Positions 1 through 64,000 of a DNA stretch of 64,000 bases are shown piece after piece (the first letter of the stretch is position 1; every line of letters starts with the position of its first letter). Source of the DNA: Amycolatopsis keratiniphila subsp. keratiniphila. Its GTDB lineage: Bacteria; Actinomycetota; Actinomycetes; Mycobacteriales; Pseudonocardiaceae. The notes under the pieces were generated by a model. The model had not been told where the DNA came from. It searched no databases and was given only the letters and a program-made list of their open reading frames with translations. The stretch covers positions 7,761-71,760 of the forward strand of contig NZ_LQMT02000023.1 in the NCBI RefSeq assembly GCF_001620365.2, written 5' to 3'. Position numbers and translations under genes: made by a program.

Positions 1-25
1 GCGTTTAGCCCGCGAAACGCAGGTC
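1..25. repeat. REP-like palindromic repeat, copy 1 (cut by window edge)
   Basis: Right-hand part of the dispersed repeat: GCGTTTAGC, CC, GCGAAACGC, then AGGTC. The right arm carries GAAA instead of TAAA, as in the copies at 49187 and 49225. The left flank lies outside the window. It sits beyond the terminator of the rplO operon. Confidence 0.85.
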
Positions 26-48
26 GGGGGCGCCGGAGGGAGCGCAAG

Positions 49-85
49 CGAAAGGCCCGCCTGGCGGAGCCTGGCGGGCCTTTCG
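49..85 (-). terminator. Hairpin terminator after rplO
   Basis: A perfect 13-bp inverted repeat (CGAAAGGCCCGCC, 49-61, with 73-85) encloses an 11-base loop 21 bases beyond the rplO stop. It probably ends the S10/spc transcript before secY, which would lie outside the window. Confidence 0.7.
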
Positions 86-105
86 GTGAAGCGAGCGAAG
101 AAAGC

Positions 106-552
106 TCAGAGCGTGGTGGCGGAGCCACCGGCGGCGGAGAGCTTCTCCTTGGCGGAGCCGGAGAAAGCGTCGGCGGTGATGTCCAGCTTGACGCCGTTCA
201 GGTCACCGTTGCCGAGCACCTTCACGAGCTTGTTCTTGCGAACAAGACCCTTCGCGACGAGCTCCTCGTTGCCGACCTTGCCACCCTCCGGGAACACGCG
301 GGCGATGTCGCCCAGGTTCACCGGCTGGTACTCGGTGCGGAAGCGGTTCTTGAAGCCGCGAAGCTTCGGGAGCCGCATGTGGATGGGCATCTGCCCACCC
401 TCGAAACCGGCGGGCACGTTCTTCCGGGCCTTGGTGCCCTTGGTACCGCGACCGGCGGTCTTGCCCTTCGAGCCCTCACCACGGCCGACGCGGATCTTGT
501 CGCGCTTCGCGCCCGGAGCCGGACGAAGGTGGTGGATCTTGATGGCAGTCAT
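106..552 (-). CDS. rplO: 50S ribosomal protein L15
   Basis: Late-assembly protein of the large subunit that binds 23S rRNA. The 148-residue length is normal. The N-terminus carries the L15 signature: a basic PAPGAKRDK stretch, then a glycine/lysine-rich segment ([19 protein letters not shown], about residues 22-40). The ATG at 552 overlaps the rpmD stop (ATGA), so the two are translationally coupled. It is the last gene of the ribosomal cluster in the window. secY normally follows in actinobacteria, but here a hairpin and a REP-like element come directly after. Confidence 0.97.
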
Positions 553-734
553 GCCTTGACCTCCTCGACCTCCACCAGGTGGCGGACGGTGTGGATAAGG
601 CCGCGCACCTCGGGAGTGTCATCACGCACGACGCTCTGGCGGATCTTGCGCAGCCCGAGGGTGCGCAGCGACTCGCGGTGAGCGTGCTTCGTGCCGATCT
701 TGCTCTTGACCTGGGTCACCTTGAGCTGAGTCAT
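549..734 (-). CDS. rpmD: 50S ribosomal protein L30
   Basis: A 61-residue protein with the compact L30 fold pattern ([11 protein letters not shown]..., [16 protein letters not shown]). The ATG at 734 was chosen because it gives the standard family length. The frame stays open further upstream, but that part is out-of-frame rpsE sequence. It lies between rpsE (2-base gap) and rplO (4-base overlap), the usual spc order. Confidence 0.95.
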
Positions 735-736
735 GG

Positions 737-1381
737 TCAGACCCCCTGCCCCGCGCGCTGACGCAGCATGCGAGCCGGAGCGACGTCCTCGAGCGGGAGA
801 CCGCGGCGGGCCGCGACCTCTTCGGGACGCTGCAGGCCCTTCAGGGCCGCCACGGTCGCGTGCACGATGTTGATCGCGTTGTCGGAGCCGAGCGACTTCG
901 ACAGCACGTCGTGGACACCCGCGCACTCCAGCACCGCGCGCACCGGGCCACCGGCGATGACACCGGTACCGGCCGAGGCCGGACGGAGCAGCACGACACC
1001 GGCGGCTTCCTCACCCTGGATCGGGTGGGGGATGGTGCCGGCGACGCGGGGAACGCGGAAGAAGTTCTTCTTCGCTTCCTCGACGCCCTTGGCGATGGCC
1101 GCGGGAACTTCCTTGGCCTTGCCGTAGCCGACGCCGACCTGACCGTCGCCGTCACCGACGACCACCAGGGCGGTGAAGCTGAAGCGACGACCACCCTTGA
1201 CGACCTTGGCGACGCGGTTGATCGTCACGACCTTCTCGAGGTGCGGGGTCTTCTCCTGGCCGGCCCCGCCACGGCCGCTGTCGCGCCGGTCCCGGCGGTC
1301 GCGACGGTCATTGCGGTCGTTGCCGCCCTGCCCGCCGGGTCCGCCCTGGCCGCCGCCGAATTGCCGTGTACGTCCCGGCAT
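737..1381 (-). CDS. rpsE: 30S ribosomal protein S5
   Basis: Small-subunit protein involved in decoding accuracy and mRNA unwinding. The 214-residue product starts [12 protein letters not shown] low-complexity N-terminal extension of about 45 residues, rich in Gly, Asp and Arg ([20 protein letters not shown]), precedes the conserved S5 domain ([19 protein letters not shown], then [13 protein letters not shown]). Such extensions are common in actinobacterial S5. The conserved domain begins normally, so a later start is not needed. Confidence 0.96.
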
Positions 1382-1412
1382 CAGGCTTTCCTTCCATTCA
1401 CGAGCATCTGCA

Positions 1413-1811
1413 TCAGAACTCCAACCCCGCCTCGCGGGCAGCGTCGGCGAGCGCCGCGATGCGGCCGTGGTAGGCGTTGCCACCACGGTCGAACACCACG
1501 GTCGAGACACCGGCGTTCTTGGCGCGGGCGGCGACGAGTTCCCCGACCTTGGCGGCCTTGGCCTTCTTGTCGCCTTCCAGCGCGCGGACGTCCGCCTCGA
1601 GGGTGGACGCCGACGCCAGGGTCTTGCCGGCGAGGTCGTCGATCAGCTGCACGGCGATGTGCCGCGACGAACGCTTGACGACCAGGCGCGGACGCTGGTC
1701 CGTGCCGTTGATCTTCTTGCGAAGGCGGAAGTGCCGACGGGCCTTCGCGACGCGGCGGCGGGTCGAGATGTCCTTGCCGACCGGCTTGCGCTTCGTAGTC
1801 GTGTCGCTCAT
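1413..1811 (-). CDS. rplR: 50S ribosomal protein L18
   Basis: Binds 5S rRNA together with L5. The N-terminal basic part ([17 protein letters not shown]) and the segment [17 protein letters not shown] are typical. The ATG at 1811 gives 132 residues. A GTG two codons upstream (1817) overlaps the rplF stop as GTGA and is a possible alternative start. Order rplF-rplR-rpsE is the standard spc arrangement. Confidence 0.95.
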
Positions 1812-1813
1812 GA

Positions 1814-2353
1814 TCACTTACCCGTCTTTCCGACCTTGCGGCGGATCTTCTCACCCTCGTAGCGCAGGCCCTTGCCCTTGTACGGGTCCGGGCGGCGCAG
1901 CTTGCGGATGACCGCGGCGATCTGGCCGACCTTCTGCTTGTCGATGCCCGAGACCGAGAACCGGGTGGGGCTCTCGACCTTGAAGGTGATGCCTTCCGGA
2001 GCCTCGATCTTCACCGGGTGGCTGTAGCCGAGGGCGAACTCGAGGTCCGAGCCCTTGGCCTGCACACGGTAACCGACACCGTGGATCTCGAGCTTCTTCT
2101 CGTAGCCCTCGGTCACACCGACGACGAGGTTGTTGACCAGCGTCCGGGTGAGACCGTGCAGGGCACGGCTGGTGCGCTCCTCGTCGGGCCGCTTGACCTC
2201 GAGCGTGCCGTTCTCGGCCTGCTCGACGGTGATGGGCTCGGCGATGGTGTGCTCGAGGGTGCCCTTGGGCCCCTCGACCTTGATCTGCTGACCGTCGATG
2301 GTCACCTTGACCCCGGAGGGGACGGCGACCGGCAGCTTTCCAATGCGTGACAT
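1814..2353 (-). CDS. rplF: 50S ribosomal protein L6
   Basis: A 179-residue protein with the two tandem L6 repeats, starting [15 protein letters not shown] and ending with the conserved [14 protein letters not shown] region. The ATG at 2353 has a purine-rich ribosome binding site (GAAGGGGGCAAAGAC). The open frame continues upstream into rpsH antisense-free sequence that does not resemble L6, so the internal ATG was preferred. Confidence 0.97.
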
Positions 2354-2369
2354 GTCTTTGCCCCCTTCC

Positions 2370-2768
2370 TTACCAGACGTAGGCGAGGACTTCGCCGCCC
2401 ACGCTGTTGCGCTTGGCCTGACGGTCGGTCTGGAGGCCGGACGACGTCGAGATGATCGCGACGCCGAGGCCACCGAGAACCGACGGCAGTTCGGTCGATT
2501 TTGCGTAGACCCGCAGGCCGGGCTTGGACACGCGGCGGAGGCCGGCGATGCTGCGCTCACGGTTGGGGCCGTACTTCAGCTCCACGACGAGGTTCTTGTG
2601 CTTCTCGCCCGGCTCGTCGCGGTAGCCCGAGATGTAACCCTCGCGCTTGAGGATCTCGGCGATGTTCGCCTTGATCTTCGAGTGGGGAAGCACGACCTCG
2701 TCGTGGTAAGCCGAGTTCGCGTTACGCAGACGGGTCAAGAAGTCTGCGATGGGGTCGGTCATCGTCAT
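2370..2768 (-). CDS. rpsH: 30S ribosomal protein S8
   Basis: 132 residues. Starts [18 protein letters not shown], the invariant S8 opening, and ends in the conserved C-terminal STSSG...[10 protein letters not shown]8 binds helix 21 of 16S rRNA and in many bacteria represses the spc operon. No S8 mRNA target could be recognised by eye here. Starting at the second ATG, two codons downstream, is possible. Confidence 0.97.
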
Positions 2769-2850
2769 GGTGACCTGTCAACCTTTCTCGCCCTGGTTCC
2801 CTGCGATTTCACTGCAGGGCCTGTGGCGAAGTGGGAGTTAAAAAAGACTC

Positions 2851-3036
2851 TTACCAGCTGGACTTGCGGACGCCGGGCAGCTCGCCCGCGTGTGCCATCT
2901 CGCGAAGGCAGATCCGGCAGAGCCCGAACTTGCGGAACACCGAGTGCGGGCGACCGCACCGCTGGCAGCGCGTGTAACCGCGAACCTTGAACTTCGGCGT
3001 CTTCGCGGCCTTGTGGACCAGTGCTTTCTTGGCCAT
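2851..3036 (-). CDS. rpsZ: 30S ribosomal protein S14, zinc-binding (type Z)
   Basis: A 61-residue short S14 with two CxxC pairs (CQRC at residues 24-27 and CRIC at 40-43), the zinc-binding form. It starts [12 protein letters not shown] at 3036 and sits between rplE and rpsH as in other Gram-positive spc operons. A zinc-free paralogue, if present, would lie elsewhere. The 82-base gap to rpsH holds no gene. Confidence 0.97.
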
Positions 3037-3040
3037 CGAC

Positions 3041-3604
3041 TCAGTTCTCCTTGAACGGGAAGCCGAGCTTGCGAAGCAGCGCGCGGCCCTCGTCGTCGGT
3101 GTTGGCGGTGGTGACGACAGTGACGTCCATACCGCGCGGGCGGTCGATGGCGTCCGGGTCGATCTCGTGGAACATGGACTGCTCGTTGAGACCGAACGTG
3201 TAGTTGCCGTTGCCGTCGAACTGCTTCGGCGAAAGCCCGCGGAAGTCACGGATACGCGGCAGCGCGATGGTCAGCAGCCGGTCGAGGAACTCCCACATGC
3301 GGTCGTTGCGCAGCGTGACGCGCGCACCGATCGGCTGGCCCTCACGCAGCTTGAACTGCGCGATGGACTTGCGAGCCTTGCGAACCTCGGGCTTCTGCCC
3401 GGTGATCGCGGCCAGGTCACGGATGGCGCCTTCGATCAGCTTGCTGTCACGGGCGGCGTCACCGACACCCATGTTCACGACGACCTTGACGACGCCCGGG
3501 ATCTGGTGGACGTTCTCGAAGGAGAACTCCTCCTGGAGCTGTCCCTTGATCTCCTCGCGGTACCGCACCTTGAGGCGCGGGGCGATCTTCTCTGCGGTGG
3601 TCAT
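3041..3604 (-). CDS. rplE: 50S ribosomal protein L5
   Basis: 187 residues. Contacts 5S rRNA and the P-site tRNA. Conserved blocks [24 protein letters not shown] and [12 protein letters not shown] are visible in order. ATG at 3604, 2 bases from rplX; rpsZ follows after a 4-base gap, so the three are tightly coupled. Confidence 0.97.
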
Positions 3605-3606
3605 GA

Positions 3607-3921
3607 TCAGATGTCCTTACCGTTCCGGCGCGAGACCCGGACCTTCTTGCCGTCCTCGCCGATGCGGTAGCCCACCCGGGTCGGCTTGCCGTCGGAGTCG
3701 ACGACCATCACGTTCGAGACGTGGATGGGCGCCTCCTGCGTGACGATGCCGCCGGACTGCGCGCCGCGCTGGGTCTGGGAGATCCGCGTGTGCTTCTTGA
3801 TCCGGTTGACGCCCTCGACCAGCACGCGCTCGCGCTCGGGGTAGGCCTGGATGACCTTGCCCTTGGCACCCTTGTCCTTGCCGGCGATGACGACGACCGT
3901 GTCGCCCTTCTTCACCTTCAT
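3607..3921 (-). CDS. rplX: 50S ribosomal protein L24
   Basis: 104 residues with an N-terminal KOW motif ([19 protein letters not shown], about residues 5-23). It is one of the two assembly initiators on 23S rRNA. Starts [12 protein letters not shown] directly after rplN with a 3-base gap. Confidence 0.97.
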
Positions 3922-3924
3922 GCT

Positions 3925-4293
3925 CTACAACACCTCCGGCGCGAGCGAAATGATCTTCATGAACTTTCGGTCGCGCAGCTCGCGGCCGACCGGCCCGAAG
4001 ATGCGGGTGCCGCGGGGCTCATTGTCGTTCTTGATGAGCACAGCAGCGTTCTCGTCGAAGCGGATGTAAGAACCGTCCGGACGACGGCGCTCCTTGCGCG
4101 TGCGAACGATGACCGCCTTGACGACGTCACCCTTCTTCACGCCGGCGGCCGGCATGGCGTCCTTCACGGTGGCGACGATGATGTCGCCGATGCCCGCGTA
4201 GCGCCGCCCCGAGCCACCGAGAACGCGGATGCAAAGGATCTCCTTCGCGCCCGTGTTGTCGGCAACCCGAAGCCGCGACTCCTGCTGGATCAC
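3925..4293 (-). CDS. rplN: 50S ribosomal protein L14
   Basis: 122 residues, the family's exact usual length, starting [18 protein letters not shown]. It contacts the 30S subunit (bridges B5/B8) and is the classical first gene of the spc operon. The 77-base gap to rpsQ contains a short hairpin (CTCGCG with CGCGAG, about 4321-4338) and could hold a minor promoter, but I see no clear one. Confidence 0.98.
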
Positions 4294-4370
4294 GTCTACT
4301 CCTGTATGTCGCGCTGGTTCTCGCGTTGAACCGCGAGCCTTGCGGAACTAAGGGACTCAGAGAGCCCTAC

Positions 4371-4652
4371 TTACTTGGCCTTCTCCACGATCTGCACCAG
4401 ACGCCAGCGCTTGGTCGCCGACAGCGGGCGGGTCTCCATCAGGGTGACCCGGTCGCCCACGCCCGCCTCGTTGTTCTCGTCGTGCACCTTGACCTTGCTG
4501 GTGCTGCGGAGAACCTTGGCGTAACGACGGTGCTTCTTGCGGTCTTCGAGCTCGACCACGATCGTCTTGTTCATCTTGTCCGAGACGACGTAACCCTCAC
4601 GGACCTTGCGGTCGTTGCGGGGGGCCGCCTCAGCGTTGGGCTGCTCGCTCAT
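4371..4652 (-). CDS. rpsQ: 30S ribosomal protein S17
   Basis: 93 residues with an OB-fold core: [22 protein letters not shown] and the conserved [22 protein letters not shown] short acidic/polar N-terminal extension ([14 protein letters not shown]) is typical of actinobacteria. The ATG overlaps the rpmC stop (ATGA). Last gene of the S10 group. Confidence 0.97.
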
Positions 4653-4897
4653 GCGGCACCTTCACTCTCGGCGTCAGGGGAAACGGACAGGCCGAGTTCA
4701 CGCTCGCGCATGACCGTGTAGATCCGCGCGATGTCCGTGCGGACGGTGCGCAGACGGCGGTTGTTGTCGAGCTGTCCGGTCGCCATCTGGAAGCGGAGGT
4801 TGAAGAGCTCCTCCTTGTATTCCTTCAGACGCAGAACGAGCTCTTCCGCGGTGAGCTCACGCAGCTCCGATGCCTGGGCGGCACCTGCCTTCGCCAT
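4649..4897 (-). CDS. rpmC: 50S ribosomal protein L29
   Basis: 82 residues of helical coiled-coil type ([25 protein letters not shown]), at the polypeptide exit tunnel where nascent-chain factors dock. An acidic C-terminal tail of about 15 residues follows the conserved core. The start overlaps the rplP stop (TGATG) and the stop overlaps the rpsQ start. Confidence 0.96.
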
Positions 4898-5316
4898 CAG
4901 AACTCACCACCTTCACGGGTCACGATGCGGCACTTCATGGGCAGCTTGTGGATCGCGCGACGGAGCGCCTCGCGGGCGGTCTCCTCGTTCGGGAACGAGA
5001 TCTCGAACATCACGCGGCCCGGCTTCACGTTGGCGATCCACCACTCGGGCGAACCCTTACCGGAACCCATGCGGGTTTCCGCCGGCTTCTTGGTCAGCGG
5101 GCGGTCCGGGTAGATGGTCGTCCACACCTTGCCGCCACGCTTGATGTGACGCGTCATGGCGATACGAGCGGACTCGATCTGCCGGTTGGTCACGTAGCTG
5201 TGCTCAAGCGCCTGGATGCCGTACTCGCCGAAGTTCACCTTCGTACCGCCCTTGGCGGCACCGTGGCGCTTCGGGGAGTGCTGCTTCCGGTGCTTGACCC
5301 TGCGCGGGATGAGCAC
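4897..5316 (-). CDS. rplP: 50S ribosomal protein L16
   Basis: 139 residues. Starts [19 protein letters not shown], with conserved [24 protein letters not shown] and [20 protein letters not shown] blocks. It lies near the A-site tRNA and the peptidyl transferase centre. Three bases separate it from rpsC. Confidence 0.98.
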
Positions 5317-5319
5317 GTG

Positions 5320-6176
<857 letters not shown>

Positions 6177-6177
<1 letters not shown>

Positions 6178-6593
6178 TACCGGCCACCTGCCTTCTTCTT
6201 GCCCTGTGCCTTCTTGGCCTCGGCCTTGGGACGCGACTCCACCTCGACGGTGATGTGGCTGGTCCGCTTGCGGATCCGGTACGCGCGGCCCTGGGCCCGC
6301 GGACGGATGCGCTTGAGGGTCGGGCCCTCGTCGGCGTAGGCGTTCTTGACCCAGAGGGTGTCCGGGTCGAGATCGAGGTTGTTCTCGGCGTTGGCCACGG
6401 CGCTGGCGAGCACCTTCGCGACCGGCTCGCTTGCCGCCTGCGGGGCGAACTGGAGCACGGCCAAGGCGTCGGCGGCGCTACGTCCCTTGATCAGCTCGAT
6501 CACCCGGCGCACCTTGGTAGGCGAGTCCCGGACGAAGCGAGCCCGCGCGTAAGCCGTCGGCAAAGCCTCGGCCACGTCGTTCTGGGCGTTCAT
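6177..6593 (-). CDS. rplV: 50S ribosomal protein L22
   Basis: 138 residues; the beta-hairpin lines the exit tunnel ([24 protein letters not shown]). The ATG at 6593 begins [20 protein letters not shown]; the upstream open frame is the out-of-frame reading of rpsS. The C-terminal tail is basic and lysine-rich ([16 protein letters not shown]). Hairpin-tip changes that give macrolide resistance elsewhere are not evident. Confidence 0.97.
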
Positions 6594-6622
6594 CGCTAGC
6601 TTCCTTGTTCTCTCGTGCCCGC

Positions 6623-6904
6623 TCAGCGGCGGCGCGACTTGCGGTCGTCCTTGATGTGGCCCTTGAAGGTCCGAGTCGGCGCGAATTCGCCCAACTTGTG
6701 ACCCACCATCGCCTCGGTGACGAACACCGGGACGTGCTTGCGGCCGTCGTGCACAGCGATCGTGTGACCCAGGAAGTCCGGGATGATCGTGGAGCGACGC
6801 GACCACGTCTTGATCACGGTCTTCTTGCCCGACTCGTTGAGAGCGTCCACCTTCTTGAGCAGGTGGTCGTCCACGAAGGGGCCCTTTTTGAGGCTACGTG
6901 GCAT
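6623..6904 (-). CDS. rpsS: 30S ribosomal protein S19
   Basis: 93 residues, starting [20 protein letters not shown], the invariant S19 opening, and ending in the basic [16 protein letters not shown]. It pairs with S13 in the 30S head. Lies 18 bases downstream of rplB and 29 bases upstream of rplV. Confidence 0.98.
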
Positions 6905-6922
6905 GTTCTTCTACCTCCCTGC

Positions 6923-7756
6923 TCAGCGCTTCTTGCCGGTACGCCGGCGGCGGACGATCATGGCGTCGGAAGCCTTGCGGCGGCGGGTGCGGCCTTCGGG
7001 CTTACCGTTCGGGTTCACCGGGTGGCGGCCACCGGAGGTCTTACCCTCACCACCACCGTGCGGGTGGTCGACCGGGTTCATGACGACACCACGGACGGTG
7101 GGGCGCTTGCCGCGCCAGCGGTTACGGCCCGCCTTGCCCCAGTTGATGTTCGAGTGCTCGGAGTTGCCGACCTCGCCGATGGTGGCGCGGTTGCGCACGT
7201 CGACGTTGCGGATCTCGCCCGAGGGGAGACGAAGCTGGGCGTACGGCCCGTCCTTCGCCACCAGCTGCACCTTGGCACCGGCGGACCGCGCCATCTTCGC
7301 GCCGCCACCGGGGCGGAGCTCGATCGCGTGGATCACGGTGCCGACCGGGATGTTGCGCAGCGGCAGGTTGTTACCCGGCTTGATGTCGGCACGGGGGCCG
7401 TTCTCGACCGTGTCACCCTGCTTGAGCTTCTCCGGGGCGATGATGTAGCGCTTCTCGCCGTCGGCGTAGTGCAGCAGCGCGATCCGAGCGGACCGGTTGG
7501 GGTCGTACTCGATGTGCGCGACCTTGGCGGGAACGCCGTCCTTGTCGTTCCGGCGGAAGTCGATCAGCCGGTACGCACGCTTGTGGCCACCACCCTTGTG
7601 CCGGGTGGTGATCTTGCCGCTGGAGTTACGGCCGCCGGACTTGCTCAGCGGACGCAGCAGCGACTTCTCCGGGGTGGACCGAGTGATCTCGGCGAAGTCG
7701 GAGACGCTGGAACCGCGACGACCCGGGGTCGTCGGCTTGTACTTGCGGATGCCCAT
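6923..7756 (-). CDS. rplB: 50S ribosomal protein L2
   Basis: 277 residues, a primary 23S-binding protein next to the peptidyl transferase centre. The C-terminal signature [20 protein letters not shown] contains the conserved histidine implicated in peptidyl transfer. N-terminal block [17 protein letters not shown] is standard. ATG at 7756, 16 bases after rplW. Confidence 0.98.
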
Positions 7757-7772
7757 GTGTCAGCTCAGTCCT

Positions 7773-8084
7773 TTACGCGGTGGGTCCGCCGAAGATCTCG
7801 ATCGGCTTGCTCTCAGCCGAAAGAGTCACGATGGCGCGCTTGGTGTCCTTGCGCTTGCCGAAGCCGGCGCGAGTCCGCTTACGCTTGCCCTGGCGGTTGG
7901 CCGTGTTGACGCTGACCACCTTGACGCCGAACACCTTCTCGACCGCGATCTTGATCTGGGTCTTGTTGGCGTCCGGGCGGACGATGAACGTGTACTTGTG
8001 GTCCTCGAGCAGCCCGTAGGACTTCTCGGAGATCACCGGCGCGAGCAAGATGTCGCGGGGATCGGGGATGGCGATCGCACTCAC
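7773..8084 (-). CDS. rplW: 50S ribosomal protein L23
   Basis: 103 residues; docking site for trigger factor and SRP at the tunnel exit. Conserved [17 protein letters not shown] and [22 protein letters not shown] segments. The GTG at 8084 overlaps the rplD stop as GTGA. Confidence 0.97.
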
Positions 8085-8767
8085 TGCTCGTCACTCCCTT
8101 CAACCTCGCTCGACCGAGCCGAAGCCTTCGCGCCCTTGCCCCGGACGGGGCCGGCGACGAACACGTCGTAAGCGGCCTTGGTGAACACCACGTCGTCGTT
8201 GACCAACACGTCGTAGGTGTTGAGCTGGTCGGGCGTGATGATGTGGACCTCGGCCAGGTTGCGCACGGAGTTCCAGCTCAGCTCGTCGTCGCGGTGCAGG
8301 ACCACGAGAACGCGCTTGGCCTGGGTCACCGCGGCGATGGCGGCCTTGGCGGACTTGGTGGACGGCTTCTCGCCGGTCACCAGTTCGGTGATGACGTGCA
8401 GCTGTCCGGCACGGGCCCGGTCGGAGAGGGCGCCACGCAGAGCGGCGGCCTTCATCTTCTTCGGGGTCCGCTGGGTGTAGTCACGCGGCGTGGGGCCGTG
8501 GACGACGCCACCACCGGTGAACTGCGGCGCACGGGTCGAACCCTGGCGGGCGCGGCCGGTGCCCTTCTGGCGGTACGGCTTCTTGCCACCACCGCGGACT
8601 TCACCGCGGGTCTTGGTGTCATGCGTGCCCTGGCGGGCGGCGGCCAGCTGGGCCACCACGACCTGGTGCATGAGGGGCACGTTGGCCTGCACGTCGAAGA
8701 TCTCCGAGGGGAGCTCGACCGTGCCGTCGGCTTTACCGGCCGGGGTCTTCAGCTCGACGCTGGTCAT
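8081..8767 (-). CDS. rplD: 50S ribosomal protein L4
   Basis: 228 residues. The exit-tunnel loop segment [19 protein letters not shown] (about residues 61-79) is unchanged from the macrolide-sensitive consensus as far as I can judge. The last about 15 residues ([15 protein letters not shown]) form a short polar tail beyond the core. ATG at 8767, two bases after rplC. Confidence 0.97.
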
Positions 8768-8769
8768 GT

Positions 8770-9420
8770 TCAGTTACCACCCTTCGCGGCGCTGCGAACG
8801 AACAGCAGGCCGCCCTTGGGACCGGGCACGGCGCCCTTGATCAGCAGCAGGCCGTCCTCGGCACGCACCGCGTGCACGGTCAGGTTCTGCGTGGTGACCC
8901 GGTCGTTGCCCATCCGGCCCGCCATGCGCAGGCCCTTGAAGACGCGGCCCGGGGTGGCGCAGCCACCGATCGAGCCGGGCTTGCGGTGCACGGCCTGGGC
9001 ACCGTGGCTCGCGCCCTGGCCCTTGAAGCCGTGACGCTTCATGACACCGGCGTAGCCCTTGCCCTTGCTGGTACCGGTCACGTCGACCTCGATACCGGCC
9101 TCGAACACCTCGGCGGTGATCTCCTGGCCGACCTCGTAGGTCTCGGCGTCGGTGGTACGCAGCTCCGCAAGGTAACGACGCGGGGTCACGCTCGCCTTGT
9201 CGAAGTGGCCGGTGCGCGGCTTGTTCACGCGACGCGGGTCGACCGCGCCGAAAGCCAGCTGCACGGCCTTGTAGCCGTCGTTCTCCTGGGTCCGAACCTG
9301 GGTGACCACGTTCGGCCCGGCCTGCACGACGGTCACCGGGACGACCCGGTTGTTCTCGTCGAAGACCTGGGTCATGCCGAGCTTGGTGCCCAGGATGCCC
9401 TTCACTTGCCTGTCAGACAT
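8770..9420 (-). CDS. rplC: 50S ribosomal protein L3
   Basis: 216 residues, starting [22 protein letters not shown]. The long loop reaching the peptidyl transferase centre ([27 protein letters not shown]) is intact. It initiates 50S assembly together with L24. Second gene of the S10 operon, 34 bases from rpsJ. Confidence 0.98.
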
Positions 9421-9454
9421 GAGTCTCTTACTCTCCGCCGCTCGCCAGCCGCTG

Positions 9455-9760
9455 CTACTGGATGTTGACGTCGACGCTCGCCGGCAGGTCGATGCGCATG
9501 AGCGCGTCGACCGTCTTCGGCGTCGGGTCGAGGATGTCGATCAGACGCTTGTGCGTGCGCATCTCGAAGTGCTCGCGCGAGTCCTTGTACTTGTGCGGCG
9601 AGCGGATGACGCAGTAAACGTTCTTCTCGGTGGGCAGCGGCACCGGCCCGACAACACGGGCGCCGGTACGCGTGACCGTCTCGACGATCTTGCGTGCCGA
9701 GGTGTCGATCGCCTCGTGGTCGTAGGCCTTGAGCCGGATGCGGATCTTCTGTCCCGCCAT
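9455..9760 (-). CDS. rpsJ: 30S ribosomal protein S10 (NusE)
   Basis: 101 residues, starting [19 protein letters not shown] and with the conserved [24 protein letters not shown]. It doubles as NusE in transcription antitermination, binding NusB and NusG. First gene of the S10 operon. Its upstream region carries a palindromic hairpin (9806-9828) and a motif shared with the rpsL leader (9846-9881). Ribosome binding site ACAAGGAACGAGC precedes the ATG. Confidence 0.98.
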
Positions 9761-9805
9761 GGTGGCTGCTCGTTCCTTGTCGTCTCGTGCCGCTTTTGTC
9801 TTTTC

Positions 9806-9828
9806 AAACCTCAGCCTGGCTGAGGTTT
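9806..9828 (-). promoter_or_regulatory. Palindromic hairpin in the rpsJ leader
   Basis: AAACCTCAGCC, one base, GGCTGAGGTTT: a perfect 11-bp inverted repeat that would fold as 9 bp with a 5-base loop. It lies about 46 bases upstream of the rpsJ start. On the transcribed strand it is followed by GAAAAGACAAAAG, so it is not a classical U-tract terminator. It may be a protein-binding or attenuation structure. Confidence 0.5.
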
Positions 9829-9845
9829 TCCCAGTTCAACGGCCC

Positions 9846-9881
9846 TGTCCCCGGTCCACGCGGTCGGGCGTGTCGTGCCCG
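9846..9881 (-). promoter_or_regulatory. Motif shared by the rpsJ and rpsL leaders (rpsJ copy)
   Basis: This 36-base stretch matches 14535-14569, upstream of rpsL, at about 32 of 35 aligned positions with one 1-base gap. The 17-base core CGCGGTCGGGCGTGTCG (plus-strand reading) is identical at 9859-9875 and 14548-14564. Both copies are in the same orientation relative to a ribosomal-protein operon. Confidence 0.55.
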
Positions 9882-10116
9882 ACGCACAGACGGATCCCGC
9901 GGGATCTTCGTCTTGCCTGGTCTTCCTCAACGTGAGGAGGCATCGAGCCGGCGGAAATGCTTGGTCGCCGTCTCAAACGCCCTTGCCCGCTAGCCTCACC
10001 CGAAGGAAGTGCTCCGCGGACCGTGGCCGCTCATACCAGGGCGGCCGGAACCTGTCTTCGGAAAGAAGAACGAGTTCGGCCGCCCCAGGACGAGCAACCT
10101 GAATAGTGTCGCACAC

Positions 10117-10170
10117 GTGATTTGACGCCCCTAACCCGGGGGTGTATTACCCCCGGGCGGGGCGCCTAAA

Positions 10171-10174
<4 letters not shown>
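10117..10174 (-). terminator. Long hairpin terminator after tuf
   Basis: Nested inverted repeats begin inside the tuf stop codon: outer GTGATTT/AAATCAC, middle CGCCCC/GGGGCG, inner CCCGGGGGT (10135-10143) with ACCCCCGGG (10149-10157) around a GTATT loop. It probably ends the str operon transcript before the S10 operon. Confidence 0.75.
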
Positions 10175-11364
<1,190 letters not shown>

Positions 11365-11488
11365 TGGAATGTCCTCCTGGACTGTTTTGCTTACTCACCG
11401 GCCAACGTGGCTGTCGGACGGGGATTCGTTTCTTGACGGATGCTGCGGACGTTCAGGAGTGTTCCTTATGCCCGCGAGCGGACGGGAA

Positions 11489-13588
11489 CTACTCCCCCGT
11501 CGCCTTCGCGATGATTTCCTTCGCGACGTTCGCGGGAACCTCGGCGTAGGAGTCGAACACCATGGAGTAGTTGGCACGTCCCTGCGTACGCGAACGCAGG
11601 TCGCCGACGTAACCGAACATCTCCGACAGCGGGACCAGTGCCTTGACGACACGGGTACCGGCGCGCTCCTCCATGGCCTGGATCTGGCCACGGCGGGAGT
11701 TGAGGTCGCCGATCACATCGCCCATGTAGTCCTCGGGCGTGGTGACCTCGACGGCCATCAGCGGCTCGAGGATGACCGGACCGGCCTTCTTCGCGGCTTC
11801 CTTCATCGCCATGGAGCCGGCGATCTTGAAGGCCATTTCCGAAGAGTCGACCTCGTGGTACGCGCCGTCCAACAAGGTGAACTTCAACCCGACGAGCGGG
11901 TAGCCGGCCAGCACGCCGTACTGCATGGCGTCCTGCGCGCCCGCGTCGACCGACGGGATGTACTCCCGCGGCACGCGGCCACCGGTGACCTTGTTGTCGA
12001 ACTCGTAGAGGGCACCGTCGGTGGACTCGAGCGGCTCGAGCTTGACGATGACCTTCGCGAACTGACCGGAACCACCGGTCTGCTTCTTGTGCACGTAGTC
12101 GAGCTTCTCGACCGTCTTGCGCACCGTCTCGCGGTAGGCGACCTGCGGCTTACCGATGTTCGCCTCGACCTTGTAGTCGGACTTCATGCGGTTGACCAGC
12201 ACCTCGAGGTGCAGCTCGCCCATACCGGCGATGATCGTCTGGCCGGTGTCCTCGTCCAGGTTGACCTGGAACGTCGGGTCCTCTTCGGCCAGCTTCTGGA
12301 TCGCCAGGGACAGCTTCTCCTGGTCGGCCTTGGTCTTCGGCTCGATCGCGACGCGGATGACCGGCGCCGGGAACGTCATCGACTCGAGGACGACCGGGTT
12401 CTGCGGGTCGGCGAGGGTGTCACCGGTGGTGGTGTCCTTCAGGCCGATGACCGCGTAGATGTGGCCGGCCTGGGCCTCGTCGACCGGGTTCTCCTTGTTG
12501 GAGTGCATCTGGAAGAGCTTCCCGATGCGCTCCTTGCGCTCCTTGGTCGCGTTGATCAGCTGCGCGCCGGAAGCGATCTTGCCCGAGTACACCCGGATGT
12601 AGGTCAGCTTGCCGAAGAACGGGTGCGCGGCGATCTTGAACGCCAGTGCGGAGAACGGCTCGTCGACGGACGGCTTCCGGCTGACCGGGGTCTCGCCGTC
12701 GGGCAGCGTGCCCTCGACGGCCGGGACGTCCAGCGGCGACGGAAGGTAGTCGATGACCGCGTCGAGCATGGGCTGGACGCCCTTGTTCTTGAACGCGGAA
12801 CCGGTGAGCACCGGGTACGCCTCGCGGGCGACGGTGAGCTTCCGGATGCCGGCCTTGATCTCGGCCTCGGTCAGCTCCTCGCCCTCGAGGAACTTCTCCA
12901 TGAGCGCGTCGTCGGTCTCGGCGACGGTCTCGACGAGCTTCTCGCGGTACTCGGCGGCCTTGTCGGCCAGCTCCGCGGGAATGTCCTCGACCGAGTAGTC
13001 CTCGCCCTTCTGGACCTCGCCGCGCCAGGTCAGCGCCTTCATGCGGACCAGGTCGATGACGCCTTCGAACTCGTTCTCGGCGCCGATCGGCAGCTGGATG
13101 ACCAGCGGGCGGGCGCCGAGGCGCTCCTCGATGGTGCGGACGGTGAAGTAGAAGTCCGCGCCGAGCTTGTCCATCTTGTTGACGAAGCAGATACGAGGAA
13201 CCTCGTACTTGTCCGCCTGACGCCAGACCTGCTCGGACTGCGGCTCGACACCTTCCTTGCCGTCGAAGACGGCGACGGCACCGTCGAGCACCCGCAGCGA
13301 ACGCTCCACCTCGACGGTGAAGTCGACGTGACCCGGGGTGTCGATGATGTTGATCTGGTGGTCGGCCCAGAAGGTGGTGGTGGCAGCCGAGGTGATGGTG
13401 ATACCCCGCTTCTGCTCCTCCTCCATCCAGTCCATCGTCGCGGCGCCGTCGTGCACCTCGCCGATCTTGTAGTTGATCCCGGTGTAGAACAGGATCCGCT
13501 CGGTGGTGGTGGTCTTACCGGCGTCGATGTGGGCCATGATGCCGATGTTGCGGACCTTGTTCAGGTCGGTCAGCACGTCACGTGCCAC
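11489..13588 (-). CDS. fusA: Elongation factor G
   Basis: Translocase GTPase of 699 residues with G1 [14 protein letters not shown]2 [12 protein letters not shown]3 DTPGHVDF and G4 NKMDKLGAD, then domains II-V complete to [12 protein letters not shown]. The GTG at 13588 ([14 protein letters not shown]) was chosen over an upstream TTG because AGGGGAAC precedes it at good spacing and actinobacterial EF-G starts there. It follows rpsG after 63 bases. Confidence 0.97.
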
Positions 13589-13651
13589 GAGAGTGTTCCC
13601 CTGTCTCAAAATTGGGGCCCGGCAAGGCTTTGATCGGCAGCCGGGCGGATA

Positions 13652-14122
13652 TCACCAGCGGTAGTGCGCGAAGGCCTTGTTGGACTCGGCCATCTTGTGG
13701 GTGTCCTCACGCCGCTTCACGCTGGCGCCGAGGCCGTTGCTCGCGTCGAGCAGTTCGTTCTGCAGACGCTCGATCATGGTCTTCTCACGACGAGCCTGCG
13801 AGAAGGAGACCAGCCAGCGGAGCGCGAGGGTGGTGGAGCGGCCCGGCTTGACCTCGATCGGCACCTGGTAGGTGGCACCACCGACGCGGCGGCTCTTCAC
13901 CTCGATGGTGGGCTTCACGTTGTCGAGGGCGCGCTTCAGCGTGACGACCGGGTCGGTGCCGGTCTTCTCGCGAGCGCCTTCGAGGGCGCCGTACACGATG
14001 CGCTCGGCCAGGGACCGCTTGCCGTCCTTCAGCACCTTGTTCACCAGCTGGGTGACCAGCGGGGATGCGTAGACGGGGTCAGAGATCAGCGGCCGCTTCG
14101 GGGCCGGACCCTTGCGGGGCAT
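13652..14122 (-). CDS. rpsG: 30S ribosomal protein S7
   Basis: 156 residues, the primary binding protein of the 30S head. Starts [21 protein letters not shown] and carries [13 protein letters not shown] and [17 protein letters not shown]. The ATG overlaps the rpsL stop codon by one base (TAATG), so it is coupled to rpsL. Confidence 0.98.
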
Positions 14123-14496
14123 TAGCTCTTCTCCTTCTTCGCGCCGTACCGGCTGCGCGCCTGCTTACGGTTCTTGACACCCTGGGTGTCGAGCGAACCG
14201 CGGATGATCTTGTAGCGGACACCCGGCAGGTCCTTCACACGACCACCGCGCACGAGCACCATCGAGTGCTCCTGCAGGTTGTGGCCTTCACCGGGAATGT
14301 AGGCGGTGACCTCGATGCCGCTGGTCAGCTTCACACGAGCGACCTTGCGAAGCGCCGAGTTCGGCTTCTTGGGGGTTGTGGTGTACACGCGAGTGCACAC
14401 GCCACGCCGCTGCGGGCTCCCCTTGAGGGCCGCGGTCTTCTGCTTGGCAGCCTTGTCCTGGCGGCCCTTACGGACCAGCTGCTGGATCGTGGGCAA
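14122..14496 (-). CDS. rpsL: 30S ribosomal protein S12
   Basis: 124 residues, decoding-centre protein. The streptomycin-relevant segments [12 protein letters not shown] and [13 protein letters not shown] carry the wild-type lysines, so this allele predicts streptomycin sensitivity. First gene of the str operon. The ribosome binding site upstream of the ATG (AGAAAGCTGG) is weak. Confidence 0.98.
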
Positions 14497-14819
14497 TGGA
14501 CCAGCTTTCTGTTCGCGATCTTGCTACTACGTGTTGTCTCCGGCCCCCGCGGTCGGGCGTGTCGGCCCGCGTCACGGTCTTGCGACCGGTAACTTCCCGT
14601 AGGGATTTTCCGTCGGATCCCGCGTGGGCGAAGCCTTCGGACCGGATGCCTGAGCACCCCGTCCGTGCCGCACGGCACACGGGACGGCCCGACGCCTGCC
14701 GGGCACGGTCTCCAAAGATACCCGGCCACTTCCGGACCGGCCAAATCGGGGGGTCGATAACTATATCGTGCCGGGCGGCACCCCGCGGCCACCCTGATGG
14801 AACGGCGTTTCGGGCCCCG
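14497..14819 (-). promoter_or_regulatory. rpsL upstream region (str operon promoter and leader)
   Basis: No gene is visible. The stretch between the small ORF at 14820-14966 and rpsL should contain the str operon promoter. A TATAGT hexamer on the minus strand near 14760-14765 is the best -10 candidate, but I see no good -35 at 16-18 bases. Contains the motif shared with the rpsJ leader. Confidence 0.4.
14535..14569 (-). promoter_or_regulatory. Motif shared by the rpsJ and rpsL leaders (rpsL copy)
   Basis: Counterpart of 9846-9881, lying 39-73 bases upstream of the rpsL start, with an identical 17-base core at 14548-14564. Conservation in two non-coding leaders of ribosomal-protein operons suggests a shared regulatory or promoter-proximal element. 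Confidence 0.55.
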
Positions 14820-14966
14820 CTATTCCTCTTCGGGCTTGGCGTGATCCGCCCGGCCCGGATGCGGGTCACGGGAAAGATCGATCAGCGGATGCACGGGAGC
14901 CCCCTCCGGCGCCGCGTGACTCCCCCGCCTGGGTTCCTCGGTGCTTTCCTGCTTCTCGGCGTCCAC
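14820..14966 (-). CDS. Predicted 48-residue hydrophilic protein
   Basis: The GTG at 14966 is preceded by GAGGGGAGGCGTC, a near-perfect ribosome binding site at good spacing. The frame encodes 48 residues beginning VDAEKQESTEEPRRGSH and ending HAKPEEE before TAG. The product is very polar, with acidic ends, and has neither signal peptide nor membrane segment. I recognise no family. It is the nearest upstream gene to rpsL on the same strand, 323 bases away. Weak points are its short length and lack of comparison. Confidence 0.5.
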   Translation of the reverse strand: MDAEKQESTEEPRRGSHAAPEGAPVHPLIDLSRDPHPGRADHAKPEEE

Positions 14967-15145
14967 GACGCCTCCCCTCGTTCGTACTGATACCGCCCTG
15001 CTCGGCGGACCACGCTACCTATTCCCCTATCGGGTGAGCCGGATGGATCCGATAACCACCCCGTCGCGTCGAACCGGTGAATGAGTCACGATGAGACTGG
15101 TCACAGCGTCGGCCCGGCCGTCGCACCGCACTATGGGGAGGCTCC

Positions 15146-15718
15146 ATGTCCGCCGAGTTCGAGCAGCTGGTCGCGCAATTCGACCAGTTCCAGTCCCAGC
15201 TCCGGAACGTCGACGATCGGCTCGCGAGCATCGGCGGCATGCAGGACGAGCTCAGCAGGATCGAGGCGACGGCGTCCTCTTCGGACCGTTCGGTGACCGT
15301 GGTCGCGGGGCCCGGCGGCGCGATCATGGACGTCAAGTTCACCGAAGACGCCCTTCGCCTGCGGCCGGACGCGCTTTCCGCGGCGCTGATGTCGACCATC
15401 CAGCAGGCCGTGGCCGAATCGGCCCGCAAACAGGCGACGATCGTCGAAGAGCACATGGGCGACGACCTCAACCTGGTGGACCAGGTGCTGGAGACCCAGG
15501 CGGACCTGTTCGGCACCACCGTCGAGGAGATGCGGGCGCGGATGGACGAAGAGTCGCCGTCGCGGCCGGCCGCCGAGCAGCCGTCCGACGACTACTCCGA
15601 GCGTTCCTTGCTCAAGTCCGCCGACGAGCCGCAGCGGCCGCAGCCGTCGCCGCCCCCGGCGTCGAGCGGCTCGGACGGCGACCGTTTCCTGAAGAACCTC
15701 TTCGACGACGACCACTGA
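15146..15718 (+). CDS. YbaB/EbfC-like protein, possibly EspL-like
   Basis: 190 residues. The N-terminal half is predicted coiled coil (EFEQLVAQFDQFQSQLRNVDDRL). It is followed by the YbaB-type core with a short beta region (SVTVVAGPGGAIMDVKFTEDALRL) and another helix (LSAALMSTIQQAVAESARKQATIVEEHM). The C-terminal 60 residues are a disordered, acidic and proline-rich tail. YbaB proteins bind DNA, but in mycobacterial ESX-1 regions a YbaB-like protein (EspL) accompanies EspB/EspC substrates, and the two downstream genes fit that role better. ATG with GGGGAGG site. First of four plus-strand genes. Confidence 0.75.
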   Translation: MSAEFEQLVAQFDQFQSQLRNVDDRLASIGGMQDELSRIEATASSSDRSVTVVAGPGGAIMDVKFTEDALRLRPDALSAALMSTIQQAVAESARKQATIVEEHMGDDLNLVDQVLETQADLFGTTVEEMRARMDEESPSRPAAEQPSDDYSERSLLKSADEPQRPQPSPPPASSGSDGDRFLKNLFDDDH

Positions 15719-15728
15719 CCCCCGGGCA

Positions 15729-15758
15729 GGATCGCGTTTAGCGGGCTAAACGCGATCC
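15729..15758. repeat. REP-like palindromic repeat, copy 2 (perfect palindrome)
   Basis: Two perfect 14-base arms (GGATCGCGTTTAGC and its complement) around GG, starting 10 bases after the stop of the YbaB-like gene. Identical in sequence to the copy at 35095-35124. Confidence 0.95.
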
Positions 15759-15849
15759 GAGGCTCTTGGAACCGCAGGCGGGGCAGCCGGGTCCAAGGCG
15801 CCGATCACGACGAGCCGCATCGGAAGGTGCGCGAAGGGAGGGACCGCCG

Positions 15850-16209
15850 ATGGCCGGAGGGCATGAGGTGGTGATCAGCGCGCTGCGCACCTACTCGGGC
15901 AAGCTCGGGCAGGACGTCCGGATCCCGAACGAGGTCGGACGGCTGACGCAGCAGTCCGACGTCGGCGACGAGTCATGGGGAGTCGTCGGCCTGTTCGTGA
16001 AGCACGAGTACACGTCGATGCTCACCGATCTGCAGGATCTGCTGATCGAGATGTCCGCGGGGCTGACCGCGGCCTCGGAGAAGCTCGGCAACGCCGCCAC
16101 CGCCTACGAGCGGAACGAAGACGACAACGTCAAGGCGCTCAACGAAATCCTCAAGCTGCTGGAGCAGCCGGCGCAGTCGAGGACACCGAAGATGGGGCCG
16201 GCCAAGTAG
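15850..16209 (+). CDS. EspC-like type VII secretion substrate (DUF2580-type)
   Basis: 119 residues, helical hairpin pattern. Conserved hydrophobic heptads surround SWGVVG (W43) and the C-terminal helix contains AYERNEDDN, which fits the YxxxD/E secretion motif of type VII substrates (Y86, E90). The ATG at 15850 has a GGGAGG site; the open frame upstream would run through arginine-rich non-coding sequence. It lies 91 bases after the first REP element and 15 bases before the next gene. Family assignment rests on motif and context, so ordinary WXG100 cannot be excluded. Confidence 0.7.
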   Translation: MAGGHEVVISALRTYSGKLGQDVRIPNEVGRLTQQSDVGDESWGVVGLFVKHEYTSMLTDLQDLLIEMSAGLTAASEKLGNAATAYERNEDDNVKALNEILKLLEQPAQSRTPKMGPAK

Positions 16210-16224
16210 CGAGGGGGACTGATC

Positions 16225-17412
16225 GTGGCCGATCAGAAGATCACCGGCGAACACACCAAGATCCAGATCAACGACTACAACCCGGACACCATCCGCACGG
16301 ACAAGATGCTGACCTCGCTGCCGGGGCCGATCGGCAGTGGCTTCAGCACGTTCGACACCGTCAAGAAGGCGACCGCGGACGGGTTCCAGGCGAGCGACAT
16401 CGGGACCATCGCGGCCAGCGGCGCCGGCTTCGTCAGCTCGTGCATGGGCGTGGCGGACATCGCCAGCGACCCGATCGGCTGGCTGGTCGGCCAGGGTCTC
16501 AGCTTCCTGATGAACGTGTGCCAGCCGATCCAGGACGCCATCCACATGGTGAGCGGCGACGGCCCGGCGTTGTCGAACGCGGCGGGCAACTTCAACAACA
16601 TCGGTGTCTATCTGCAGGACTACAGCAAGAAGTTCGGCGAAGACGCGAAGACGTCGCTGTCGCAGTGGACCGGTGACGCGGCGAACGCGGCGGGCGAGAA
16701 GCTGGCGAAGTTCGCGCAGGGCATCGACGGGATCGCCGCGCAGGCCGGGGACATCGCCCAGCTGCTGCAGATCTCCAGCATGGTGATGACGGTGATCGAG
16801 GAGTTCATCAAGGCGATCCTCACCGAGTTCATCACCTGGCTGATCATGATCTGGATCCCGGCGCTGGCCGCGGCCGTCCCGACCTGTGGCGGTTCGACGG
16901 CGACGGCGGGCGGGCTGACGGCCACCCGCGCGGTCTCCACCACGTCGAAGGTTCAGAAGTTCCTGAACAAGCTCCGCCAGCTGCTCGACAAGATCAAGCA
17001 GTTCCTTGGCAAGCTCAAGGAGTTCTTCGGCAAGTGGAAGGGCAACTACAAGGAGCTGATGGCCCACAACAAGTCCACCGCGCAGCTGGCGGCCGGGCCG
17101 GGCGCGTCCGCGTGGGGCAAGTTCGCCTCGAAGGACGGCGCCATGGGCGGCAGACTCGCGGACGGTTTCGGTGAGCGGATGACGTCGGCCACGAAGAAGG
17201 CCGCGTTGAACACCGTCGGCCTCGGCAAGGCCACCAACCCGGACGGCAGCTGGAAGACGCCGGAGACGGGCCGCGAGAAGGGCGAGGTCGCGGCGGGTGT
17301 CGCCGGGAAGGCCGGCACGTACACGTCGGGAGGGATCAAGGCCGGCCAGTACGGTTCGGTGGGTGACGACGAACAGACGCCCGAGGAAGCCTCCGACAAT
17401 CTGGACTTCTGA
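16225..17412 (+). CDS. WxG-containing EspB/PPE-like putative type VII substrate
   Basis: 395 residues from GTG at 16225 (AGGGGG site). No signal peptide. The N-terminal about 180 residues are helical with a WxG motif (SQWTGDAA, W148-G150). A long hydrophobic helix (about 183-217, including EFITWLIMIWIPALAAAVP) follows, then a lysine-rich amphipathic coiled region (KFLNKLRQLLDKIKQFLGKLKEFFGKW, split over 245-271), and a Gly/Ser/Lys-rich C-terminus. Secretion through an ESX system encoded elsewhere is the best guess. Membrane insertion of the hydrophobic helix is another possibility. Confidence 0.6.
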   Translation: MADQKITGEHTKIQINDYNPDTIRTDKMLTSLPGPIGSGFSTFDTVKKATADGFQASDIGTIAASGAGFVSSCMGVADIASDPIGWLVGQGLSFLMNVCQPIQDAIHMVSGDGPALSNAAGNFNNIGVYLQDYSKKFGEDAKTSLSQWTGDAANAAGEKLAKFAQGIDGIAAQAGDIAQLLQISSMVMTVIEEFIKAILTEFITWLIMIWIPALAAAVPTCGGSTATAGGLTATRAVSTTSKVQKFLNKLRQLLDKIKQFLGKLKEFFGKWKGNYKELMAHNKSTAQLAAGPGASAWGKFASKDGAMGGRLADGFGERMTSATKKAALNTVGLGKATNPDGSWKTPETGREKGEVAAGVAGKAGTYTSGGIKAGQYGSVGDDEQTPEEASDNLDF

Positions 17413-17415
17413 GCC

Positions 17416-18030
17416 GTGACCGCGTGGATCATCGCCATCGCCGCGGTGGCGTTGCCGGTCGTGCTCGCCGCCTGGTGGATCCTCGCCGGGGCGGCGAAGA
17501 AACGCGGGCTGGCCACGTTGGCGCGGGAGCGGGGCTGGGACTTCTACAGCGGTGCCCGGCTCGGTGCCGCGGGCGGGAGGCACGAGCAGCCCGCGACCGG
17601 CCGGGCGCCCGCCCCGTTGCGGCGGGCCGGCGAGTCGATCGACCAGGCGGTGGTCGGCACGCACCGGGGGAAGCCGTTCGGTGTCTACCGGTATCACCGG
17701 CCGGGTGCCGGATTCCGTCAGGACGGCACCCGCGAGTCCGGTTCGCTGCGGACGGTCGTGCACGTCGAGACGGGCACGGCCATGCCGGACTGCACGCTCT
17801 CGATCAGCGGATCCGAAGTGGACTGCTCGAATCCCGCGTTCGTCCCGCGTCCCGAGGTCCGTGACTGGCTGACGGCGAACGCGGGCCGGTGCCGCGAGTT
17901 CCACACGTCCGGGCGGACGGTGGCGGTGGTGCCGAAGACGCTGCCGAGCGGGAAGCAACTGCTGCGCACCTTGGACTACCTGGCCGACGTCGCGGACCGG
18001 GCCCCGCTCACCGCCACGGATCGCGTTTAG
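17416..18030 (+). CDS. Membrane-anchored protein of unknown function
   Basis: 204 residues from GTG, three bases after the preceding stop. One N-terminal membrane helix (WIIAIAAVALPVVLAAWWILAG, split around residues 4-25) is followed by a soluble domain with RERGWDF, GVYRY and a late PSGKQLL segment. I recognise no named family. Position as the last gene of the Esp-like group suggests a role with those proteins. The last codons GAT CGC GTT TAG are the left arm of a REP-like element, so the stop codon is provided by the repeat. Confidence 0.65.
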   Translation: MTAWIIAIAAVALPVVLAAWWILAGAAKKRGLATLARERGWDFYSGARLGAAGGRHEQPATGRAPAPLRRAGESIDQAVVGTHRGKPFGVYRYHRPGAGFRQDGTRESGSLRTVVHVETGTAMPDCTLSISGSEVDCSNPAFVPRPEVRDWLTANAGRCREFHTSGRTVAVVPKTLPSGKQLLRTLDYLADVADRAPLTATDRV

Positions 18031-18047
18031 CCCGCTAAACGCAGGTC
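18018..18047. repeat. REP-like palindromic repeat, copy 3
   Basis: GGATCGCGTTTAGC, CC, GCTAAACGC, then AGGTC. The element overlaps the final four codons and the TAG stop of the upstream plus-strand gene. Confidence 0.95.
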
Positions 18048-18076
18048 AGGCCTCCCACCGCCGTCCGCGCCGCGCC

Positions 18077-18105
18077 GATCGCGTTTAGCGGGCTAAACGC
18101 GATCC
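18077..18105. repeat. REP-like palindromic repeat, copy 4 (palindrome)
   Basis: GATCGCGTTTAGC, GG, then the complementary arm ending GATCC. On the minus strand it supplies the last codons (Asp-Arg-Val) and TAG of the acetyltransferase gene, mirroring copy 3 only 29 bases away. Confidence 0.95.
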
Positions 18106-18587
18106 GGGACTTCCAGGGACTTCGCGAAGAAGTGGTGCGCGAAGGGTTCGTCGTTGAAGCGCTCGACCTCTTCGTAGCCGAGGCGCGCGTACAGGGCCCT
18201 GGCCTCGACCAGGTCGCGACGGGTGTCGAGACGGATCAACGAGGCGCCGAGGCCGCGGGCGACGTCTTCGGCGGCGGCCACGAGCAGCGCGGCACCGCCC
18301 TTGCCGCGTTCGGACTTCCGCAGGAAGACGCGGGTGAGCTCGGTGATGTCGGGTGAGGCGACCCGCAGCCCGGCGCACCCGGCGAGCACCCCGTCGCGCC
18401 GCGCGAGGAGGAAGGTGCCGGTCGGCGGGGTCAGATCCCGGCTGTGGTTCTTCTCGAGCAGGTCGTCGAGTTCCTCTTCGCTGACCTGGCGCTCGTAGAA
18501 GCGGGACGCGATTTCGTCCAGGTACTCGCGCAGCAGCTGAGCGGCGTCGGGGTGATCGACGGGGGTGACTTCGAAGCTCCAGGTCAT
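18093..18587 (-). CDS. GNAT family N-acetyltransferase
   Basis: 164 residues. Acetyl-CoA-dependent transferase fold: motif A reads VFLRKSERGKGGAALLVAAAEDVARGLGA, with the RGKGGA pyrophosphate loop, and motif B ends RALYARLGYEEVERFND. The first 50 residues match the small single-domain GNAT subgroup (PVDHPDAAQLLREYLDEIASRFY). The substrate cannot be inferred. It converges on the Esp-like group; its stop is inside a repeat element. ATG at 18587 gives a natural N-terminus. Confidence 0.85.
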   Translation of the reverse strand: MTWSFEVTPVDHPDAAQLLREYLDEIASRFYERQVSEEELDDLLEKNHSRDLTPPTGTFLLARRDGVLAGCAGLRVASPDITELTRVFLRKSERGKGGAALLVAAAEDVARGLGASLIRLDTRRDLVEARALYARLGYEEVERFNDEPFAHHFFAKSLEVPDRV

Positions 18588-18630
18588 GGCTACATTCTGC
18601 CGACCCTGGCCACCGGTTTTCCCCGCCTCC

Positions 18631-18660
18631 GGATCGCGATTAGGGGGCTAAACGCAGGTC
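18631..18660. repeat. REP-like repeat, copy 5 (GATTAGGGGG variant)
   Basis: GGATCGCGATTAGGGGG followed by CTAAACGCAGGTC. The last two bases plus the next A form the TGA stop (minus strand) of the MmpS-like gene. Confidence 0.93.
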
Positions 18661-19150
18661 AGGAGGGGGCCAGGCGGCCGGCGCAGGTGGCGACCTCGCC
18701 GGGGGCGGACTTCTCGGAGGTGACCACGGCGCCGCCCACGGCCACCCGGCATTCGACGGCCCCCTCGCCCTGCCCCATCAGCTGGACGGTCGGCGGGGTG
18801 CCGGTGTTCTTCCACGTGAGCTCCTTGCGCCACGGCAGCGTCACCTGCAGCTCCTGGTGCACGAGCCCCAGCCCGTTCGAGTCGTAGACCACGGTCGCGG
18901 TCCCCGTCCCGGCGAGCTCGTACGCGATCCGCCAGTCGTTCGATGCCGGCTGCGGCTGCGCCTGGCTGAGCGTCCGCGTGATCGTGCGGTCCGGTCCGCG
19001 CGACGGCGCGGCCTCGGTCGGTTCGCCGACCACGGCCACGGTCTCGGCCTGCGGTTCCTCGCCGCCGTTGAGCAGCACCACACAGGTCGCGAGCGCGGCC
19101 ACCACGATCCCCGCGATGGCGATGCGCCCGATCAGTTGTCTGTCGGCCAT
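18659..19150 (-). CDS. MmpS-like membrane-anchored protein
   Basis: 163 residues. An N-terminal membrane helix (about residues 8-27), a Pro/Ser/Thr-rich linker, then a C-terminal beta domain with features of the MmpS family: RIAYELAGTGTATVVYDSN, an LPW motif, and VECRVAVGG...VATCAG with two cysteines placed as in MmpS. In mycobacteria MmpS proteins assist MmpL lipid or siderophore exporters; no MmpL gene is in this window. It is the last gene of the exported-protein group running from 23405. Its stop codon spans the edge of a repeat element. Confidence 0.65.
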   Translation of the reverse strand: MADRQLIGRIAIAGIVVAALATCVVLLNGGEEPQAETVAVVGEPTEAAPSRGPDRTITRTLSQAQPQPASNDWRIAYELAGTGTATVVYDSNGLGLVHQELQVTLPWRKELTWKNTGTPPTVQLMGQGEGAVECRVAVGGAVVTSEKSAPGEVATCAGRLAPS

Positions 19151-19205
19151 CGGTCCTCCTCGCCGAAAGCGGCGGCGCGGCCCGTGAGCCGCGCCGCCAC
19201 GGAAG

Positions 19206-19439
19206 TCAGGACGGCAGCAGCCGGCCGGGAACGCCGTTGAGCGACTGGATCAGCCCCAGCACCGGGACGCCGAGCGGCGCGAACGTCCAAATGTTGTTGA
19301 GATCGCTCGTGTCGGGCTCGTCGACGACCACGACATCGTTCGGGGTGTCCTGCGCGGCGAGCGCGGGAGCGGCCGAGCCGAGTGCGACGAGACCGGCGAG
19401 CGCGGCGCCGGTGACCGCGCGGACGAAGGCCTTCTTCAT
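19206..19439 (-). CDS. Small secreted protein of unknown function
   Basis: 77 residues. A clear Sec signal peptide (MKKAFVRAVTGAALAGLVAL) with cleavage expected after ALA-AQ leaves about 47 residues containing acidic VVVDEPDTSDLNN and a Gly/Pro/Leu-rich end (PLGVPVLGLIQSLNGVPG). No cysteines in the mature part. The composition of the C-terminus resembles the next small gene (19466-19693), suggesting related roles. The 55-base gap to the MmpS-like gene suggests co-transcription. ATG with AGGAGA site. Confidence 0.7.
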   Translation of the reverse strand: MKKAFVRAVTGAALAGLVALGSAAPALAAQDTPNDVVVVDEPDTSDLNNIWTFAPLGVPVLGLIQSLNGVPGRLLPS

Positions 19440-19465
19440 GAGATTCTCCTTTGCTGGTAACGGTT

Positions 19466-19693
19466 TTACGAAATGGGCGTGATGATCCCGTAGATCGGGG
19501 CGAGGACGTCGGTCGGCACGGGGACGGTCGGTCCGAGCAGACCGCCGAGGTCCAGCCCCGGGATCAGCCAGACCCCGGGGCCGCCGGTGGGCAGACCCGG
19601 CAGCGGGTCGGCGGAGGCGACGCCTCCGGCGAGTCCGGACAGCGCCCCCGCGACGGCGAGCGGCAGCAGCACACGGGCCGCGATTCGCTTCAT
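19466..19693 (-). CDS. Small secreted Gly/Pro/Leu-rich protein
   Basis: 75 residues from the ATG at 19693, preceded by GGGAGAAGAA. The signal peptide (MKRIAARVLLPLAVAGALSG) ends at about ASA-DP. The mature part is a run of Gly, Pro, Leu and Ile (LPGLPTGGPGVWLIPGLDLGG) without cysteines. An ATG four codons upstream is possible but leaves the binding site unused. I recognise no family. It lies between another small secreted protein and the multi-pass membrane protein, all on the same strand with 25-26 base gaps. Confidence 0.65.
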   Translation of the reverse strand: MKRIAARVLLPLAVAGALSGLAGGVASADPLPGLPTGGPGVWLIPGLDLGGLLGPTVPVPTDVLAPIYGIITPIS

Positions 19694-19718
19694 TTCTTCT
19701 CCCATTCTTTCGTTGAAA

Positions 19719-21479
19719 TCACCGCAGTACCGAACTGATCGGCACGATCGTTCCGTCGGGGATCCATTGCCCCGCGTAGTTCCGGTCGGCGATCATCCCG
19801 ACGGCGTGCGGTTCGCCGGGGTACATCGGCATGGCGTTGACCTGTGCCGCCGCGAAGATCTGGACGTCCCCGTTGATCGACCGCCACTGGTCGCCCAGCC
19901 AGCTCCGGAACCCGCCGAGCGTGGGACTTTCGCCGCCGAAGGCGTTGCCCGCGGCGACGGCGAAGCTGACGGCGACCTGCTCACGCGGGTCGAACCTCAG
20001 CGGCACCGAGGAACTCGCGACGGAGTTGACGATCGGCCCGTTCAGCAGCCAGGGCGCCAGGTACAGGCCGTATTGGTGGGTCGGTTTGAGCGGCTGGGAC
20101 TCGGCCGCGCGGGTCATCGCCGTGTAGCCACCCGCCCAACCGGACACGACGAGCAGCGCGGTGTTCGGCCCCGCTTCGGCCTGCACGGGCAAGCCGGATC
20201 GCGCGGCGGTTTCGCGGACCAGCTTCGCGGCGGCCACACTGCGCGGCGACGCGTCCTCGACGAGGGTGAGCGCGGAAGGCTTGCGCCCGGCGAGGAATTC
20301 GACGAGTTTGACGAGAGAACCGCTGTCCTCACCGGAAAGCGCGTCCGCGGGGCAGGACGTGAAGACTTCGCGGCGGTCGGCGATCAAGCCGCCCAACGCG
20401 GCCGAAGCGCACTCGGGCGCGTCCGCGTCCTCGATAGTGAGGCCCGGCTCCTCGCCCGCGTCGACCTCGATCGTCGTCTTCTCCCCGCCGCGGCTGATGA
20501 TCAGGTCGCTGCGCCCCTTCGGCAGGTCGACCTCGGCCCAGGTGCCCTCGGCGCCGGGGCGCACGATGGCCTTGCCGATCAGGCCGCCTTCGAGCCCGGC
20601 GGACAGGCCTTCTCCTGCGCTGGCGGGGAAATGGACGAGGTTCTTGCCTGGCCGCTGTGGGCTCACGAGCACGGGGAACCGCTGCTCACCGAGGGCGGCG
20701 TCCGCGAGCAGCGCGACACCGGGCGTCGGCAGCTTGGGCGGTTCGGGAATGGCCGCGAGGGCGCTCCAGGCGACGAATCCGACCGCCACGGCCGCCGCGC
20801 CGAACCGATAGGCACGCGTGGATTCCTTGTCCGAGAGGAAGAAACCCGCGACGACGGTGGCGGCGATCGGCAGCAGCGCGATCACCAGCAACGTCAGCCC
20901 GAAGAGCGTGCCGTAGATCCGGCGGTCGAACCCGAGCCCGGAGGAGAACAACTGAACTGCGCCCGCGACGACGAGAAGTCCGCCCAGTGTCAGGGAAAGC
21001 GGGCCGAGCCGGAAGTTCGTCTGGCGCCACTGCGCGGCAGGCACCCAGACGGAAAGGACGGTGACACCGAACCACAAGGCCGCGGCCGCGACGTAGACGG
21101 TGTCGATGGCGAATTCGACACCTGTCCGCCCGAGCGAGGTTTCGAGTACCACCAACGCGGCGAGCGCGAGCGAGGCCCAGCGGCCTGCCGACGGCCATCG
21201 GACCAGGACGGGAATCGCCAGTGCCAGCACGAGATGCACGATCAGCGCGATGACGTTGACGTCGGTCGCGAAGGCGGAAACCGCGGCGAGCGCGGCGGAA
21301 ATCCCGCCGAGGCCGGCGATGGCGAGACGAAGACGGCCGGGCAGTTCACCCACCAGCGGGCGCAGGATCCCTGTGCCCGCGAGGAAAGCGGTCGCGAGCA
21401 GAAGTCCGAGCCGAAGCAGGACGAGGGCGATGTCGGCTCCGGCCGAACCCGAGCTCGCCGGGATGACGTGGTGATCCAT
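19719..21479 (-). CDS. Multi-pass membrane protein with large soluble C-terminal domain
   Basis: 586 residues from the ATG at 21479 (GGAGAAGGTCC site). The first about 290 residues contain seven to eight hydrophobic helices, beginning after a His-containing start (MDHHVIPASSG). The last about 300 residues are soluble with an Asp/Glu-rich middle section (VDAGEEPGLTIEDADAPEC) and two cysteines. From memory the N-terminus resembles actinobacterial DUF6239-type membrane proteins, a weak match. CopD-like copper transport was considered because of the neighbouring propeller, but I see no diagnostic motif. It follows the propeller gene after 81 bases and is probably co-transcribed. Confidence 0.6.
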   Translation of the reverse strand: MDHHVIPASSGSAGADIALVLLRLGLLLATAFLAGTGILRPLVGELPGRLRLAIAGLGGISAALAAVSAFATDVNVIALIVHLVLALAIPVLVRWPSAGRWASLALAALVVLETSLGRTGVEFAIDTVYVAAAALWFGVTVLSVWVPAAQWRQTNFRLGPLSLTLGGLLVVAGAVQLFSSGLGFDRRIYGTLFGLTLLVIALLPIAATVVAGFFLSDKESTRAYRFGAAAVAVGFVAWSALAAIPEPPKLPTPGVALLADAALGEQRFPVLVSPQRPGKNLVHFPASAGEGLSAGLEGGLIGKAIVRPGAEGTWAEVDLPKGRSDLIISRGGEKTTIEVDAGEEPGLTIEDADAPECASAALGGLIADRREVFTSCPADALSGEDSGSLVKLVEFLAGRKPSALTLVEDASPRSVAAAKLVRETAARSGLPVQAEAGPNTALLVVSGWAGGYTAMTRAAESQPLKPTHQYGLYLAPWLLNGPIVNSVASSSVPLRFDPREQVAVSFAVAAGNAFGGESPTLGGFRSWLGDQWRSINGDVQIFAAAQVNAMPMYPGEPHAVGMIADRNYAGQWIPDGTIVPISSVLR

Positions 21480-21560
21480 GGGGACCTTCTCCGAGCAGAT
21501 CGGCGGAGCCGTGGGTGGCGGAGTGTGCCCGCCACCCACGACCTTCCGCGCCGAGCAGGG

Positions 21561-23405
21561 TTATTTGAGATCCGCGTCCGCCACGACGAACAGTTCGGAG
21601 TGCGGTTTGGCGTTGCCGAAGGACCCGTGCGGCCAGGTCTTCCGGTTGAAGTTGATCCCGACCTGTCCAGTGAACTCGTCCCGGAAGTTCCGGTCGACCG
21701 CGACCTTCCCGTCCTCGCCGAGGTTCAGCAGGTTGACCTTGTGGTCACCGTCCAAACCGGACCGTGCGACGAAGTAGTTCGACACCGCGAGGTGCTGCGG
21801 CTTGTCGGTTTCGTGGTAATACCCGTCGTCACCGAGCACGAAGTTGTCGTACGCCCCCCAGTGCGGGCCACCGCCGGGCGTGCCCGGGTTGATCGGCGCC
21901 GCGCCGACGACGGTCGGCAGATCGCCGCCACCGCCCTGCTGGGACTTCTCCTTGGTGTCGATCCGGCCCTTGATGTTCTCGACCTTGTCGCCGGCGGCGA
22001 CCAGCTTCTGGATGTCGAGGACGTACACGCCACCGGTGGTGCCGGGGTCGTCCGGGCCGAGCGCGCCCTTGGAGCGTCCGGTGATCGCGCGGTAGAGGTA
22101 CTTGTCGTCGGGGCTGGTCTGGATCCAGCCACCGTTCGAGCCGCCGCCGTTGGAATCGTTGTTCGGGTGGATCGCCTTGTTCGCCGCGCCGTCGTCGAAC
22201 ACCTGGATCCAGTGCGGCTCCTTGGCGGTGATGTCCGGCGTGTAGAACACCGCGCCGCCCTGCATGGTCTGGGCGAACGCGCCCTTGTGGCCGGGCAGGT
22301 TGGTCACCGTGGTCTCCATGACCGCGCGGCTTTCCGCGTGCAGCGGGTCCGCGGGATCGACCCTCGGGCCGTCCGGCAGGTACGAGACCGCCTTGAGCTT
22401 CGGCTTGTTGCGGTCTGAGATGTCCCACGCGCGGACGGTCGGCCGCCGCAGATACGGCGACGGCTGCTTCACCGGGTCGAGGATGATGTTGCGCGGCTCG
22501 GCGTAATCGCTGGTGACCAGAGTGTTGAGGTCCTCGCGCGCCTGGATGCCGTGCGGGTTGGCGCAGGTGGGTTTGTCCAGCTGCGGGAGGTTGTCGCACA
22601 GCTTCTTGTTGTCGCCCTGCGGTGTGGCGGCCGGCGACTCGGAAAGCACCTGCGCGTTCTGGTCGAAGCGGACGACCTCACCGGGGCTGCCGGCGAAACC
22701 GTTGCCCACCACGGTGGAACCGTTGGCGTAGGTGTGCGGGCCGGGCACGACCGGCCCGCCCATGTACGTGCCGTACGCCGTGCCGTCCTTGAGCACCCAG
22801 TACGCGTCCGGCACGGAACCGCCGAGGGTCTGGGTCGGGAGGCTGACGCCCTTGAGCTTCAGCTGCGGCAACGCGGAGACGTCGAAGGCGTACGTCGCGG
22901 CGGCGAACAGCGCGCCGGCGTAGATCGTGTCGCCCTTGTGCCACACGTACTGCATGTGGTGCGGCTCGTTCTCGACGAGCGGGCCGACGGTGGCGGTGTT
23001 GACGACCTTGCCGTACGTCGGCGAGCCCTGCGTCGCGTCGATCACGGCGAGGAAGTCCGGACCGGGCAACGCGTTCTTGATCTTGTTCAACCCGCCGCCG
23101 AGCGAACCCGGCAGGTTCTTGATGTCCTTGACCAGGGTGTCGGCGATGTTCTCGTCACCGGCCCAGACCAGCAGCCATTTCTTGCGCTTGCCGTCCGCGC
23201 TCCGGGACGCCCCGACGTCCTTGGACACCAGATGGTTCTGGACCCAGTACTCCTTGCCGTCGGCCGCCTTCTTCGCGTCCTTGACGACCTGGACATCGGC
23301 GTAGGCACTCGTCGAGGAGCCGGTATAGGTCACCGTGCCCGCGGCGAGCGCCGCCGCCAAGGCGCCTATCACCACTTTTCGCCACTTGGGCGAGCTGGAT
23401 AGCAT
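21561..23405 (-). CDS. Secreted beta-propeller protein, SBP56/methanethiol-oxidase-like
   Basis: 614 residues. The Sec signal peptide (KVVIGALAAALAAGTVTYTG) has cleavage likely near AYA-DV. The mature protein shows repeated propeller-like strands and several His-containing motifs: ENEPHHMQYVW, ANPHGIQ, HPNNDSNGGG, GGGPHWGAYDNF and WPHGSFGNAKPH. The segment WDISDRNKPKLKAV and the C-terminal NFRDEF...PHG pattern resemble the selenium-binding protein 56 family, whose characterised members are copper-dependent methanethiol oxidases. That enzymatic role is not proven here. ATG with GGGAGAAAG site. First gene of the exported-protein group; divergent space upstream. Confidence 0.6.
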   Translation of the reverse strand: MLSSSPKWRKVVIGALAAALAAGTVTYTGSSTSAYADVQVVKDAKKAADGKEYWVQNHLVSKDVGASRSADGKRKKWLLVWAGDENIADTLVKDIKNLPGSLGGGLNKIKNALPGPDFLAVIDATQGSPTYGKVVNTATVGPLVENEPHHMQYVWHKGDTIYAGALFAAATYAFDVSALPQLKLKGVSLPTQTLGGSVPDAYWVLKDGTAYGTYMGGPVVPGPHTYANGSTVVGNGFAGSPGEVVRFDQNAQVLSESPAATPQGDNKKLCDNLPQLDKPTCANPHGIQAREDLNTLVTSDYAEPRNIILDPVKQPSPYLRRPTVRAWDISDRNKPKLKAVSYLPDGPRVDPADPLHAESRAVMETTVTNLPGHKGAFAQTMQGGAVFYTPDITAKEPHWIQVFDDGAANKAIHPNNDSNGGGSNGGWIQTSPDDKYLYRAITGRSKGALGPDDPGTTGGVYVLDIQKLVAAGDKVENIKGRIDTKEKSQQGGGGDLPTVVGAAPINPGTPGGGPHWGAYDNFVLGDDGYYHETDKPQHLAVSNYFVARSGLDGDHKVNLLNLGEDGKVAVDRNFRDEFTGQVGINFNRKTWPHGSFGNAKPHSELFVVADADLK

Positions 23406-23972
23406 TCTTTCTCCCTGTTTTCGCTACCGAAGCGCCGGACAATCGGCACACCTCTCCCCTATTTCGCGCAGACGTCACCGCGCGAATCGAAGAGGAAAGC
23501 AATCAACCGCCGGTTCGCACAGGAAACCGTTGCGGCACAGTGGAAAGCGTCAGCGCGCGGGAACGAGCGCATCCGTTTCGGATACGCGAATCAGCCTGCG
23601 TCGCGACAAACCCGGAATAGGTCAGGAATCCATACACAGCGCGCTTGCTTGCTGCCGCAAGTCAACGTGCCGGCGCCACACCAAGGCGACTGGGGATTGC
23701 ATGGGCGAAATACTCGTGTGAACCCGCCAGGGTGTCAATCTCGTGATCAAAGAATGAGACATGCCACGGCAGGGTGAATTTCCCACGATGCGGATGGGCC
23801 ATTGGGCCGAACGGGTGGCGGTTTTCCGAGCAGTGGGAATTAGACCACTTGGCGGCACTACCGCAGGTCACAACGGACCAGTAACCCGCCTGCGCCCACT
23901 CGTGGTGACGTTATGATTTCGTTATCAATCTCGGGGAACTTCGCCACGCACCGACCTGCGCCCGCCCGCGTC
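23406..23972. other. 567-base intergenic stretch, less GC-rich than its surroundings
   Basis: No ORF with both good codon bias and a ribosome binding site was found on either strand. It must hold the promoter of the propeller gene (minus strand), but I could not choose one. Base composition is visibly less GC-rich than flanking DNA, which is unusual here. Confidence 0.4.
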
Positions 23973-24002
23973 GGATCGCGATTAGGGGGCTAAACGCAGG
24001 TC
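23973..24002. repeat. REP-like repeat, copy 6 (GATTAGGGGG variant)
   Basis: Same 30-base sequence as copies 5, 7 and 16. Its AGGTC end faces the 3' end of the serine hydrolase gene, 10 bases away. Confidence 0.95.
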
Positions 24003-24012
24003 GGCGCCGTGG

Positions 24013-25125
24013 TCAGGCGGGGCCGCAGAGGGCCTGGTGCTTGAGGGCGGCCAGGGCGTCGTCGATGGGGTGCGTTCCTTCGGCGTCCGGCTTGCGCCAC
24101 CGCACCAGGTTCATCGCGGCGGAGAACTGCCGTTCGCCATCGGGGCTGGCCCACGCCATCGTCATCGCTCCCCAGACGGTGCCGTCGTGACCCCAGAAGA
24201 CGCCGTGCCCCGGGATCTCGGTCTTGTAGAGGCCGAGCCCGTAGTCGATCAGCCGCCCGTCCTGCGCGATGACCGGGACGAGACGCCGCATCTCCGCCAG
24301 CGAGGACGGGCTGACGATCTCCCCGTCCATCAGCTTGCGGTAGAAGCGGTTGAGATCCTCGACGGTCGAGGCCAGTCCGGCGCCCGCCATCACCCAGGAC
24401 ATGTCGTAGACGCTGTAGTCGCGCGGCGGATCGATCGCCCCGAACAACGCCTCGTACATCCGCGAGTGCGGCTCCTCGATATGCGGGCCGGCGGGAAAGC
24501 CGGTGTTCGTGAGGCCCGAGGGTTCGATGATGGCGCGGGAGATGTGCTCCTCCATCGGGACACCGGTCAGGTGCTCCAGCAGTTCGCCCAGGAGCAGGTA
24601 GTTCGTGTTGGAGTAGACCCCGGGAGTGCTGCCCGGCTCGCCGGTGGCCGGCGCGCCGACACCGATCGCGATCAGCTCGGCCGGGCGGAACTCCTGAAAC
24701 CGGTTGTCGTCGAGGCTCTCGGGGGCGAGCTTCTGAAGCGACGGGAACGCGTAGGGCAGGTACTCGGCGAGGCCACTGGTGTGGTTGAGCAGCATGCGGA
24801 TCGTGATCGCCCGGCCCCGTTCGCCGGGGACCAGCAGCGGCAGGAAGTCGCCGATCGGCGCGTCGAGCTCGAGCCGCCCCGCCTCGACCTGCCGCAGCAC
24901 CGCGGCCGAGACGAAGGTCTTGGTGATACTGCCGACGCGCTGCCGCATCCCGGCCTCGACGGGACGGCCGGTTTCGAGGTCGGCGACCCCGGCGGCGCCG
25001 CGCCGGATCCGCTCACCCGCCCGCACCTCGGCGAACACCCCCGGCACCCCCGCCCGATGGACGTCGTCCAAGGCGGACCGCAGGTTCTTCGTGGCCGGGT
25101 TCTCTTCCGTCACAAGGGATTCCAT
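24013..25125 (-). CDS. Serine hydrolase, beta-lactamase/D-alanyl-D-alanine carboxypeptidase-like
   Basis: 370 residues from the ATG at 25125 (AAGGA eight bases upstream). The three class C-type motifs are visible: SITK (S66-K69, nucleophile and general base), YSN (171-173) and a late GHDG replacing KTG. No signal peptide, so it is probably cytosolic, closer to esterase/EstB-type members than to a true periplasmic beta-lactamase. Antibiotic hydrolysis is not implied. Flanked on both sides by repeat elements, in its own transcription unit. An alternative ATG lies three codons upstream at 25134. Confidence 0.85.
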   Translation of the reverse strand: MESLVTEENPATKNLRSALDDVHRAGVPGVFAEVRAGERIRRGAAGVADLETGRPVEAGMRQRVGSITKTFVSAAVLRQVEAGRLELDAPIGDFLPLLVPGERGRAITIRMLLNHTSGLAEYLPYAFPSLQKLAPESLDDNRFQEFRPAELIAIGVGAPATGEPGSTPGVYSNTNYLLLGELLEHLTGVPMEEHISRAIIEPSGLTNTGFPAGPHIEEPHSRMYEALFGAIDPPRDYSVYDMSWVMAGAGLASTVEDLNRFYRKLMDGEIVSPSSLAEMRRLVPVIAQDGRLIDYGLGLYKTEIPGHGVFWGHDGTVWGAMTMAWASPDGERQFSAAMNLVRWRKPDAEGTHPIDDALAALKHQALCGPA

Positions 25126-25218
25126 ATCGACCATCCTTTCGACCGGCGGTCCCGCGATCGCCCGCCATCCGTCGCGCATCCAGGCGGATACCGCGCCGAT
25201 CGTCGGCGGCACCCGGCC

Positions 25219-25248
25219 GGATCGCGATTAGGGGGCTAAACGCAGGTC
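25219..25248. repeat. REP-like repeat, copy 7 (GATTAGGGGG variant)
   Basis: GGATCGCGATTAGGGGG then CTAAACGCAGGTC, between the serine hydrolase start and the rpoC terminators. Confidence 0.95.
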
Positions 25249-25266
25249 GGGCCGGGCAAAGGGAAA

Positions 25267-25293
25267 GCCCCCGGTCTGGGATGGACCGGGGGC
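25267..25293 (-). terminator. Second hairpin downstream of rpoC
   Basis: GCCCCCGGTC pairs perfectly with GACCGGGGGC around a 7-base loop. Lies beyond the first rpoC terminator and may act as a backup. Confidence 0.65.
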
Positions 25294-25403
25294 CTCCGTT
25301 GGGGTAGTGGCTGCAGAGTCAGATGACGTCGGCACAGGTGCTGGCCAGCCCGAGCCGCCTGCCCGCCGCCGCTGCCCGTGCGCTCTTCGGGCGACTGAAA
25401 CGG

Positions 25404-25436
25404 GAAGGGCCCCCGCCGGATCGGCGAGGGCCCTTC
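25404..25436 (-). terminator. Terminator of rpoBC
   Basis: 15-base arms (GAAGGGCCCCCGCCG and CGGCGAGGGCCCTTC, one wobble) with a 3-base centre, 19 bases beyond the rpoC stop. On the transcribed strand the hairpin is followed by CCGTTTC. Confidence 0.8.
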
Positions 25437-25454
25437 TCGTGGATTTCGCTTCGG

Positions 25455-29366
<3,912 letters not shown>

Positions 29367-29457
29367 GTCTTTACATCCCCTTGGGGTTGATGCGACTAGA
29401 GGAGTTGGCGAGCGGAGGCGGGAGCCCACGGGAGGCAGGCTCCCGCCTCATCGCGGG

Positions 29458-32958
<3,501 letters not shown>

Positions 32959-33093
32959 GATGCGTCCTTCCGGGGACAATGAGCGGTGAGCAGCCGCGTC
33001 AGCAACAGCTGATGCGGTCTGTCAAGGGTGCCGTGTGCCCACTATCCTAACTACCGGCTCCGGGCAGCCTGAAAGAGGGCAGCGCAAAGAAGC

Positions 33094-33122
33094 AGTCTAG
33101 CCCGAACGTCGCGGTCTGTCCA
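33094..33122 (-). promoter_or_regulatory. Probable rpoB promoter
   Basis: Minus-strand TGGACA (33117-33122), a 17-base spacer, and TAGACT (33094-33099): a strong housekeeping sigma-type -35/-10 pair. Predicted start near 33087 gives a leader of about 130 bases before the TTG start. Listed from pattern alone. Confidence 0.65.
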
Positions 33123-33386
33123 GGGGGCGCTCCCGATGGGGCCCAGCCTGCATCGCAACGTCTTCAGGTATGCCTCTCCTCGGCCTCCCCGGGCCGTCCC
33201 TCCCGCAAGGGCACCGCCGGTTCTCACCGTTGCCAGTAAGCGTGACCCCACAGGGGCTCTGAGTCAAGATGCCGCGCGGTGGTCCCGCCGGTTGGCGCAG
33301 CGTGGAAGTAGCCCCGCGCCCGGCGCTTCACAGGACGATCATCCTGGTTACCGCCCGGTACCCGCAGGTGACGGCGCCGGCGCGCC

Positions 33387-33416
33387 GACCTGCGTTTAGC
33401 GGGCTAAACGCGATCC
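33387..33416. repeat. REP-like palindromic repeat, copy 8 (inverted orientation)
   Basis: Reverse complement of the copy at 18018: GACCT, GCGTTTAGC, GG, GCTAAACGC, GATCC. Upstream of rpoB. Confidence 0.95.
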
Positions 33417-33545
33417 GGCCGCCGGGGCTTCCCGAACGGTCACCGGGTCGGGCCCGGCGACCGGCGGGACGCCCCGGACCGACTTGTCCGATGTGACCGT
33501 TGTAGCAGATGGGCCGCCTGGTGCGGCGCACAGGCATGGCGACGC

Positions 33546-33574
33546 ACCTGCGTTTAGCGGGCTAAACGCGACGC
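33546..33574. repeat. REP-like palindromic repeat, copy 9
   Basis: ACCT, GCGTTTAGC, GG, GCTAAACGC, GACGC. It ends 31 bases before the GTG start of the next plus-strand gene, so its position is 5' rather than 3'. The GACGC flank also occurs at copy 19. Confidence 0.92.
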
Positions 33575-33604
33575 GCATCGGGCGGGCGCTGCCAGACTGG
33601 GGGC

Positions 33605-34795
33605 GTGCGCGAAACGTGGGAGAAGGACGTCAGTACCGAGATGCGCCCGGTCCTCTTGCGGCCGGAGGCCGAGCTGCGGCAGGCCGCGGAGCGGAGCCCC
33701 CTCCTCGGCGAGGTCCGAGGCTACGTCGCCGGGTCGGACGCCGGCGATCCACTGATCCCTCGGTGGGCGGAGGTGTCCGGGCTGGTCCACGCCGTCGACG
33801 GCAAGCACGTCCCCGTCGAGGAGAACGCGACGCTCGTCGATGACGCTCTCCGGCTCTGGGAGCGGCTGTATTCGACGATCGGCGAGGCCGAGCCTCTGCC
33901 CCTCGGACTGGTCACGACGATCACACTCACGCTCTACCGGTCGGGTCCGGTCGCTGTGCCGGTCGAGCTCCTTTACGAAGCCATCGAGCTCGCGCAGGCG
34001 CCGGACGAATCGACGCGGTACGCGACCAGCGTCGCGCTGGATCTGCTGGAACGGCTCGGCGCGATCGAGAAGGGCACCGCGGACCCGGCCGGGCTCGCGC
34101 TGATCGCCGAGATCGCCGGAAAACCCGATCCCTCCCCGTACGTCCTCAGCCTCACCCCGATCGCCGTCTGGGCGATCAACAGGGCGCTCCGCGAGGCCGG
34201 AATGGACGCACCGGTCATCGGTGAGGCGGCGGAGAAGAGTCTCGGCGAGCTGAGCCCACGCCTCGCCGAGTCCGGGCCGGGGATCATCGACGCGGAACTG
34301 AAGGCCTGGGTGCGGCACCGGCCGCCTTCCGACGCGGCAGCGGAGGCGAGTGAGTTCCTCCGTACCGCACGGCTTCCCGAAGAACGACTGTTCGCCTTGA
34401 TCGCGCTCGGGGAAACCGGCGAGATCGGCCTCGAGACCGCGACGGGAGTCCGAGCCGAAGGCGGTCTGGCCGGCGCGGCCGCCGCGATGTGGTTGTCCGA
34501 ACGTGGCGCGGTCGACCGGGAAACGATCACTCGCGACGAGGTCGTCCTCGGGATGGCCGACCATTACGCGGCGATGCACGCGCTCGGCGCGTTCGTCCAT
34601 CAGCTCGCCGACATGGACGACGGCTTCGACGTCGTGGAACTGCTGACGTCCTCCGGCCATCCGGACCGGCTCGAACTCCTGAACGTCGTCGGCGCGAGCC
34701 ATCCGGACCGGAAGATGGCCAAGAAGGCGCGTACGGCGAGCTTCAAGCTCCGGTCGGGCGGCGCCCGAAGCCCTGGTCAGCGCGGCGACGCGTGA
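33605..34795 (+). CDS. Protein of unknown function, all-helical
   Basis: 396 residues from GTG at 33605; an ATG at residue 13 (33641) is an alternative start. Codon bias is fully typical of the region. No signal peptide or membrane segment. The sequence is Ala/Glu/Leu-rich with repeated helical stretches (VDDALRLWERLYSTIGEAEPL, LLYEAIELAQAPDESTRYATSVALDLLERLGAIE), suggesting a helical-repeat scaffold, and ends in a basic tail (RKMAKKARTASFKLRSGGAR). Divergent from rpoB. I recognise no domain and assign no function. Confidence 0.7.
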   Translation: MRETWEKDVSTEMRPVLLRPEAELRQAAERSPLLGEVRGYVAGSDAGDPLIPRWAEVSGLVHAVDGKHVPVEENATLVDDALRLWERLYSTIGEAEPLPLGLVTTITLTLYRSGPVAVPVELLYEAIELAQAPDESTRYATSVALDLLERLGAIEKGTADPAGLALIAEIAGKPDPSPYVLSLTPIAVWAINRALREAGMDAPVIGEAAEKSLGELSPRLAESGPGIIDAELKAWVRHRPPSDAAAEASEFLRTARLPEERLFALIALGETGEIGLETATGVRAEGGLAGAAAAMWLSERGAVDRETITRDEVVLGMADHYAAMHALGAFVHQLADMDDGFDVVELLTSSGHPDRLELLNVVGASHPDRKMAKKARTASFKLRSGGARSPGQRGDA

Positions 34796-34819
34796 CGATT
34801 AGCCCGCTAAACGCAGGTC
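34793..34819. repeat. REP-like repeat, copy 10 (overlaps a stop codon)
   Basis: TGACGATTAGC, CC, GCTAAACGC, AGGTC. The first three bases are the TGA stop of the preceding gene. Confidence 0.88.
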
Positions 34820-35094
34820 AGCGGGGGTGGGCAGCCGGAAGCCGTGAAGGCCTCCTTGAGGGATCGTCTTTGTTTACCCACCGGTGTGTGTCGGTAGTCG
34901 AGGCCGGTTTCGCGCGGCGGCCGTGGGCAAGGGGCTCGGTGTCCCCAATGTGGCATTGGGGACACCGAGCGTCTCCGATGCCACATTGGGGGCACGGGGT
35001 GCTGCGACGGGGAGCGTCCGGATCCCTCATCTCGAAGCCAGTTGGGGTCGCGCCAGGCCGCGTCGGTAGGTAATGAAGGCCAGGCCGCAGTGCC
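34820..35094. other. Intergenic stretch between convergent genes with complex inverted repeats
   Basis: No gene. Short frames giving MPHWGH/MWHWGH-like peptides are by-products of the inverted repeats at 34934-34995. Bounded on both sides by repeat elements. Confidence 0.6.
34934..34970. repeat. 17-bp perfect hairpin (second palindrome family)
   Basis: GCTCGGTGTCCCCAATG (34934-34950), loop TGG, and its exact complement (34954-34970). A further inverted copy of the central part, TGCCACATTGGGGGC, lies at 34979-34993, so alternative pairings are possible. It could terminate both convergent neighbours, or be a dispersed element unrelated to the REP-like family. Confidence 0.75.
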
Positions 35095-35124
35095 GGATCG
35101 CGTTTAGCGGGCTAAACGCGATCC
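35095..35124. repeat. REP-like palindromic repeat, copy 11 (perfect palindrome)
   Basis: Identical to copy 2: 14-base arms around GG. Ends eight bases before the stop codon of the last mce-operon gene. Confidence 0.95.
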
Positions 35125-35132
35125 GGGGTGGG

Positions 35133-36086
35133 TCACTTCGAGGGGGCCGGGGAGGCCGGGGGCGAAGCGGGGGCCGAGGAGGCGGTGGGGTTCGGCGGAG
35201 CGGCGTAGGTGTTCATCGCCGTGATCTTCCACTTGTCGCCCTGCAGCTCCGCGTTCAAGTGCAGCTGCGCGCTCCCGGCGGTGGTCTTGTTCGTGTCGGC
35301 CCGCGTCGAGCTCTGGTCGACGAACACCATCACGTCGGCCCGGTCGCCTTCCAGCCGGATGACGGCGCTCCGGGTGACCTTGCAGGTCACGACCATCTTC
35401 TGCTGCGGGGCCAGCCGCTTGACCTCGCCCATCAGCAGGTTGTACTTCGCCCGCACGTCGTCGTTGACCAGCAGATCCGCCGCCGCGGTCTCGGTCTTCG
35501 CGATGTTGTTGTAGTCGTACGAGAACAGCGCCTCGGTCGCCTTCGCGACCTGGTCCTTGACCTGCGCGGTCTTCGCGACGTCCAGCAACGCCGTGTTGTT
35601 CGTCGAGCCGGACACCTCGTCGGCCTGGATCTTGAAGAGCACCGCGGTCGCGGCCAGCAGCAGCCCGACGACCACCAGCGCGCCCGCCAAGATCAGCTGC
35701 TTCGAGCCCGGCTTCTTCTCGTCCTTCGACGACTCGTCGACCTCGGCTTCGGCCTCTTCGAGGTCGTCCGGCTTCTCCTCGGCGACCGCGCGGGTCTTCG
35801 CGCGCGGGCTCGGCTTCGCGACTTCGGGAGCGTCGGGCTCTTCAGCGACCTCAGTGTCCTCCGCAGACTCGACGACCTCAGGCTCCGGCTCAGGAACCGG
35901 AGCGGGCCGCGGCGACGGACGACGGACCGGCGCCGGCTTCGCCACCGGCGTCTCCTCGACCTCGACCTCCGAGACAGGGGCATCGGGAGCGGGAGCAGGA
36001 GACGCACCGGGCCGTCGCAGGCCGGCCACCCGGGGGCGGCGCACCGGCGGAGTGCTGCGAGGGGGCTGGCGACGGGAGGGGGGCAC
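35133..36086 (-). CDS. Mce-associated membrane protein
   Basis: 317 residues from GTG at 36086. A long disordered N-terminal region rich in Pro, Glu and Val (about residues 1-130), one membrane helix (LILAGALVVVGLLLAATAVL), then a C-terminal domain with the pattern of Mce-associated proteins: an ALFSYDYNN segment and an NTF2-like beta region (VTCKVTRSAVIRLEGDRADVMVFVDQ). Such proteins stabilise Mce complexes in mycobacteria. Last gene of the mce operon, 27 bases after the gene before it. Confidence 0.8.
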   Translation of the reverse strand: MPPSRRQPPRSTPPVRRPRVAGLRRPGASPAPAPDAPVSEVEVEETPVAKPAPVRRPSPRPAPVPEPEPEVVESAEDTEVAEEPDAPEVAKPSPRAKTRAVAEEKPDDLEEAEAEVDESSKDEKKPGSKQLILAGALVVVGLLLAATAVLFKIQADEVSGSTNNTALLDVAKTAQVKDQVAKATEALFSYDYNNIAKTETAAADLLVNDDVRAKYNLLMGEVKRLAPQQKMVVTCKVTRSAVIRLEGDRADVMVFVDQSSTRADTNKTTAGSAQLHLNAELQGDKWKITAMNTYAAPPNPTASSAPASPPASPAPSK

Positions 36087-36113
36087 TACGTGGCTCCGTT
36101 CTAGGTGACGCTC

Positions 36114-36635
36114 TTACTGACCGGCCGCGACGAGGGGCACGTTGTCGATCCCGGACAGCTTCCACTCATCGCCGACCCGGGTCATCGAGACCTCCAGGCG
36201 CAACGCCTTCGAGCTCGCCTTGTCGCCCTGGGTGACCTGCGTGGAGATGGCGGCGAGGAAGCTCGCCTTGCCCTCGTGGTCGTCGAGTTCCTCGACCGCG
36301 ATGTCCTGGATGGTGGTCACGACCTTGGTCTTCGCGTCACCGAGCGCCTTGCGGTAGGTCGGCTCCAGCTGGGCCAGCTGCTGGCTCATCTTCTCGTCGG
36401 AGACGGCCTTCTGCCTGTTGAAGAACTCGTCGAGGTTCTCGAAGTCGACCTCGGTGTACGCCTTGATCGCGGTGCCGCCCGCCTTGACCACCTCGTCCCG
36501 CGAGCGCGCCAGGTCGGCGTTGTCGTCCGACGCGGCCACGGCCCACATGACACCGAAGATCGCCGCGGCGAGGAAGGCGGCCAGCGCGAACGCCGCCGCC
36601 CCCAGCACCAGGGTCCGCGATCGAGAAGAACTCAT
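36114..36635 (-). CDS. Mce-associated membrane protein, shorter paralogue
   Basis: 173 residues from the ATG at 36635 (GGAG site). A membrane helix (LVLGAAAFALAAFLAAAIFG) is followed by a soluble domain beginning ARSRDEVVKAGGTAIKAYTEVDF and ending RLEVSMTRVGDEWKLSGIDNVP. The layout matches the longer gene downstream, so they are probably diverged duplicates. The upstream open frame is antisense-like Arg-rich sequence inside mceF and was discarded. Confidence 0.8.
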   Translation of the reverse strand: MSSSRSRTLVLGAAAFALAAFLAAAIFGVMWAVAASDDNADLARSRDEVVKAGGTAIKAYTEVDFENLDEFFNRQKAVSDEKMSQQLAQLEPTYRKALGDAKTKVVTTIQDIAVEELDDHEGKASFLAAISTQVTQGDKASSKALRLEVSMTRVGDEWKLSGIDNVPLVAAGQ

Positions 36636-36666
36636 GACACTCCAGAGTAGGTATACGGTCTCGGGC

Positions 36667-37932
36667 TCAGCCGGGCAGGCCCAGCAGCGTGCCGAGGGTG
36701 GGCAGGCTGACCCCGGGGCTCTGCAGGACGCTCGGCATGCCCTGCGCCGCGCGCAGGCTGGCCAGTTCCTCGGCCGAGCGGCCGGCGTTCGCCGCGACGT
36801 CGCCTTCCGACGGGATCTGCGGGACCCCGTTGTACGGCGCGTTCTGCGCACCACGCACGTTGATCGGGCTGCCCTTCGGCTCGGCGCAGTACGCGTCGTC
36901 CTTCGGCGCGCGAGGCGTCGTGTCGGTGCCTTCGCGGTACTTGTCCAGGCCCATGTAGCCCTTGGTGCACGACGGCGGGTTGAACAGGTTGAGCGCGAGC
37001 CCCAGATGCGCGGTGCCGTCGTTGGCGACGGTGTTGGCGCCGGCGGCCAGCATCGGGTACGTCACCAGGCCCTGTTCGAGCCCGTCGAGCCGGGTCACCA
37101 GCAGGTTCGACGTCGTGAGCAGGTTCGCCGTCAGCGCACCGAGCCCCGGTCCGGATTCGGCGAGCACCGAGCTGATCTGGTTCGCCACCTGCGGGGTGAT
37201 CCCGATCAGCTTCCGGATGTCGGCGTCGGAGTTCTTCAGCGTGCCCGAAAGCTTGTTGAGGTCCGCGCTGAACGACTTCATGGAGCTCGACATCTCGTTC
37301 TGTGTTTCGAGGACCTGCCCGCCCTTTTCCAGCAGCTGGATCGTCTGCGGCAGGTACTCCTGCGCGGTGGTGGTGAAGCTCCGCGCGGTGTCGAGCAGCC
37401 GCTGCAGGTCGGGGCCGGTGCCGTTGAAGGCGTTGTACGACTCGTCGACGACCTTGCGCAGCGAGTCGGTCGGCACCGAGGCGGCGAGGCTGTCGAGGTC
37501 GCCGATGAGCTGTTCGGTCGGCACGGGCGTCTTGACCTTGTCGGCCGGGATGACCGAACCCGCGTTCAGGAACGGTCCCTTGTCGCTCTTGGGCTTCAGG
37601 TCGACGAACTGTTCGCCGACCGCCGACCGGTTCGCGACGACGGCGTCGAGATCGGCGGGCACCTGCGGGGCGTCCGGCGAGATGTTGAGGTCGGCTTCCA
37701 GCCCGGTCTTGGTCAGGCGCAGCTCGCCGACCCGCCCGATGTTGAAGCCGCGGTACGTGACCTCGGCGTTGGTGAAGATGCCGCCGGACTGCTTGAGCTG
37801 CAACTTCACCGTGTAGCCCTCGTCGCCGAAGACCTGGCCGAGCCCGGCGAACCGGATCAGCGCGTACACGATGGCGACCACGGAGATGATCGCGAACGCG
37901 ACCAGCTGGATCTTCGTCCTACGGACCAGCAT
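36667..37932 (-). CDS. Mce protein, MceF position
   Basis: 421 residues. An N-terminal membrane helix (IQLVAFAIISVVAIVYALIRF) and an MlaD/Mce domain (GGIFTNAEVTYRGFNIGRVGELRL, ending SVIPADKVKTPVP) are followed by a long helical region that in Mce complexes forms the tunnel through the periplasm. C-terminus includes a Cys-containing segment (PSCTKGYMGLDKYREGTD). The ATG overlaps the mceE stop (TGATG). Confidence 0.88.
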   Translation of the reverse strand: MLVRRTKIQLVAFAIISVVAIVYALIRFAGLGQVFGDEGYTVKLQLKQSGGIFTNAEVTYRGFNIGRVGELRLTKTGLEADLNISPDAPQVPADLDAVVANRSAVGEQFVDLKPKSDKGPFLNAGSVIPADKVKTPVPTEQLIGDLDSLAASVPTDSLRKVVDESYNAFNGTGPDLQRLLDTARSFTTTAQEYLPQTIQLLEKGGQVLETQNEMSSSMKSFSADLNKLSGTLKNSDADIRKLIGITPQVANQISSVLAESGPGLGALTANLLTTSNLLVTRLDGLEQGLVTYPMLAAGANTVANDGTAHLGLALNLFNPPSCTKGYMGLDKYREGTDTTPRAPKDDAYCAEPKGSPINVRGAQNAPYNGVPQIPSEGDVAANAGRSAEELASLRAAQGMPSVLQSPGVSLPTLGTLLGLPG

Positions 37933-39134
37933 CAGCCGGCACCTCCCGAAAGCACGCCGAAGATACCGGCGGGTCCGGTCTGTCGCGGCTGCCCGCCGCC
38001 CTGCGGCGCGCCGGCCTGGCTACCGGCGACACCGCCGACGCTGTCCGGGATCGGCAGCGGCGGATTCTCCCCCGGCCCCTCGGTCCCGCCGGTCAGACCC
38101 GGCACCGGCACGACGTCCTTGAGCGGGTTCTCCCGGCTGCGGCCGAGGTTCTTGAGGATCTCGTTCAGGTTCAGGTCGATCTTCGCGAACAGGTTGAAGT
38201 AGTCGCCCTTGACGCCGTCGTAGGCGGCGTCACTGAACGGGAAGGTCAACAGGATCTCCAGCGCCTTCGGCAGATCCGCACCCGCCTCGCCGAGCTTCTG
38301 CAGCGTCGGCTGCAGTGCCTTGAGGTCGGCGACGAGGTCTTCCTTGCTCTTGTTCACCGTGTCGACGGCGACACCGGAAAGGCGGTTGAGCGCGTTCAGC
38401 ATGGTCACCAGCTGGCCACGCTGCTGCTCCAGCACGCCGAGACCGGGGCCGAGGTTGTCGACCGCGCCGACCAGCTTGTCCTTCTGGCCGTTCAGCGTGA
38501 GCGAGAGCCGATTCAGCCCGTCGAGCGCCCGCGTGATGTTCGCGGACTGCTTGTCGAGGTTCGTGACCAGCTCGTTGGTGTTGTTCAGCAGCGCCTTGAG
38601 CTCCGGCGAGCGGCCGGTGGTGGCGTTGTTGAGCTCCTTGGTGATGGTGTTGAGCTGTTCCACCCCGCCACCGTTGAGCAGCAGCGAAAGCGCGCCGAGC
38701 AGTTCTTCGACCTCGACGCTGCGGTTCGTGCGGGCCAGCGGGATCACCGCGTTGTCGGCGAGCTTGCCCTGTCCGTCGGGAGGGGCGGCCAGCTCGACGT
38801 ACTTCTCGCCGAGGAGGCTCGACTGCTTGACGTTGGCGAGCGCGTTCGCCGGCAGCTTCACGTCGCCGTTGACCCGGAGGGTGACTTCGGCGTTCCAGCC
38901 GTCCTGGGTCAGGCCGATCGCTTCGACGCGGCCGATGGCGACCTCGTTGACCTTCACCCCGGCCTGCGGGGTCAGGTCGAGCACGTCGCGGAACTGCACC
39001 TTGACCGTGTACGGGTGGTCACCGAGTTCGGCACCACCGGGCAGCGGGACGTCGTAGATCCCGCTGAAGCCGCAGCCGCTCAACGTCAACGCCGTGACCG
39101 TGCCGACGGCCGCCAGAACCAAAGACTTCCTCAT
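37932..39134 (-). CDS. Mce lipoprotein, MceE position
   Basis: 400 residues. The signal sequence ends in a lipobox (LTLSGC, Cys23), so it is predicted to be a lipoprotein, as MceE is in mycobacteria (LprK type). The MlaD domain (VQFRDVLDLTPQAGVKVNEVAIGRVEAI) and helical region follow, then a Pro/Gly-rich tail. ATG overlaps the mceD stop (TGATG). The same frame stays open upstream through mceD, but that part is not Mce-like. Confidence 0.9.
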   Translation of the reverse strand: MRKSLVLAAVGTVTALTLSGCGFSGIYDVPLPGGAELGDHPYTVKVQFRDVLDLTPQAGVKVNEVAIGRVEAIGLTQDGWNAEVTLRVNGDVKLPANALANVKQSSLLGEKYVELAAPPDGQGKLADNAVIPLARTNRSVEVEELLGALSLLLNGGGVEQLNTITKELNNATTGRSPELKALLNNTNELVTNLDKQSANITRALDGLNRLSLTLNGQKDKLVGAVDNLGPGLGVLEQQRGQLVTMLNALNRLSGVAVDTVNKSKEDLVADLKALQPTLQKLGEAGADLPKALEILLTFPFSDAAYDGVKGDYFNLFAKIDLNLNEILKNLGRSRENPLKDVVPVPGLTGGTEGPGENPPLPIPDSVGGVAGSQAGAPQGGGQPRQTGPAGIFGVLSGGAG

Positions 39135-40312
39135 CACTTGGCCGCCGTTCCGTAGAGCTGCCCCGCGATCGGGAGCGGCAGCGGCGGCAGCTGGCCCGCC
39201 TGCGACGACTGGATCACCTGCGCGATGGACGGCAACGGCACCAGCCCGTCGACCAGCCCGGCGACGCCCTTGCACGCGTCGCCCAGCGCGTCGAGCGCGT
39301 CCGGGGTCTGTTTGAGCAGGTTGCACACCATCACCAGCGGCGGCTGGGTGAGCTCGTTGAGGTTGGCCCGCGCGTCGAGCGTGCCCGACGAGGCGTTGTA
39401 GGTGTTGACCAGGTTCCCGAGGCCGACCGGGGCGACGTCGAGGATCTCGGCGAGCGCGCCGCGCTGGTCGACGAGCACCTTGGTCACGCTGGCCAGCTTG
39501 TCCACATTGGACTTGAGCCGGTCGCGGTTCTTCTCGATGAACGCCTGCACCGCGGTGAGCGTGTCCGACAGCTGCTTCACCGTCGCCGAGAGGTTCTCCC
39601 GCTCCCCCGCGAGGAATCCGCTCACGTCGGCGAGCTGCCGTTCGAAGTCGCGGACCTGCTTGTCGCTGTTCACCAGCGTCTGCGAGAAGGAGCCGAGGTT
39701 CTCGACTGTCTTGAACAGATCGTCCTTGTTGCCCGACAACGTGCCCGCGGCCTGGCCGAGTTTCGTGATCGTGTCGTGCAGCGCCTGCCCGTTGCCGTCG
39801 AAGTTCTTCGCGGCGGTGTCGAGCAGGTTCGACAGCGAACCGTTCTTGTTGGCACCGTTGGGCCCGAGCGACTTGCTGACCCGGGACAGGCTGGCGGCGA
39901 GCTCGTCGACCTCCAGCGGCACCTCGGTGCGGTCGAGCCCGATGACGGCGCCGTCGGCGATCCGCGGGCCGCCCATGTAGGCCGGGGCGAGCTGCACGTA
40001 GCGGTCGCTGACCAGCGACGGCGACACGATGATCGCCTTCGCGTCCGCGGGCACCGCCACCGAACGGTCGTATTCGAGTTCGACGCGGACCTGGTTGCCC
40101 ATCGGCTGGATCTTGGTGACCGTGCCCATGTCCACGCCGAGCATGCGGACACTGTTGCCTTCGTAGAGGCCGACGGTGCCCGCGAAGTACGCGGTCACGT
40201 GGTTGCGGCCCGCGTCCTTGAGCGTCCACCACAGCGCACCGGCGACGACCAGCGCGAGCACGATCGCGATGGTGAAGCCACGCGCGAGGCCGGCTCCGAG
40301 ACGGGTACTCAT
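39134..40312 (-). CDS. Mce protein, MceD position
   Basis: 392 residues from the ATG at 40312, which forms ATGA with the preceding stop. Membrane helix (FTIAIVLALVVAGALWW), MlaD domain (YFAGTVGLYEGNSVRMLGVDMGTVTKI), then a helical region and a Pro/Leu-rich end (QLPPLPLPIAGQLYG). A fifth residue ATG upstream was not used because the overlap start has the better spacing. Confidence 0.88.
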   Translation of the reverse strand: MSTRLGAGLARGFTIAIVLALVVAGALWWTLKDAGRNHVTAYFAGTVGLYEGNSVRMLGVDMGTVTKIQPMGNQVRVELEYDRSVAVPADAKAIIVSPSLVSDRYVQLAPAYMGGPRIADGAVIGLDRTEVPLEVDELAASLSRVSKSLGPNGANKNGSLSNLLDTAAKNFDGNGQALHDTITKLGQAAGTLSGNKDDLFKTVENLGSFSQTLVNSDKQVRDFERQLADVSGFLAGERENLSATVKQLSDTLTAVQAFIEKNRDRLKSNVDKLASVTKVLVDQRGALAEILDVAPVGLGNLVNTYNASSGTLDARANLNELTQPPLVMVCNLLKQTPDALDALGDACKGVAGLVDGLVPLPSIAQVIQSSQAGQLPPLPLPIAGQLYGTAAK

Positions 40313-41295
40313 TTCTCGTAGCACCCCTTGTCGTTGATCGGGCCGAACGACGGCAGGACCAGTCCGCAGATGTAGTTGTCGAACCAGCGGCCGTTGCCGA
40401 TCGTGTTCGTGAACACCCGGATGAACGGCGCGAACCGCGCGATGCCCTGGCCGAGGGCGTCCTGGTTGCGCTGCAGCATCGAGGTCAGCTGGTCGAGCTG
40501 GGTGAGCACCGGGTCGAGCTGCGCGTCGTTGTCGTCGACCAGGCCCTTGAGCTGGGTGGCGAGGTTGCGCGAGCCGTCCAGCAGCGCGGAGATCGCCTCC
40601 TTGCGCTTGGCCACCTCGCCGAGCAGCTTGTTGCCGTCGGCCAGCAGCTTCTGGAACTCGGCGTCACGGTCGACGAGCGTCTGCGAGACCTGTCGCGTGT
40701 TCGCGAGCAGGCTCGCCAGCTGCGAGTCTCGTTTGGCGATGGTGTCCGAGAGGCGGGAAAGGCCGGTCAGCGCGCCCTTCACGTCGGCCGGGGTGTCCGC
40801 GAAGGTCTCGGTGATGACGTCGAAGCTCTTCGCCAGCTGAGTCGTGTCGATGTCGTCGACGGTCTGCGAGAGACCGCGGAAGGCGTCGAGGACGTCGAAC
40901 GGCGACATCGTGCGCTCACGCGGGATCGTCGCGCTCGGGTCGAGCGTGCGCTGCCCCTGCGGGTCGAGCGCCAGGTACTTCTGGCCGAGCACGGTCTTGA
41001 TCTTGATCGCCGCGCTGGTCTTGTCGCCCAGCCAGGCGTCCTTGACCTTGAACGAGATCCGGACCTTGTCGCCGTCGAGCTTGATCTCGGAGACCTTGCC
41101 GACCTTCACGCCGGCGACCCGGACGTCGTTGTCCTCCTGCAGGCCCGATGCCTCGCTGAAATCGGCGGAGTACGTCGTGCCGCCGCCGATGACCGGCAGG
41201 TCGTCGGAGTTGAGCGCGGCGATGAAACCGAGCAGCAGCACCGAGATGCCGACCAGCGCGATCGGGATCGGATTGCGTTTCTGGAACGACTTCAT
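40309..41295 (-). CDS. Mce protein, MceC position
   Basis: 328 residues from ATG at 41295 (ATGA overlap with mceB). Membrane helix (IPIALVGISVLLLGFIAAL), MlaD domain (YSADFSEASGLQEDNDVRVAGVKVGKVSEIKL), then a helical tube region ending in a C-terminal Cys pair (YICGLVLPSFGPINDKGCYEK). Confidence 0.9.
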   Translation of the reverse strand: MKSFQKRNPIPIALVGISVLLLGFIAALNSDDLPVIGGGTTYSADFSEASGLQEDNDVRVAGVKVGKVSEIKLDGDKVRISFKVKDAWLGDKTSAAIKIKTVLGQKYLALDPQGQRTLDPSATIPRERTMSPFDVLDAFRGLSQTVDDIDTTQLAKSFDVITETFADTPADVKGALTGLSRLSDTIAKRDSQLASLLANTRQVSQTLVDRDAEFQKLLADGNKLLGEVAKRKEAISALLDGSRNLATQLKGLVDDNDAQLDPVLTQLDQLTSMLQRNQDALGQGIARFAPFIRVFTNTIGNGRWFDNYICGLVLPSFGPINDKGCYEK

Positions 41296-42323
41296 GCCGT
41301 GCACCTCGCCCGGTTCACCGGCAGCAGCGGCAGGTTGATCGGCTCGTTGATCAGCGGAGGCAGGGCGACGGCTCCCGTCATCTCACAGGCGAAGAAGTTG
41401 AACCAGGAGCCATAGTCGGCGGTGCGGGTCAGCGCCGTCACCTTCTGCGGCAGGAACTGGATGAAATGCTCGACGAGCGGCTGGTTGTCGTTGAGGTTCT
41501 TCGACAGCGTGCCGAGCGCGGCGATGTCCTGCTTGAGCGGCTCGCGGGCCTCGCCGAGCAGACCGGAGGTCGTCTTGGCCAGGGTGCCGAGCGAGTCGAT
41601 GGCGTCGCCGATCGGCTCGCGGTCCGCCGCCAGCCCGGAGACCAGCTGCTGCAGCCTGACGATCAGGTCGTTCAGCTGCGGCGTGTGCGCGTTGACCGTG
41701 GTGAGCACCGAGTTCAGGTTGTCGATGACCTCGCCGATCACCTTGTCCTTGTCGGAGATCGTGGTGGCCAGCGACGCGGTGTGCTTCAACAGGCTTTCGA
41801 CCGTGCCGCCCTCGCCCTGCAGGACCTGGATGACCTCGTAGGACAGCTTGTTGATGTCGTCCGGGTTGAGCGCGGTGAACAGCGGCTTGAACCCATTGAA
41901 CAGCTGCGTCAGGTCGAGCGCGGGCGTGGTGCGCTCCAGCGGGATGTTCCCGCCCGGCTCCAGGGTCTTGCCGGAGGAATCGGTGCCCTGCCCGAGCGAG
42001 ACGTAGCGCTGGCCGACCAGGTTCCGGAACTTGATCTGCGCGGTGACCCCGGCGGGCAGCTTGCGACCGGCGTCCACCTCGAACTCGACCTCGGCCTGGC
42101 GCCGGTCGACGATGCGGACGTCCTTGACCTGCCCGACCCGGACCCCGGCGATGCGGACGTCGTCGTTGGGCAGCAGCAGGGTGGCGTCGCTGAACCGTGC
42201 CTTGTAGGCGTTGGTGCTGGTGGTGTTCACGTTGGCGATGCTGATCCCGAGGATGGTCGTGAACAGCACGGTGACCACGATGAAGGCGCAGAGCTTGATC
42301 AGCGGAGCGAGCAATCCCCTCAC
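41292..42323 (-). CDS. Mce protein, MceB position
   Basis: 343 residues. The GTG at 42323 overlaps the mceA stop (GTGA). Membrane helix (LCAFIVVTVLFTTILGISI), MlaD domain (FSDATLLLPNDDVRIAGVRVGQVKDV) and helical tunnel region. The protein ends with a short Pro/Leu-rich segment and a Cys. Confidence 0.9.
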   Translation of the reverse strand: MRGLLAPLIKLCAFIVVTVLFTTILGISIANVNTTSTNAYKARFSDATLLLPNDDVRIAGVRVGQVKDVRIVDRRQAEVEFEVDAGRKLPAGVTAQIKFRNLVGQRYVSLGQGTDSSGKTLEPGGNIPLERTTPALDLTQLFNGFKPLFTALNPDDINKLSYEVIQVLQGEGGTVESLLKHTASLATTISDKDKVIGEVIDNLNSVLTTVNAHTPQLNDLIVRLQQLVSGLAADREPIGDAIDSLGTLAKTTSGLLGEAREPLKQDIAALGTLSKNLNDNQPLVEHFIQFLPQKVTALTRTADYGSWFNFFACEMTGAVALPPLINEPINLPLLPVNRARCTA

Positions 42324-43657
42324 TGGACGTGCACCTCCGCTCCCCGGTAGAGCGGACCGACGAGCAGCGAGCCCCAGCCGGGCACGTCCGAGGCGGACAT
42401 GCCGACCTGCGGGGCGACCAGCTGCGCGAGGAAGTCCGATTCGGACGCGCTGTAGGACGGGCTCCCGCCGGGCGCTCCCCCGCCGTTGTAACCGCCGACG
42501 TTCGCGAAGCCGTTCGAAGGCGAGAGGCCGTCGTTCGCCGAGCGTGCCGGCGGCTTGACCGTGCTGCCGTCCTTGATCGGGCCGTCCGGCGGGTACTGCG
42601 GGAACGGGTCCGGGAACTGCTTCAGGTCGTAGCAGCGCGGTCCGCGTTTGTCCTCGAACCGCGGCTCGTCCTTGCCGGGCAGGTACGGTCCGCGGTTGAC
42701 GGTGACCTCGATGGTCGCGTGCAGACCGGGCCGGTCGGTGCCCTTGCCGAGCGCCTTGTCGATCTTCGGCAGGTTGTCCGCCATCTGCCCGATCACGCAG
42801 GGGTACGACGGCGCGTACTTCGCCAACAGCTCCGCCGTCGGGCGGGCCGTGTCGGCGAGCCGGATCAGGTTGTCGGCGTTGTTCTGGAGGAACGTCTGCA
42901 GATCGACCGAAGCCTGGGTGACGCTGCCGTAGAGGTTCGCCAGGTTCATCTTCTGGTCCACCACGGTGCGGGTGGTGGTGCTCAGGTTGTCCAAGGTCTG
43001 CACCAGGTCCGGGGCGACGGCGTCGAGGTTGTCCGAGAACTTCGCGAGCTCTTTGAGGTTCTGCTGGAGCTTCGGCTCGTGCGGGTTCAGTTCACCGACG
43101 TAGGTGCCGAGCTGCGCGAGGGTGTCGCCGAGCTGGTCACCGCGGCCGTTGAGGGCGGTGGAGATCGCCGAAAGCGTGCTCGACAGCTTCTGCGGCTGGA
43201 CGGCCTGCAAGACCGGCATCAGATGGGCGAAGGCCTGCTCCAGCTCGACCGCACCGGACGTGCGGTCCTGGGTGATCACGTCGCCTTCCGCGATCGCCTT
43301 CTCCGACGGTGCGTCCGGGATCTCGAGGGAAACGAACCGCTCACCGAACAACGTCTTCGGCAGGAATCGCGCCGAAACGTTCTGGGGGATCAGTTTCGCC
43401 GACTCCGGATTCAGGGCGAGCGTGAGCTCGGCACCGTCCGGGGTCGCGGTGATCTCCTTGACCGAGCCGACGATGAGCCCGCGGACCTTCACATCGGACT
43501 GCTTCAGCAGCTGGTTCCCGATGTTGCCCGACTGGAGCTTCACGCTGACGACGGGCGTGAACGCCTTTTGGTACAGCGCGATGCTCAGCGCCACCCCGCC
43601 GATGAGCACGGCGACCAGAAGCAGGCCCAGCAGCCTGCGCCGGATTGTCGCGATCAT
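42320..43657 (-). CDS. Mce protein, MceA position
   Basis: 445 residues, first of six Mce proteins. Membrane helix (LLGLLLVAVLIGGVALSIALY), MlaD domain (LKQSDVKVRGLIVGSVKEITATPDG) with the insert KTLFGERFVSLEIPD, a helical region, and a Gly/Asn/Ser-rich C-terminal tail of about 90 residues. ATG overlaps the YrbE4B stop (ATGA). Together six Mce proteins are expected to form a heterohexamer carrying lipids or sterols; the actual substrate cannot be read from sequence. Confidence 0.9.
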   Translation of the reverse strand: MIATIRRRLLGLLLVAVLIGGVALSIALYQKAFTPVVSVKLQSGNIGNQLLKQSDVKVRGLIVGSVKEITATPDGAELTLALNPESAKLIPQNVSARFLPKTLFGERFVSLEIPDAPSEKAIAEGDVITQDRTSGAVELEQAFAHLMPVLQAVQPQKLSSTLSAISTALNGRGDQLGDTLAQLGTYVGELNPHEPKLQQNLKELAKFSDNLDAVAPDLVQTLDNLSTTTRTVVDQKMNLANLYGSVTQASVDLQTFLQNNADNLIRLADTARPTAELLAKYAPSYPCVIGQMADNLPKIDKALGKGTDRPGLHATIEVTVNRGPYLPGKDEPRFEDKRGPRCYDLKQFPDPFPQYPPDGPIKDGSTVKPPARSANDGLSPSNGFANVGGYNGGGAPGGSPSYSASESDFLAQLVAPQVGMSASDVPGWGSLLVGPLYRGAEVHVQ

Positions 43658-44490
43658 CCTGCGATCCTCACCGTGACGTCGGTTCCCCAGATCGCGAAAC
43701 CGATGAAGAAGTTCATGATGGACACCGTGACGATGCTCAGCCGGACCGCTTTACCGACGGCCACGCCGACACCGGCGGGGCCACCGGAGGCCCGGTATCC
43801 GAAATAGCAATGGGACAGGATGATCAAGACGCTGAACAACAGCACCTTGATGAACGAATACAACACATCCTGTGGTGGTAGGAACAGGTCGAAATAATGG
43901 TCGTAGGTACCCGCTGACTGGTTGTAGATGTAGATAACGACCAACCGCGACGCGAGATACGAACTCAGCAGGCCGATGACGTACAGCGGGATGACCGCGA
44001 CGAAACCGGCGATGATCCGGGTGGTCACCAGGTACGGCAGGCTCGGCACGCCCATGACCTCGAGCGCGTCGATCTCCTCCGAGATCCGCATGGCGCCCAG
44101 CTGGGCGGTGAAGCCCGCGCCGACGGTCGCCGAAAGCGCGAGGCCGGCGACCAGCGGGGCGATCTCGCGGGTGTTGAAGAACGCGGTCAGGAAGCCGGTG
44201 AACGCCGAGGTGCCGATCGAGTTCAGCGCCGAGTAGCCCTGGAGACCGACGAGGACACCGGTGAACAGGGTCAGGCCGACCATCACGCCGACCGTGCCGC
44301 CGATGACGGCGAGCGAGCCGGAACCGAAGCTCACTTCGGCGAGCAGCCGCAGGACTTCTTTCATGTAGCGGCGAAGCGTCCTCGGCGTCCACAGCAACGC
44401 GCGGCCGTAGAACGACATCTGGTCACCGAGGTTGTCCAGAGTCTGCAAAGGACGGTTGGCAACCCCCTTGGCGCGTGTCAGGAAGGTCAT
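43654..44490 (-). CDS. YrbE/MlaE-family permease, second (YrbE4B position)
   Basis: 278 residues with five to six membrane helices. The family signature is clear: GFTAQLGAMRISEEIDALEVMGVPSLPYLVTTRI, the EQ-type loop region that contacts the ATPase. Three bases separate it from the other permease. Confidence 0.93.
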   Translation of the reverse strand: MTFLTRAKGVANRPLQTLDNLGDQMSFYGRALLWTPRTLRRYMKEVLRLLAEVSFGSGSLAVIGGTVGVMVGLTLFTGVLVGLQGYSALNSIGTSAFTGFLTAFFNTREIAPLVAGLALSATVGAGFTAQLGAMRISEEIDALEVMGVPSLPYLVTTRIIAGFVAVIPLYVIGLLSSYLASRLVVIYIYNQSAGTYDHYFDLFLPPQDVLYSFIKVLLFSVLIILSHCYFGYRASGGPAGVGVAVGKAVRLSIVTVSIMNFFIGFAIWGTDVTVRIAG

Positions 44491-44493
44491 GCG

Positions 44494-45288
44494 TCAGTCC
44501 AGCTTTCCGGGCACGATCTGCAGGTAGATCAGCGTGATCACGAAGTTCACCACGAACAGCATGAGGAACGTGATGACGACCGACTGGTTCACCGCGTCGC
44601 CGACGCCCTTCGGGCCGCCGGACGGGTTCAGTCCCCGGTAGGAGGCGACGACCGCGGCGATGAAGCCGAAGATCAGCGCCTTCAGCTCGCCGACCCAGAG
44701 GTCCGGCAGCTGGGCCAGCGCGGAGAAGCTCGCCAGGTACGCGCCCGGCGTCCCGCCCTGGAGGACGACGTTGAAGAAGTACCCGCCGAGCACGCCGATG
44801 ACGCTGACCATGCCGTTCAGCAGGAGCGCCACCAGCATCATCGCGAGCACCCGCGGCACGATCAGCCGCTGCACCGCGGAGACGCCGAGCACCTCCATGG
44901 CGTCGATCTCCTCGCGGATGGTCCGCGCGCCGATGTCCGCGCAGACCGCGCTACCGCCGGCGCCCGCGACCAGGAGCGCCGTGACCAGCGGGCTGGCCTG
45001 CTGCACGGTGGCGAGCACCGACCCGGCGCCCGTGTAGGACTGGGCGCCGAGCTGGCGGGCGAGTGAACCGAACTGCAGCGAGATGACCGCGCCGAACGGG
45101 ATCGCGACGAGCGCCGTCGGCAGGATCGTGACGCTCGCGATGAACCAGGCCTGCTGGATGAACTCCCGCAGCTGGAACGGGCGCTGGAAAATGCCACGAA
45201 CGATGTCGAGGCCGAGAGCGAACAGGTTCCCGGTCTCGCGCAACATGCCGATCCCGGGAATCTTCGCCGATGAAGCGGAAGAGCTCAC
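44494..45288 (-). CDS. YrbE/MlaE-family permease, first (YrbE4A position)
   Basis: 264 residues. GTG at 45288 (VSSSASSAKIPGIG) forms GTGA with the ATPase stop, with AGGTGG upstream. The signature GGSAVCADIGARTIREEIDAMEVLGVSAVQRLI is present. The frame remains open upstream inside the ATPase gene, but that portion is not permease-like. Confidence 0.93.
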   Translation of the reverse strand: MSSSASSAKIPGIGMLRETGNLFALGLDIVRGIFQRPFQLREFIQQAWFIASVTILPTALVAIPFGAVISLQFGSLARQLGAQSYTGAGSVLATVQQASPLVTALLVAGAGGSAVCADIGARTIREEIDAMEVLGVSAVQRLIVPRVLAMMLVALLLNGMVSVIGVLGGYFFNVVLQGGTPGAYLASFSALAQLPDLWVGELKALIFGFIAAVVASYRGLNPSGGPKGVGDAVNQSVVITFLMLFVVNFVITLIYLQIVPGKLD

Positions 45289-46454
45289 GCGCCACCTGAC
45301 CCCGGATCTTGTGGCCGCAAGCGGTGGTTGCCCGCTCTCCCGGGGTGCGGGATGTGGGCGACCTGGTCGTCGGGCAGCTGGCCCTGGTGGTGGTTCGGGA
45401 TCGAGCTCTCGGCGGGCACCGACCGGTGACCGGCGGTCGCGAGGCGCTGCGGGCGGACGCCGTAGCGCTGCTGCTCCTCCGGGGAAAGCGACTCGATGAT
45501 GCTCTGCTGCGCCTCGGGCGGCAGGCCGTGCAGGATCTGCATGACGCGGTCCTTGCGGCGGACCGCGCCCATCCGGGTCGGCACGCCGGGCGTCGGCTGC
45601 ATCTGCGGCGGCACCCCGCTGACGTCCTCGACCCCGCCCGCGTGGTGACCGGCCTCGAACATCGCGCGCTCCGCGGCGAGCTGGGCCGAGTCCTTCTCCT
45701 CGCTCATGCCGATGGGGCCGTCCATCTTGCCGTTGAGGAACTGCTTGACGACCGGCTCCTCGCTGGTCAGCAGCACCTCGCGCGGGCCGAACATGACCAG
45801 TTCCTTGCGGAAGAGCATGCCCAGGTTGTCCGGGACGGTGCGGGCGAGGTTGATGTTGTGCGTGACGATCAGGAACGTCGCGTCGATCTGCGCGTTGACG
45901 TCGAGGAAGAGCTGGGAGATGTAGGTGGTGCGGACCGGGTCGAGACCGGAGTCCGGCTCGTCGACCAGGATGATCTGGGGGTCCAGCACGAGGGCGCGGG
46001 CGAGACCGGCGCGTTTGCGCATACCGCCGGAGATCTCGCCGGGCAGCTTCTTGTCGGCGCCGTTGAGACCGGTCATCTCGAGCTTCTCGAGCACGATCCG
46101 GCGGACCTCGGTCTCCGACTTCTTCGTGTGCTCCCGCAGCGGGAAGGCCACGTTGTCGTAGAGGTTCATCGAGCCGAAGAGGGCGCCATCCTGGAAAAGG
46201 ACGCCGAAGAGCTTGCGCACCTCGTAGAGCTGGTGTTCGGAGCACGTCACGATGTCGACGCCGTTGATCATGCACCGGCCGCGGTCCGGCTTGAGCAGAC
46301 CGATCATCGACTTCAAGAAGACGGACTTACCGGTTCCGGACGGACCGAGCATCGCCGAGACCTCGCCCGGAGGCAGGGTCAGCGTGACGTCCCGCCAGAT
46401 GGCCTGCTTACCGAAGGACTTGGAAAGACCTTCGATGACCACCTCGGCACCCAT
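45285..46454 (-). CDS. Mce transporter ATPase (Mkl/MlaF-like)
   Basis: 389 residues from the ATG at 46454, which has a perfect GGAGGT site. Walker A GPSGTGKS (37-44), signature EISGGMRKRAGLARAL, Walker B IILVDEPDSGLDP and the switch histidine in IVTHNI are all present, in the MlaF subgroup arrangement. An approximately 120-residue C-terminal extension (with LPPEAQQSIIESLSPEEQQRYGV) follows. In mycobacteria the homologous mkl sits alone between rplL and rpoB; here it heads the complete operon. Confidence 0.93.
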   Translation of the reverse strand: MGAEVVIEGLSKSFGKQAIWRDVTLTLPPGEVSAMLGPSGTGKSVFLKSMIGLLKPDRGRCMINGVDIVTCSEHQLYEVRKLFGVLFQDGALFGSMNLYDNVAFPLREHTKKSETEVRRIVLEKLEMTGLNGADKKLPGEISGGMRKRAGLARALVLDPQIILVDEPDSGLDPVRTTYISQLFLDVNAQIDATFLIVTHNINLARTVPDNLGMLFRKELVMFGPREVLLTSEEPVVKQFLNGKMDGPIGMSEEKDSAQLAAERAMFEAGHHAGGVEDVSGVPPQMQPTPGVPTRMGAVRRKDRVMQILHGLPPEAQQSIIESLSPEEQQRYGVRPQRLATAGHRSVPAESSIPNHHQGQLPDDQVAHIPHPGRAGNHRLRPQDPGSGGA

Positions 46455-46716
46455 CGCACCTCCAGGAGCTGTTCCGCGTCGTCGCGCACTGCCTTCCCGT
46501 GCCACTGGCCCGAGAGGACGCATGCGTTCGCGCAGCGATACCCGCGTCAACCAGGTGCAACGAGCTGAGTGCGAACAGGTTACTCACCAGTTTTCTTTTC
46601 TGGCCAGACCCGCGGGTAACTTTTCGCGCAGCCCGCCGCCTGCCCGTGCACCGCTTGCAGCACCGTAGTGCACGTCACTCCCGTGCGCAGATCCACGACC
46701 AGCCCCGCCCCAGGCC
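46455..46716 (-). promoter_or_regulatory. Upstream region of the mce operon
   Basis: No gene. Should contain the mce promoter. A CCAG, nine bases, CTGG inverted repeat (46587-46603), next to a TAACCT hexamer on the minus strand, is the only operator-like feature I see, and it is weak. Confidence 0.35.
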
Positions 46717-46746
46717 GGATCGCGTTTAGCCCGCTAAACGCAGGTC
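46717..46746. repeat. REP-like palindromic repeat, copy 12
   Basis: Same sequence as the copy at 18018. First of three within 155 bases. Confidence 0.95.
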
Positions 46747-46774
46747 AGCCCCCACGCCGCCCTCCTCCCGCACC

Positions 46775-46804
46775 GGATCGCGTTTCGCGGGCTAAACGCG
46801 ATCC
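46775..46804. repeat. REP-like palindromic repeat, copy 13 (one changed base)
   Basis: Palindrome form with TTTCGC instead of TTTAGC in the left arm; right arm intact. Confidence 0.93.
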
Positions 46805-46842
46805 GGCGCCCTGGACGCGCCCGAATGCTTAGCCTTGCTACG

Positions 46843-46871
46843 CGTCGCGATTAGGGGGCTAAACGCAGGTC
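46843..46871. repeat. REP-like repeat, copy 14 (GATTAGGGGG variant)
   Basis: CGTCGCGATTAGGGGG then CTAAACGCAGGTC; the left flank is CGTC rather than GGATC. Confidence 0.93.
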
Positions 46872-46892
46872 GGGTCCGAGGTCTGGAGACAG

Positions 46893-46930
46893 CGAAGGGG
46901 CGGGCACCCGTGTGGATGCCCGCCCCTTCG
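46893..46930 (-). terminator. Terminator of rplJL
   Basis: 14-bp perfect stem (CGAAGGGGCGGGCA with TGCCCGCCCCTTCG) around a 10-base loop, 33 bases beyond the rplL stop. Confidence 0.8.
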
Positions 46931-46963
46931 ACGGTGCTGCGGTAGGCGCTGACGCGCCCGAGA

Positions 46964-47356
46964 TCACTTGATGGCGATCTTGGCGCCCGCGGCCTCGAGC
47001 TTCTCCTTGGCGGCCTCGGCGGCCTCCTTGTCGACCTTCTCCAGGAGGGCCTTGGGAGCGGCCTCGACCAGCTCCTTGGCCTCCTTCAGGCCCAGACCCG
47101 AGACGACCTCACGGACGACCTTGATGACCTGGATCTTCTTGTCACCGGCGGACTCGAGGACGACGTCGAACTCGTCCTGCTCGGCACCCGCGTCGGCGGC
47201 AGCGCCACCGGCGGCCGGGGCCGCGGCGACGACGGCGGCCGGGGCGGCGGCGGTGACGTCGAAGGTCTCCTCGAATTCCTTCACGAACTCGGACAGCTCA
47301 AGAAGGGTGAGCTCCTTGAAGGCGTCGATCAGCTCGGCGGTGCTCAGCTTCGCCAT
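46964..47356 (-). CDS. rplL: 50S ribosomal protein L7/L12
   Basis: 130 residues. N-terminal dimerisation helices ([25 protein letters not shown]), an Ala-rich hinge (about 32-55) and the factor-binding C-terminal domain ([34 protein letters not shown]). Recruits elongation factors; present in several copies per ribosome. Follows rplJ after 48 bases. Confidence 0.98.
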
Positions 47357-47404
47357 GGTGGCTTTCCTCTCTGAAACGAACTAAAAGTTCGGGGGTGGGG
47401 GTGT

Positions 47405-47956
47405 TCAGCTCTCGGCGGGTGCTTCGGCTGCTTCGGTACCGGCGTTGCGCTGCTTCTCCTCCAGCGCGGCAGCCAGGCGGGCGACCTGGGACGCCGGCGC
47501 CTGGAACAGCGCGGCGGCCTGGGACAGCTTCGCCTTGAACGCGCCCGCCGCCTTGGCGAGCAGGACCTCACGGCTGTCGAGATCGGCGATCTTGGAGATC
47601 TCGTCCACGGACAGCGACTTGCCGTCCATGTAGCCGCCCTTGATCACAAGCGCGTTGTTGTCCTTCGCGAAATCGCGAAGCGCCTTCGCGGCGTCAACCG
47701 GCTCACCTTCGACGAAGGCGATCGCGGTCGGGCCGACGAACAGGTCCTCGAGACCCTCGATGCCGGCGTCCGTGGCGGCACGCTTGACGAGGGTGTTCTT
47801 CGCGACCCGGTACTTGGCATTGGTGCCGAGAGCGCGGCGCAGCTGGGACAGCTGGGACACGGAGAGGCCGGTGTACTGGGTAACGACTGTGGCCGAGCTG
47901 CTGCGGAAGCTCTCCGCGATCTCGGCGACGGCCGCCTCCTTGTCGGGCTTCGCCAT
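47405..47956 (-). CDS. rplJ: 50S ribosomal protein L10
   Basis: 183 residues. Anchors the L7/L12 stalk through its C-terminal helices ([26 protein letters not shown]). Starts [17 protein letters not shown]. The start has GAGAGGAGG upstream. Regulated in most bacteria through a leader that binds the L10-L12 complex, for which structure is visible upstream. Confidence 0.98.
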
Positions 47957-48150
47957 GGTCGCCTCCTCTCTTGGCTAGTGGTCCACTGGCCTTGAGAGCC
48001 CTGAAACGACGAAACGCCCCAGCGCAGACAGGCGCGGGGCGTCAGGGCACACGACGACGTGCGTCGTGGGCGAGCCTCGTTCCTCCTGCGCGGGTCGCCC
48101 ACCCTAGCGGGGCCTTCGTTCTCCAGGCCGTATGACCAGGAGAAGACCAG
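47957..48150 (-). promoter_or_regulatory. rplJ leader, candidate L10 leader
   Basis: Three stems can be drawn on the minus strand: GAAGACC with GGTCTTC (48142-48158), GTGGGCGA with TCGCCCAC (48066-48102) enclosing a purine-rich AGGAGGAACGAGG internal loop, and an attenuator-like hairpin at 48014-48042. The layout matches ribosomal-protein L10 leaders. Not confirmed with a covariance model. Confidence 0.55.
48014..48042 (-). terminator. Attenuator-like hairpin in the rplJ leader
   Basis: ACGCCCC plus GCGC pair with GCGC plus GGGGCGT (one bulged base), followed on the transcribed strand by TTTCGTCGTTTC. Fits a leader attenuator 58 bases before rplJ. Confidence 0.55.
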
Positions 48151-48216
48151 CGGTCTTCGGTAGAACCTTGACAAGGGTACGTGACCCTGTTTCGCCCTCC
48201 GCACGGACCCCCTGTC

Positions 48217-48245
48217 AGATCGCGTTTAGCGGGCTAAACGCGACC
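48217..48245. repeat. REP-like palindromic repeat, copy 15
   Basis: AGATCGCGTTTAGC, GG, GCTAAACGCGACC. It lies between the divergent rplJ leader and the plus-strand gene at 48286. Confidence 0.93.
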
Positions 48246-48285
48246 GGCGGAGTGCGCCGGGGGTCTCGCGGGGCATCATGGTGAC

Positions 48286-49131
48286 GTGGCGGAGCAGCGT
48301 GATGACGGAAAGCCGGGCAACGAGCCCGGCACGGACATCGAGCCCAAGGCGGGAGGTCAGCCCGCGCCCCGGCTGGATGAGGAGCAACTGCGCCAGTTCC
48401 AGCAGTTTCAGCAGTTCCAGGACTATCTGAAGTTCACCGAGGCGCAGCAGCAGGGCCTCGTGCCGGCACAGACCACGCAGCCCGCGACCCAGTACTACGG
48501 AGGACAGCCGCCGGCGCCCCCGGGACCGCCGCCCGGCGAGCTCGTGCCTGCCCCTCGCCCCCGCATGCCGCGTTGGCTGCGGCGCCTGGGCGGGAAGCTC
48601 CTCGCCTGGATCATCGTGATCTTGCTGATCTGCATCGGCGCGACCATCGCCTACCGGCAGATCTTCCCCAGCGACGCCGGGGAAGACACGGCGACGTTCG
48701 TCCAGGGTGGCGGCGGCAAGCACCGCACCAACCAGGTGCTCTCGACCAACCCGTGGGAAGCCGTGCGGGCCATCTACGACACGATCGGCAAGCCGTACCC
48801 GCCCGCCACCCGCGTCGAAAAGGTCTGCCTGTCGATGAGCGAACAGGCGCAGGCCCAGTTCGCCCGCGACCTCGGCTACCCGGACTGTGCGACCGCCGTC
48901 CCGGCGCTGAACGCCAAGGTCACCGACATCACTCCGTACATCTACGCGGTTCGCCCGATGTCGAGTGTGGTCCCGCGGCAGAACCTGACGATCCACTCGT
49001 GCTGGTACAACATCCGCGGTGGCCCTCTGCTGGGCAGCTTCACCCTGCAGGAAGTCGAGATGGGCCAGTGGCTGATCACCGGGCACGCGAACTCTCCAGC
49101 CCCCTGCCCTGCCCCGCCCACCGGCAACTGA
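48286..49131 (+). CDS. Single-pass membrane protein of unknown function
   Basis: 281 residues from GTG at 48286. A polar cytoplasmic part contains the Gln/Phe repeat LRQFQQFQQFQDYL (35-48) and a Pro/Gln-rich stretch. One membrane helix (about 103-123: LAWIIVILLICIGATIAY) leads to an external domain of about 155 residues with four cysteines (KVCLS, PDCAT, HSCWYN, APCPAP) that could form two disulfides. No known family recognised. Good codon bias supports it being real. Own transcription unit, ended by three repeat elements. Confidence 0.75.
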   Translation: MAEQRDDGKPGNEPGTDIEPKAGGQPAPRLDEEQLRQFQQFQQFQDYLKFTEAQQQGLVPAQTTQPATQYYGGQPPAPPGPPPGELVPAPRPRMPRWLRRLGGKLLAWIIVILLICIGATIAYRQIFPSDAGEDTATFVQGGGGKHRTNQVLSTNPWEAVRAIYDTIGKPYPPATRVEKVCLSMSEQAQAQFARDLGYPDCATAVPALNAKVTDITPYIYAVRPMSSVVPRQNLTIHSCWYNIRGGPLLGSFTLQEVEMGQWLITGHANSPAPCPAPPTGN

Positions 49132-49150
49132 CCTGCACGTCTTCACCCCC

Positions 49151-49180
49151 GGATCGCGATTAGGGGGCTAAACGCAGGTC
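49151..49180. repeat. REP-like repeat, copy 16 (GATTAGGGGG variant)
   Basis: First of three direct, near-tandem copies within 104 bases between two convergent genes. Confidence 0.95.
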
Positions 49181-49186
49181 GTCCGC

Positions 49187-49216
49187 GGATCGCGTTTAGC
49201 CCGCGAAACGCAGGTC
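49187..49216. repeat. REP-like repeat, copy 17 (GAAA variant)
   Basis: GGATCGCGTTTAGC, CC, GCGAAACGCAGGTC. Six bases after copy 16. Confidence 0.93.
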
Positions 49217-49224
49217 CGCACGCC

Positions 49225-49254
49225 AGGTCGCGATTAGCCCGCGAAACGCAGGTC
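49225..49254. repeat. REP-like repeat, copy 18 (mixed variant)
   Basis: AGGTCGCGATTAGC, CC, GCGAAACGCAGGTC: left arm like the GATTAG class, right arm like copy 17. Ends six bases before the hydrolase stop codon. Confidence 0.92.
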
Positions 49255-49259
49255 GCGCG

Positions 49260-50024
49260 TCAGAGGTCGTGCGCGGTCAGGAAGCCGGTAAGGGCGGAGC
49301 CGAAGGCGGGGTGCATGACGGCGGCCATGTGATCGCCGGGGACGCGGACGAGGCGGGCGCCGGCGATGGCGGCGGCCAGGCGTTCGGGTTCCGCGGCCAG
49401 CGGGTCGGTGTCCCCGGCGAGGATCAGGGTCGGCACCGCGATCGCCGTCAGGTCCAGTTTCGGATTCGCCGTGCCGCGGGCGACGGCCGCCAGCGCGATC
49501 CGGTCCGCCCGCAACGCGTCGGCCAGCGCCCGGAAGGGCGCCGAAGACGGCGGAAGCGTCGAAGGGTCCGAAGCGAGCAGCGCCTCACTGATCGCCTCCG
49601 GCGTGACGACGCGGGTGTCGACGCCGCCGAAGTCGACGATCCCCGACCCGACCCCGCCGATCGCGAGGCACCGGATCCGCGGGTCGGCGGCCACCGCGCC
49701 GAGCGCGATCATCGCGCCCATCGAGTAGCCGACCATCGACACCTCGTCGAGGTTCAACGTGTCCAGCAGCGCCGAAACGTCGCGAACCATCGCGTCGTCG
49801 CCGTAGCTCGCCTCGTCGTGCGGTTTCGCCGACCGTCCGTGGCCGCGCGCGTCCAGGCTGATCACGGTCAGCCCGGCGTCCTGGAGGGTGTCGACGACGC
49901 CGGGTGCGATCCAGTTGGCGTTCGTGTCCGCGGCGAAACCGTGCTGCAGCAGTACCGGGCGCCCACCGCCTTCCCAGACGGTGTAGCTCAGCTGAAGCCC
50001 GTCGAACGACGCGAAGGTAGGCAT
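49260..50024 (-). CDS. Alpha/beta hydrolase
   Basis: 254 residues from the ATG at 50024. Oxyanion region LQHGFAADTNANW, the nucleophile elbow GYSMGAM (Ser about residue 98), a catalytic Asp in LAGDTDPLAAEPERLA and His in PGDHMAAVMHPAFG complete the triad. The lid is short. Probably an esterase or epoxide-hydrolase-like enzyme; substrate unknown. Ribosome binding site GGAGGG is unusually close to the ATG. It sits between the rplA terminator and repeat elements. Confidence 0.88.
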   Translation of the reverse strand: MPTFASFDGLQLSYTVWEGGGRPVLLQHGFAADTNANWIAPGVVDTLQDAGLTVISLDARGHGRSAKPHDEASYGDDAMVRDVSALLDTLNLDEVSMVGYSMGAMIALGAVAADPRIRCLAIGGVGSGIVDFGGVDTRVVTPEAISEALLASDPSTLPPSSAPFRALADALRADRIALAAVARGTANPKLDLTAIAVPTLILAGDTDPLAAEPERLAAAIAGARLVRVPGDHMAAVMHPAFGSALTGFLTAHDL

Positions 50025-50047
50025 GCCCTCCAGCAAACACGAAAAAG

Positions 50048-50075
50048 GGGCGGCCCCGCCGTAGCGGGACCGCCC
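50048..50075 (-). terminator. Intrinsic terminator of rplKA
   Basis: GGGCGGCCCCGC pairs with GCGGGACCGCCC (one wobble). On the transcribed strand the hairpin is followed by CTTTTTC, the best U-tract terminator in the window. Confidence 0.85.
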
Positions 50076-50101
50076 ACTTCTCAGTGATGTCTAACTCAGA
50101 C

Positions 50102-50815
50102 TCACGCGTCCTCGGCGAGGAGGTTGCGGGTGCGGGCCGGGTCGACCGGGACACCCGGGCCCATCGTCGTGGAGATCGTGACCTTCTTCAGGTAGCGACC
50201 CTTCGCCGACGACGGCTTGGCACGCAGGATCTCGTCCAGCGCGGCCGCGTAGTTCTCCACCAGCTTCTCGGTGTCGAACGAGGCCTTGCCGATGACGAAG
50301 TGCAGGTTGGCCTGCTTGTCCACGCGGAAGTTGATCTTACCGCCCTTGATGTCCGAGACGGCCTTCGCGACCGCGGGGGTCACGGTGCCGGTCTTCGGGT
50401 TCGGCATCAGGCCACGCGGGCCGAGGATGCGGGCGATACGGCCGACCTTCGCCATCTGGTCCGGCGTCGCGATCGCGGCGTCGAACTCGAGCCAGCCACC
50501 CTGGATGCGCTCGATCAGTTCGTCGGTGCCGACCACGTCCGCGCCGGCGGCCTCGGCCTCGGCGGCCTTGTCACCAACGGCGAAAACAATGACGCGGGCG
50601 GTCTTACCGGTGCCGTGCGGCAGGTTCACGGTGCCGCGGACCATCTGGTCGGCCTTCCGAGGGTCGACACCGAGGCGCATGGCGACCTCAACGGTGGCGT
50701 CCATCTTCTTGGAAGAGGTCTCCTTGGCCAGCTTCGCGGCCTCGAGCGGGGCGTAGAGCCGCTCGCGGTCCACCAGCTCAAGAGCCTGACGGTAGGCCTT
50801 GCTGTGCTTGGGCAT
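50102..50815 (-). CDS. rplA: 50S ribosomal protein L1
   Basis: 237 residues. L1-stalk protein; conserved [32 protein letters not shown] and [22 protein letters not shown]. In many bacteria L1 also represses its own operon by binding mRNA. The 81-base rplK-rplA gap contains two mutually exclusive stems that could serve this purpose. Confidence 0.98.
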
Positions 50816-50856
50816 TGCTTCTGTCCTTAACTCTTCAACGGATCAGTGTGGTGTTG

Positions 50857-50889
50857 GAGCCAGCACTGGCTCTCCCACGGTGGTGCTGG
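50857..50889 (-). promoter_or_regulatory. Alternative hairpins in the rplK-rplA gap
   Basis: GAGCCA/TGGCTC (50857-50872) and CCAGCAC/GTGCTGG (50860-50889) share bases and cannot form together. Such switching could reflect L1 binding or attenuation. Confidence 0.4.
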
Positions 50890-50896
50890 GTGGAAC

Positions 50897-51331
50897 TCAG
50901 TCGACGACCGTGATGCCCATCGAGCGGGCGGTGCCGGCGATGATCTTCGCGGCCTGGTCGATGTCGTGCGCGTTCAGGTCGGATTCCTTGGTCTTCGCGA
51001 TGTCGCGGACCTGGTCCCAGGTGACCTTGGCGACCTTGGTCTTGTGCGGCTCGCCGGAACCCTTCTCCACGCCCGCGGCCTTCAGCAGCAGCTTCGCGGC
51101 CGGCGGCGTCTTGAGCTTGAAGTCGAACGTGCGGTCTTCGTACACGGAGATCTCGACCGGGACGACGTCCCCGCGCTGCGACTCGGTCGCGGCGTTGTAG
51201 GCCTTGCAGAACTCCATGATGTTGACGCCGTGCTGACCCAGCGCGGGGCCGACCGGCGGCGCGGGGTTGGCCGCACCCGCCTTGATCTGCAGCTTGATGA
51301 TCGCCGCAAGCTTCTTCTTCTTGGGTGGCAT
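50897..51331 (-). CDS. rplK: 50S ribosomal protein L11
   Basis: 144 residues. N-terminal proline-rich thiopeptide-binding region ([22 protein letters not shown]) and C-terminal RNA-binding domain ([23 protein letters not shown]). Required for stringent-response signalling by RelA. Normal prolines are retained, so no thiopeptide-resistance change is apparent. Confidence 0.98.
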
Positions 51332-51357
51332 TTCGTTTGTTCCTTCTTACTGACTTG

Positions 51358-51390
51358 AGTCCCCCGCACACCTGCCAGTACGCGGGGACT
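51358..51390 (-). terminator. Hairpin between nusG and rplK
   Basis: AGTCCCC and CGC pair with GCG and GGGGACT with one bulge, around a 14-base loop, 20 bases beyond the nusG stop. Without a U-tract it is equally likely to be part of an rplK leader. Confidence 0.45.
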
Positions 51391-51409
51391 GCCGGCCGTC
51401 TGGCGGCCG

Positions 51410-52249
51410 TCAGATCTTGGAGACCTGGTTGAACGACAGCTCGACCGGGGTCTCCCGGCCGAAGATCGACACCAGGACCTTCAGCTTCTGTCCGTCCACG
51501 TTGACCTCGGAGATCGTCGCGGGCAGCGTCGCGAACGGGCCGTCCATGACGGTGACCGACTCGCCGACCTCGAAGTCCACCTCGACCGCGGGGGCACCCA
51601 GCGGCGACTCGGTGGCGGCGGCCTCACCCTTGCCGGGCTTGGCGGGGGCGGCCGTCTCGACCTTGGGCGCGAGGAACTTGAGCACCTCGTCCACGGTCAG
51701 CGGCGACGGACGCGACGTGGCGCCGACGAACCCGGTGACACCCGGCGTGTTGCGCACCGCGCTCCACGAGGCGTCGTTCAGGTCCATGCGGACCAGGATG
51801 TAGCCGGGCAGCACCTTGCGCTGCACCTGCTTGCGCTGGCCGTTCTTGATCTCGGTGACCTCTTCGGTCGGGACCTCGATCTGGAAGATGTAGTCCTCGA
51901 CGTCCAACGTCTGGGTCCGGGTCTCGAGGTTGGTCTTCACCTTGTTCTCGTAACCCGCGTACGAGTGCACGACGTACCACTCACCGGGAGCGGCGTTGAG
52001 TTCCGCGCGCAGCTTGGCGACCGGGTCGACGTCCTCGTCGGCCTCGGGCTCGGCGGCGGTGTCGTCGGTCTCGACGGACGCCTCGTCGGCCTCCGCGACA
52101 TCTCCGGCTTCGTCGACCTCGTCGCCTGCGGCGGGCACCTCGACGGAGTCCAGGTGCTCGGACTGCTCGTCGCCGAGTGCCGCGTGCACCTGCTCGTCGG
52201 AAAGCTCGGTCAGCTCATGACCGGCTGCTGTGCCGTTCTCGGAGGTCAC
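51410..52249 (-). CDS. nusG: Transcription antitermination protein NusG
   Basis: 279 residues from the GTG at 52249 (AGAGGACGG upstream). An acidic N-terminal extension of about 90 residues precedes the NGN domain ([31 protein letters not shown]) and the C-terminal KOW domain ([22 protein letters not shown]). An insert with [13 protein letters not shown] lies between the two domains. Links RNA polymerase to S10 or Rho. Acidic extensions are usual in actinobacterial NusG. Confidence 0.97.
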
Positions 52250-52294
52250 GTTCCGTCCTCTCAGTTGATCGGTTGCCGTGGCGCAGGCCACCGT

Positions 52295-52314
52295 GCGGTG
52301 CCCTCAGGCACCGC
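52295..52314 (-). other. Hairpin between secE and nusG
   Basis: Perfect 8-bp stem GCGGTGCC/GGCACCGC with loop CTCA. No U-tract; could slow transcription or protect an mRNA end between secE and nusG. Confidence 0.45.
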
Positions 52315-52325
52315 GAACGGCTGCC

Positions 52326-52772
52326 TCAGCTGCCGAAGACGGCACCGACGACCTCTTTGAAGGCCAGGTCGAGGCCGCTCACCAGCGCCACCATGAACAC
52401 CACGAAGACCAGCACCACCGCGGTGTAGGTGACCATCTGCTTGCGGTTCGGCCAGATGACCTTGCGCAGCTCGGCCCAGACCTCACGGATGAAGCGCATG
52501 AGCCGGGCGAAGATCGACGCCTGCTTCGGCTTGCGGTCGCGCTTCGGGGTCGCCGTGCCTTTGGCGTCCTTGGACTTCTCGGTCTTGTCCCCGGCCTTCG
52601 CCTTGCCGGCGGGGCGGGTCTTGTCGTCCGACTTGGCGTCGGCCTTACCGGACGGGCGCGCGGACGCACGGCGCTCACGCCGGGCAGCGGCGGTCACCGG
52701 GCGGGACTGCTCGTCGGGCTTCTGCCCGGCGCCGTCCTGCGCCTTCTCACCGCTGGCGTCGCTGTCGCTCAC
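52326..52772 (-). CDS. secE: Preprotein translocase subunit SecE
   Basis: 148 residues from the GTG at 52772 (GGAGGAG site). About 85 residues of disordered Lys/Asp/Ala-rich N-terminus precede the conserved amphipathic segment IREVWAELRKVIWPNRKQ and a single membrane helix (TAVVLVFVVFMVALVSGL). The short single-helix SecE form is typical of Gram-positives. It precedes nusG, the usual order. Confidence 0.93.
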   Translation of the reverse strand: MSDSDASGEKAQDGAGQKPDEQSRPVTAAARRERRASARPSGKADAKSDDKTRPAGKAKAGDKTEKSKDAKGTATPKRDRKPKQASIFARLMRFIREVWAELRKVIWPNRKQMVTYTAVVLVFVVFMVALVSGLDLAFKEVVGAVFGS

Positions 52773-52805
52773 GACCACTCCTCCGCCTTCACCAGTTCGC
52801 TTACG

Positions 52806-52878
<73 letters not shown>

Positions 52879-53084
52879 TTGGAGCCCCGATGCTCTGGAG
52901 CTCCCGAGGACGCATTCCATCGTCCCCACCGCCGTGGCGGGGATGACCGTAGTGCGTTCCGAGACCAGAAGTCTACGGCAACCCCCGAACAGCTTCGCAA
53001 CCGCGCCCCTCAAAGCGGCGTGGAGCAGCCTTCCGCGGGGAAACTCCCCCACGGCCGACCCCATGATCGTGCCACGATGTCGCC

Positions 53085-54314
53085 ATGAGCGCTCCCGCAC
53101 CCTCGTCTTCGCCCGCCGCACGCGTCTCGGCCCGGATCGGCGGCATCACGCCGTCGGCCACGCTGGCCGTCGACGCGAAGGCCCGGGAGCTCAAGGCGCA
53201 GGGTCGTCCGGTGATCGGGTTCGGGGCGGGGCAGCCGGACTTCCCCACCCCGGCCAACGTGCTCGAAGCCGCCGAAGCGGCGGTCCGCGACAAGGTCAAT
53301 CACGGCTACACCGCCGCGGGCGGGCTGCCGGAGCTGCGGGAGGCGATCGCGGCGAAGACCGTCCGCGACTCCGGGTTCGAGGTCGACCCAGGGCGCGTCC
53401 TGGTGACCAACGGCGGCAAGCAGGCGGCCTACTCGGCGTTCGCGACGCTGCTCGACCCCGGCGACGAGGTGCTGCTGCCCGCGCCGTACTGGACCACGTA
53501 CCCGGAGTCGATCGCCCTCGCCGGCGGTGTCCCGGTGCAGGTCACGGCGGACGAGACGACGGGCTACCTCGTCACCGTCGAGCAGCTCGAGGCCGCCAGG
53601 ACGCCGCGCACGAAGGTGCTGCTGTTCGTGTCGCCGTCGAACCCGACCGGCGCGGTGTACCCGCGCGAGCAGGTCGAGGCGATCGGGCGCTGGGCGCAGG
53701 AAAACAACCTCTGGGTGATCACCGACGAGATCTACGAGCACCTGGTCTATGACGGCGCCGAAGCGCCCTCGATGCCGGTCTTGGTCCCGGAGCTCGCCGA
53801 CCGGACGATCGTCCTCAACGGGGTCGCGAAGACGTACTCGATGACCGGCTGGCGGGTGGGCTGGCTGCTCGGTCCGCAGGACGTCGTCAAGGCGGCGACG
53901 GCGTATCAGTCCCACTTGTGCGGCAATGTTTCGAACGTCGCACAACGCGCGGCGCTGGCCGCGGTGAGCGGACCGCTCGACGCCGTTTTCGCGATGCGCG
54001 AAGCTTTCGACGCTCGGCGAAAGAAGGCGCTGTCCCTGCTTTCCGAGATCCCCGGAGTCGAGACTCCGGTGCCACTCGGCGCTTTCTACGTCTATCCGTC
54101 GGTGAAAGCCTTGCTGGGCAAGGAGATCCGTGGCGAACGTCCGGTGGACACGGTGGCGCTGGCGGATCTGATCCTGCGTGAGGCCGAGGTCGCCGTGGTG
54201 CCCGGCGAGGCGTTCGGGACGCCGGGGTATTTCCGGATTTCCTATGCGCTGGACGAAAACGATCTCGCCGAAGGGATCACCAGGATGGGCCGTCTGCTCG
54301 CGGAAGCACGGTGA
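53085..54314 (+). CDS. PLP-dependent aminotransferase, class I (aspartate aminotransferase-like)
   Basis: 409 residues. Fold-type I features: [12 protein letters not shown] near the N-terminus, the [10 protein letters not shown] motif, the Tyr/Asp block [13 protein letters not shown] and the PLP lysine in [17 protein letters not shown]-terminal Arg that binds the alpha-carboxylate ([10 protein letters not shown]) is present. The best guess is AspC-like; tyrosine or alanine specificity is not excluded. Streptomyces also carry such a gene next to the tRNA-Trp-secE unit, so this neighbourhood looks conserved. Confidence 0.92.
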
Positions 54315-55207
54315 CCCTGGTGCGCTTGGGAATCACTCTTCCGCAGTACGGTCCCCTCGCGTCGATGGACGCCGTCACCGGTTTCGCCGCGGCGGCCGAG
54401 GAGCTCGGGTACGAGTCCCTGTGGGTCGGGGATCGGGTGCTGGCGCCGGTCTCTCCGTCGGATTTCTACCCCGGCGGTACACCCGAACGGCCGTACCCGC
54501 CCGAGTTCGTCACCTTCGCCGATCCGCTGATCCTGCTGACCGTCGCCGCGAGCATCACGAACAAGGTCCGGCTGGGCACCAGCACGCTCACCGGGACGGT
54601 GTATCCGGCCGTGGTGCTCGCCAGGATGCTCACTTCACTGGATCAGGTGAGCGGTGGCCGCCTGGACATCGGGCTGGGGATCGGCTGGCTTCGCGACGAG
54701 TACACGGCGACAGGTACGCCCTGGAAGGGGCGCGGCGGGCAACTGGAGGAGCTTCTCGACGTCCTCCGGAAGTTCTGGACCGGTGACCCGGTCGAACACG
54801 AAGGCGAACGCTGGCGGATCCCGGCGTCGAAGGTGGGGCTGCGACCGGTGCAGAGCCCACATCCGCCGGTGTTGCTCGGCGGGCTGTCCCCGGTGGCGCT
54901 GGATCGCGTCGGCCGCCGCGCGGACGGCTGGCTTCCGGCGGGACTTCCCGCGCCGTATCTGGCGAAGCTCTGGGAGACCGTGGTGGCCGCGGCCGAGAAG
55001 GCGGGCCGCGACCCCGGCAAGCTGCGGCGGGTATTGCGGATCAACCCGAAGCCGGGAACGGACCTCAAGGACGTCGCGGCGCAGCTGGAGGCGGCCGCCG
55101 ATACCGGGATCGCCGAGGCCTTCGTCGACCCGCACTATCTCGCGCGGGACGTCACGCACGCCCTCGATCTCGCCGCCGAACTGCGCAACCTGGTCCCGAA
55201 CGGCTGA
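54311..55207 (+). CDS. F420-dependent LLM-class oxidoreductase (luciferase-like)
   Basis: 298 residues. GTG start overlaps the aminotransferase stop (GTGA), so the genes are coupled. Family marks: [11 protein letters not shown] at the N-terminus, [40 protein letters not shown] and a C-terminal [14 protein letters not shown] helix. TIM-barrel enzymes of this class use F420H2 or FMN; cofactor choice cannot be settled by eye. Substrate unknown. Confidence 0.9.
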
Positions 55208-55240
55208 AGGCCCTCCCCGTTCGCCGGGAAGGGCCTTCAG
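55204..55240. terminator. Bidirectional terminator between convergent genes
   Basis: 11-bp perfect arms CTGAAGGCCCT and AGGGCCTTCAG, starting at the stop codon of the oxidoreductase and ending five bases before the stop of the small gene on the other strand. Confidence 0.7.
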
Positions 55241-55244
55241 AAGG

Positions 55245-55460
55245 TCAGGATTGGCCGTCGGCGAGCTGGACGAGCGCGTGGGCCTTCGCGGCGTACTTCC
55301 AGTTGCCGAGGTCCCGGATGGTCTTGATCTTGAGTTCGGCGAGGAGTTCGTCGTGTTTCTTGGTCAAGCCTTCGAGCGCGGACGGCGGCGCGTCCAGCAG
55401 CTCGCTGATCCCCTTGTCCTCCCACGCCTTGTCCACCAGCTTGTTCAAGTTCAGGCTCAC
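55245..55460 (-). CDS. Small protein with helix-hairpin-helix-like C-terminus
   Basis: 71 residues from the GTG at 55460 (GAGGAAAGG upstream). Helical, with an acidic centre (LLDAPPSALEGLTKKHDELLAE) and a segment IKTIRDLGNWKYAAKAHALV that resembles an HhH/SAM-like repeat. No known function; related small proteins seem common in actinomycetes from memory. The longer open frame upstream has poor codon bias and was not used. Confidence 0.65.
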   Translation of the reverse strand: MSLNLNKLVDKAWEDKGISELLDAPPSALEGLTKKHDELLAELKIKTIRDLGNWKYAAKAHALVQLADGQS

Positions 55461-55568
55461 GGTTTTCGCCTTTCCTCGGGGCAGGTACGGACACCACCCT
55501 GAACGTGATCCACGTCTCAGGCAACCGGAGATCACCCGTTCACGTCCAGTTCACCGACGGTCGGACCG

Positions 55569-56510
55569 ATGACAAACGTGACCCAGGTCGCGTACAACGA
55601 ACGGGTGACGCAGCGGAGAACGGGCGGCGGCTGCCTCTTCCTGGTGATCGTGCTGTCCGTCCTGGGGATCGCTTACCACCTTTGGGAGCGTGGAACGGCG
55701 GTGACACCGGCGGGCGTCACCACTTCGGACGGCGCGGGCCGGTACGTGGCGCTGGGCGACTCCTACACGGCCTCGCCGGGTACTGGACGGCCCGTGGGCG
55801 CGCCGGTGGGCTGTGATCGCTCGGACAACAACTACCCGAGCCTGCTCGCCGCGAAGCTGCGTCCGGCCGAGTTCGTCGACGTCAGCTGCGGCGGCGCCAC
55901 GACCGAGCACCTCACCGGCGAGCAGAAGACCCGTGACGGCACGAACGCCCCGCAGCTCGACGCCGTCGACGGTGACACGACGCTGGTCACCGTCGGGATC
56001 GGCGGCAACGACGTGGGCTTCGCCGGCTTCGCGAGCCAGTGCGCGACGCAGGTGCAGACCGCTTCGCCGTGTAAGACCCAGCTGACCTCGGGCGGACGCG
56101 ACCAGCTCTCCGAACGGATCACCGCCGCGGCGGACCGGCTCGGCGGGATCCTGGACCAGATCCGCGCGAAGGCCCCTTCGGCGCGCGTCGTGGTCGTGGG
56201 GTACCCGACGGTGCTTCCGGACGACGACGCCGGTTGCTGGCCCGTCCTGCCGGTCGGCGCGGGGGACGTGGCCTACTTCCGCGACTCGCTGAAACGGCTG
56301 AACACGGCATTGCAGGACACAGCGAAGGCGCACGAAGCGGGCTTCGCCGACATGTCGACCGCGAGCAAGGGGCGGGACATGTGCAGCGCCGCGAACCGGC
56401 GCTGGGTCGAAGGCCCCACTCCGTCGGTGCCCGCGGCGCCGCTGCACCCGAACGCGCGGGGTGCGCAGGGAATGGCGGAGGTCCTCGAGAAGCTGGTCAA
56501 GCTCGCGTAG
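55569..56510 (+). CDS. SGNH/GDSL hydrolase (extracellular lipase/esterase)
   Basis: 313 residues. A single N-terminal hydrophobic segment (CLFLVIVLSVLGIAYHL, about 22-38) would anchor or export the enzyme. SGNH blocks are clear: GDSYT with Ser65 as nucleophile, CGGATTEHL (Gly), GIGGNDVGF (Asn) and the C-terminal LHPN (His). Four or more cysteines in the external part fit the secreted actinomycete lipase subgroup. The binding site before the ATG is weak, so the true start may differ slightly. Confidence 0.88.
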   Translation: MTNVTQVAYNERVTQRRTGGGCLFLVIVLSVLGIAYHLWERGTAVTPAGVTTSDGAGRYVALGDSYTASPGTGRPVGAPVGCDRSDNNYPSLLAAKLRPAEFVDVSCGGATTEHLTGEQKTRDGTNAPQLDAVDGDTTLVTVGIGGNDVGFAGFASQCATQVQTASPCKTQLTSGGRDQLSERITAAADRLGGILDQIRAKAPSARVVVVGYPTVLPDDDAGCWPVLPVGAGDVAYFRDSLKRLNTALQDTAKAHEAGFADMSTASKGRDMCSAANRRWVEGPTPSVPAAPLHPNARGAQGMAEVLEKLVKLA

Positions 56511-56575
56511 AGCAAGGGACCTTTGCTACCACTTACTTAGGCACGCTAAGCGAGTGGTAGCAAAGGTCCCTTGCT
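56511..56575. repeat. Large perfect hairpin between convergent genes
   Basis: 23-bp perfect arms (AGCAAGGGACCTTTGCTACC plus ACT at 56511-56533; complement at 56553-56575). The inner 19 bases form a second 5-bp stem CTTAG/CTAAG around GCACG. It starts at the lipase stop codon and ends 11 bases before the hadB stop. May be a bidirectional terminator or a member of another dispersed palindrome family. Confidence 0.85.
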
Positions 56576-56585
56576 CCCCCGGGAG

Positions 56586-56990
56586 TCAGTCGCGGACGAC
56601 CGCCTGCGCCTTGCCCAGGACGGCCTTGCCCTCGAACTTGGCGGTGATGTCGACGCGGGCGGTGCCGTCGTCGTTGACCACGGCGACCTTCCCGGTGAAC
56701 TCGATCGTCGCCGCGCCCTCGTTCGGCACGACCACAGGGCGCGTGAAGCGCGCGAAGTAGTCGACGAGGCGGCCGGGGTCGCCCAGCCAGTCGGTGACGA
56801 GCCGCGCCCCGAGCGCCATGGTCAGCATCCCGTGCGCGATGACGTCGGGAAGGCCGACCTCCTTGGCGAAGGTCTCGTTCCAGTGGATGGGGTTGAAGTC
56901 CAGCGACGCGCCCGCGTAGCGCACCAGCTGGTCACGGGTGACGTCGATGGTCAGCGGCGTCAGTTCTTCCCCGACGGTGAACGTGCTCAC
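56586..56990 (-). CDS. hadB: (3R)-hydroxyacyl-ACP dehydratase subunit, HadB-like
   Basis: 134 residues, MaoC/hot-dog fold. The catalytic motif is complete: DFNPIHWNETFAKEVGLPDVIAHGMLTM, with Asp and His of the R-hydratase dyad. GTG overlaps the hadA stop (GTGA) and has GGGAGGACGC upstream. In mycobacteria HadB is the catalytic partner of HadA or HadC in FAS-II. No hadC is present here. Without mycolate genes in the window its pathway remains open. Confidence 0.88.
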   Translation of the reverse strand: MSTFTVGEELTPLTIDVTRDQLVRYAGASLDFNPIHWNETFAKEVGLPDVIAHGMLTMALGARLVTDWLGDPGRLVDYFARFTRPVVVPNEGAATIEFTGKVAVVNDDGTARVDITAKFEGKAVLGKAQAVVRD

Positions 56991-57436
56991 GCGTCCTCCC
57001 CTCGGACCACGAGCTGCGCGTTCGTGGTGGCGATCAGGCCGCCATCGGCGCCGGAGATCTCGGCGCGCAGGTTGATGAAGTCGTTCCCGGCGCGGGCCAT
57101 GATGTTGTCGATATGCGTGGTGAGCGACAGGACGTCGCCCGCGTGCACCGGCCGCGTGTAGGTGAACCGCTGATCGCCGTGGACCATCCGCGAGTAGTCG
57201 AGCCCCAGCTCGGGGTCCGAGACGATCGCGTTGATCGAGGCGAGGTTGATGATCGTCAGGAACGTCGGCGGCGCGATGACGTCGGGGTAGCCGGCCGCCT
57301 TCGCCGCTTCGGGGTCGCGGTAGAGCGGGTTCGTGTCGCCGAGCGCGTCGGCGAACTCCCGGATCTTCTCGCGACTCACTTCATAGGTACTGGTCGGCGG
57401 GTACACCCGCCCGGTGAACGACTGGTCCAAGGCCAC
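56987..57436 (-). CDS. hadA: (3R)-hydroxyacyl-ACP dehydratase subunit, HadA-like
   Basis: 149 residues from GTG at 57436. FAS1-like dehydratase N-terminal type: EVSREKIREFADALGDTNPLY, then GYPDVIAPPTFLTI and a hot-dog core (GDQRFTYTRPVHAGDVLSL). The hydratase dyad is not complete in this subunit, as usual for HadA, which binds substrate. Lies between rpmG and hadB as in mycobacteria. Confidence 0.88.
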   Translation of the reverse strand: MALDQSFTGRVYPPTSTYEVSREKIREFADALGDTNPLYRDPEAAKAAGYPDVIAPPTFLTIINLASINAIVSDPELGLDYSRMVHGDQRFTYTRPVHAGDVLSLTTHIDNIMARAGNDFINLRAEISGADGGLIATTNAQLVVRGEDA

Positions 57437-57462
57437 CCGAGCAGGCTACCGAACCCGAAAAA

Positions 57463-57501
57463 TACCCGAAGCCGCCCTGGTGACCAGGGCGGCTTCGGGT
57501 A
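57463..57501. terminator. Terminator of rpmG
   Basis: 19-bp perfect stem (TACCCGAAGCCGCCCTGGT and complement) around a single base, in practice a smaller loop, 23 bases beyond the rpmG stop. Confidence 0.8.
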
Positions 57502-57524
57502 AGACAGGTAGAACCGCTAGACGC

Positions 57525-57689
57525 TCAGCGGGTCTCTTTGTGAGTCCGGTGCGTACCGCAGTTCGGGCAGAACTTCTTCATCTCCAGGCGATCCGGGTTG
57601 TTGCGCCGGTTCTTCTTGGTGATGTAGTTGCGGTGCTTGCACTCCTCACACGCGAGCGTGATCTTCGGTCGCACGTCAGTGGCAGCCAC
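57525..57689 (-). CDS. rpmG: 50S ribosomal protein L33, zinc-ribbon type
   Basis: 54 residues from GTG at 57689 (AAGGA site). CEEC and CPNC pairs form the zinc ribbon (C+ form), with [21 protein letters not shown] between. The longer open frame upstream runs into the tRNA gene and is not coding. Order thrT-metT-rpmG-hadA-hadB matches mycobacteria. Confidence 0.96.
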
Positions 57690-57734
57690 AGCATTTCCTT
57701 CTCTACTAGGCCTGGGATACCCAGGATTACCGCG

Positions 57735-57807
57735 TAGCGGTGGCCGGACTTGAACCGGCGACACAGCGATTATGAGCCGCTTGCTCTGCCAGCTGAGCTA
57801 CACCGCC
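57735..57807 (-). tRNA. tRNA-Met (CAT), elongator type
   Basis: 73 bases. Acceptor GGCGGTG/CACCGCT (one G-T pair), D-arm GCTCAGCTGGCAGAGC, anticodon loop CTCATAA, T-arm GGTTCAAGTCC. The paired first position argues for elongator rather than initiator. No CCA encoded. Confidence 0.96.
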
Positions 57808-57856
57808 TTACATGAACCTGGCCGCGACACGCTTGCGTGACGCGGCTGAAGTTCTG

Positions 57857-57929
57857 AGCCCCTTTACGGAATCGAACCGTAGACCTTTTCCTTACCATGG
57901 AAACGCTCTGCCGACTGAGCTAAAGGGGC
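57857..57929 (-). tRNA. tRNA-Thr (GGT)
   Basis: 73 bases. Acceptor GCCCCTT/AAGGGGC, D-arm GCTCAGTCGGCAGAGC, anticodon loop ATGGTAA giving GGT, T-arm GGTTCGATTCC. First of the tRNA pair upstream of rpmG. Confidence 0.96.
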
Positions 57930-57936
57930 CTTGCCT

Positions 57937-57974
57937 CTCGCGAGGACTTGGAAAGATTAGCAAGTCCCCGCGAG
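57937..57974 (-). terminator. Terminator of the EAL-domain gene
   Basis: 14-base arms CTCGCGAGGACTTG and CAAGTCCCCGCGAG (one wobble) around GAAAGATTAG. On the minus strand the loop contains TAATCT, a possible -10 for the tRNA genes, so the two functions may overlap. Confidence 0.65.
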
Positions 57975-58009
57975 GGGGGTGGAACAGGGGGGTCCGTTAC
58001 CGCGAAACC

Positions 58010-60625
58010 TCAGGTCAGCAGGGTCAGGACGGTCTCGGAGTGGCGTCCGGGCGAACGCGCCGTCCGGGCCTGGAGCCACGCCTCGAGGCGATCCTCGGGC
58101 AGCGGCCGCGAGATGAGGTAGCCCTGCGCGACGTCACAGCCCATCGCTTCGAGCTGATCCCGCGCGACGTCCTCCTCGACGCCCTCCGCCACGACCGTGA
58201 GGCCGAGCGAGTGGCCCAGCTCGACGATGGAGCGCACGACGGCGAGGTCGCCGAGGTCGGTGCCCATGCCGAGGACGAAGCTCTTGTCGATCTTGACCTG
58301 GTCGACCGGGAGCTGCCGCAGGTACGCCAGCGACGAGTAGCCGGTGCCGAAGTCATCGACGGCGAGCACGATGCCCAGCGAGTGCAGCTCCCGCAGGATC
58401 GGCAGCGCCTTCTGCGGGTCGGACATCACACCGGACTCGGTCAGCTCGAAGGTGAGCAGCTCGGGCGGGATGCCGAAGCGGTCGAGTTCGCGGGCGACCT
58501 TCGTCGGGAAGTCCTCGTCGGCCAGGTTCCGCACGGACAGGTTCACCGCGGCGGAGATGCGCAGGCCCTCGTCGAGCCATTTGCGCACGCGCTTCAACGA
58601 CTCTTCGAGCACGAAGGACGTCAGGACGCCGATGAGGCCGGCTGCCTCGATCGCCGGGACGAATTCGTCCGGGCCGAGCCTGCCGAACTCCGGGTGCACC
58701 CAGCGGACGAGCGCCTCGACACCTTGGATCTGCCGGTTCGGCAAGGTGATCTTCGGCTGGTAGTGGACGCTCAGCTGGCCTTCCTCGAGCGACTGCCGGA
58801 ACTGCGTGACCATCTGGAACCGGCGCATGAAGATCTGGCCCATGCTGGCCATGTAGCCGCGGACCTCTTCGCCGCCCTTGGTCGCGCGGACGGCGACGTC
58901 GGCGCGCTGCAGCAGCCCGTCGACGTCGACCTGGTCGTCGTCCTCCGCCGAAGAGGTCGCGTAACCGATCATCGCGTTGGCTTCGACGGAGAGCCGGTCC
59001 ACCGGGTACGGGGCGACGAGTTCCGCGCGAAGCAGCTCCGCGGCGGCCTGGGCGCGTTCCGGCGCGCAGCCGACGAGAAGCGCCGCGAAGGACGCGCCTT
59101 CGAGCCTGGCGAGCGGGACGTCGGGACCGAGCGCGTCGCGGATCCGGCGGCCCGCGGCGATGACCATCCGGTCCGCCCAGACGTAGCCGAGGGCGTCGCT
59201 GACGGTGGAGAAGACGTCCAGATCGACACGGAGGACGACCGCGTCGACCTGTTCCCGCAACGGTTCCTTGGCGACCTGGCGGAAGCCCGGCCGGTTGAGC
59301 AGGCCGGTCAGCGGGTCGTGGTACGCGTCGTGGCGCAGGGTCGCGAGCAGACGCCGGTTGTCCAGCGACGTCGCGAGGTGGCTGGCCATCGTGCCGAGCA
59401 GCTGGACGTCGTATTTACCGAACCCACGCCAGCGGCTCAGCCTGTCGTGCGCTTCGACGACGCCGAGGAGCTGGTTCGCGCTGCGCAGCGGGACGACCAG
59501 CGCCTCCTGGGCGCCGCGGTCGAGCAACGCGGAACGGACGTCGGGATTGGCTTCGGTGATCCGGAAGTGGCGGACGTGCGCGCCGGGCAGGCGCAGCAGC
59601 GGGTCGTCGGCGGCCGGATCGACGGGCGGCAGTTCGTCACCCGCGACGACCATCCGCATGGTGTCCTTCGGCTCCAGCCGAAGCCTCAGCACGACGCGGC
59701 CGGCGGCGAGCTGATCCTTGATGCGTTCGGCGATGGTCGCCCATTCGCGGACGTCCACGCCGCCGACGAGTTCGTCCGCGCGCCCGGCCGGCCGTGCGGC
59801 GGCCTGCTGACCGGACCGCGCGACCATCAGGCTGACGTCGGACAACGCTTCCATGTCGCGCTGCTCGCGCAGCAGGTCGGAGTACGCCCAGTACAGCGCG
59901 GTGAGGCCGAGGAAGACGGCGAGCACGAGCGGCCAGGCCTTCGGCGTCCCGGAAATGACCAAATATCCGGAAAGGCCGACCGAAGCGTTGACGAAGCCGA
60001 CGACGAGGATGCGGCCGGTCAGCCGGATCGCGGTGCTGACCCGCATGCGACGGCGCAGCACGCGGACGGCGGCGAGCGCGAGCAGCGTGCTGACCAGCGG
60101 CGCGGTCAAGGTCCCGGCCAGCGCGGCGATCCAGGTCATGTCGTGGGCGCCGGAGGCCTGTTTCACCAGTCCCGCCACGGCGAACGCGCCGGTGATCTCC
60201 AGCAGGAACGCGCCGGCGTTGTAGAGCACGCGGCCGGCGACCTTGCGGGCCAGGAGTGTTCCGATCCCCGCCGCGAGATGCGCGGCGAGCACAACTTCGA
60301 AGGGGGCGACGAAGAATCCGATGACCAGCGGGATCTCGGTGAACGAGATCGTCCAGGAGATGCCGCTGCGGACGTCGACGTTGATGCCGAGCTGTTCGGC
60401 GAGCAGGAACGCGAGGGCGAGGATCGGCCCGATCCACAGCAGATCGTCCGAGGCCTCGAAGTCCAGCCAGAGGCTGACCGCGGCCGCGGCGGCGATGCCC
60501 ATGGTGAGTACCGCGAAGGTGTAGACGCGGAACCGTCGCTCGTCGGTACGAGCCTCCGTAACGGCGCCTCCCTTGCCCGCAGCCGCCTGTGCGGCGCTCC
60601 CGGGCCTGCCGTTCGTGTCCGGCAT
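58010..60625 (-). CDS. Membrane-bound c-di-GMP phosphodiesterase (GAF-degenerate GGDEF-EAL)
   Basis: 871 residues. Six or more membrane helices in residues 33-255 form a sensor region of MASE type, followed by a GAF-like domain (about 265-430). The GGDEF domain (435-595) is degenerate: the motif reads LEGASF (508-513), so diguanylate cyclase activity is unlikely. The EAL domain keeps EALVRW, NLSVRNL, ELTESGVMSD, DDFGTGYSSLAYLRQLPVDQVKIDKSFV-type residues and AEGVE/QGYLI, predicting an active phosphodiesterase. It should lower c-di-GMP in response to a membrane or GAF signal. ATG with AAGGAAGG site. Confidence 0.9.
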   Translation of the reverse strand: MPDTNGRPGSAAQAAAGKGGAVTEARTDERRFRVYTFAVLTMGIAAAAAVSLWLDFEASDDLLWIGPILALAFLLAEQLGINVDVRSGISWTISFTEIPLVIGFFVAPFEVVLAAHLAAGIGTLLARKVAGRVLYNAGAFLLEITGAFAVAGLVKQASGAHDMTWIAALAGTLTAPLVSTLLALAAVRVLRRRMRVSTAIRLTGRILVVGFVNASVGLSGYLVISGTPKAWPLVLAVFLGLTALYWAYSDLLREQRDMEALSDVSLMVARSGQQAAARPAGRADELVGGVDVREWATIAERIKDQLAAGRVVLRLRLEPKDTMRMVVAGDELPPVDPAADDPLLRLPGAHVRHFRITEANPDVRSALLDRGAQEALVVPLRSANQLLGVVEAHDRLSRWRGFGKYDVQLLGTMASHLATSLDNRRLLATLRHDAYHDPLTGLLNRPGFRQVAKEPLREQVDAVVLRVDLDVFSTVSDALGYVWADRMVIAAGRRIRDALGPDVPLARLEGASFAALLVGCAPERAQAAAELLRAELVAPYPVDRLSVEANAMIGYATSSAEDDDQVDVDGLLQRADVAVRATKGGEEVRGYMASMGQIFMRRFQMVTQFRQSLEEGQLSVHYQPKITLPNRQIQGVEALVRWVHPEFGRLGPDEFVPAIEAAGLIGVLTSFVLEESLKRVRKWLDEGLRISAAVNLSVRNLADEDFPTKVARELDRFGIPPELLTFELTESGVMSDPQKALPILRELHSLGIVLAVDDFGTGYSSLAYLRQLPVDQVKIDKSFVLGMGTDLGDLAVVRSIVELGHSLGLTVVAEGVEEDVARDQLEAMGCDVAQGYLISRPLPEDRLEAWLQARTARSPGRHSETVLTLLT

Positions 60626-60905
60626 CCGACCTTCCTTCCCGGCTGCCCAACCGGTCTTGTCCTACCGCGACCTCGGGGACGAGGGCAATACAGTACCCCG
60701 GAGGGCGTACCCAAGTCCCATTCGAGACAGTATGAGATCACCCCAGGGTTAACAATGGGCGCGTCGCGCTGACCTGCGTGGACCAAGGGGTGAAATGGGA
60801 GCGTTATTCGCGTTCCTTCCGACTACCGGAAGTCACCTGGCGCCACGCTCCGGCCGATCTCGTGAAGTTCCCATCGGACCCGCGAGTAGGCGTTTGAATA
60901 GCCCT

Positions 60906-61844
60906 ATGAATAGCCACGCCATCGCCGCCGGGCATGCCGAGCGGCTCGCCACCGTGGACGCCCTGCTCCCCGAAATGCCTGCACTGGAGCCTGTCGAGGG
61001 CTCTGTGTCACTCTCCGCGACGGCAGGCGACTCGGCCGCCGCCGGATTGTCGGTACGGACCGAGGCGGGTCCCGATTCCGTTGACTCTCCGTGGCGAGCC
61101 CTCGTCGAACATCGCCTCGAAGCCCGCCTCACCGGTCCCCGTCCGGAAGCGGCCCTCGACGCATTACTCACCCGATGGGATGAACATCTGAAGACCGTGG
61201 CCCCACCTGGGGATGTCGAGACGGCGGCGACCGTGGTGCGGCCCAGCCGGGACTCCCCCGGTTCGGCCGAATTGCTGCGCCGCGGCTTCGCCCCGGTGCT
61301 GGTGATCGCGGTCCGCCCGGCCGACCGGCTCGCCGTGACCGGGCCGCCCGCCACTCCCGGCGTGCACATCCGGCCCGCCGAAGCGGATGATCTCGAAACC
61401 GCCGTCGGACTCGAACTGGAATTGCAGCGTTATGACGCGCAGTTCGGTTCTGTCACTTTGCGCGAGGGTGCGGAGGAAACGATCACGGCGGACCTGTCGA
61501 AACAGTTGGGCCGGGAAAATCCGACTTTGTGGATCGCCGAGCTGTACGGCCGTCCGCTGGGCATGGTGCGGGTGCAGTTCCCCGGCGACACGGCGTGGAT
61601 CCGCGGCCGGGTCGCGGCCGAGAAGGTCGGCTACCTGTCGTCGTTGGCGGTGGCGGAACAGGCGCGGTCGAGCGGCGTGGGGACGGCGCTCGCCGCGCAC
61701 GCGCACCAGGTCTTCGACGAATGCGGCGCCGATGCCGTGCTGCTGCACCACGCGCTGGCCAACCCTCGCTCGACGCCGTTCTGGTACGCGCAGGGCTACC
61801 GGCCGCTCTGGACGTACTGGCAGCGGCGACCGGCGGTGCCATGA
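60906..61844 (+). CDS. GNAT family N-acetyltransferase, two-domain
   Basis: 312 residues if started at the ATG at 60906. An alternative ATG at 60795 has the better ribosome binding site (AAGGGG) and would add 37 residues of low-similarity sequence. The C-terminal half is a clear GNAT domain: VGYLSSLAVAEQARSSGVGTALAAHAHQVF with the acetyl-CoA loop, and STPFWYAQGYRPLWTYW. The N-terminal half may be a degenerate GNAT copy. Substrate unknown. Confidence 0.8.
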   Translation: MNSHAIAAGHAERLATVDALLPEMPALEPVEGSVSLSATAGDSAAAGLSVRTEAGPDSVDSPWRALVEHRLEARLTGPRPEAALDALLTRWDEHLKTVAPPGDVETAATVVRPSRDSPGSAELLRRGFAPVLVIAVRPADRLAVTGPPATPGVHIRPAEADDLETAVGLELELQRYDAQFGSVTLREGAEETITADLSKQLGRENPTLWIAELYGRPLGMVRVQFPGDTAWIRGRVAAEKVGYLSSLAVAEQARSSGVGTALAAHAHQVFDECGADAVLLHHALANPRSTPFWYAQGYRPLWTYWQRRPAVP

Positions 61845-61863
61845 TCCGGATAGGCTCGTTTCC

Positions 61864-62712
61864 GTGACGAGGGACGATGACACGGCCCCGGTGGCGCCGA
61901 CCGGGGTCGACACCGAAAAGCCGTCCGCGGCGAGGATCTACGACTGGTTCCTCGGGGGAACCCACAACTGGGCGGTCGACCGCGAGTTCGCCCGCGCGCT
62001 GGAAAAGCAGTGGCGCTGGGTCAAACCGGGCGCGCGGCACAACCGCGAGTTCATGAACCGCGTCGTGCGCGCGGCGCTGGACGCCGGGATCCGGCAGTTC
62101 ATCGATCTGGGCTCCGGTGTCCCGACAGCCGGGAACGTGCACGAGATCGTGCAGGAGGAACTGGAGCCTGGTGATACGGCGAAGGTCGTGTACGTCGACT
62201 ACGAGCCGGTGGCGGTGGCGCACGCGGAGCTGATCCTCGAACGCCACGAGGCGACCGACTGGGCCGGGATCGTCCAAGCGGACATGCGGCGACCGAAGGA
62301 CATCCTGCGGCATCCGGAGACGCTGCGGCTGATCGATTTCGATCGGCCGGTGTGCCTGATGATGATGGCCGTCCTGCATTTCGCCGGCCCGCACGACGAT
62401 CCGCCCGCGCTGGTCGCGACGTACCGGAACGCGCTCGCGCCGGGCAGCTGGCTGGGGCTGTCGCATATGAGCTTCGGCGGCCAGACCGGCGTGGACGCCG
62501 ACGGGCTGCACTGGATGGTCGAGCAGTACCGGAAGACGAGCAATCCGGTGTGGATGCGGGACCGCGAAGAGATCGAGCCGCTCTTCGGGGACTGGCCGTT
62601 GCTGGAGCCCGGCGTCGTCCACCTGCCCGACTGGCGGCCCGTGCGGGAGCTGCGGCGGGACGAGGAAGGTGCCCGGCCGTTCGCCTGGTGCGGGGTCGCC
62701 GTCCACCCCTGA
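61864..62712 (+). CDS. SAM-dependent methyltransferase, DUF574-type
   Basis: 282 residues from GTG at 61864, 19 bases after the acetyltransferase. The family opening is distinctive: PSAARIYDWFLGGTHNWAVDREFA. The SAM-binding region FIDLGSGVPTAGNVHEI and the acidic VVYVDYEPVAVAHAELIL follow, with LMMMAVLHF later. Actinomycete genomes often contain many copies; substrate unknown. The frame is open further upstream but only as an overlap with the GNAT gene. Confidence 0.92.
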   Translation: MTRDDDTAPVAPTGVDTEKPSAARIYDWFLGGTHNWAVDREFARALEKQWRWVKPGARHNREFMNRVVRAALDAGIRQFIDLGSGVPTAGNVHEIVQEELEPGDTAKVVYVDYEPVAVAHAELILERHEATDWAGIVQADMRRPKDILRHPETLRLIDFDRPVCLMMMAVLHFAGPHDDPPALVATYRNALAPGSWLGLSHMSFGGQTGVDADGLHWMVEQYRKTSNPVWMRDREEIEPLFGDWPLLEPGVVHLPDWRPVRELRRDEEGARPFAWCGVAVHP

Positions 62713-62732
62713 CATCCGACCTTTCGGCGGTT

Positions 62733-62764
62733 CGCGTCGCGTTTAGCGGGCTAAAGGCGACGCG
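62733..62764. repeat. REP-like palindromic repeat, copy 19 (GACGCG flanks)
   Basis: 15-base arms CGCGTCGCGTTTAGC and GCTAAAGGCGACGCG around GG, one mismatch. Lies between two convergent genes. Confidence 0.9.
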
Positions 62765-62784
62765 TTCCGAGCGGAGGTCGGATG

Positions 62785-64000
62785 TCAGCCGAAGCGGCAG
62801 ACGAGGGCGCCTGCGTACTGGTTGTAGTCCCCCATGGCGGCGAACATGACACCGCCGACCCAGAAGAACTCGTAAAACGCGATCAGCGAGATTCCTTTGG
62901 TCTTGGGGTCGTCGTCCATCTGATAGGTCCCGACGACCGTCAGGGCACCATCGGCGGGCTTGACCCGGACGACCCGCTGAGGGCCTTCGTCGTCGTCCGG
63001 CGGCGCGACCTCCGCGATGATCTCGCCGTTGTCGACGGCGACGGGGGCCATGAAGCGATCACCCTCGGCCGCGGGCGTCTCCCATTTCTTCTCACCGTTC
63101 TTCAGATCGAAGGCGACGATGCTGCTCGGCAGCGCGGGCGCGACGCCGGTGACGGTCACGAGCAGGCCGTCGGTCACCAGAGCGCGCATTCTGCTGTGCA
63201 GGCTGCCGGACGCGTCGTCACCGTTGAAGTCCATCTGCGGCCTGGCGAGCCCCGTCTCGTAGTTTCCCGCTTCGACCCTGGCCGTCGGCGTGAACGTGTC
63301 GTCCAGCATCAGGTAGGCGCTCTCGTCGTCGGCATCGTCCAGGAAGATGACCGGCGGCGTGGTGCTGACCCACGCGGGGACGATCGTTGCGGTGGGAATC
63401 GGCTTCACCAAGGTCTTCTCCTTGGTGACGGTCCCCGCGACATCGACGGCGACGATCGCCAGATCGAACTCCGGGTAACTGTTCAGGCAGGTCACCAGGA
63501 GCGCGACAGCCCGACCCTGGGGCATCGCGTCCTTCGCGCGACAGTGCAAGCCCTTCTCCGGCGTATCGGGCGGCGTCGGCTTCGACCATTTCGTCCGTCC
63601 GGTCGCCACCTCGAGACCGGCCATGCCGAAGGACTGCGTGACCACGACGGTGTCTTCGATGATCTCCAACGAAGCGCTTTTCGCCGGCTTGTCGTCGTAC
63701 TGCGGCGTCTTGAACGGTTGCTGCCAGACGAACGAGCCCGTCCCGAAGTCGAGCAGGGCCGCGACCGCGCATCCACCGCCGTAGGCCACGGCGACACGGT
63801 TCTGGACGACCGCCGTGCCGGCACCGCAGAAGACCCCTTCCGGCGGCTTGATCCGCCACCGGAGGGCGCCGTCCGCCTGGGCGTAGGCGCTGACATGTTC
63901 GTCGTTGAGGACTACGAAGAGATCGCCGTCGGTCCACGCCGCCACGCCTTCGTCGTACGACGGCATGTCCGCCGCGCCGTGCCGCCATTTCGACCCCGTC
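62785..64000 (-). CDS. PQQ-like beta-propeller protein, 5' end outside the window
   Basis: At least 405 residues, open to the right edge. Repeated strands of the type DGDLFVVLNDEHVSAY, GALRWRIKPPEG, GTGSFVWQQPF and KNGEKKWETPAAEGD mark a quinoprotein-like propeller (PQQ repeats, Trp docking motifs). An ATG at 63966 exists, but in-frame codons continue upstream without a stop (WRHGAAD), so the true start, and possibly a signal peptide or lipobox, lies beyond the window. Enzymatic use of PQQ is not implied. Confidence 0.8.
   Translation of the reverse strand, partial: TGSKWRHGAADMPSYDEGVAAWTDGDLFVVLNDEHVSAYAQADGALRWRIKPPEGVFCGAGTAVVQNRVAVAYGGGCAVAALLDFGTGSFVWQQPFKTPQYDDKPAKSASLEIIEDTVVVTQSFGMAGLEVATGRTKWSKPTPPDTPEKGLHCRAKDAMPQGRAVALLVTCLNSYPEFDLAIVAVDVAGTVTKEKTLVKPIPTATIVPAWVSTTPPVIFLDDADDESAYLMLDDTFTPTARVEAGNYETGLARPQMDFNGDDASGSLHSRMRALVTDGLLVTVTGVAPALPSSIVAFDLKNGEKKWETPAAEGDRFMAPVAVDNGEIIAEVAPPDDDEGPQRVVRVKPADGALTVVGTYQMDDDPKTKGISLIAFYEFFWVGGVMFAAMGDYNQYAGALVCRFG

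Follow-up and report, generated by a model that had tools for sequence, protein, structure and literature searches.

Phased intergenic palindromes concentrated in one chromosome zone of Amycolatopsis, putative sites of a zone-organising protein

A stretch of 64 kb from Amycolatopsis keratiniphila subsp. keratiniphila (hereafter the window) carries a dense family of palindromes of about 30 bp, and the question that it raises is what such a family is and why it should be found here. The main finding is that the family clusters in a single region of the chromosome, a feature that is invisible from the window alone. Within the window, a search for the core GCGTTTAGCNNGCTAAACGC at up to 3 mismatches returned 19 matches, where 100 shuffles gave 0.01 on average and never more than 1, and an approximate-match scan recovered every one of the 19 copies reported by the sequence-only reading that had drawn attention to them (Table 1). 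The flanks GGATC, GACCT and GACGC and the GATTAGGGGG subclass had likewise been described correctly; the core had been called nearly invariant, which is slightly too strong because 11 of the 19 copies deviate from it (8 exact, 4 with one mismatch, 7 with two and none with 3 to 5). Most half-site flanks read GATCC (type A) or AGGTC (type B), GACGC or GACAC (type C) being in the minority, and a type B half was never paired with another type B half (0/298 copies). The only Rfam matches above the curated score in the window were three tRNAs, with no known RNA family at the copies.

Table 1. Palindrome copies in the 64-kb window.
Copy	Position	Strand	Core	Flanks	Context
1	1..25	.	core 1-20, 1 mismatch	right AGGTC; left outside window	
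2	15729..15758	.	exact	GGATC..GATCC	
3	18018..18047	.	exact	GGATC..AGGTC	convergent gene pair; copy 4 at 58 bp
4	18076..18105	.	exact	CGATC..GATCC	
5	18631..18660	.	GATTAGGGGG subclass	GGATC..AGGTC	
6	23973..24002	.	GATTAGGGGG subclass	GGATC..AGGTC	
7	25219..25248	.	GATTAGGGGG subclass		~210 bp past 3' end of gene 25455-29366 (presumably rpoC, by size and order)
8	33387..33416	.	exact	GACCT..GATCC	upstream of gene 29458-32814 (presumably rpoB, by size and order)
9	33545..33574	.	exact		158 bp from copy 8
10	34790..34819	.	2 mismatches		convergent gene pair
11	35095..35124	.	exact	GGATC..GATCC	shares convergent gap with copy 10
12	46717..46746	.	exact		opens three-copy array (copies 12-14), spacings 58 and 67
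13	46775..46804	.	1 mismatch		
14	46842..46871	.	GATTAGGGGG subclass		
15	48217..48246	.	exact		divergent gene pair
16	49151..49180	.	GATTAGGGGG subclass		opens three-copy array (copies 16-18), spacings 36 and 38, convergent genes
17	49187..49216	.	1 mismatch		
18	49225..49254	.	2 mismatches		
19	62734..62763	.	1 mismatch	GCGTC..GACGC	convergent gene pair

Exact cores number 37 in the whole source genome (9.09 Mb), and the window accounts for 8. Elsewhere in this genome, 9 copies were found at 91,761-111,760 of contig C16, and none at up to 4 mismatches at 71,761-91,760 and 111,761-151,760 of the same contig or at 120,001-160,000 of contig C18. A core no commoner than expected would have spoken against the sequence-only reading, but at least 100 cores were counted as compared with 3 for a reversed control. 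Among the relatives, 66 of the 75 copies in genome G095 and 51 of the 57 in G019 (at most one mismatch) lie within one 400-kb stretch, and all 26 exact cores of G018 lie within 432 kb; the GATTAGGGGG subclass, present in 6 of the 10 genomes searched, is confined in each of these to a single stretch, 118-385 kb long, that takes in every instance (85/85). The outliers of G095 comprise a group of four exact copies within 340 bp at 3.2 Mb and five others outside the 400-kb stretch. Across the genus, the exact inner core was detected in 31 of 80 Amycolatopsis genomes and was absent from the other 49, a search that diverged forms would escape, so that the system, if there is one, would be dispensable. 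Concentration is not a rule across the whole family either, since G235, from another genus, has 117 inner cores, and the 29 with listed positions are spread across two contigs, of which one measures 1.1 Mb.

In 9 of the 11 genomes compared, 0.55-0.9 Mb separate dnaA from the near edge of the zone, the exceptions being G070 (zone at 1.16-1.44 Mb) and G018 (1.57-2.0 Mb, in an assembly that is doubtful). The dense zone is confined to one arm in most genomes seen, with both arms clearly involved in G093 and weakly in G019, where four exact copies lie at -0.685 to -0.818 Mb, opposite the main zone. As for G093, 72 of its 79 inner cores are located 0.70-1.20 Mb from dnaA (limits set after the data had been seen), split 39 to 33 between the two arms; the probability that a randomly placed block comes equally close to the mirror position is 0.04, and this is the single such genome seen. 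A symmetric inversion behind the two clusters was considered and is less likely, given that the gene content of the second differs: 19 of 21 genes in a 20-kb sample of the main cluster match the zone stretch of G095, as against 2 of 43 in the second (two 20-kb samples, 40 kb in all). Ribosomal protein genes occur in the densest part of the main zone, among them that for L15, the other names being assigned from size and order; these genes were dropped as the cause of the zone, as the sampled second cluster has other genes.

The placement of the copies relative to genes is equally selective. All 19 cores in the window, where genes were called by a simple purpose-written gene finder, lie between predicted genes or extend over a gene end by at most 8 bp, in agreement with the earlier statement that none is inside a coding core; the further statement that none lies inside an operon goes beyond the evidence, as the copy at 18636 sits in a 71-bp gap between two same-strand genes. 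Among the 272 copies of three relatives, 36 have a midpoint that falls within a predicted coding sequence (17 of these more than 60 bp deep), copies being under-represented within genes rather than equally frequent there. Of the copies in same-strand gaps, 88/110 are closer to the 3' end of the upstream gene and 22/110 to a 5' end. Convergent gaps are over-represented, with 101 of 247 classified copies in 16-21% of intergenic bases, and divergent gaps hold 36 of the 247. Polar copies have no preferred direction relative to the gene (32 versus 26).

The occupied gaps, or slots, are to a large extent the same in different species. Of the 52 slots occupied in G095, 46 are also occupied in G019, 43 in G018, 41 in G030 and 36 in all four; random draws from the 166 gaps that measure 60 bp or more would give G095 and G019 about 16 slots in common. 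The number of copies is not the same in 35-46% of the slots that are shared. The slot of copy 5, for instance, is recognisably filled in 10 of the 12 relatives compared, by up to 4 copies, and has only more degenerate remnants in A. coloradensis and A. regifaucium. The half-sites themselves change zone-wide, a new type being the nearest for 67 of 85 copies in G030 versus 3 of 112 in G095. Base-pair compensation between the palindrome halves was sought in three relatives against shuffled halves and none was found: the symmetric positions out of 15 averaged 9.8 (G095), 10.1 and 9.7 as compared with 10.9 (G095), 10.9 and 10.8 after shuffling, and halves less symmetric than shuffles indicate that no hairpin is being maintained.

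Neighbouring copies are mostly 36-37, 46, 56, 67 or 77 bp apart, forming a comb with a period of about 10.2 bp (pooled R 0.72, n=147). In G095, G019, G018 and G030 alike, none of 5000 jittered sets reached the observed value, and in G093 69/5000 did so. Spacings of 60-160 bp taken alone (n=34) gave R 0.25 at 10.5 bp and 0.50 at 10.0 bp, with a best fit at 11.4. Likeness between spacers was barely higher than composition at 56 and 57 bp (0.43 and 0.48 versus 0.36 and 0.41) and showed no excess at 37 bp (0.47 versus 0.47). Two spacers at 46 bp (0.75) and two at 47 bp (0.71) are alike, from which it follows that some arrays are duplications.

Taken together, the palindrome, the spacing comb, the conservation of slots, the concentration in one zone and the zone-wide half-site change between lineages, all read directly from the sequence, suggest that the copies are putative sites of a dimeric, sequence-specific and cooperatively binding protein acting on the whole zone, a reading to which we give a probability of roughly 0.55. 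Of the three roles offered by the sequence-only reading, that of binding sites for a nucleoid protein is the best supported, by virtue of the 10.2-bp comb. We infer the protein, its cooperative binding, the bridging and the link to segregation or division along the following lines. The dimer would bind neighbouring palindromes cooperatively, in register with the DNA helix, and sites would be retained in intergenic gaps, chiefly at gene 3' ends, where a bound complex would least disturb transcription. Given that some hundred sites crowd into one zone flanking the origin, and in one species into a zone on each arm, the protein would most likely affect the zone in its entirety, bridging or anchoring it, and may in this way contribute to chromosome folding, segregation or septum placement.

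Other explanations should be weighed against the same observations. That the copies are REP-like, (formerly) mobile palindromes which multiplied within the region through short-range transposition, slippage or gene conversion and serve no host function is unlikely, even though the traits shared with REPs are considerable: REPs, too, are short palindromes that lie between genes, favour 3' ends and convergent gene pairs, and form clusters (PMC3733652). It would account for the tandem duplicates among the arrays (the 48-bp pair spacers in G095 and three near-identical copies of G018 from 8668879), for the variation in copy number between close species, for haplotypes that look copied as units, such as the GATTAGGGGG subclass, for the lack of B-with-B pairing (0/298) and for the scattered family of G235. 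The sequence-only reading had proposed REP-type elements, and what endures of that proposal is the shape and the intergenic 3'-end placement; the zone concentration, the helical spacing and the missing stem compensation do not fit it. Moreover, slots are shared between species far above random placement, a copying mechanism offers no evident explanation for the 10.2-bp comb, sequences change zone-wide while positions persist, and the second cluster of G093, on the opposite arm and among other genes, is unlike local hopping.

It is rather improbable that the copies are transcription terminators, or roadblocks to read-through between neighbours in a region rich in highly expressed genes; of the earlier proposals, the nearest is that of transcription-end or supercoiling elements in the sequence-only reading. 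The lean of same-strand copies towards the upstream 3' end (88/110), the excess in convergent gaps and the ribosomal protein genes in the densest part of the main zone speak for such a role, of which the 3'-end placement is the part that held up. However, no T-tail follows the copies, and of 12 terminator-like calls made in 40 kb with 18 of the 19 copies, not one fell on a copy, in a scan whose power is low here because it made fewer calls than in shuffles. The absence of base-pair compensation, with halves less symmetric than shuffled ones (9.8 versus 10.9 of 15 in G095), does not favour a terminator stem either. The convergent gaps are instead occupied according to zone: 8/9 and 10/12 in the dense part (G095 and G019 respectively), as compared with 0/7 at the thin edge of G095 (8.44-8.52 Mb, whose six copies are in gaps of other kinds) and 0/7 at that of G019 (8.64-8.72 Mb). 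A protein-bound roadblock may nevertheless act locally. A highly improbable alternative is that the copies serve as operators for an ordinary transcription regulator whose regulon is large. A 20-bp palindrome with 9-bp halves has the size of many TetR-type operators, and in four carriers the zone includes a TetR gene, but the promoter side is avoided, both in same-strand gaps (22/110 nearer a 5' end) and in divergent ones (36/247).

A search for the binding protein among the neighbours of out-of-zone copies and by presence or absence of zone genes singled out no candidate. One out-of-zone slot, between a DUF445 gene and an AlgX-like gene, recurs in five genomes, and PspC and MoeA genes are found close to other out-of-zone copies; an ArsR-like gene near one such copy was considered as a self-regulating binder and rejected, as nothing set it apart. 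Compared with a 400-kb stretch of G003, which has no core, 48 zone genes of G095 are kept in G019, G018 and G030 and lack a comparable match, among them genes for TetR, MarR and LysR (a label given by sight) proteins, a reverse transcriptase and a DUF559-like protein; the list is not decisive, since clade history alone yields such lists. A replacement motif in G003 was also considered and rejected: the top repeated words of the matching region overlap to CACTTTCACGTGAA, and TTTCACGTGAAA, with 136 copies in G003 (the listed sites spanning 0.45 to 3.12 Mb), is no substitute zone mark.

More tentatively, the Pseudonocardiaceae might own a previously undescribed chromosome-zone system, in which a dedicated dimeric protein would occupy phased palindrome arrays on a shoulder situated roughly 0.6-1.2 Mb away from the origin, and in the ancestor on each of the two arms, for folding or anchoring in segregation or hyphal septation; protein and sites would have changed recognition together several times, and much of the genus would have lost the system. 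A literature text search with the palindrome core strings, largely confined to work outside subscription journals, found no description of the family, the titles listed for GCTAAACGC being on unrelated subjects; nor was one seen in the listed titles and abstract openings on Amycolatopsis repeats, oriC or parS, actinobacterial macrodomains, helical phasing or Pseudonocardiaceae chromosome organisation, and the strings 'palindrom' and 'repeat' are absent from the main text of the A. orientalis genome paper (PMC4048454). In sum, a subset of Amycolatopsis carries about a hundred intergenic palindromes, at helix-turn spacings and in one zone usually similarly far from the origin, as putative landing sites of a zone-organising protein. 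To our knowledge, few bacterial chromosome zones are defined by a repeated DNA motif of their own. Here the zone is legible from sequence alone, with natural variants in site sequence and place and with relatives that have no visible motif, which makes zone-specific chromosome organisation directly testable in antibiotic-producing actinomycetes. Should the family instead be a repeat that spreads locally, its restriction to one chromosome part and its helical register would make it an unusual one.

Among known systems, parS/ParB resembles the present family in having palindromic sites gathered on the origin side of the chromosome, but the copies here have another sequence. The parS consensus is a TGTTTCACGTGAAACA-type sequence, and the parS-like TTTCACGTGAAA occurs as two sites each, about 5 kb from dnaA, in the eight carriers searched; the 16-mer (at most one mismatch) was found in 1 of 7 genomes and the inner 12-mer twice beside dnaA in 8/8 carriers. 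Intrinsic terminators consist of a GC-rich stem followed by a T run, and such a structure was called at 0 of 18 copies in 40 kb. According to the available portions of the sources, REP/BIME elements are palindromes of 20-40 bp, intergenic and often clustered, that prefer 3' ends and convergent genes (PMC3733652, PMC2817692), and most of their families are genome-wide, with one noted exception, and bear a GTAG or CGTC tag (PMC3733652). The present family is likewise a many-copy, mostly intergenic palindrome of that length, but it is zonal (66/75, 51/57 and 26/26 within about 400 kb), mostly untagged (the reverse complement of the minority type C can contain CGTC) and helically spaced, and with symmetry below that of shuffles it shows no hairpin kept by paired changes.

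The nearest working analogues would appear to be RefZ/RBM and MatP/matS. RefZ of Bacillus subtilis is a TetR-family protein that reads five RBMs in all, which are near-palindromic, lie on both arms and keep their oriC-relative places across the genus, as described in the available part of the source (PMC6657595). Near-palindromic form is a point of likeness; places on both arms (clear in G093, weak in G019), a conserved distance from the origin (near edge at 0.55-0.9 Mb in 9 of 11 genomes, not in G018 and G070) and a putative specific reader may be others. About a hundred palindromes are found here, in phased arrays of a kind that the same part of the source does not describe for RBMs (PMC6657595); one TetR protein of the zone scored 27.9 bits against the RefZ model, far below the cut-off of 180 bits. 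In the Ter macrodomain of Escherichia coli, the available text gives matS as a 13-bp motif with 23 copies in 800 kb around the terminus (PMC3330122, PMC5441646). A short motif repeated inside one domain of a few hundred kb is common to both, but the motif here is another and longer one of about 30 bp, far denser and in phased arrays, and its zone lies on the origin side, placed by its distance from dnaA (0.55-0.9 Mb in 9/11).

All 19 palindromic copies claimed by the sequence-only reading were present at their places in the window, and core and flanks together measure about 30 bp, as it had estimated. The core GCGTTTAGCNNGCTAAACGC, allowing up to three mismatches, gave 19 matches in the window against 0.01 expected (eight exact, four with one mismatch and seven with two), and no window copy with three to five mismatches was found. 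The genome-wide count that the same reading had called for yielded at least 100 cores per strand in the strain's own genome (9.09 Mb, 72 contigs; up to three mismatches) versus 3 for the reversed control, with 37 exact cores confined to 8 contigs. The nearest relatives of one window protein (97–98% identical) are Amycolatopsis, which makes this genus the very probable source of the window, with A. orientalis, A. coloradensis and A. sp. WAC 01376 adjoining. The L15 and L1 genes of the window were identified by search, and those labelled rpoB and rpoC are taken to be so from gene size and order. Window positions 15146–18030 hold genes with YbaB-like and WXG100-like domains, close to their counterpart in the relative G095; the matching proteins of two other relatives, G019 and G018, are 37–51% identical or missing, most of the surroundings being 80–98% identical, and this stretch appears to be a small variable block.

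The copies are unevenly spread over the chromosome. In G018, a single contig, all 26 exact cores lie within 432 kb, and 66 of 75 G095 copies and 51 of 57 G019 copies (up to one mismatch) lie inside the 400 kb examined. The non-palindromic subclass GATTAGGGGGCTAAACGC, present in six of the ten genomes searched, is confined to one stretch of 118–385 kb in each of those six (85/85). Copies per 20 kb go up and down across about 300 kb, with a peak of 15 in G095, and the density profile is similar in four species once mapped onto G095. The subclass leans to one strand in some genomes (14 versus 4 in G018, 9 versus 3 in G019, 7 versus 6 in G095). The gene dnaA was found in 19 genomes, and its position could be compared with that of the copy-rich zone on one contig in 11.

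Positions of copy-rich zones and outlying copies relative to dnaA in genomes of relatives
Feature	Distance from dnaA (Mb)	Remark
G019 zone	+0.55 to +0.93	
G019, opposite arm	-0.685 (two), -0.810, -0.818	four exact copies
G095 zone	0.63 to 0.98	
G095 outside zone	3.2	four-copy group; five further copies outside the 400 kb are at unlisted positions
G030 zone	about 0.64 to 0.90	
G086 zone	0.66 to 0.78	subclass only
G013 zone	0.67 to 0.95	subclass
G078 zone	0.76 to 0.85	among ten sites listed
G064	0.75 to 0.77	four inner cores
G012	0.87 to 0.88	three inner cores
G070 zone	1.16 to 1.44	exception
G018 zone	1.57 to 2.0	exception

A G018 piece matching window 44.7–48.4 kb (9,046,025–9,049,775, stretch L054) lies near the contig end, away from its neighbours at 8.878 Mb, which is probably an assembly fault. 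On the 10.36-Mb contig of G093, 79 inner cores TTTAGCGGGCTAAA (either strand) form two clusters, with 72 of them at distances of 0.70–1.20 Mb from dnaA, a range chosen after the data were seen; the two arms carry 39 and 33 of these, and the median distances of all copies per side are 0.82 and 0.95 Mb. A randomly placed block would come as close to the mirror place with a probability of 0.04, and G093 is therefore one suggestive case rather than proof. What was sampled of the second cluster is no copy of the first, since 2 of 43 genes in 40 kb of it match the G095 zone versus 19 of 21 in a 20-kb sample of the main cluster.

Copies equally frequent inside genes, which the sequence-only reading had named as counting against it, are not what was found. 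With genes predicted by a simple script of our own (codon statistics, no curated annotation), copy midpoints (up to three mismatches) fell outside genes in 91/105 cases in G095, 73/82 in G019 and 72/85 in G018, where intergenic DNA is only 14–15% of the region. Convergent gaps, 16–21% of intergenic bases in these genomes, held 36/96, 32/75 and 33/76 of the 247 classable copies, respectively, and 88 of 110 copies in same-strand gaps were closer to the 3' end of the upstream gene. Convergent gaps were filled in the dense part of the zone (8/9 in G095, 10/12 in G019) and empty at its thin edge (0/7 in each). None of the 12 T-tailed terminator calls in 40 kb of the window, a stretch with 18 of the 19 copies and fewer calls than shuffled sequence gives, coincided with a copy.

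The two halves of a copy agree less well than shuffled ones, at 9.8 versus 10.9 of 15 positions in G095, 10.1 versus 10.9 in G019 and 9.7 versus 10.8 in G018; nearly half of the deficit arises because the GG/CC centre cannot be symmetric, and the outer flanks also contribute. On these sequences the copies appear not to be hairpins. Three types of outer flank occur: GATCC (type A), AGGTC (type B) and GACGC or GACAC (type C). Among 298 copies, type B was paired with type A in 117 and with itself in none, and A-B copies took no favoured direction towards a single nearby gene end (32 versus 26).

Of the 52 gaps that hold copies in G095, G019 shares 46, G018 shares 43 and G030 shares 41, with 36 common to all four; copy number equals that of G095 in 25/46, 28/43 and 22/41 of the shared gaps. 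This comparison used interpolated mapping, which placed 102/112, 90/97, 80/94 and 79/85 copies of G095, G019, G018 and G030 in a gap. The gap at window 18636 holds up to four recognised copies in relatives. The variant GACTTTCGC-NN-GCTAATCGC is the nearest form for 67/85 copies in G030, 3/112 in G095, 16/97 in G019 and 5/94 in G018, and TTTAGC-NN-GCTAAA with other outer halves occurs in A. suaedae, G064, G012 and at one site each in G101 and G235. Slots, that is, the gaps holding copies, persist while the copies change. A count of the exact inner core, which includes the own genome and would miss diverged forms like the G030 variant, gives 46 carriers among 390 genomes of the family (8 of 46 genera) and 31 among 80 of the genus, two of the 31 being single-copy. 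G235, of another genus, has 117 inner cores, scattered in position among the 29 listed, on two contigs, and may be a separate case.

In the Amycolatopsis genome G003, the matching 400 kb contains no inner core even when one mismatch is allowed, the whole genome has no exact one, and two look-alikes of the core have four mismatches. G003 carries 136 copies of TTTCACGTGAAA, often paired 33–41 bp apart, whereas eight carriers of the core have two copies each of this sequence, next to dnaA; the top words of the matching G003 region merge to CACTTTCACGTGAA, a repeat whose centre resembles parS. A reverse-transcriptase gene (RVT_1; L141:3268-4338, G095 8,243,268–8,244,338; best PADLOC models RT_other and RT_outgroup) lies inside the zone, is 89–93% identical in three other carriers and has no match in the G003 stretch. 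A DUF559/restriction-endonuclease-like gene (L147:4200-5198, G095 about 8,364,200–8,365,198) lies in the densest 20-kb bin, with similar genes (48–88%) in five other carriers (G019, G018, G030, G064, G093), not in the G003 stretch. Outside the main zone, a slot between DUF445 and AlgX-like genes holds copies in five genomes (L236, L235, L239, L243, L249; names from L236 only, the others matched by gene sizes and order), with seven copies in G066.

Neighbouring copies are mostly 36–37, 46, 56, 67 or 77–78 bp apart, centre to centre. Among 389 copies (up to four mismatches) from 14 sequence sets, with 167 neighbours under 200 bp, the 147 spacings of 30–110 bp have a period of about 10.2 bp (R 0.72). 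Because pooled sets have common ancestry, genomes were also compared singly with jittered spacings: R was 0.70 in G095 (n=41), 0.75 in G019 (n=34), 0.68 in G018 (n=33) and 0.72 in G030 (n=32), each reached by 0/5000 jittered sets, and 0.60 in G093 (n=11), reached by 69/5000. The 60–160 bp spacings alone (n=34) gave R 0.25 at 10.5 bp and 0.50 at 10.0, with a best fit of about 11.4 bp, so that the comb is certain for near neighbours only. Some arrays are tandem duplicates: the two G095 spacers at 46 bp and the two at 47 bp are alike (0.75 and 0.71), those of 56 and 57 bp are barely more alike than composition gives, and those of 37 bp not at all. The helix-pitch comb points to putative proteins obliged to face one another.

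Taken together, spacings in helical register, a symmetric core lacking stem compensation, slots that are conserved and sequences that change jointly would fit sites of a putative DNA-binding dimer, for which candidate genes lie in the zone, and the origin-flanking concentration, with one cluster per arm in G093, points to a possible effect on the zone, not on single genes. As described in PMC6657595, RefZ has RBM sites on both arms, in places relative to oriC that are conserved in a genus, and works comparably to the reading proposed here, no RefZ/RBM membership being claimed for the copies. Likewise without a claim of membership, MatP/matS, as described in PMC3330122 and PMC5441646, provides a model of a zone with its own motif.
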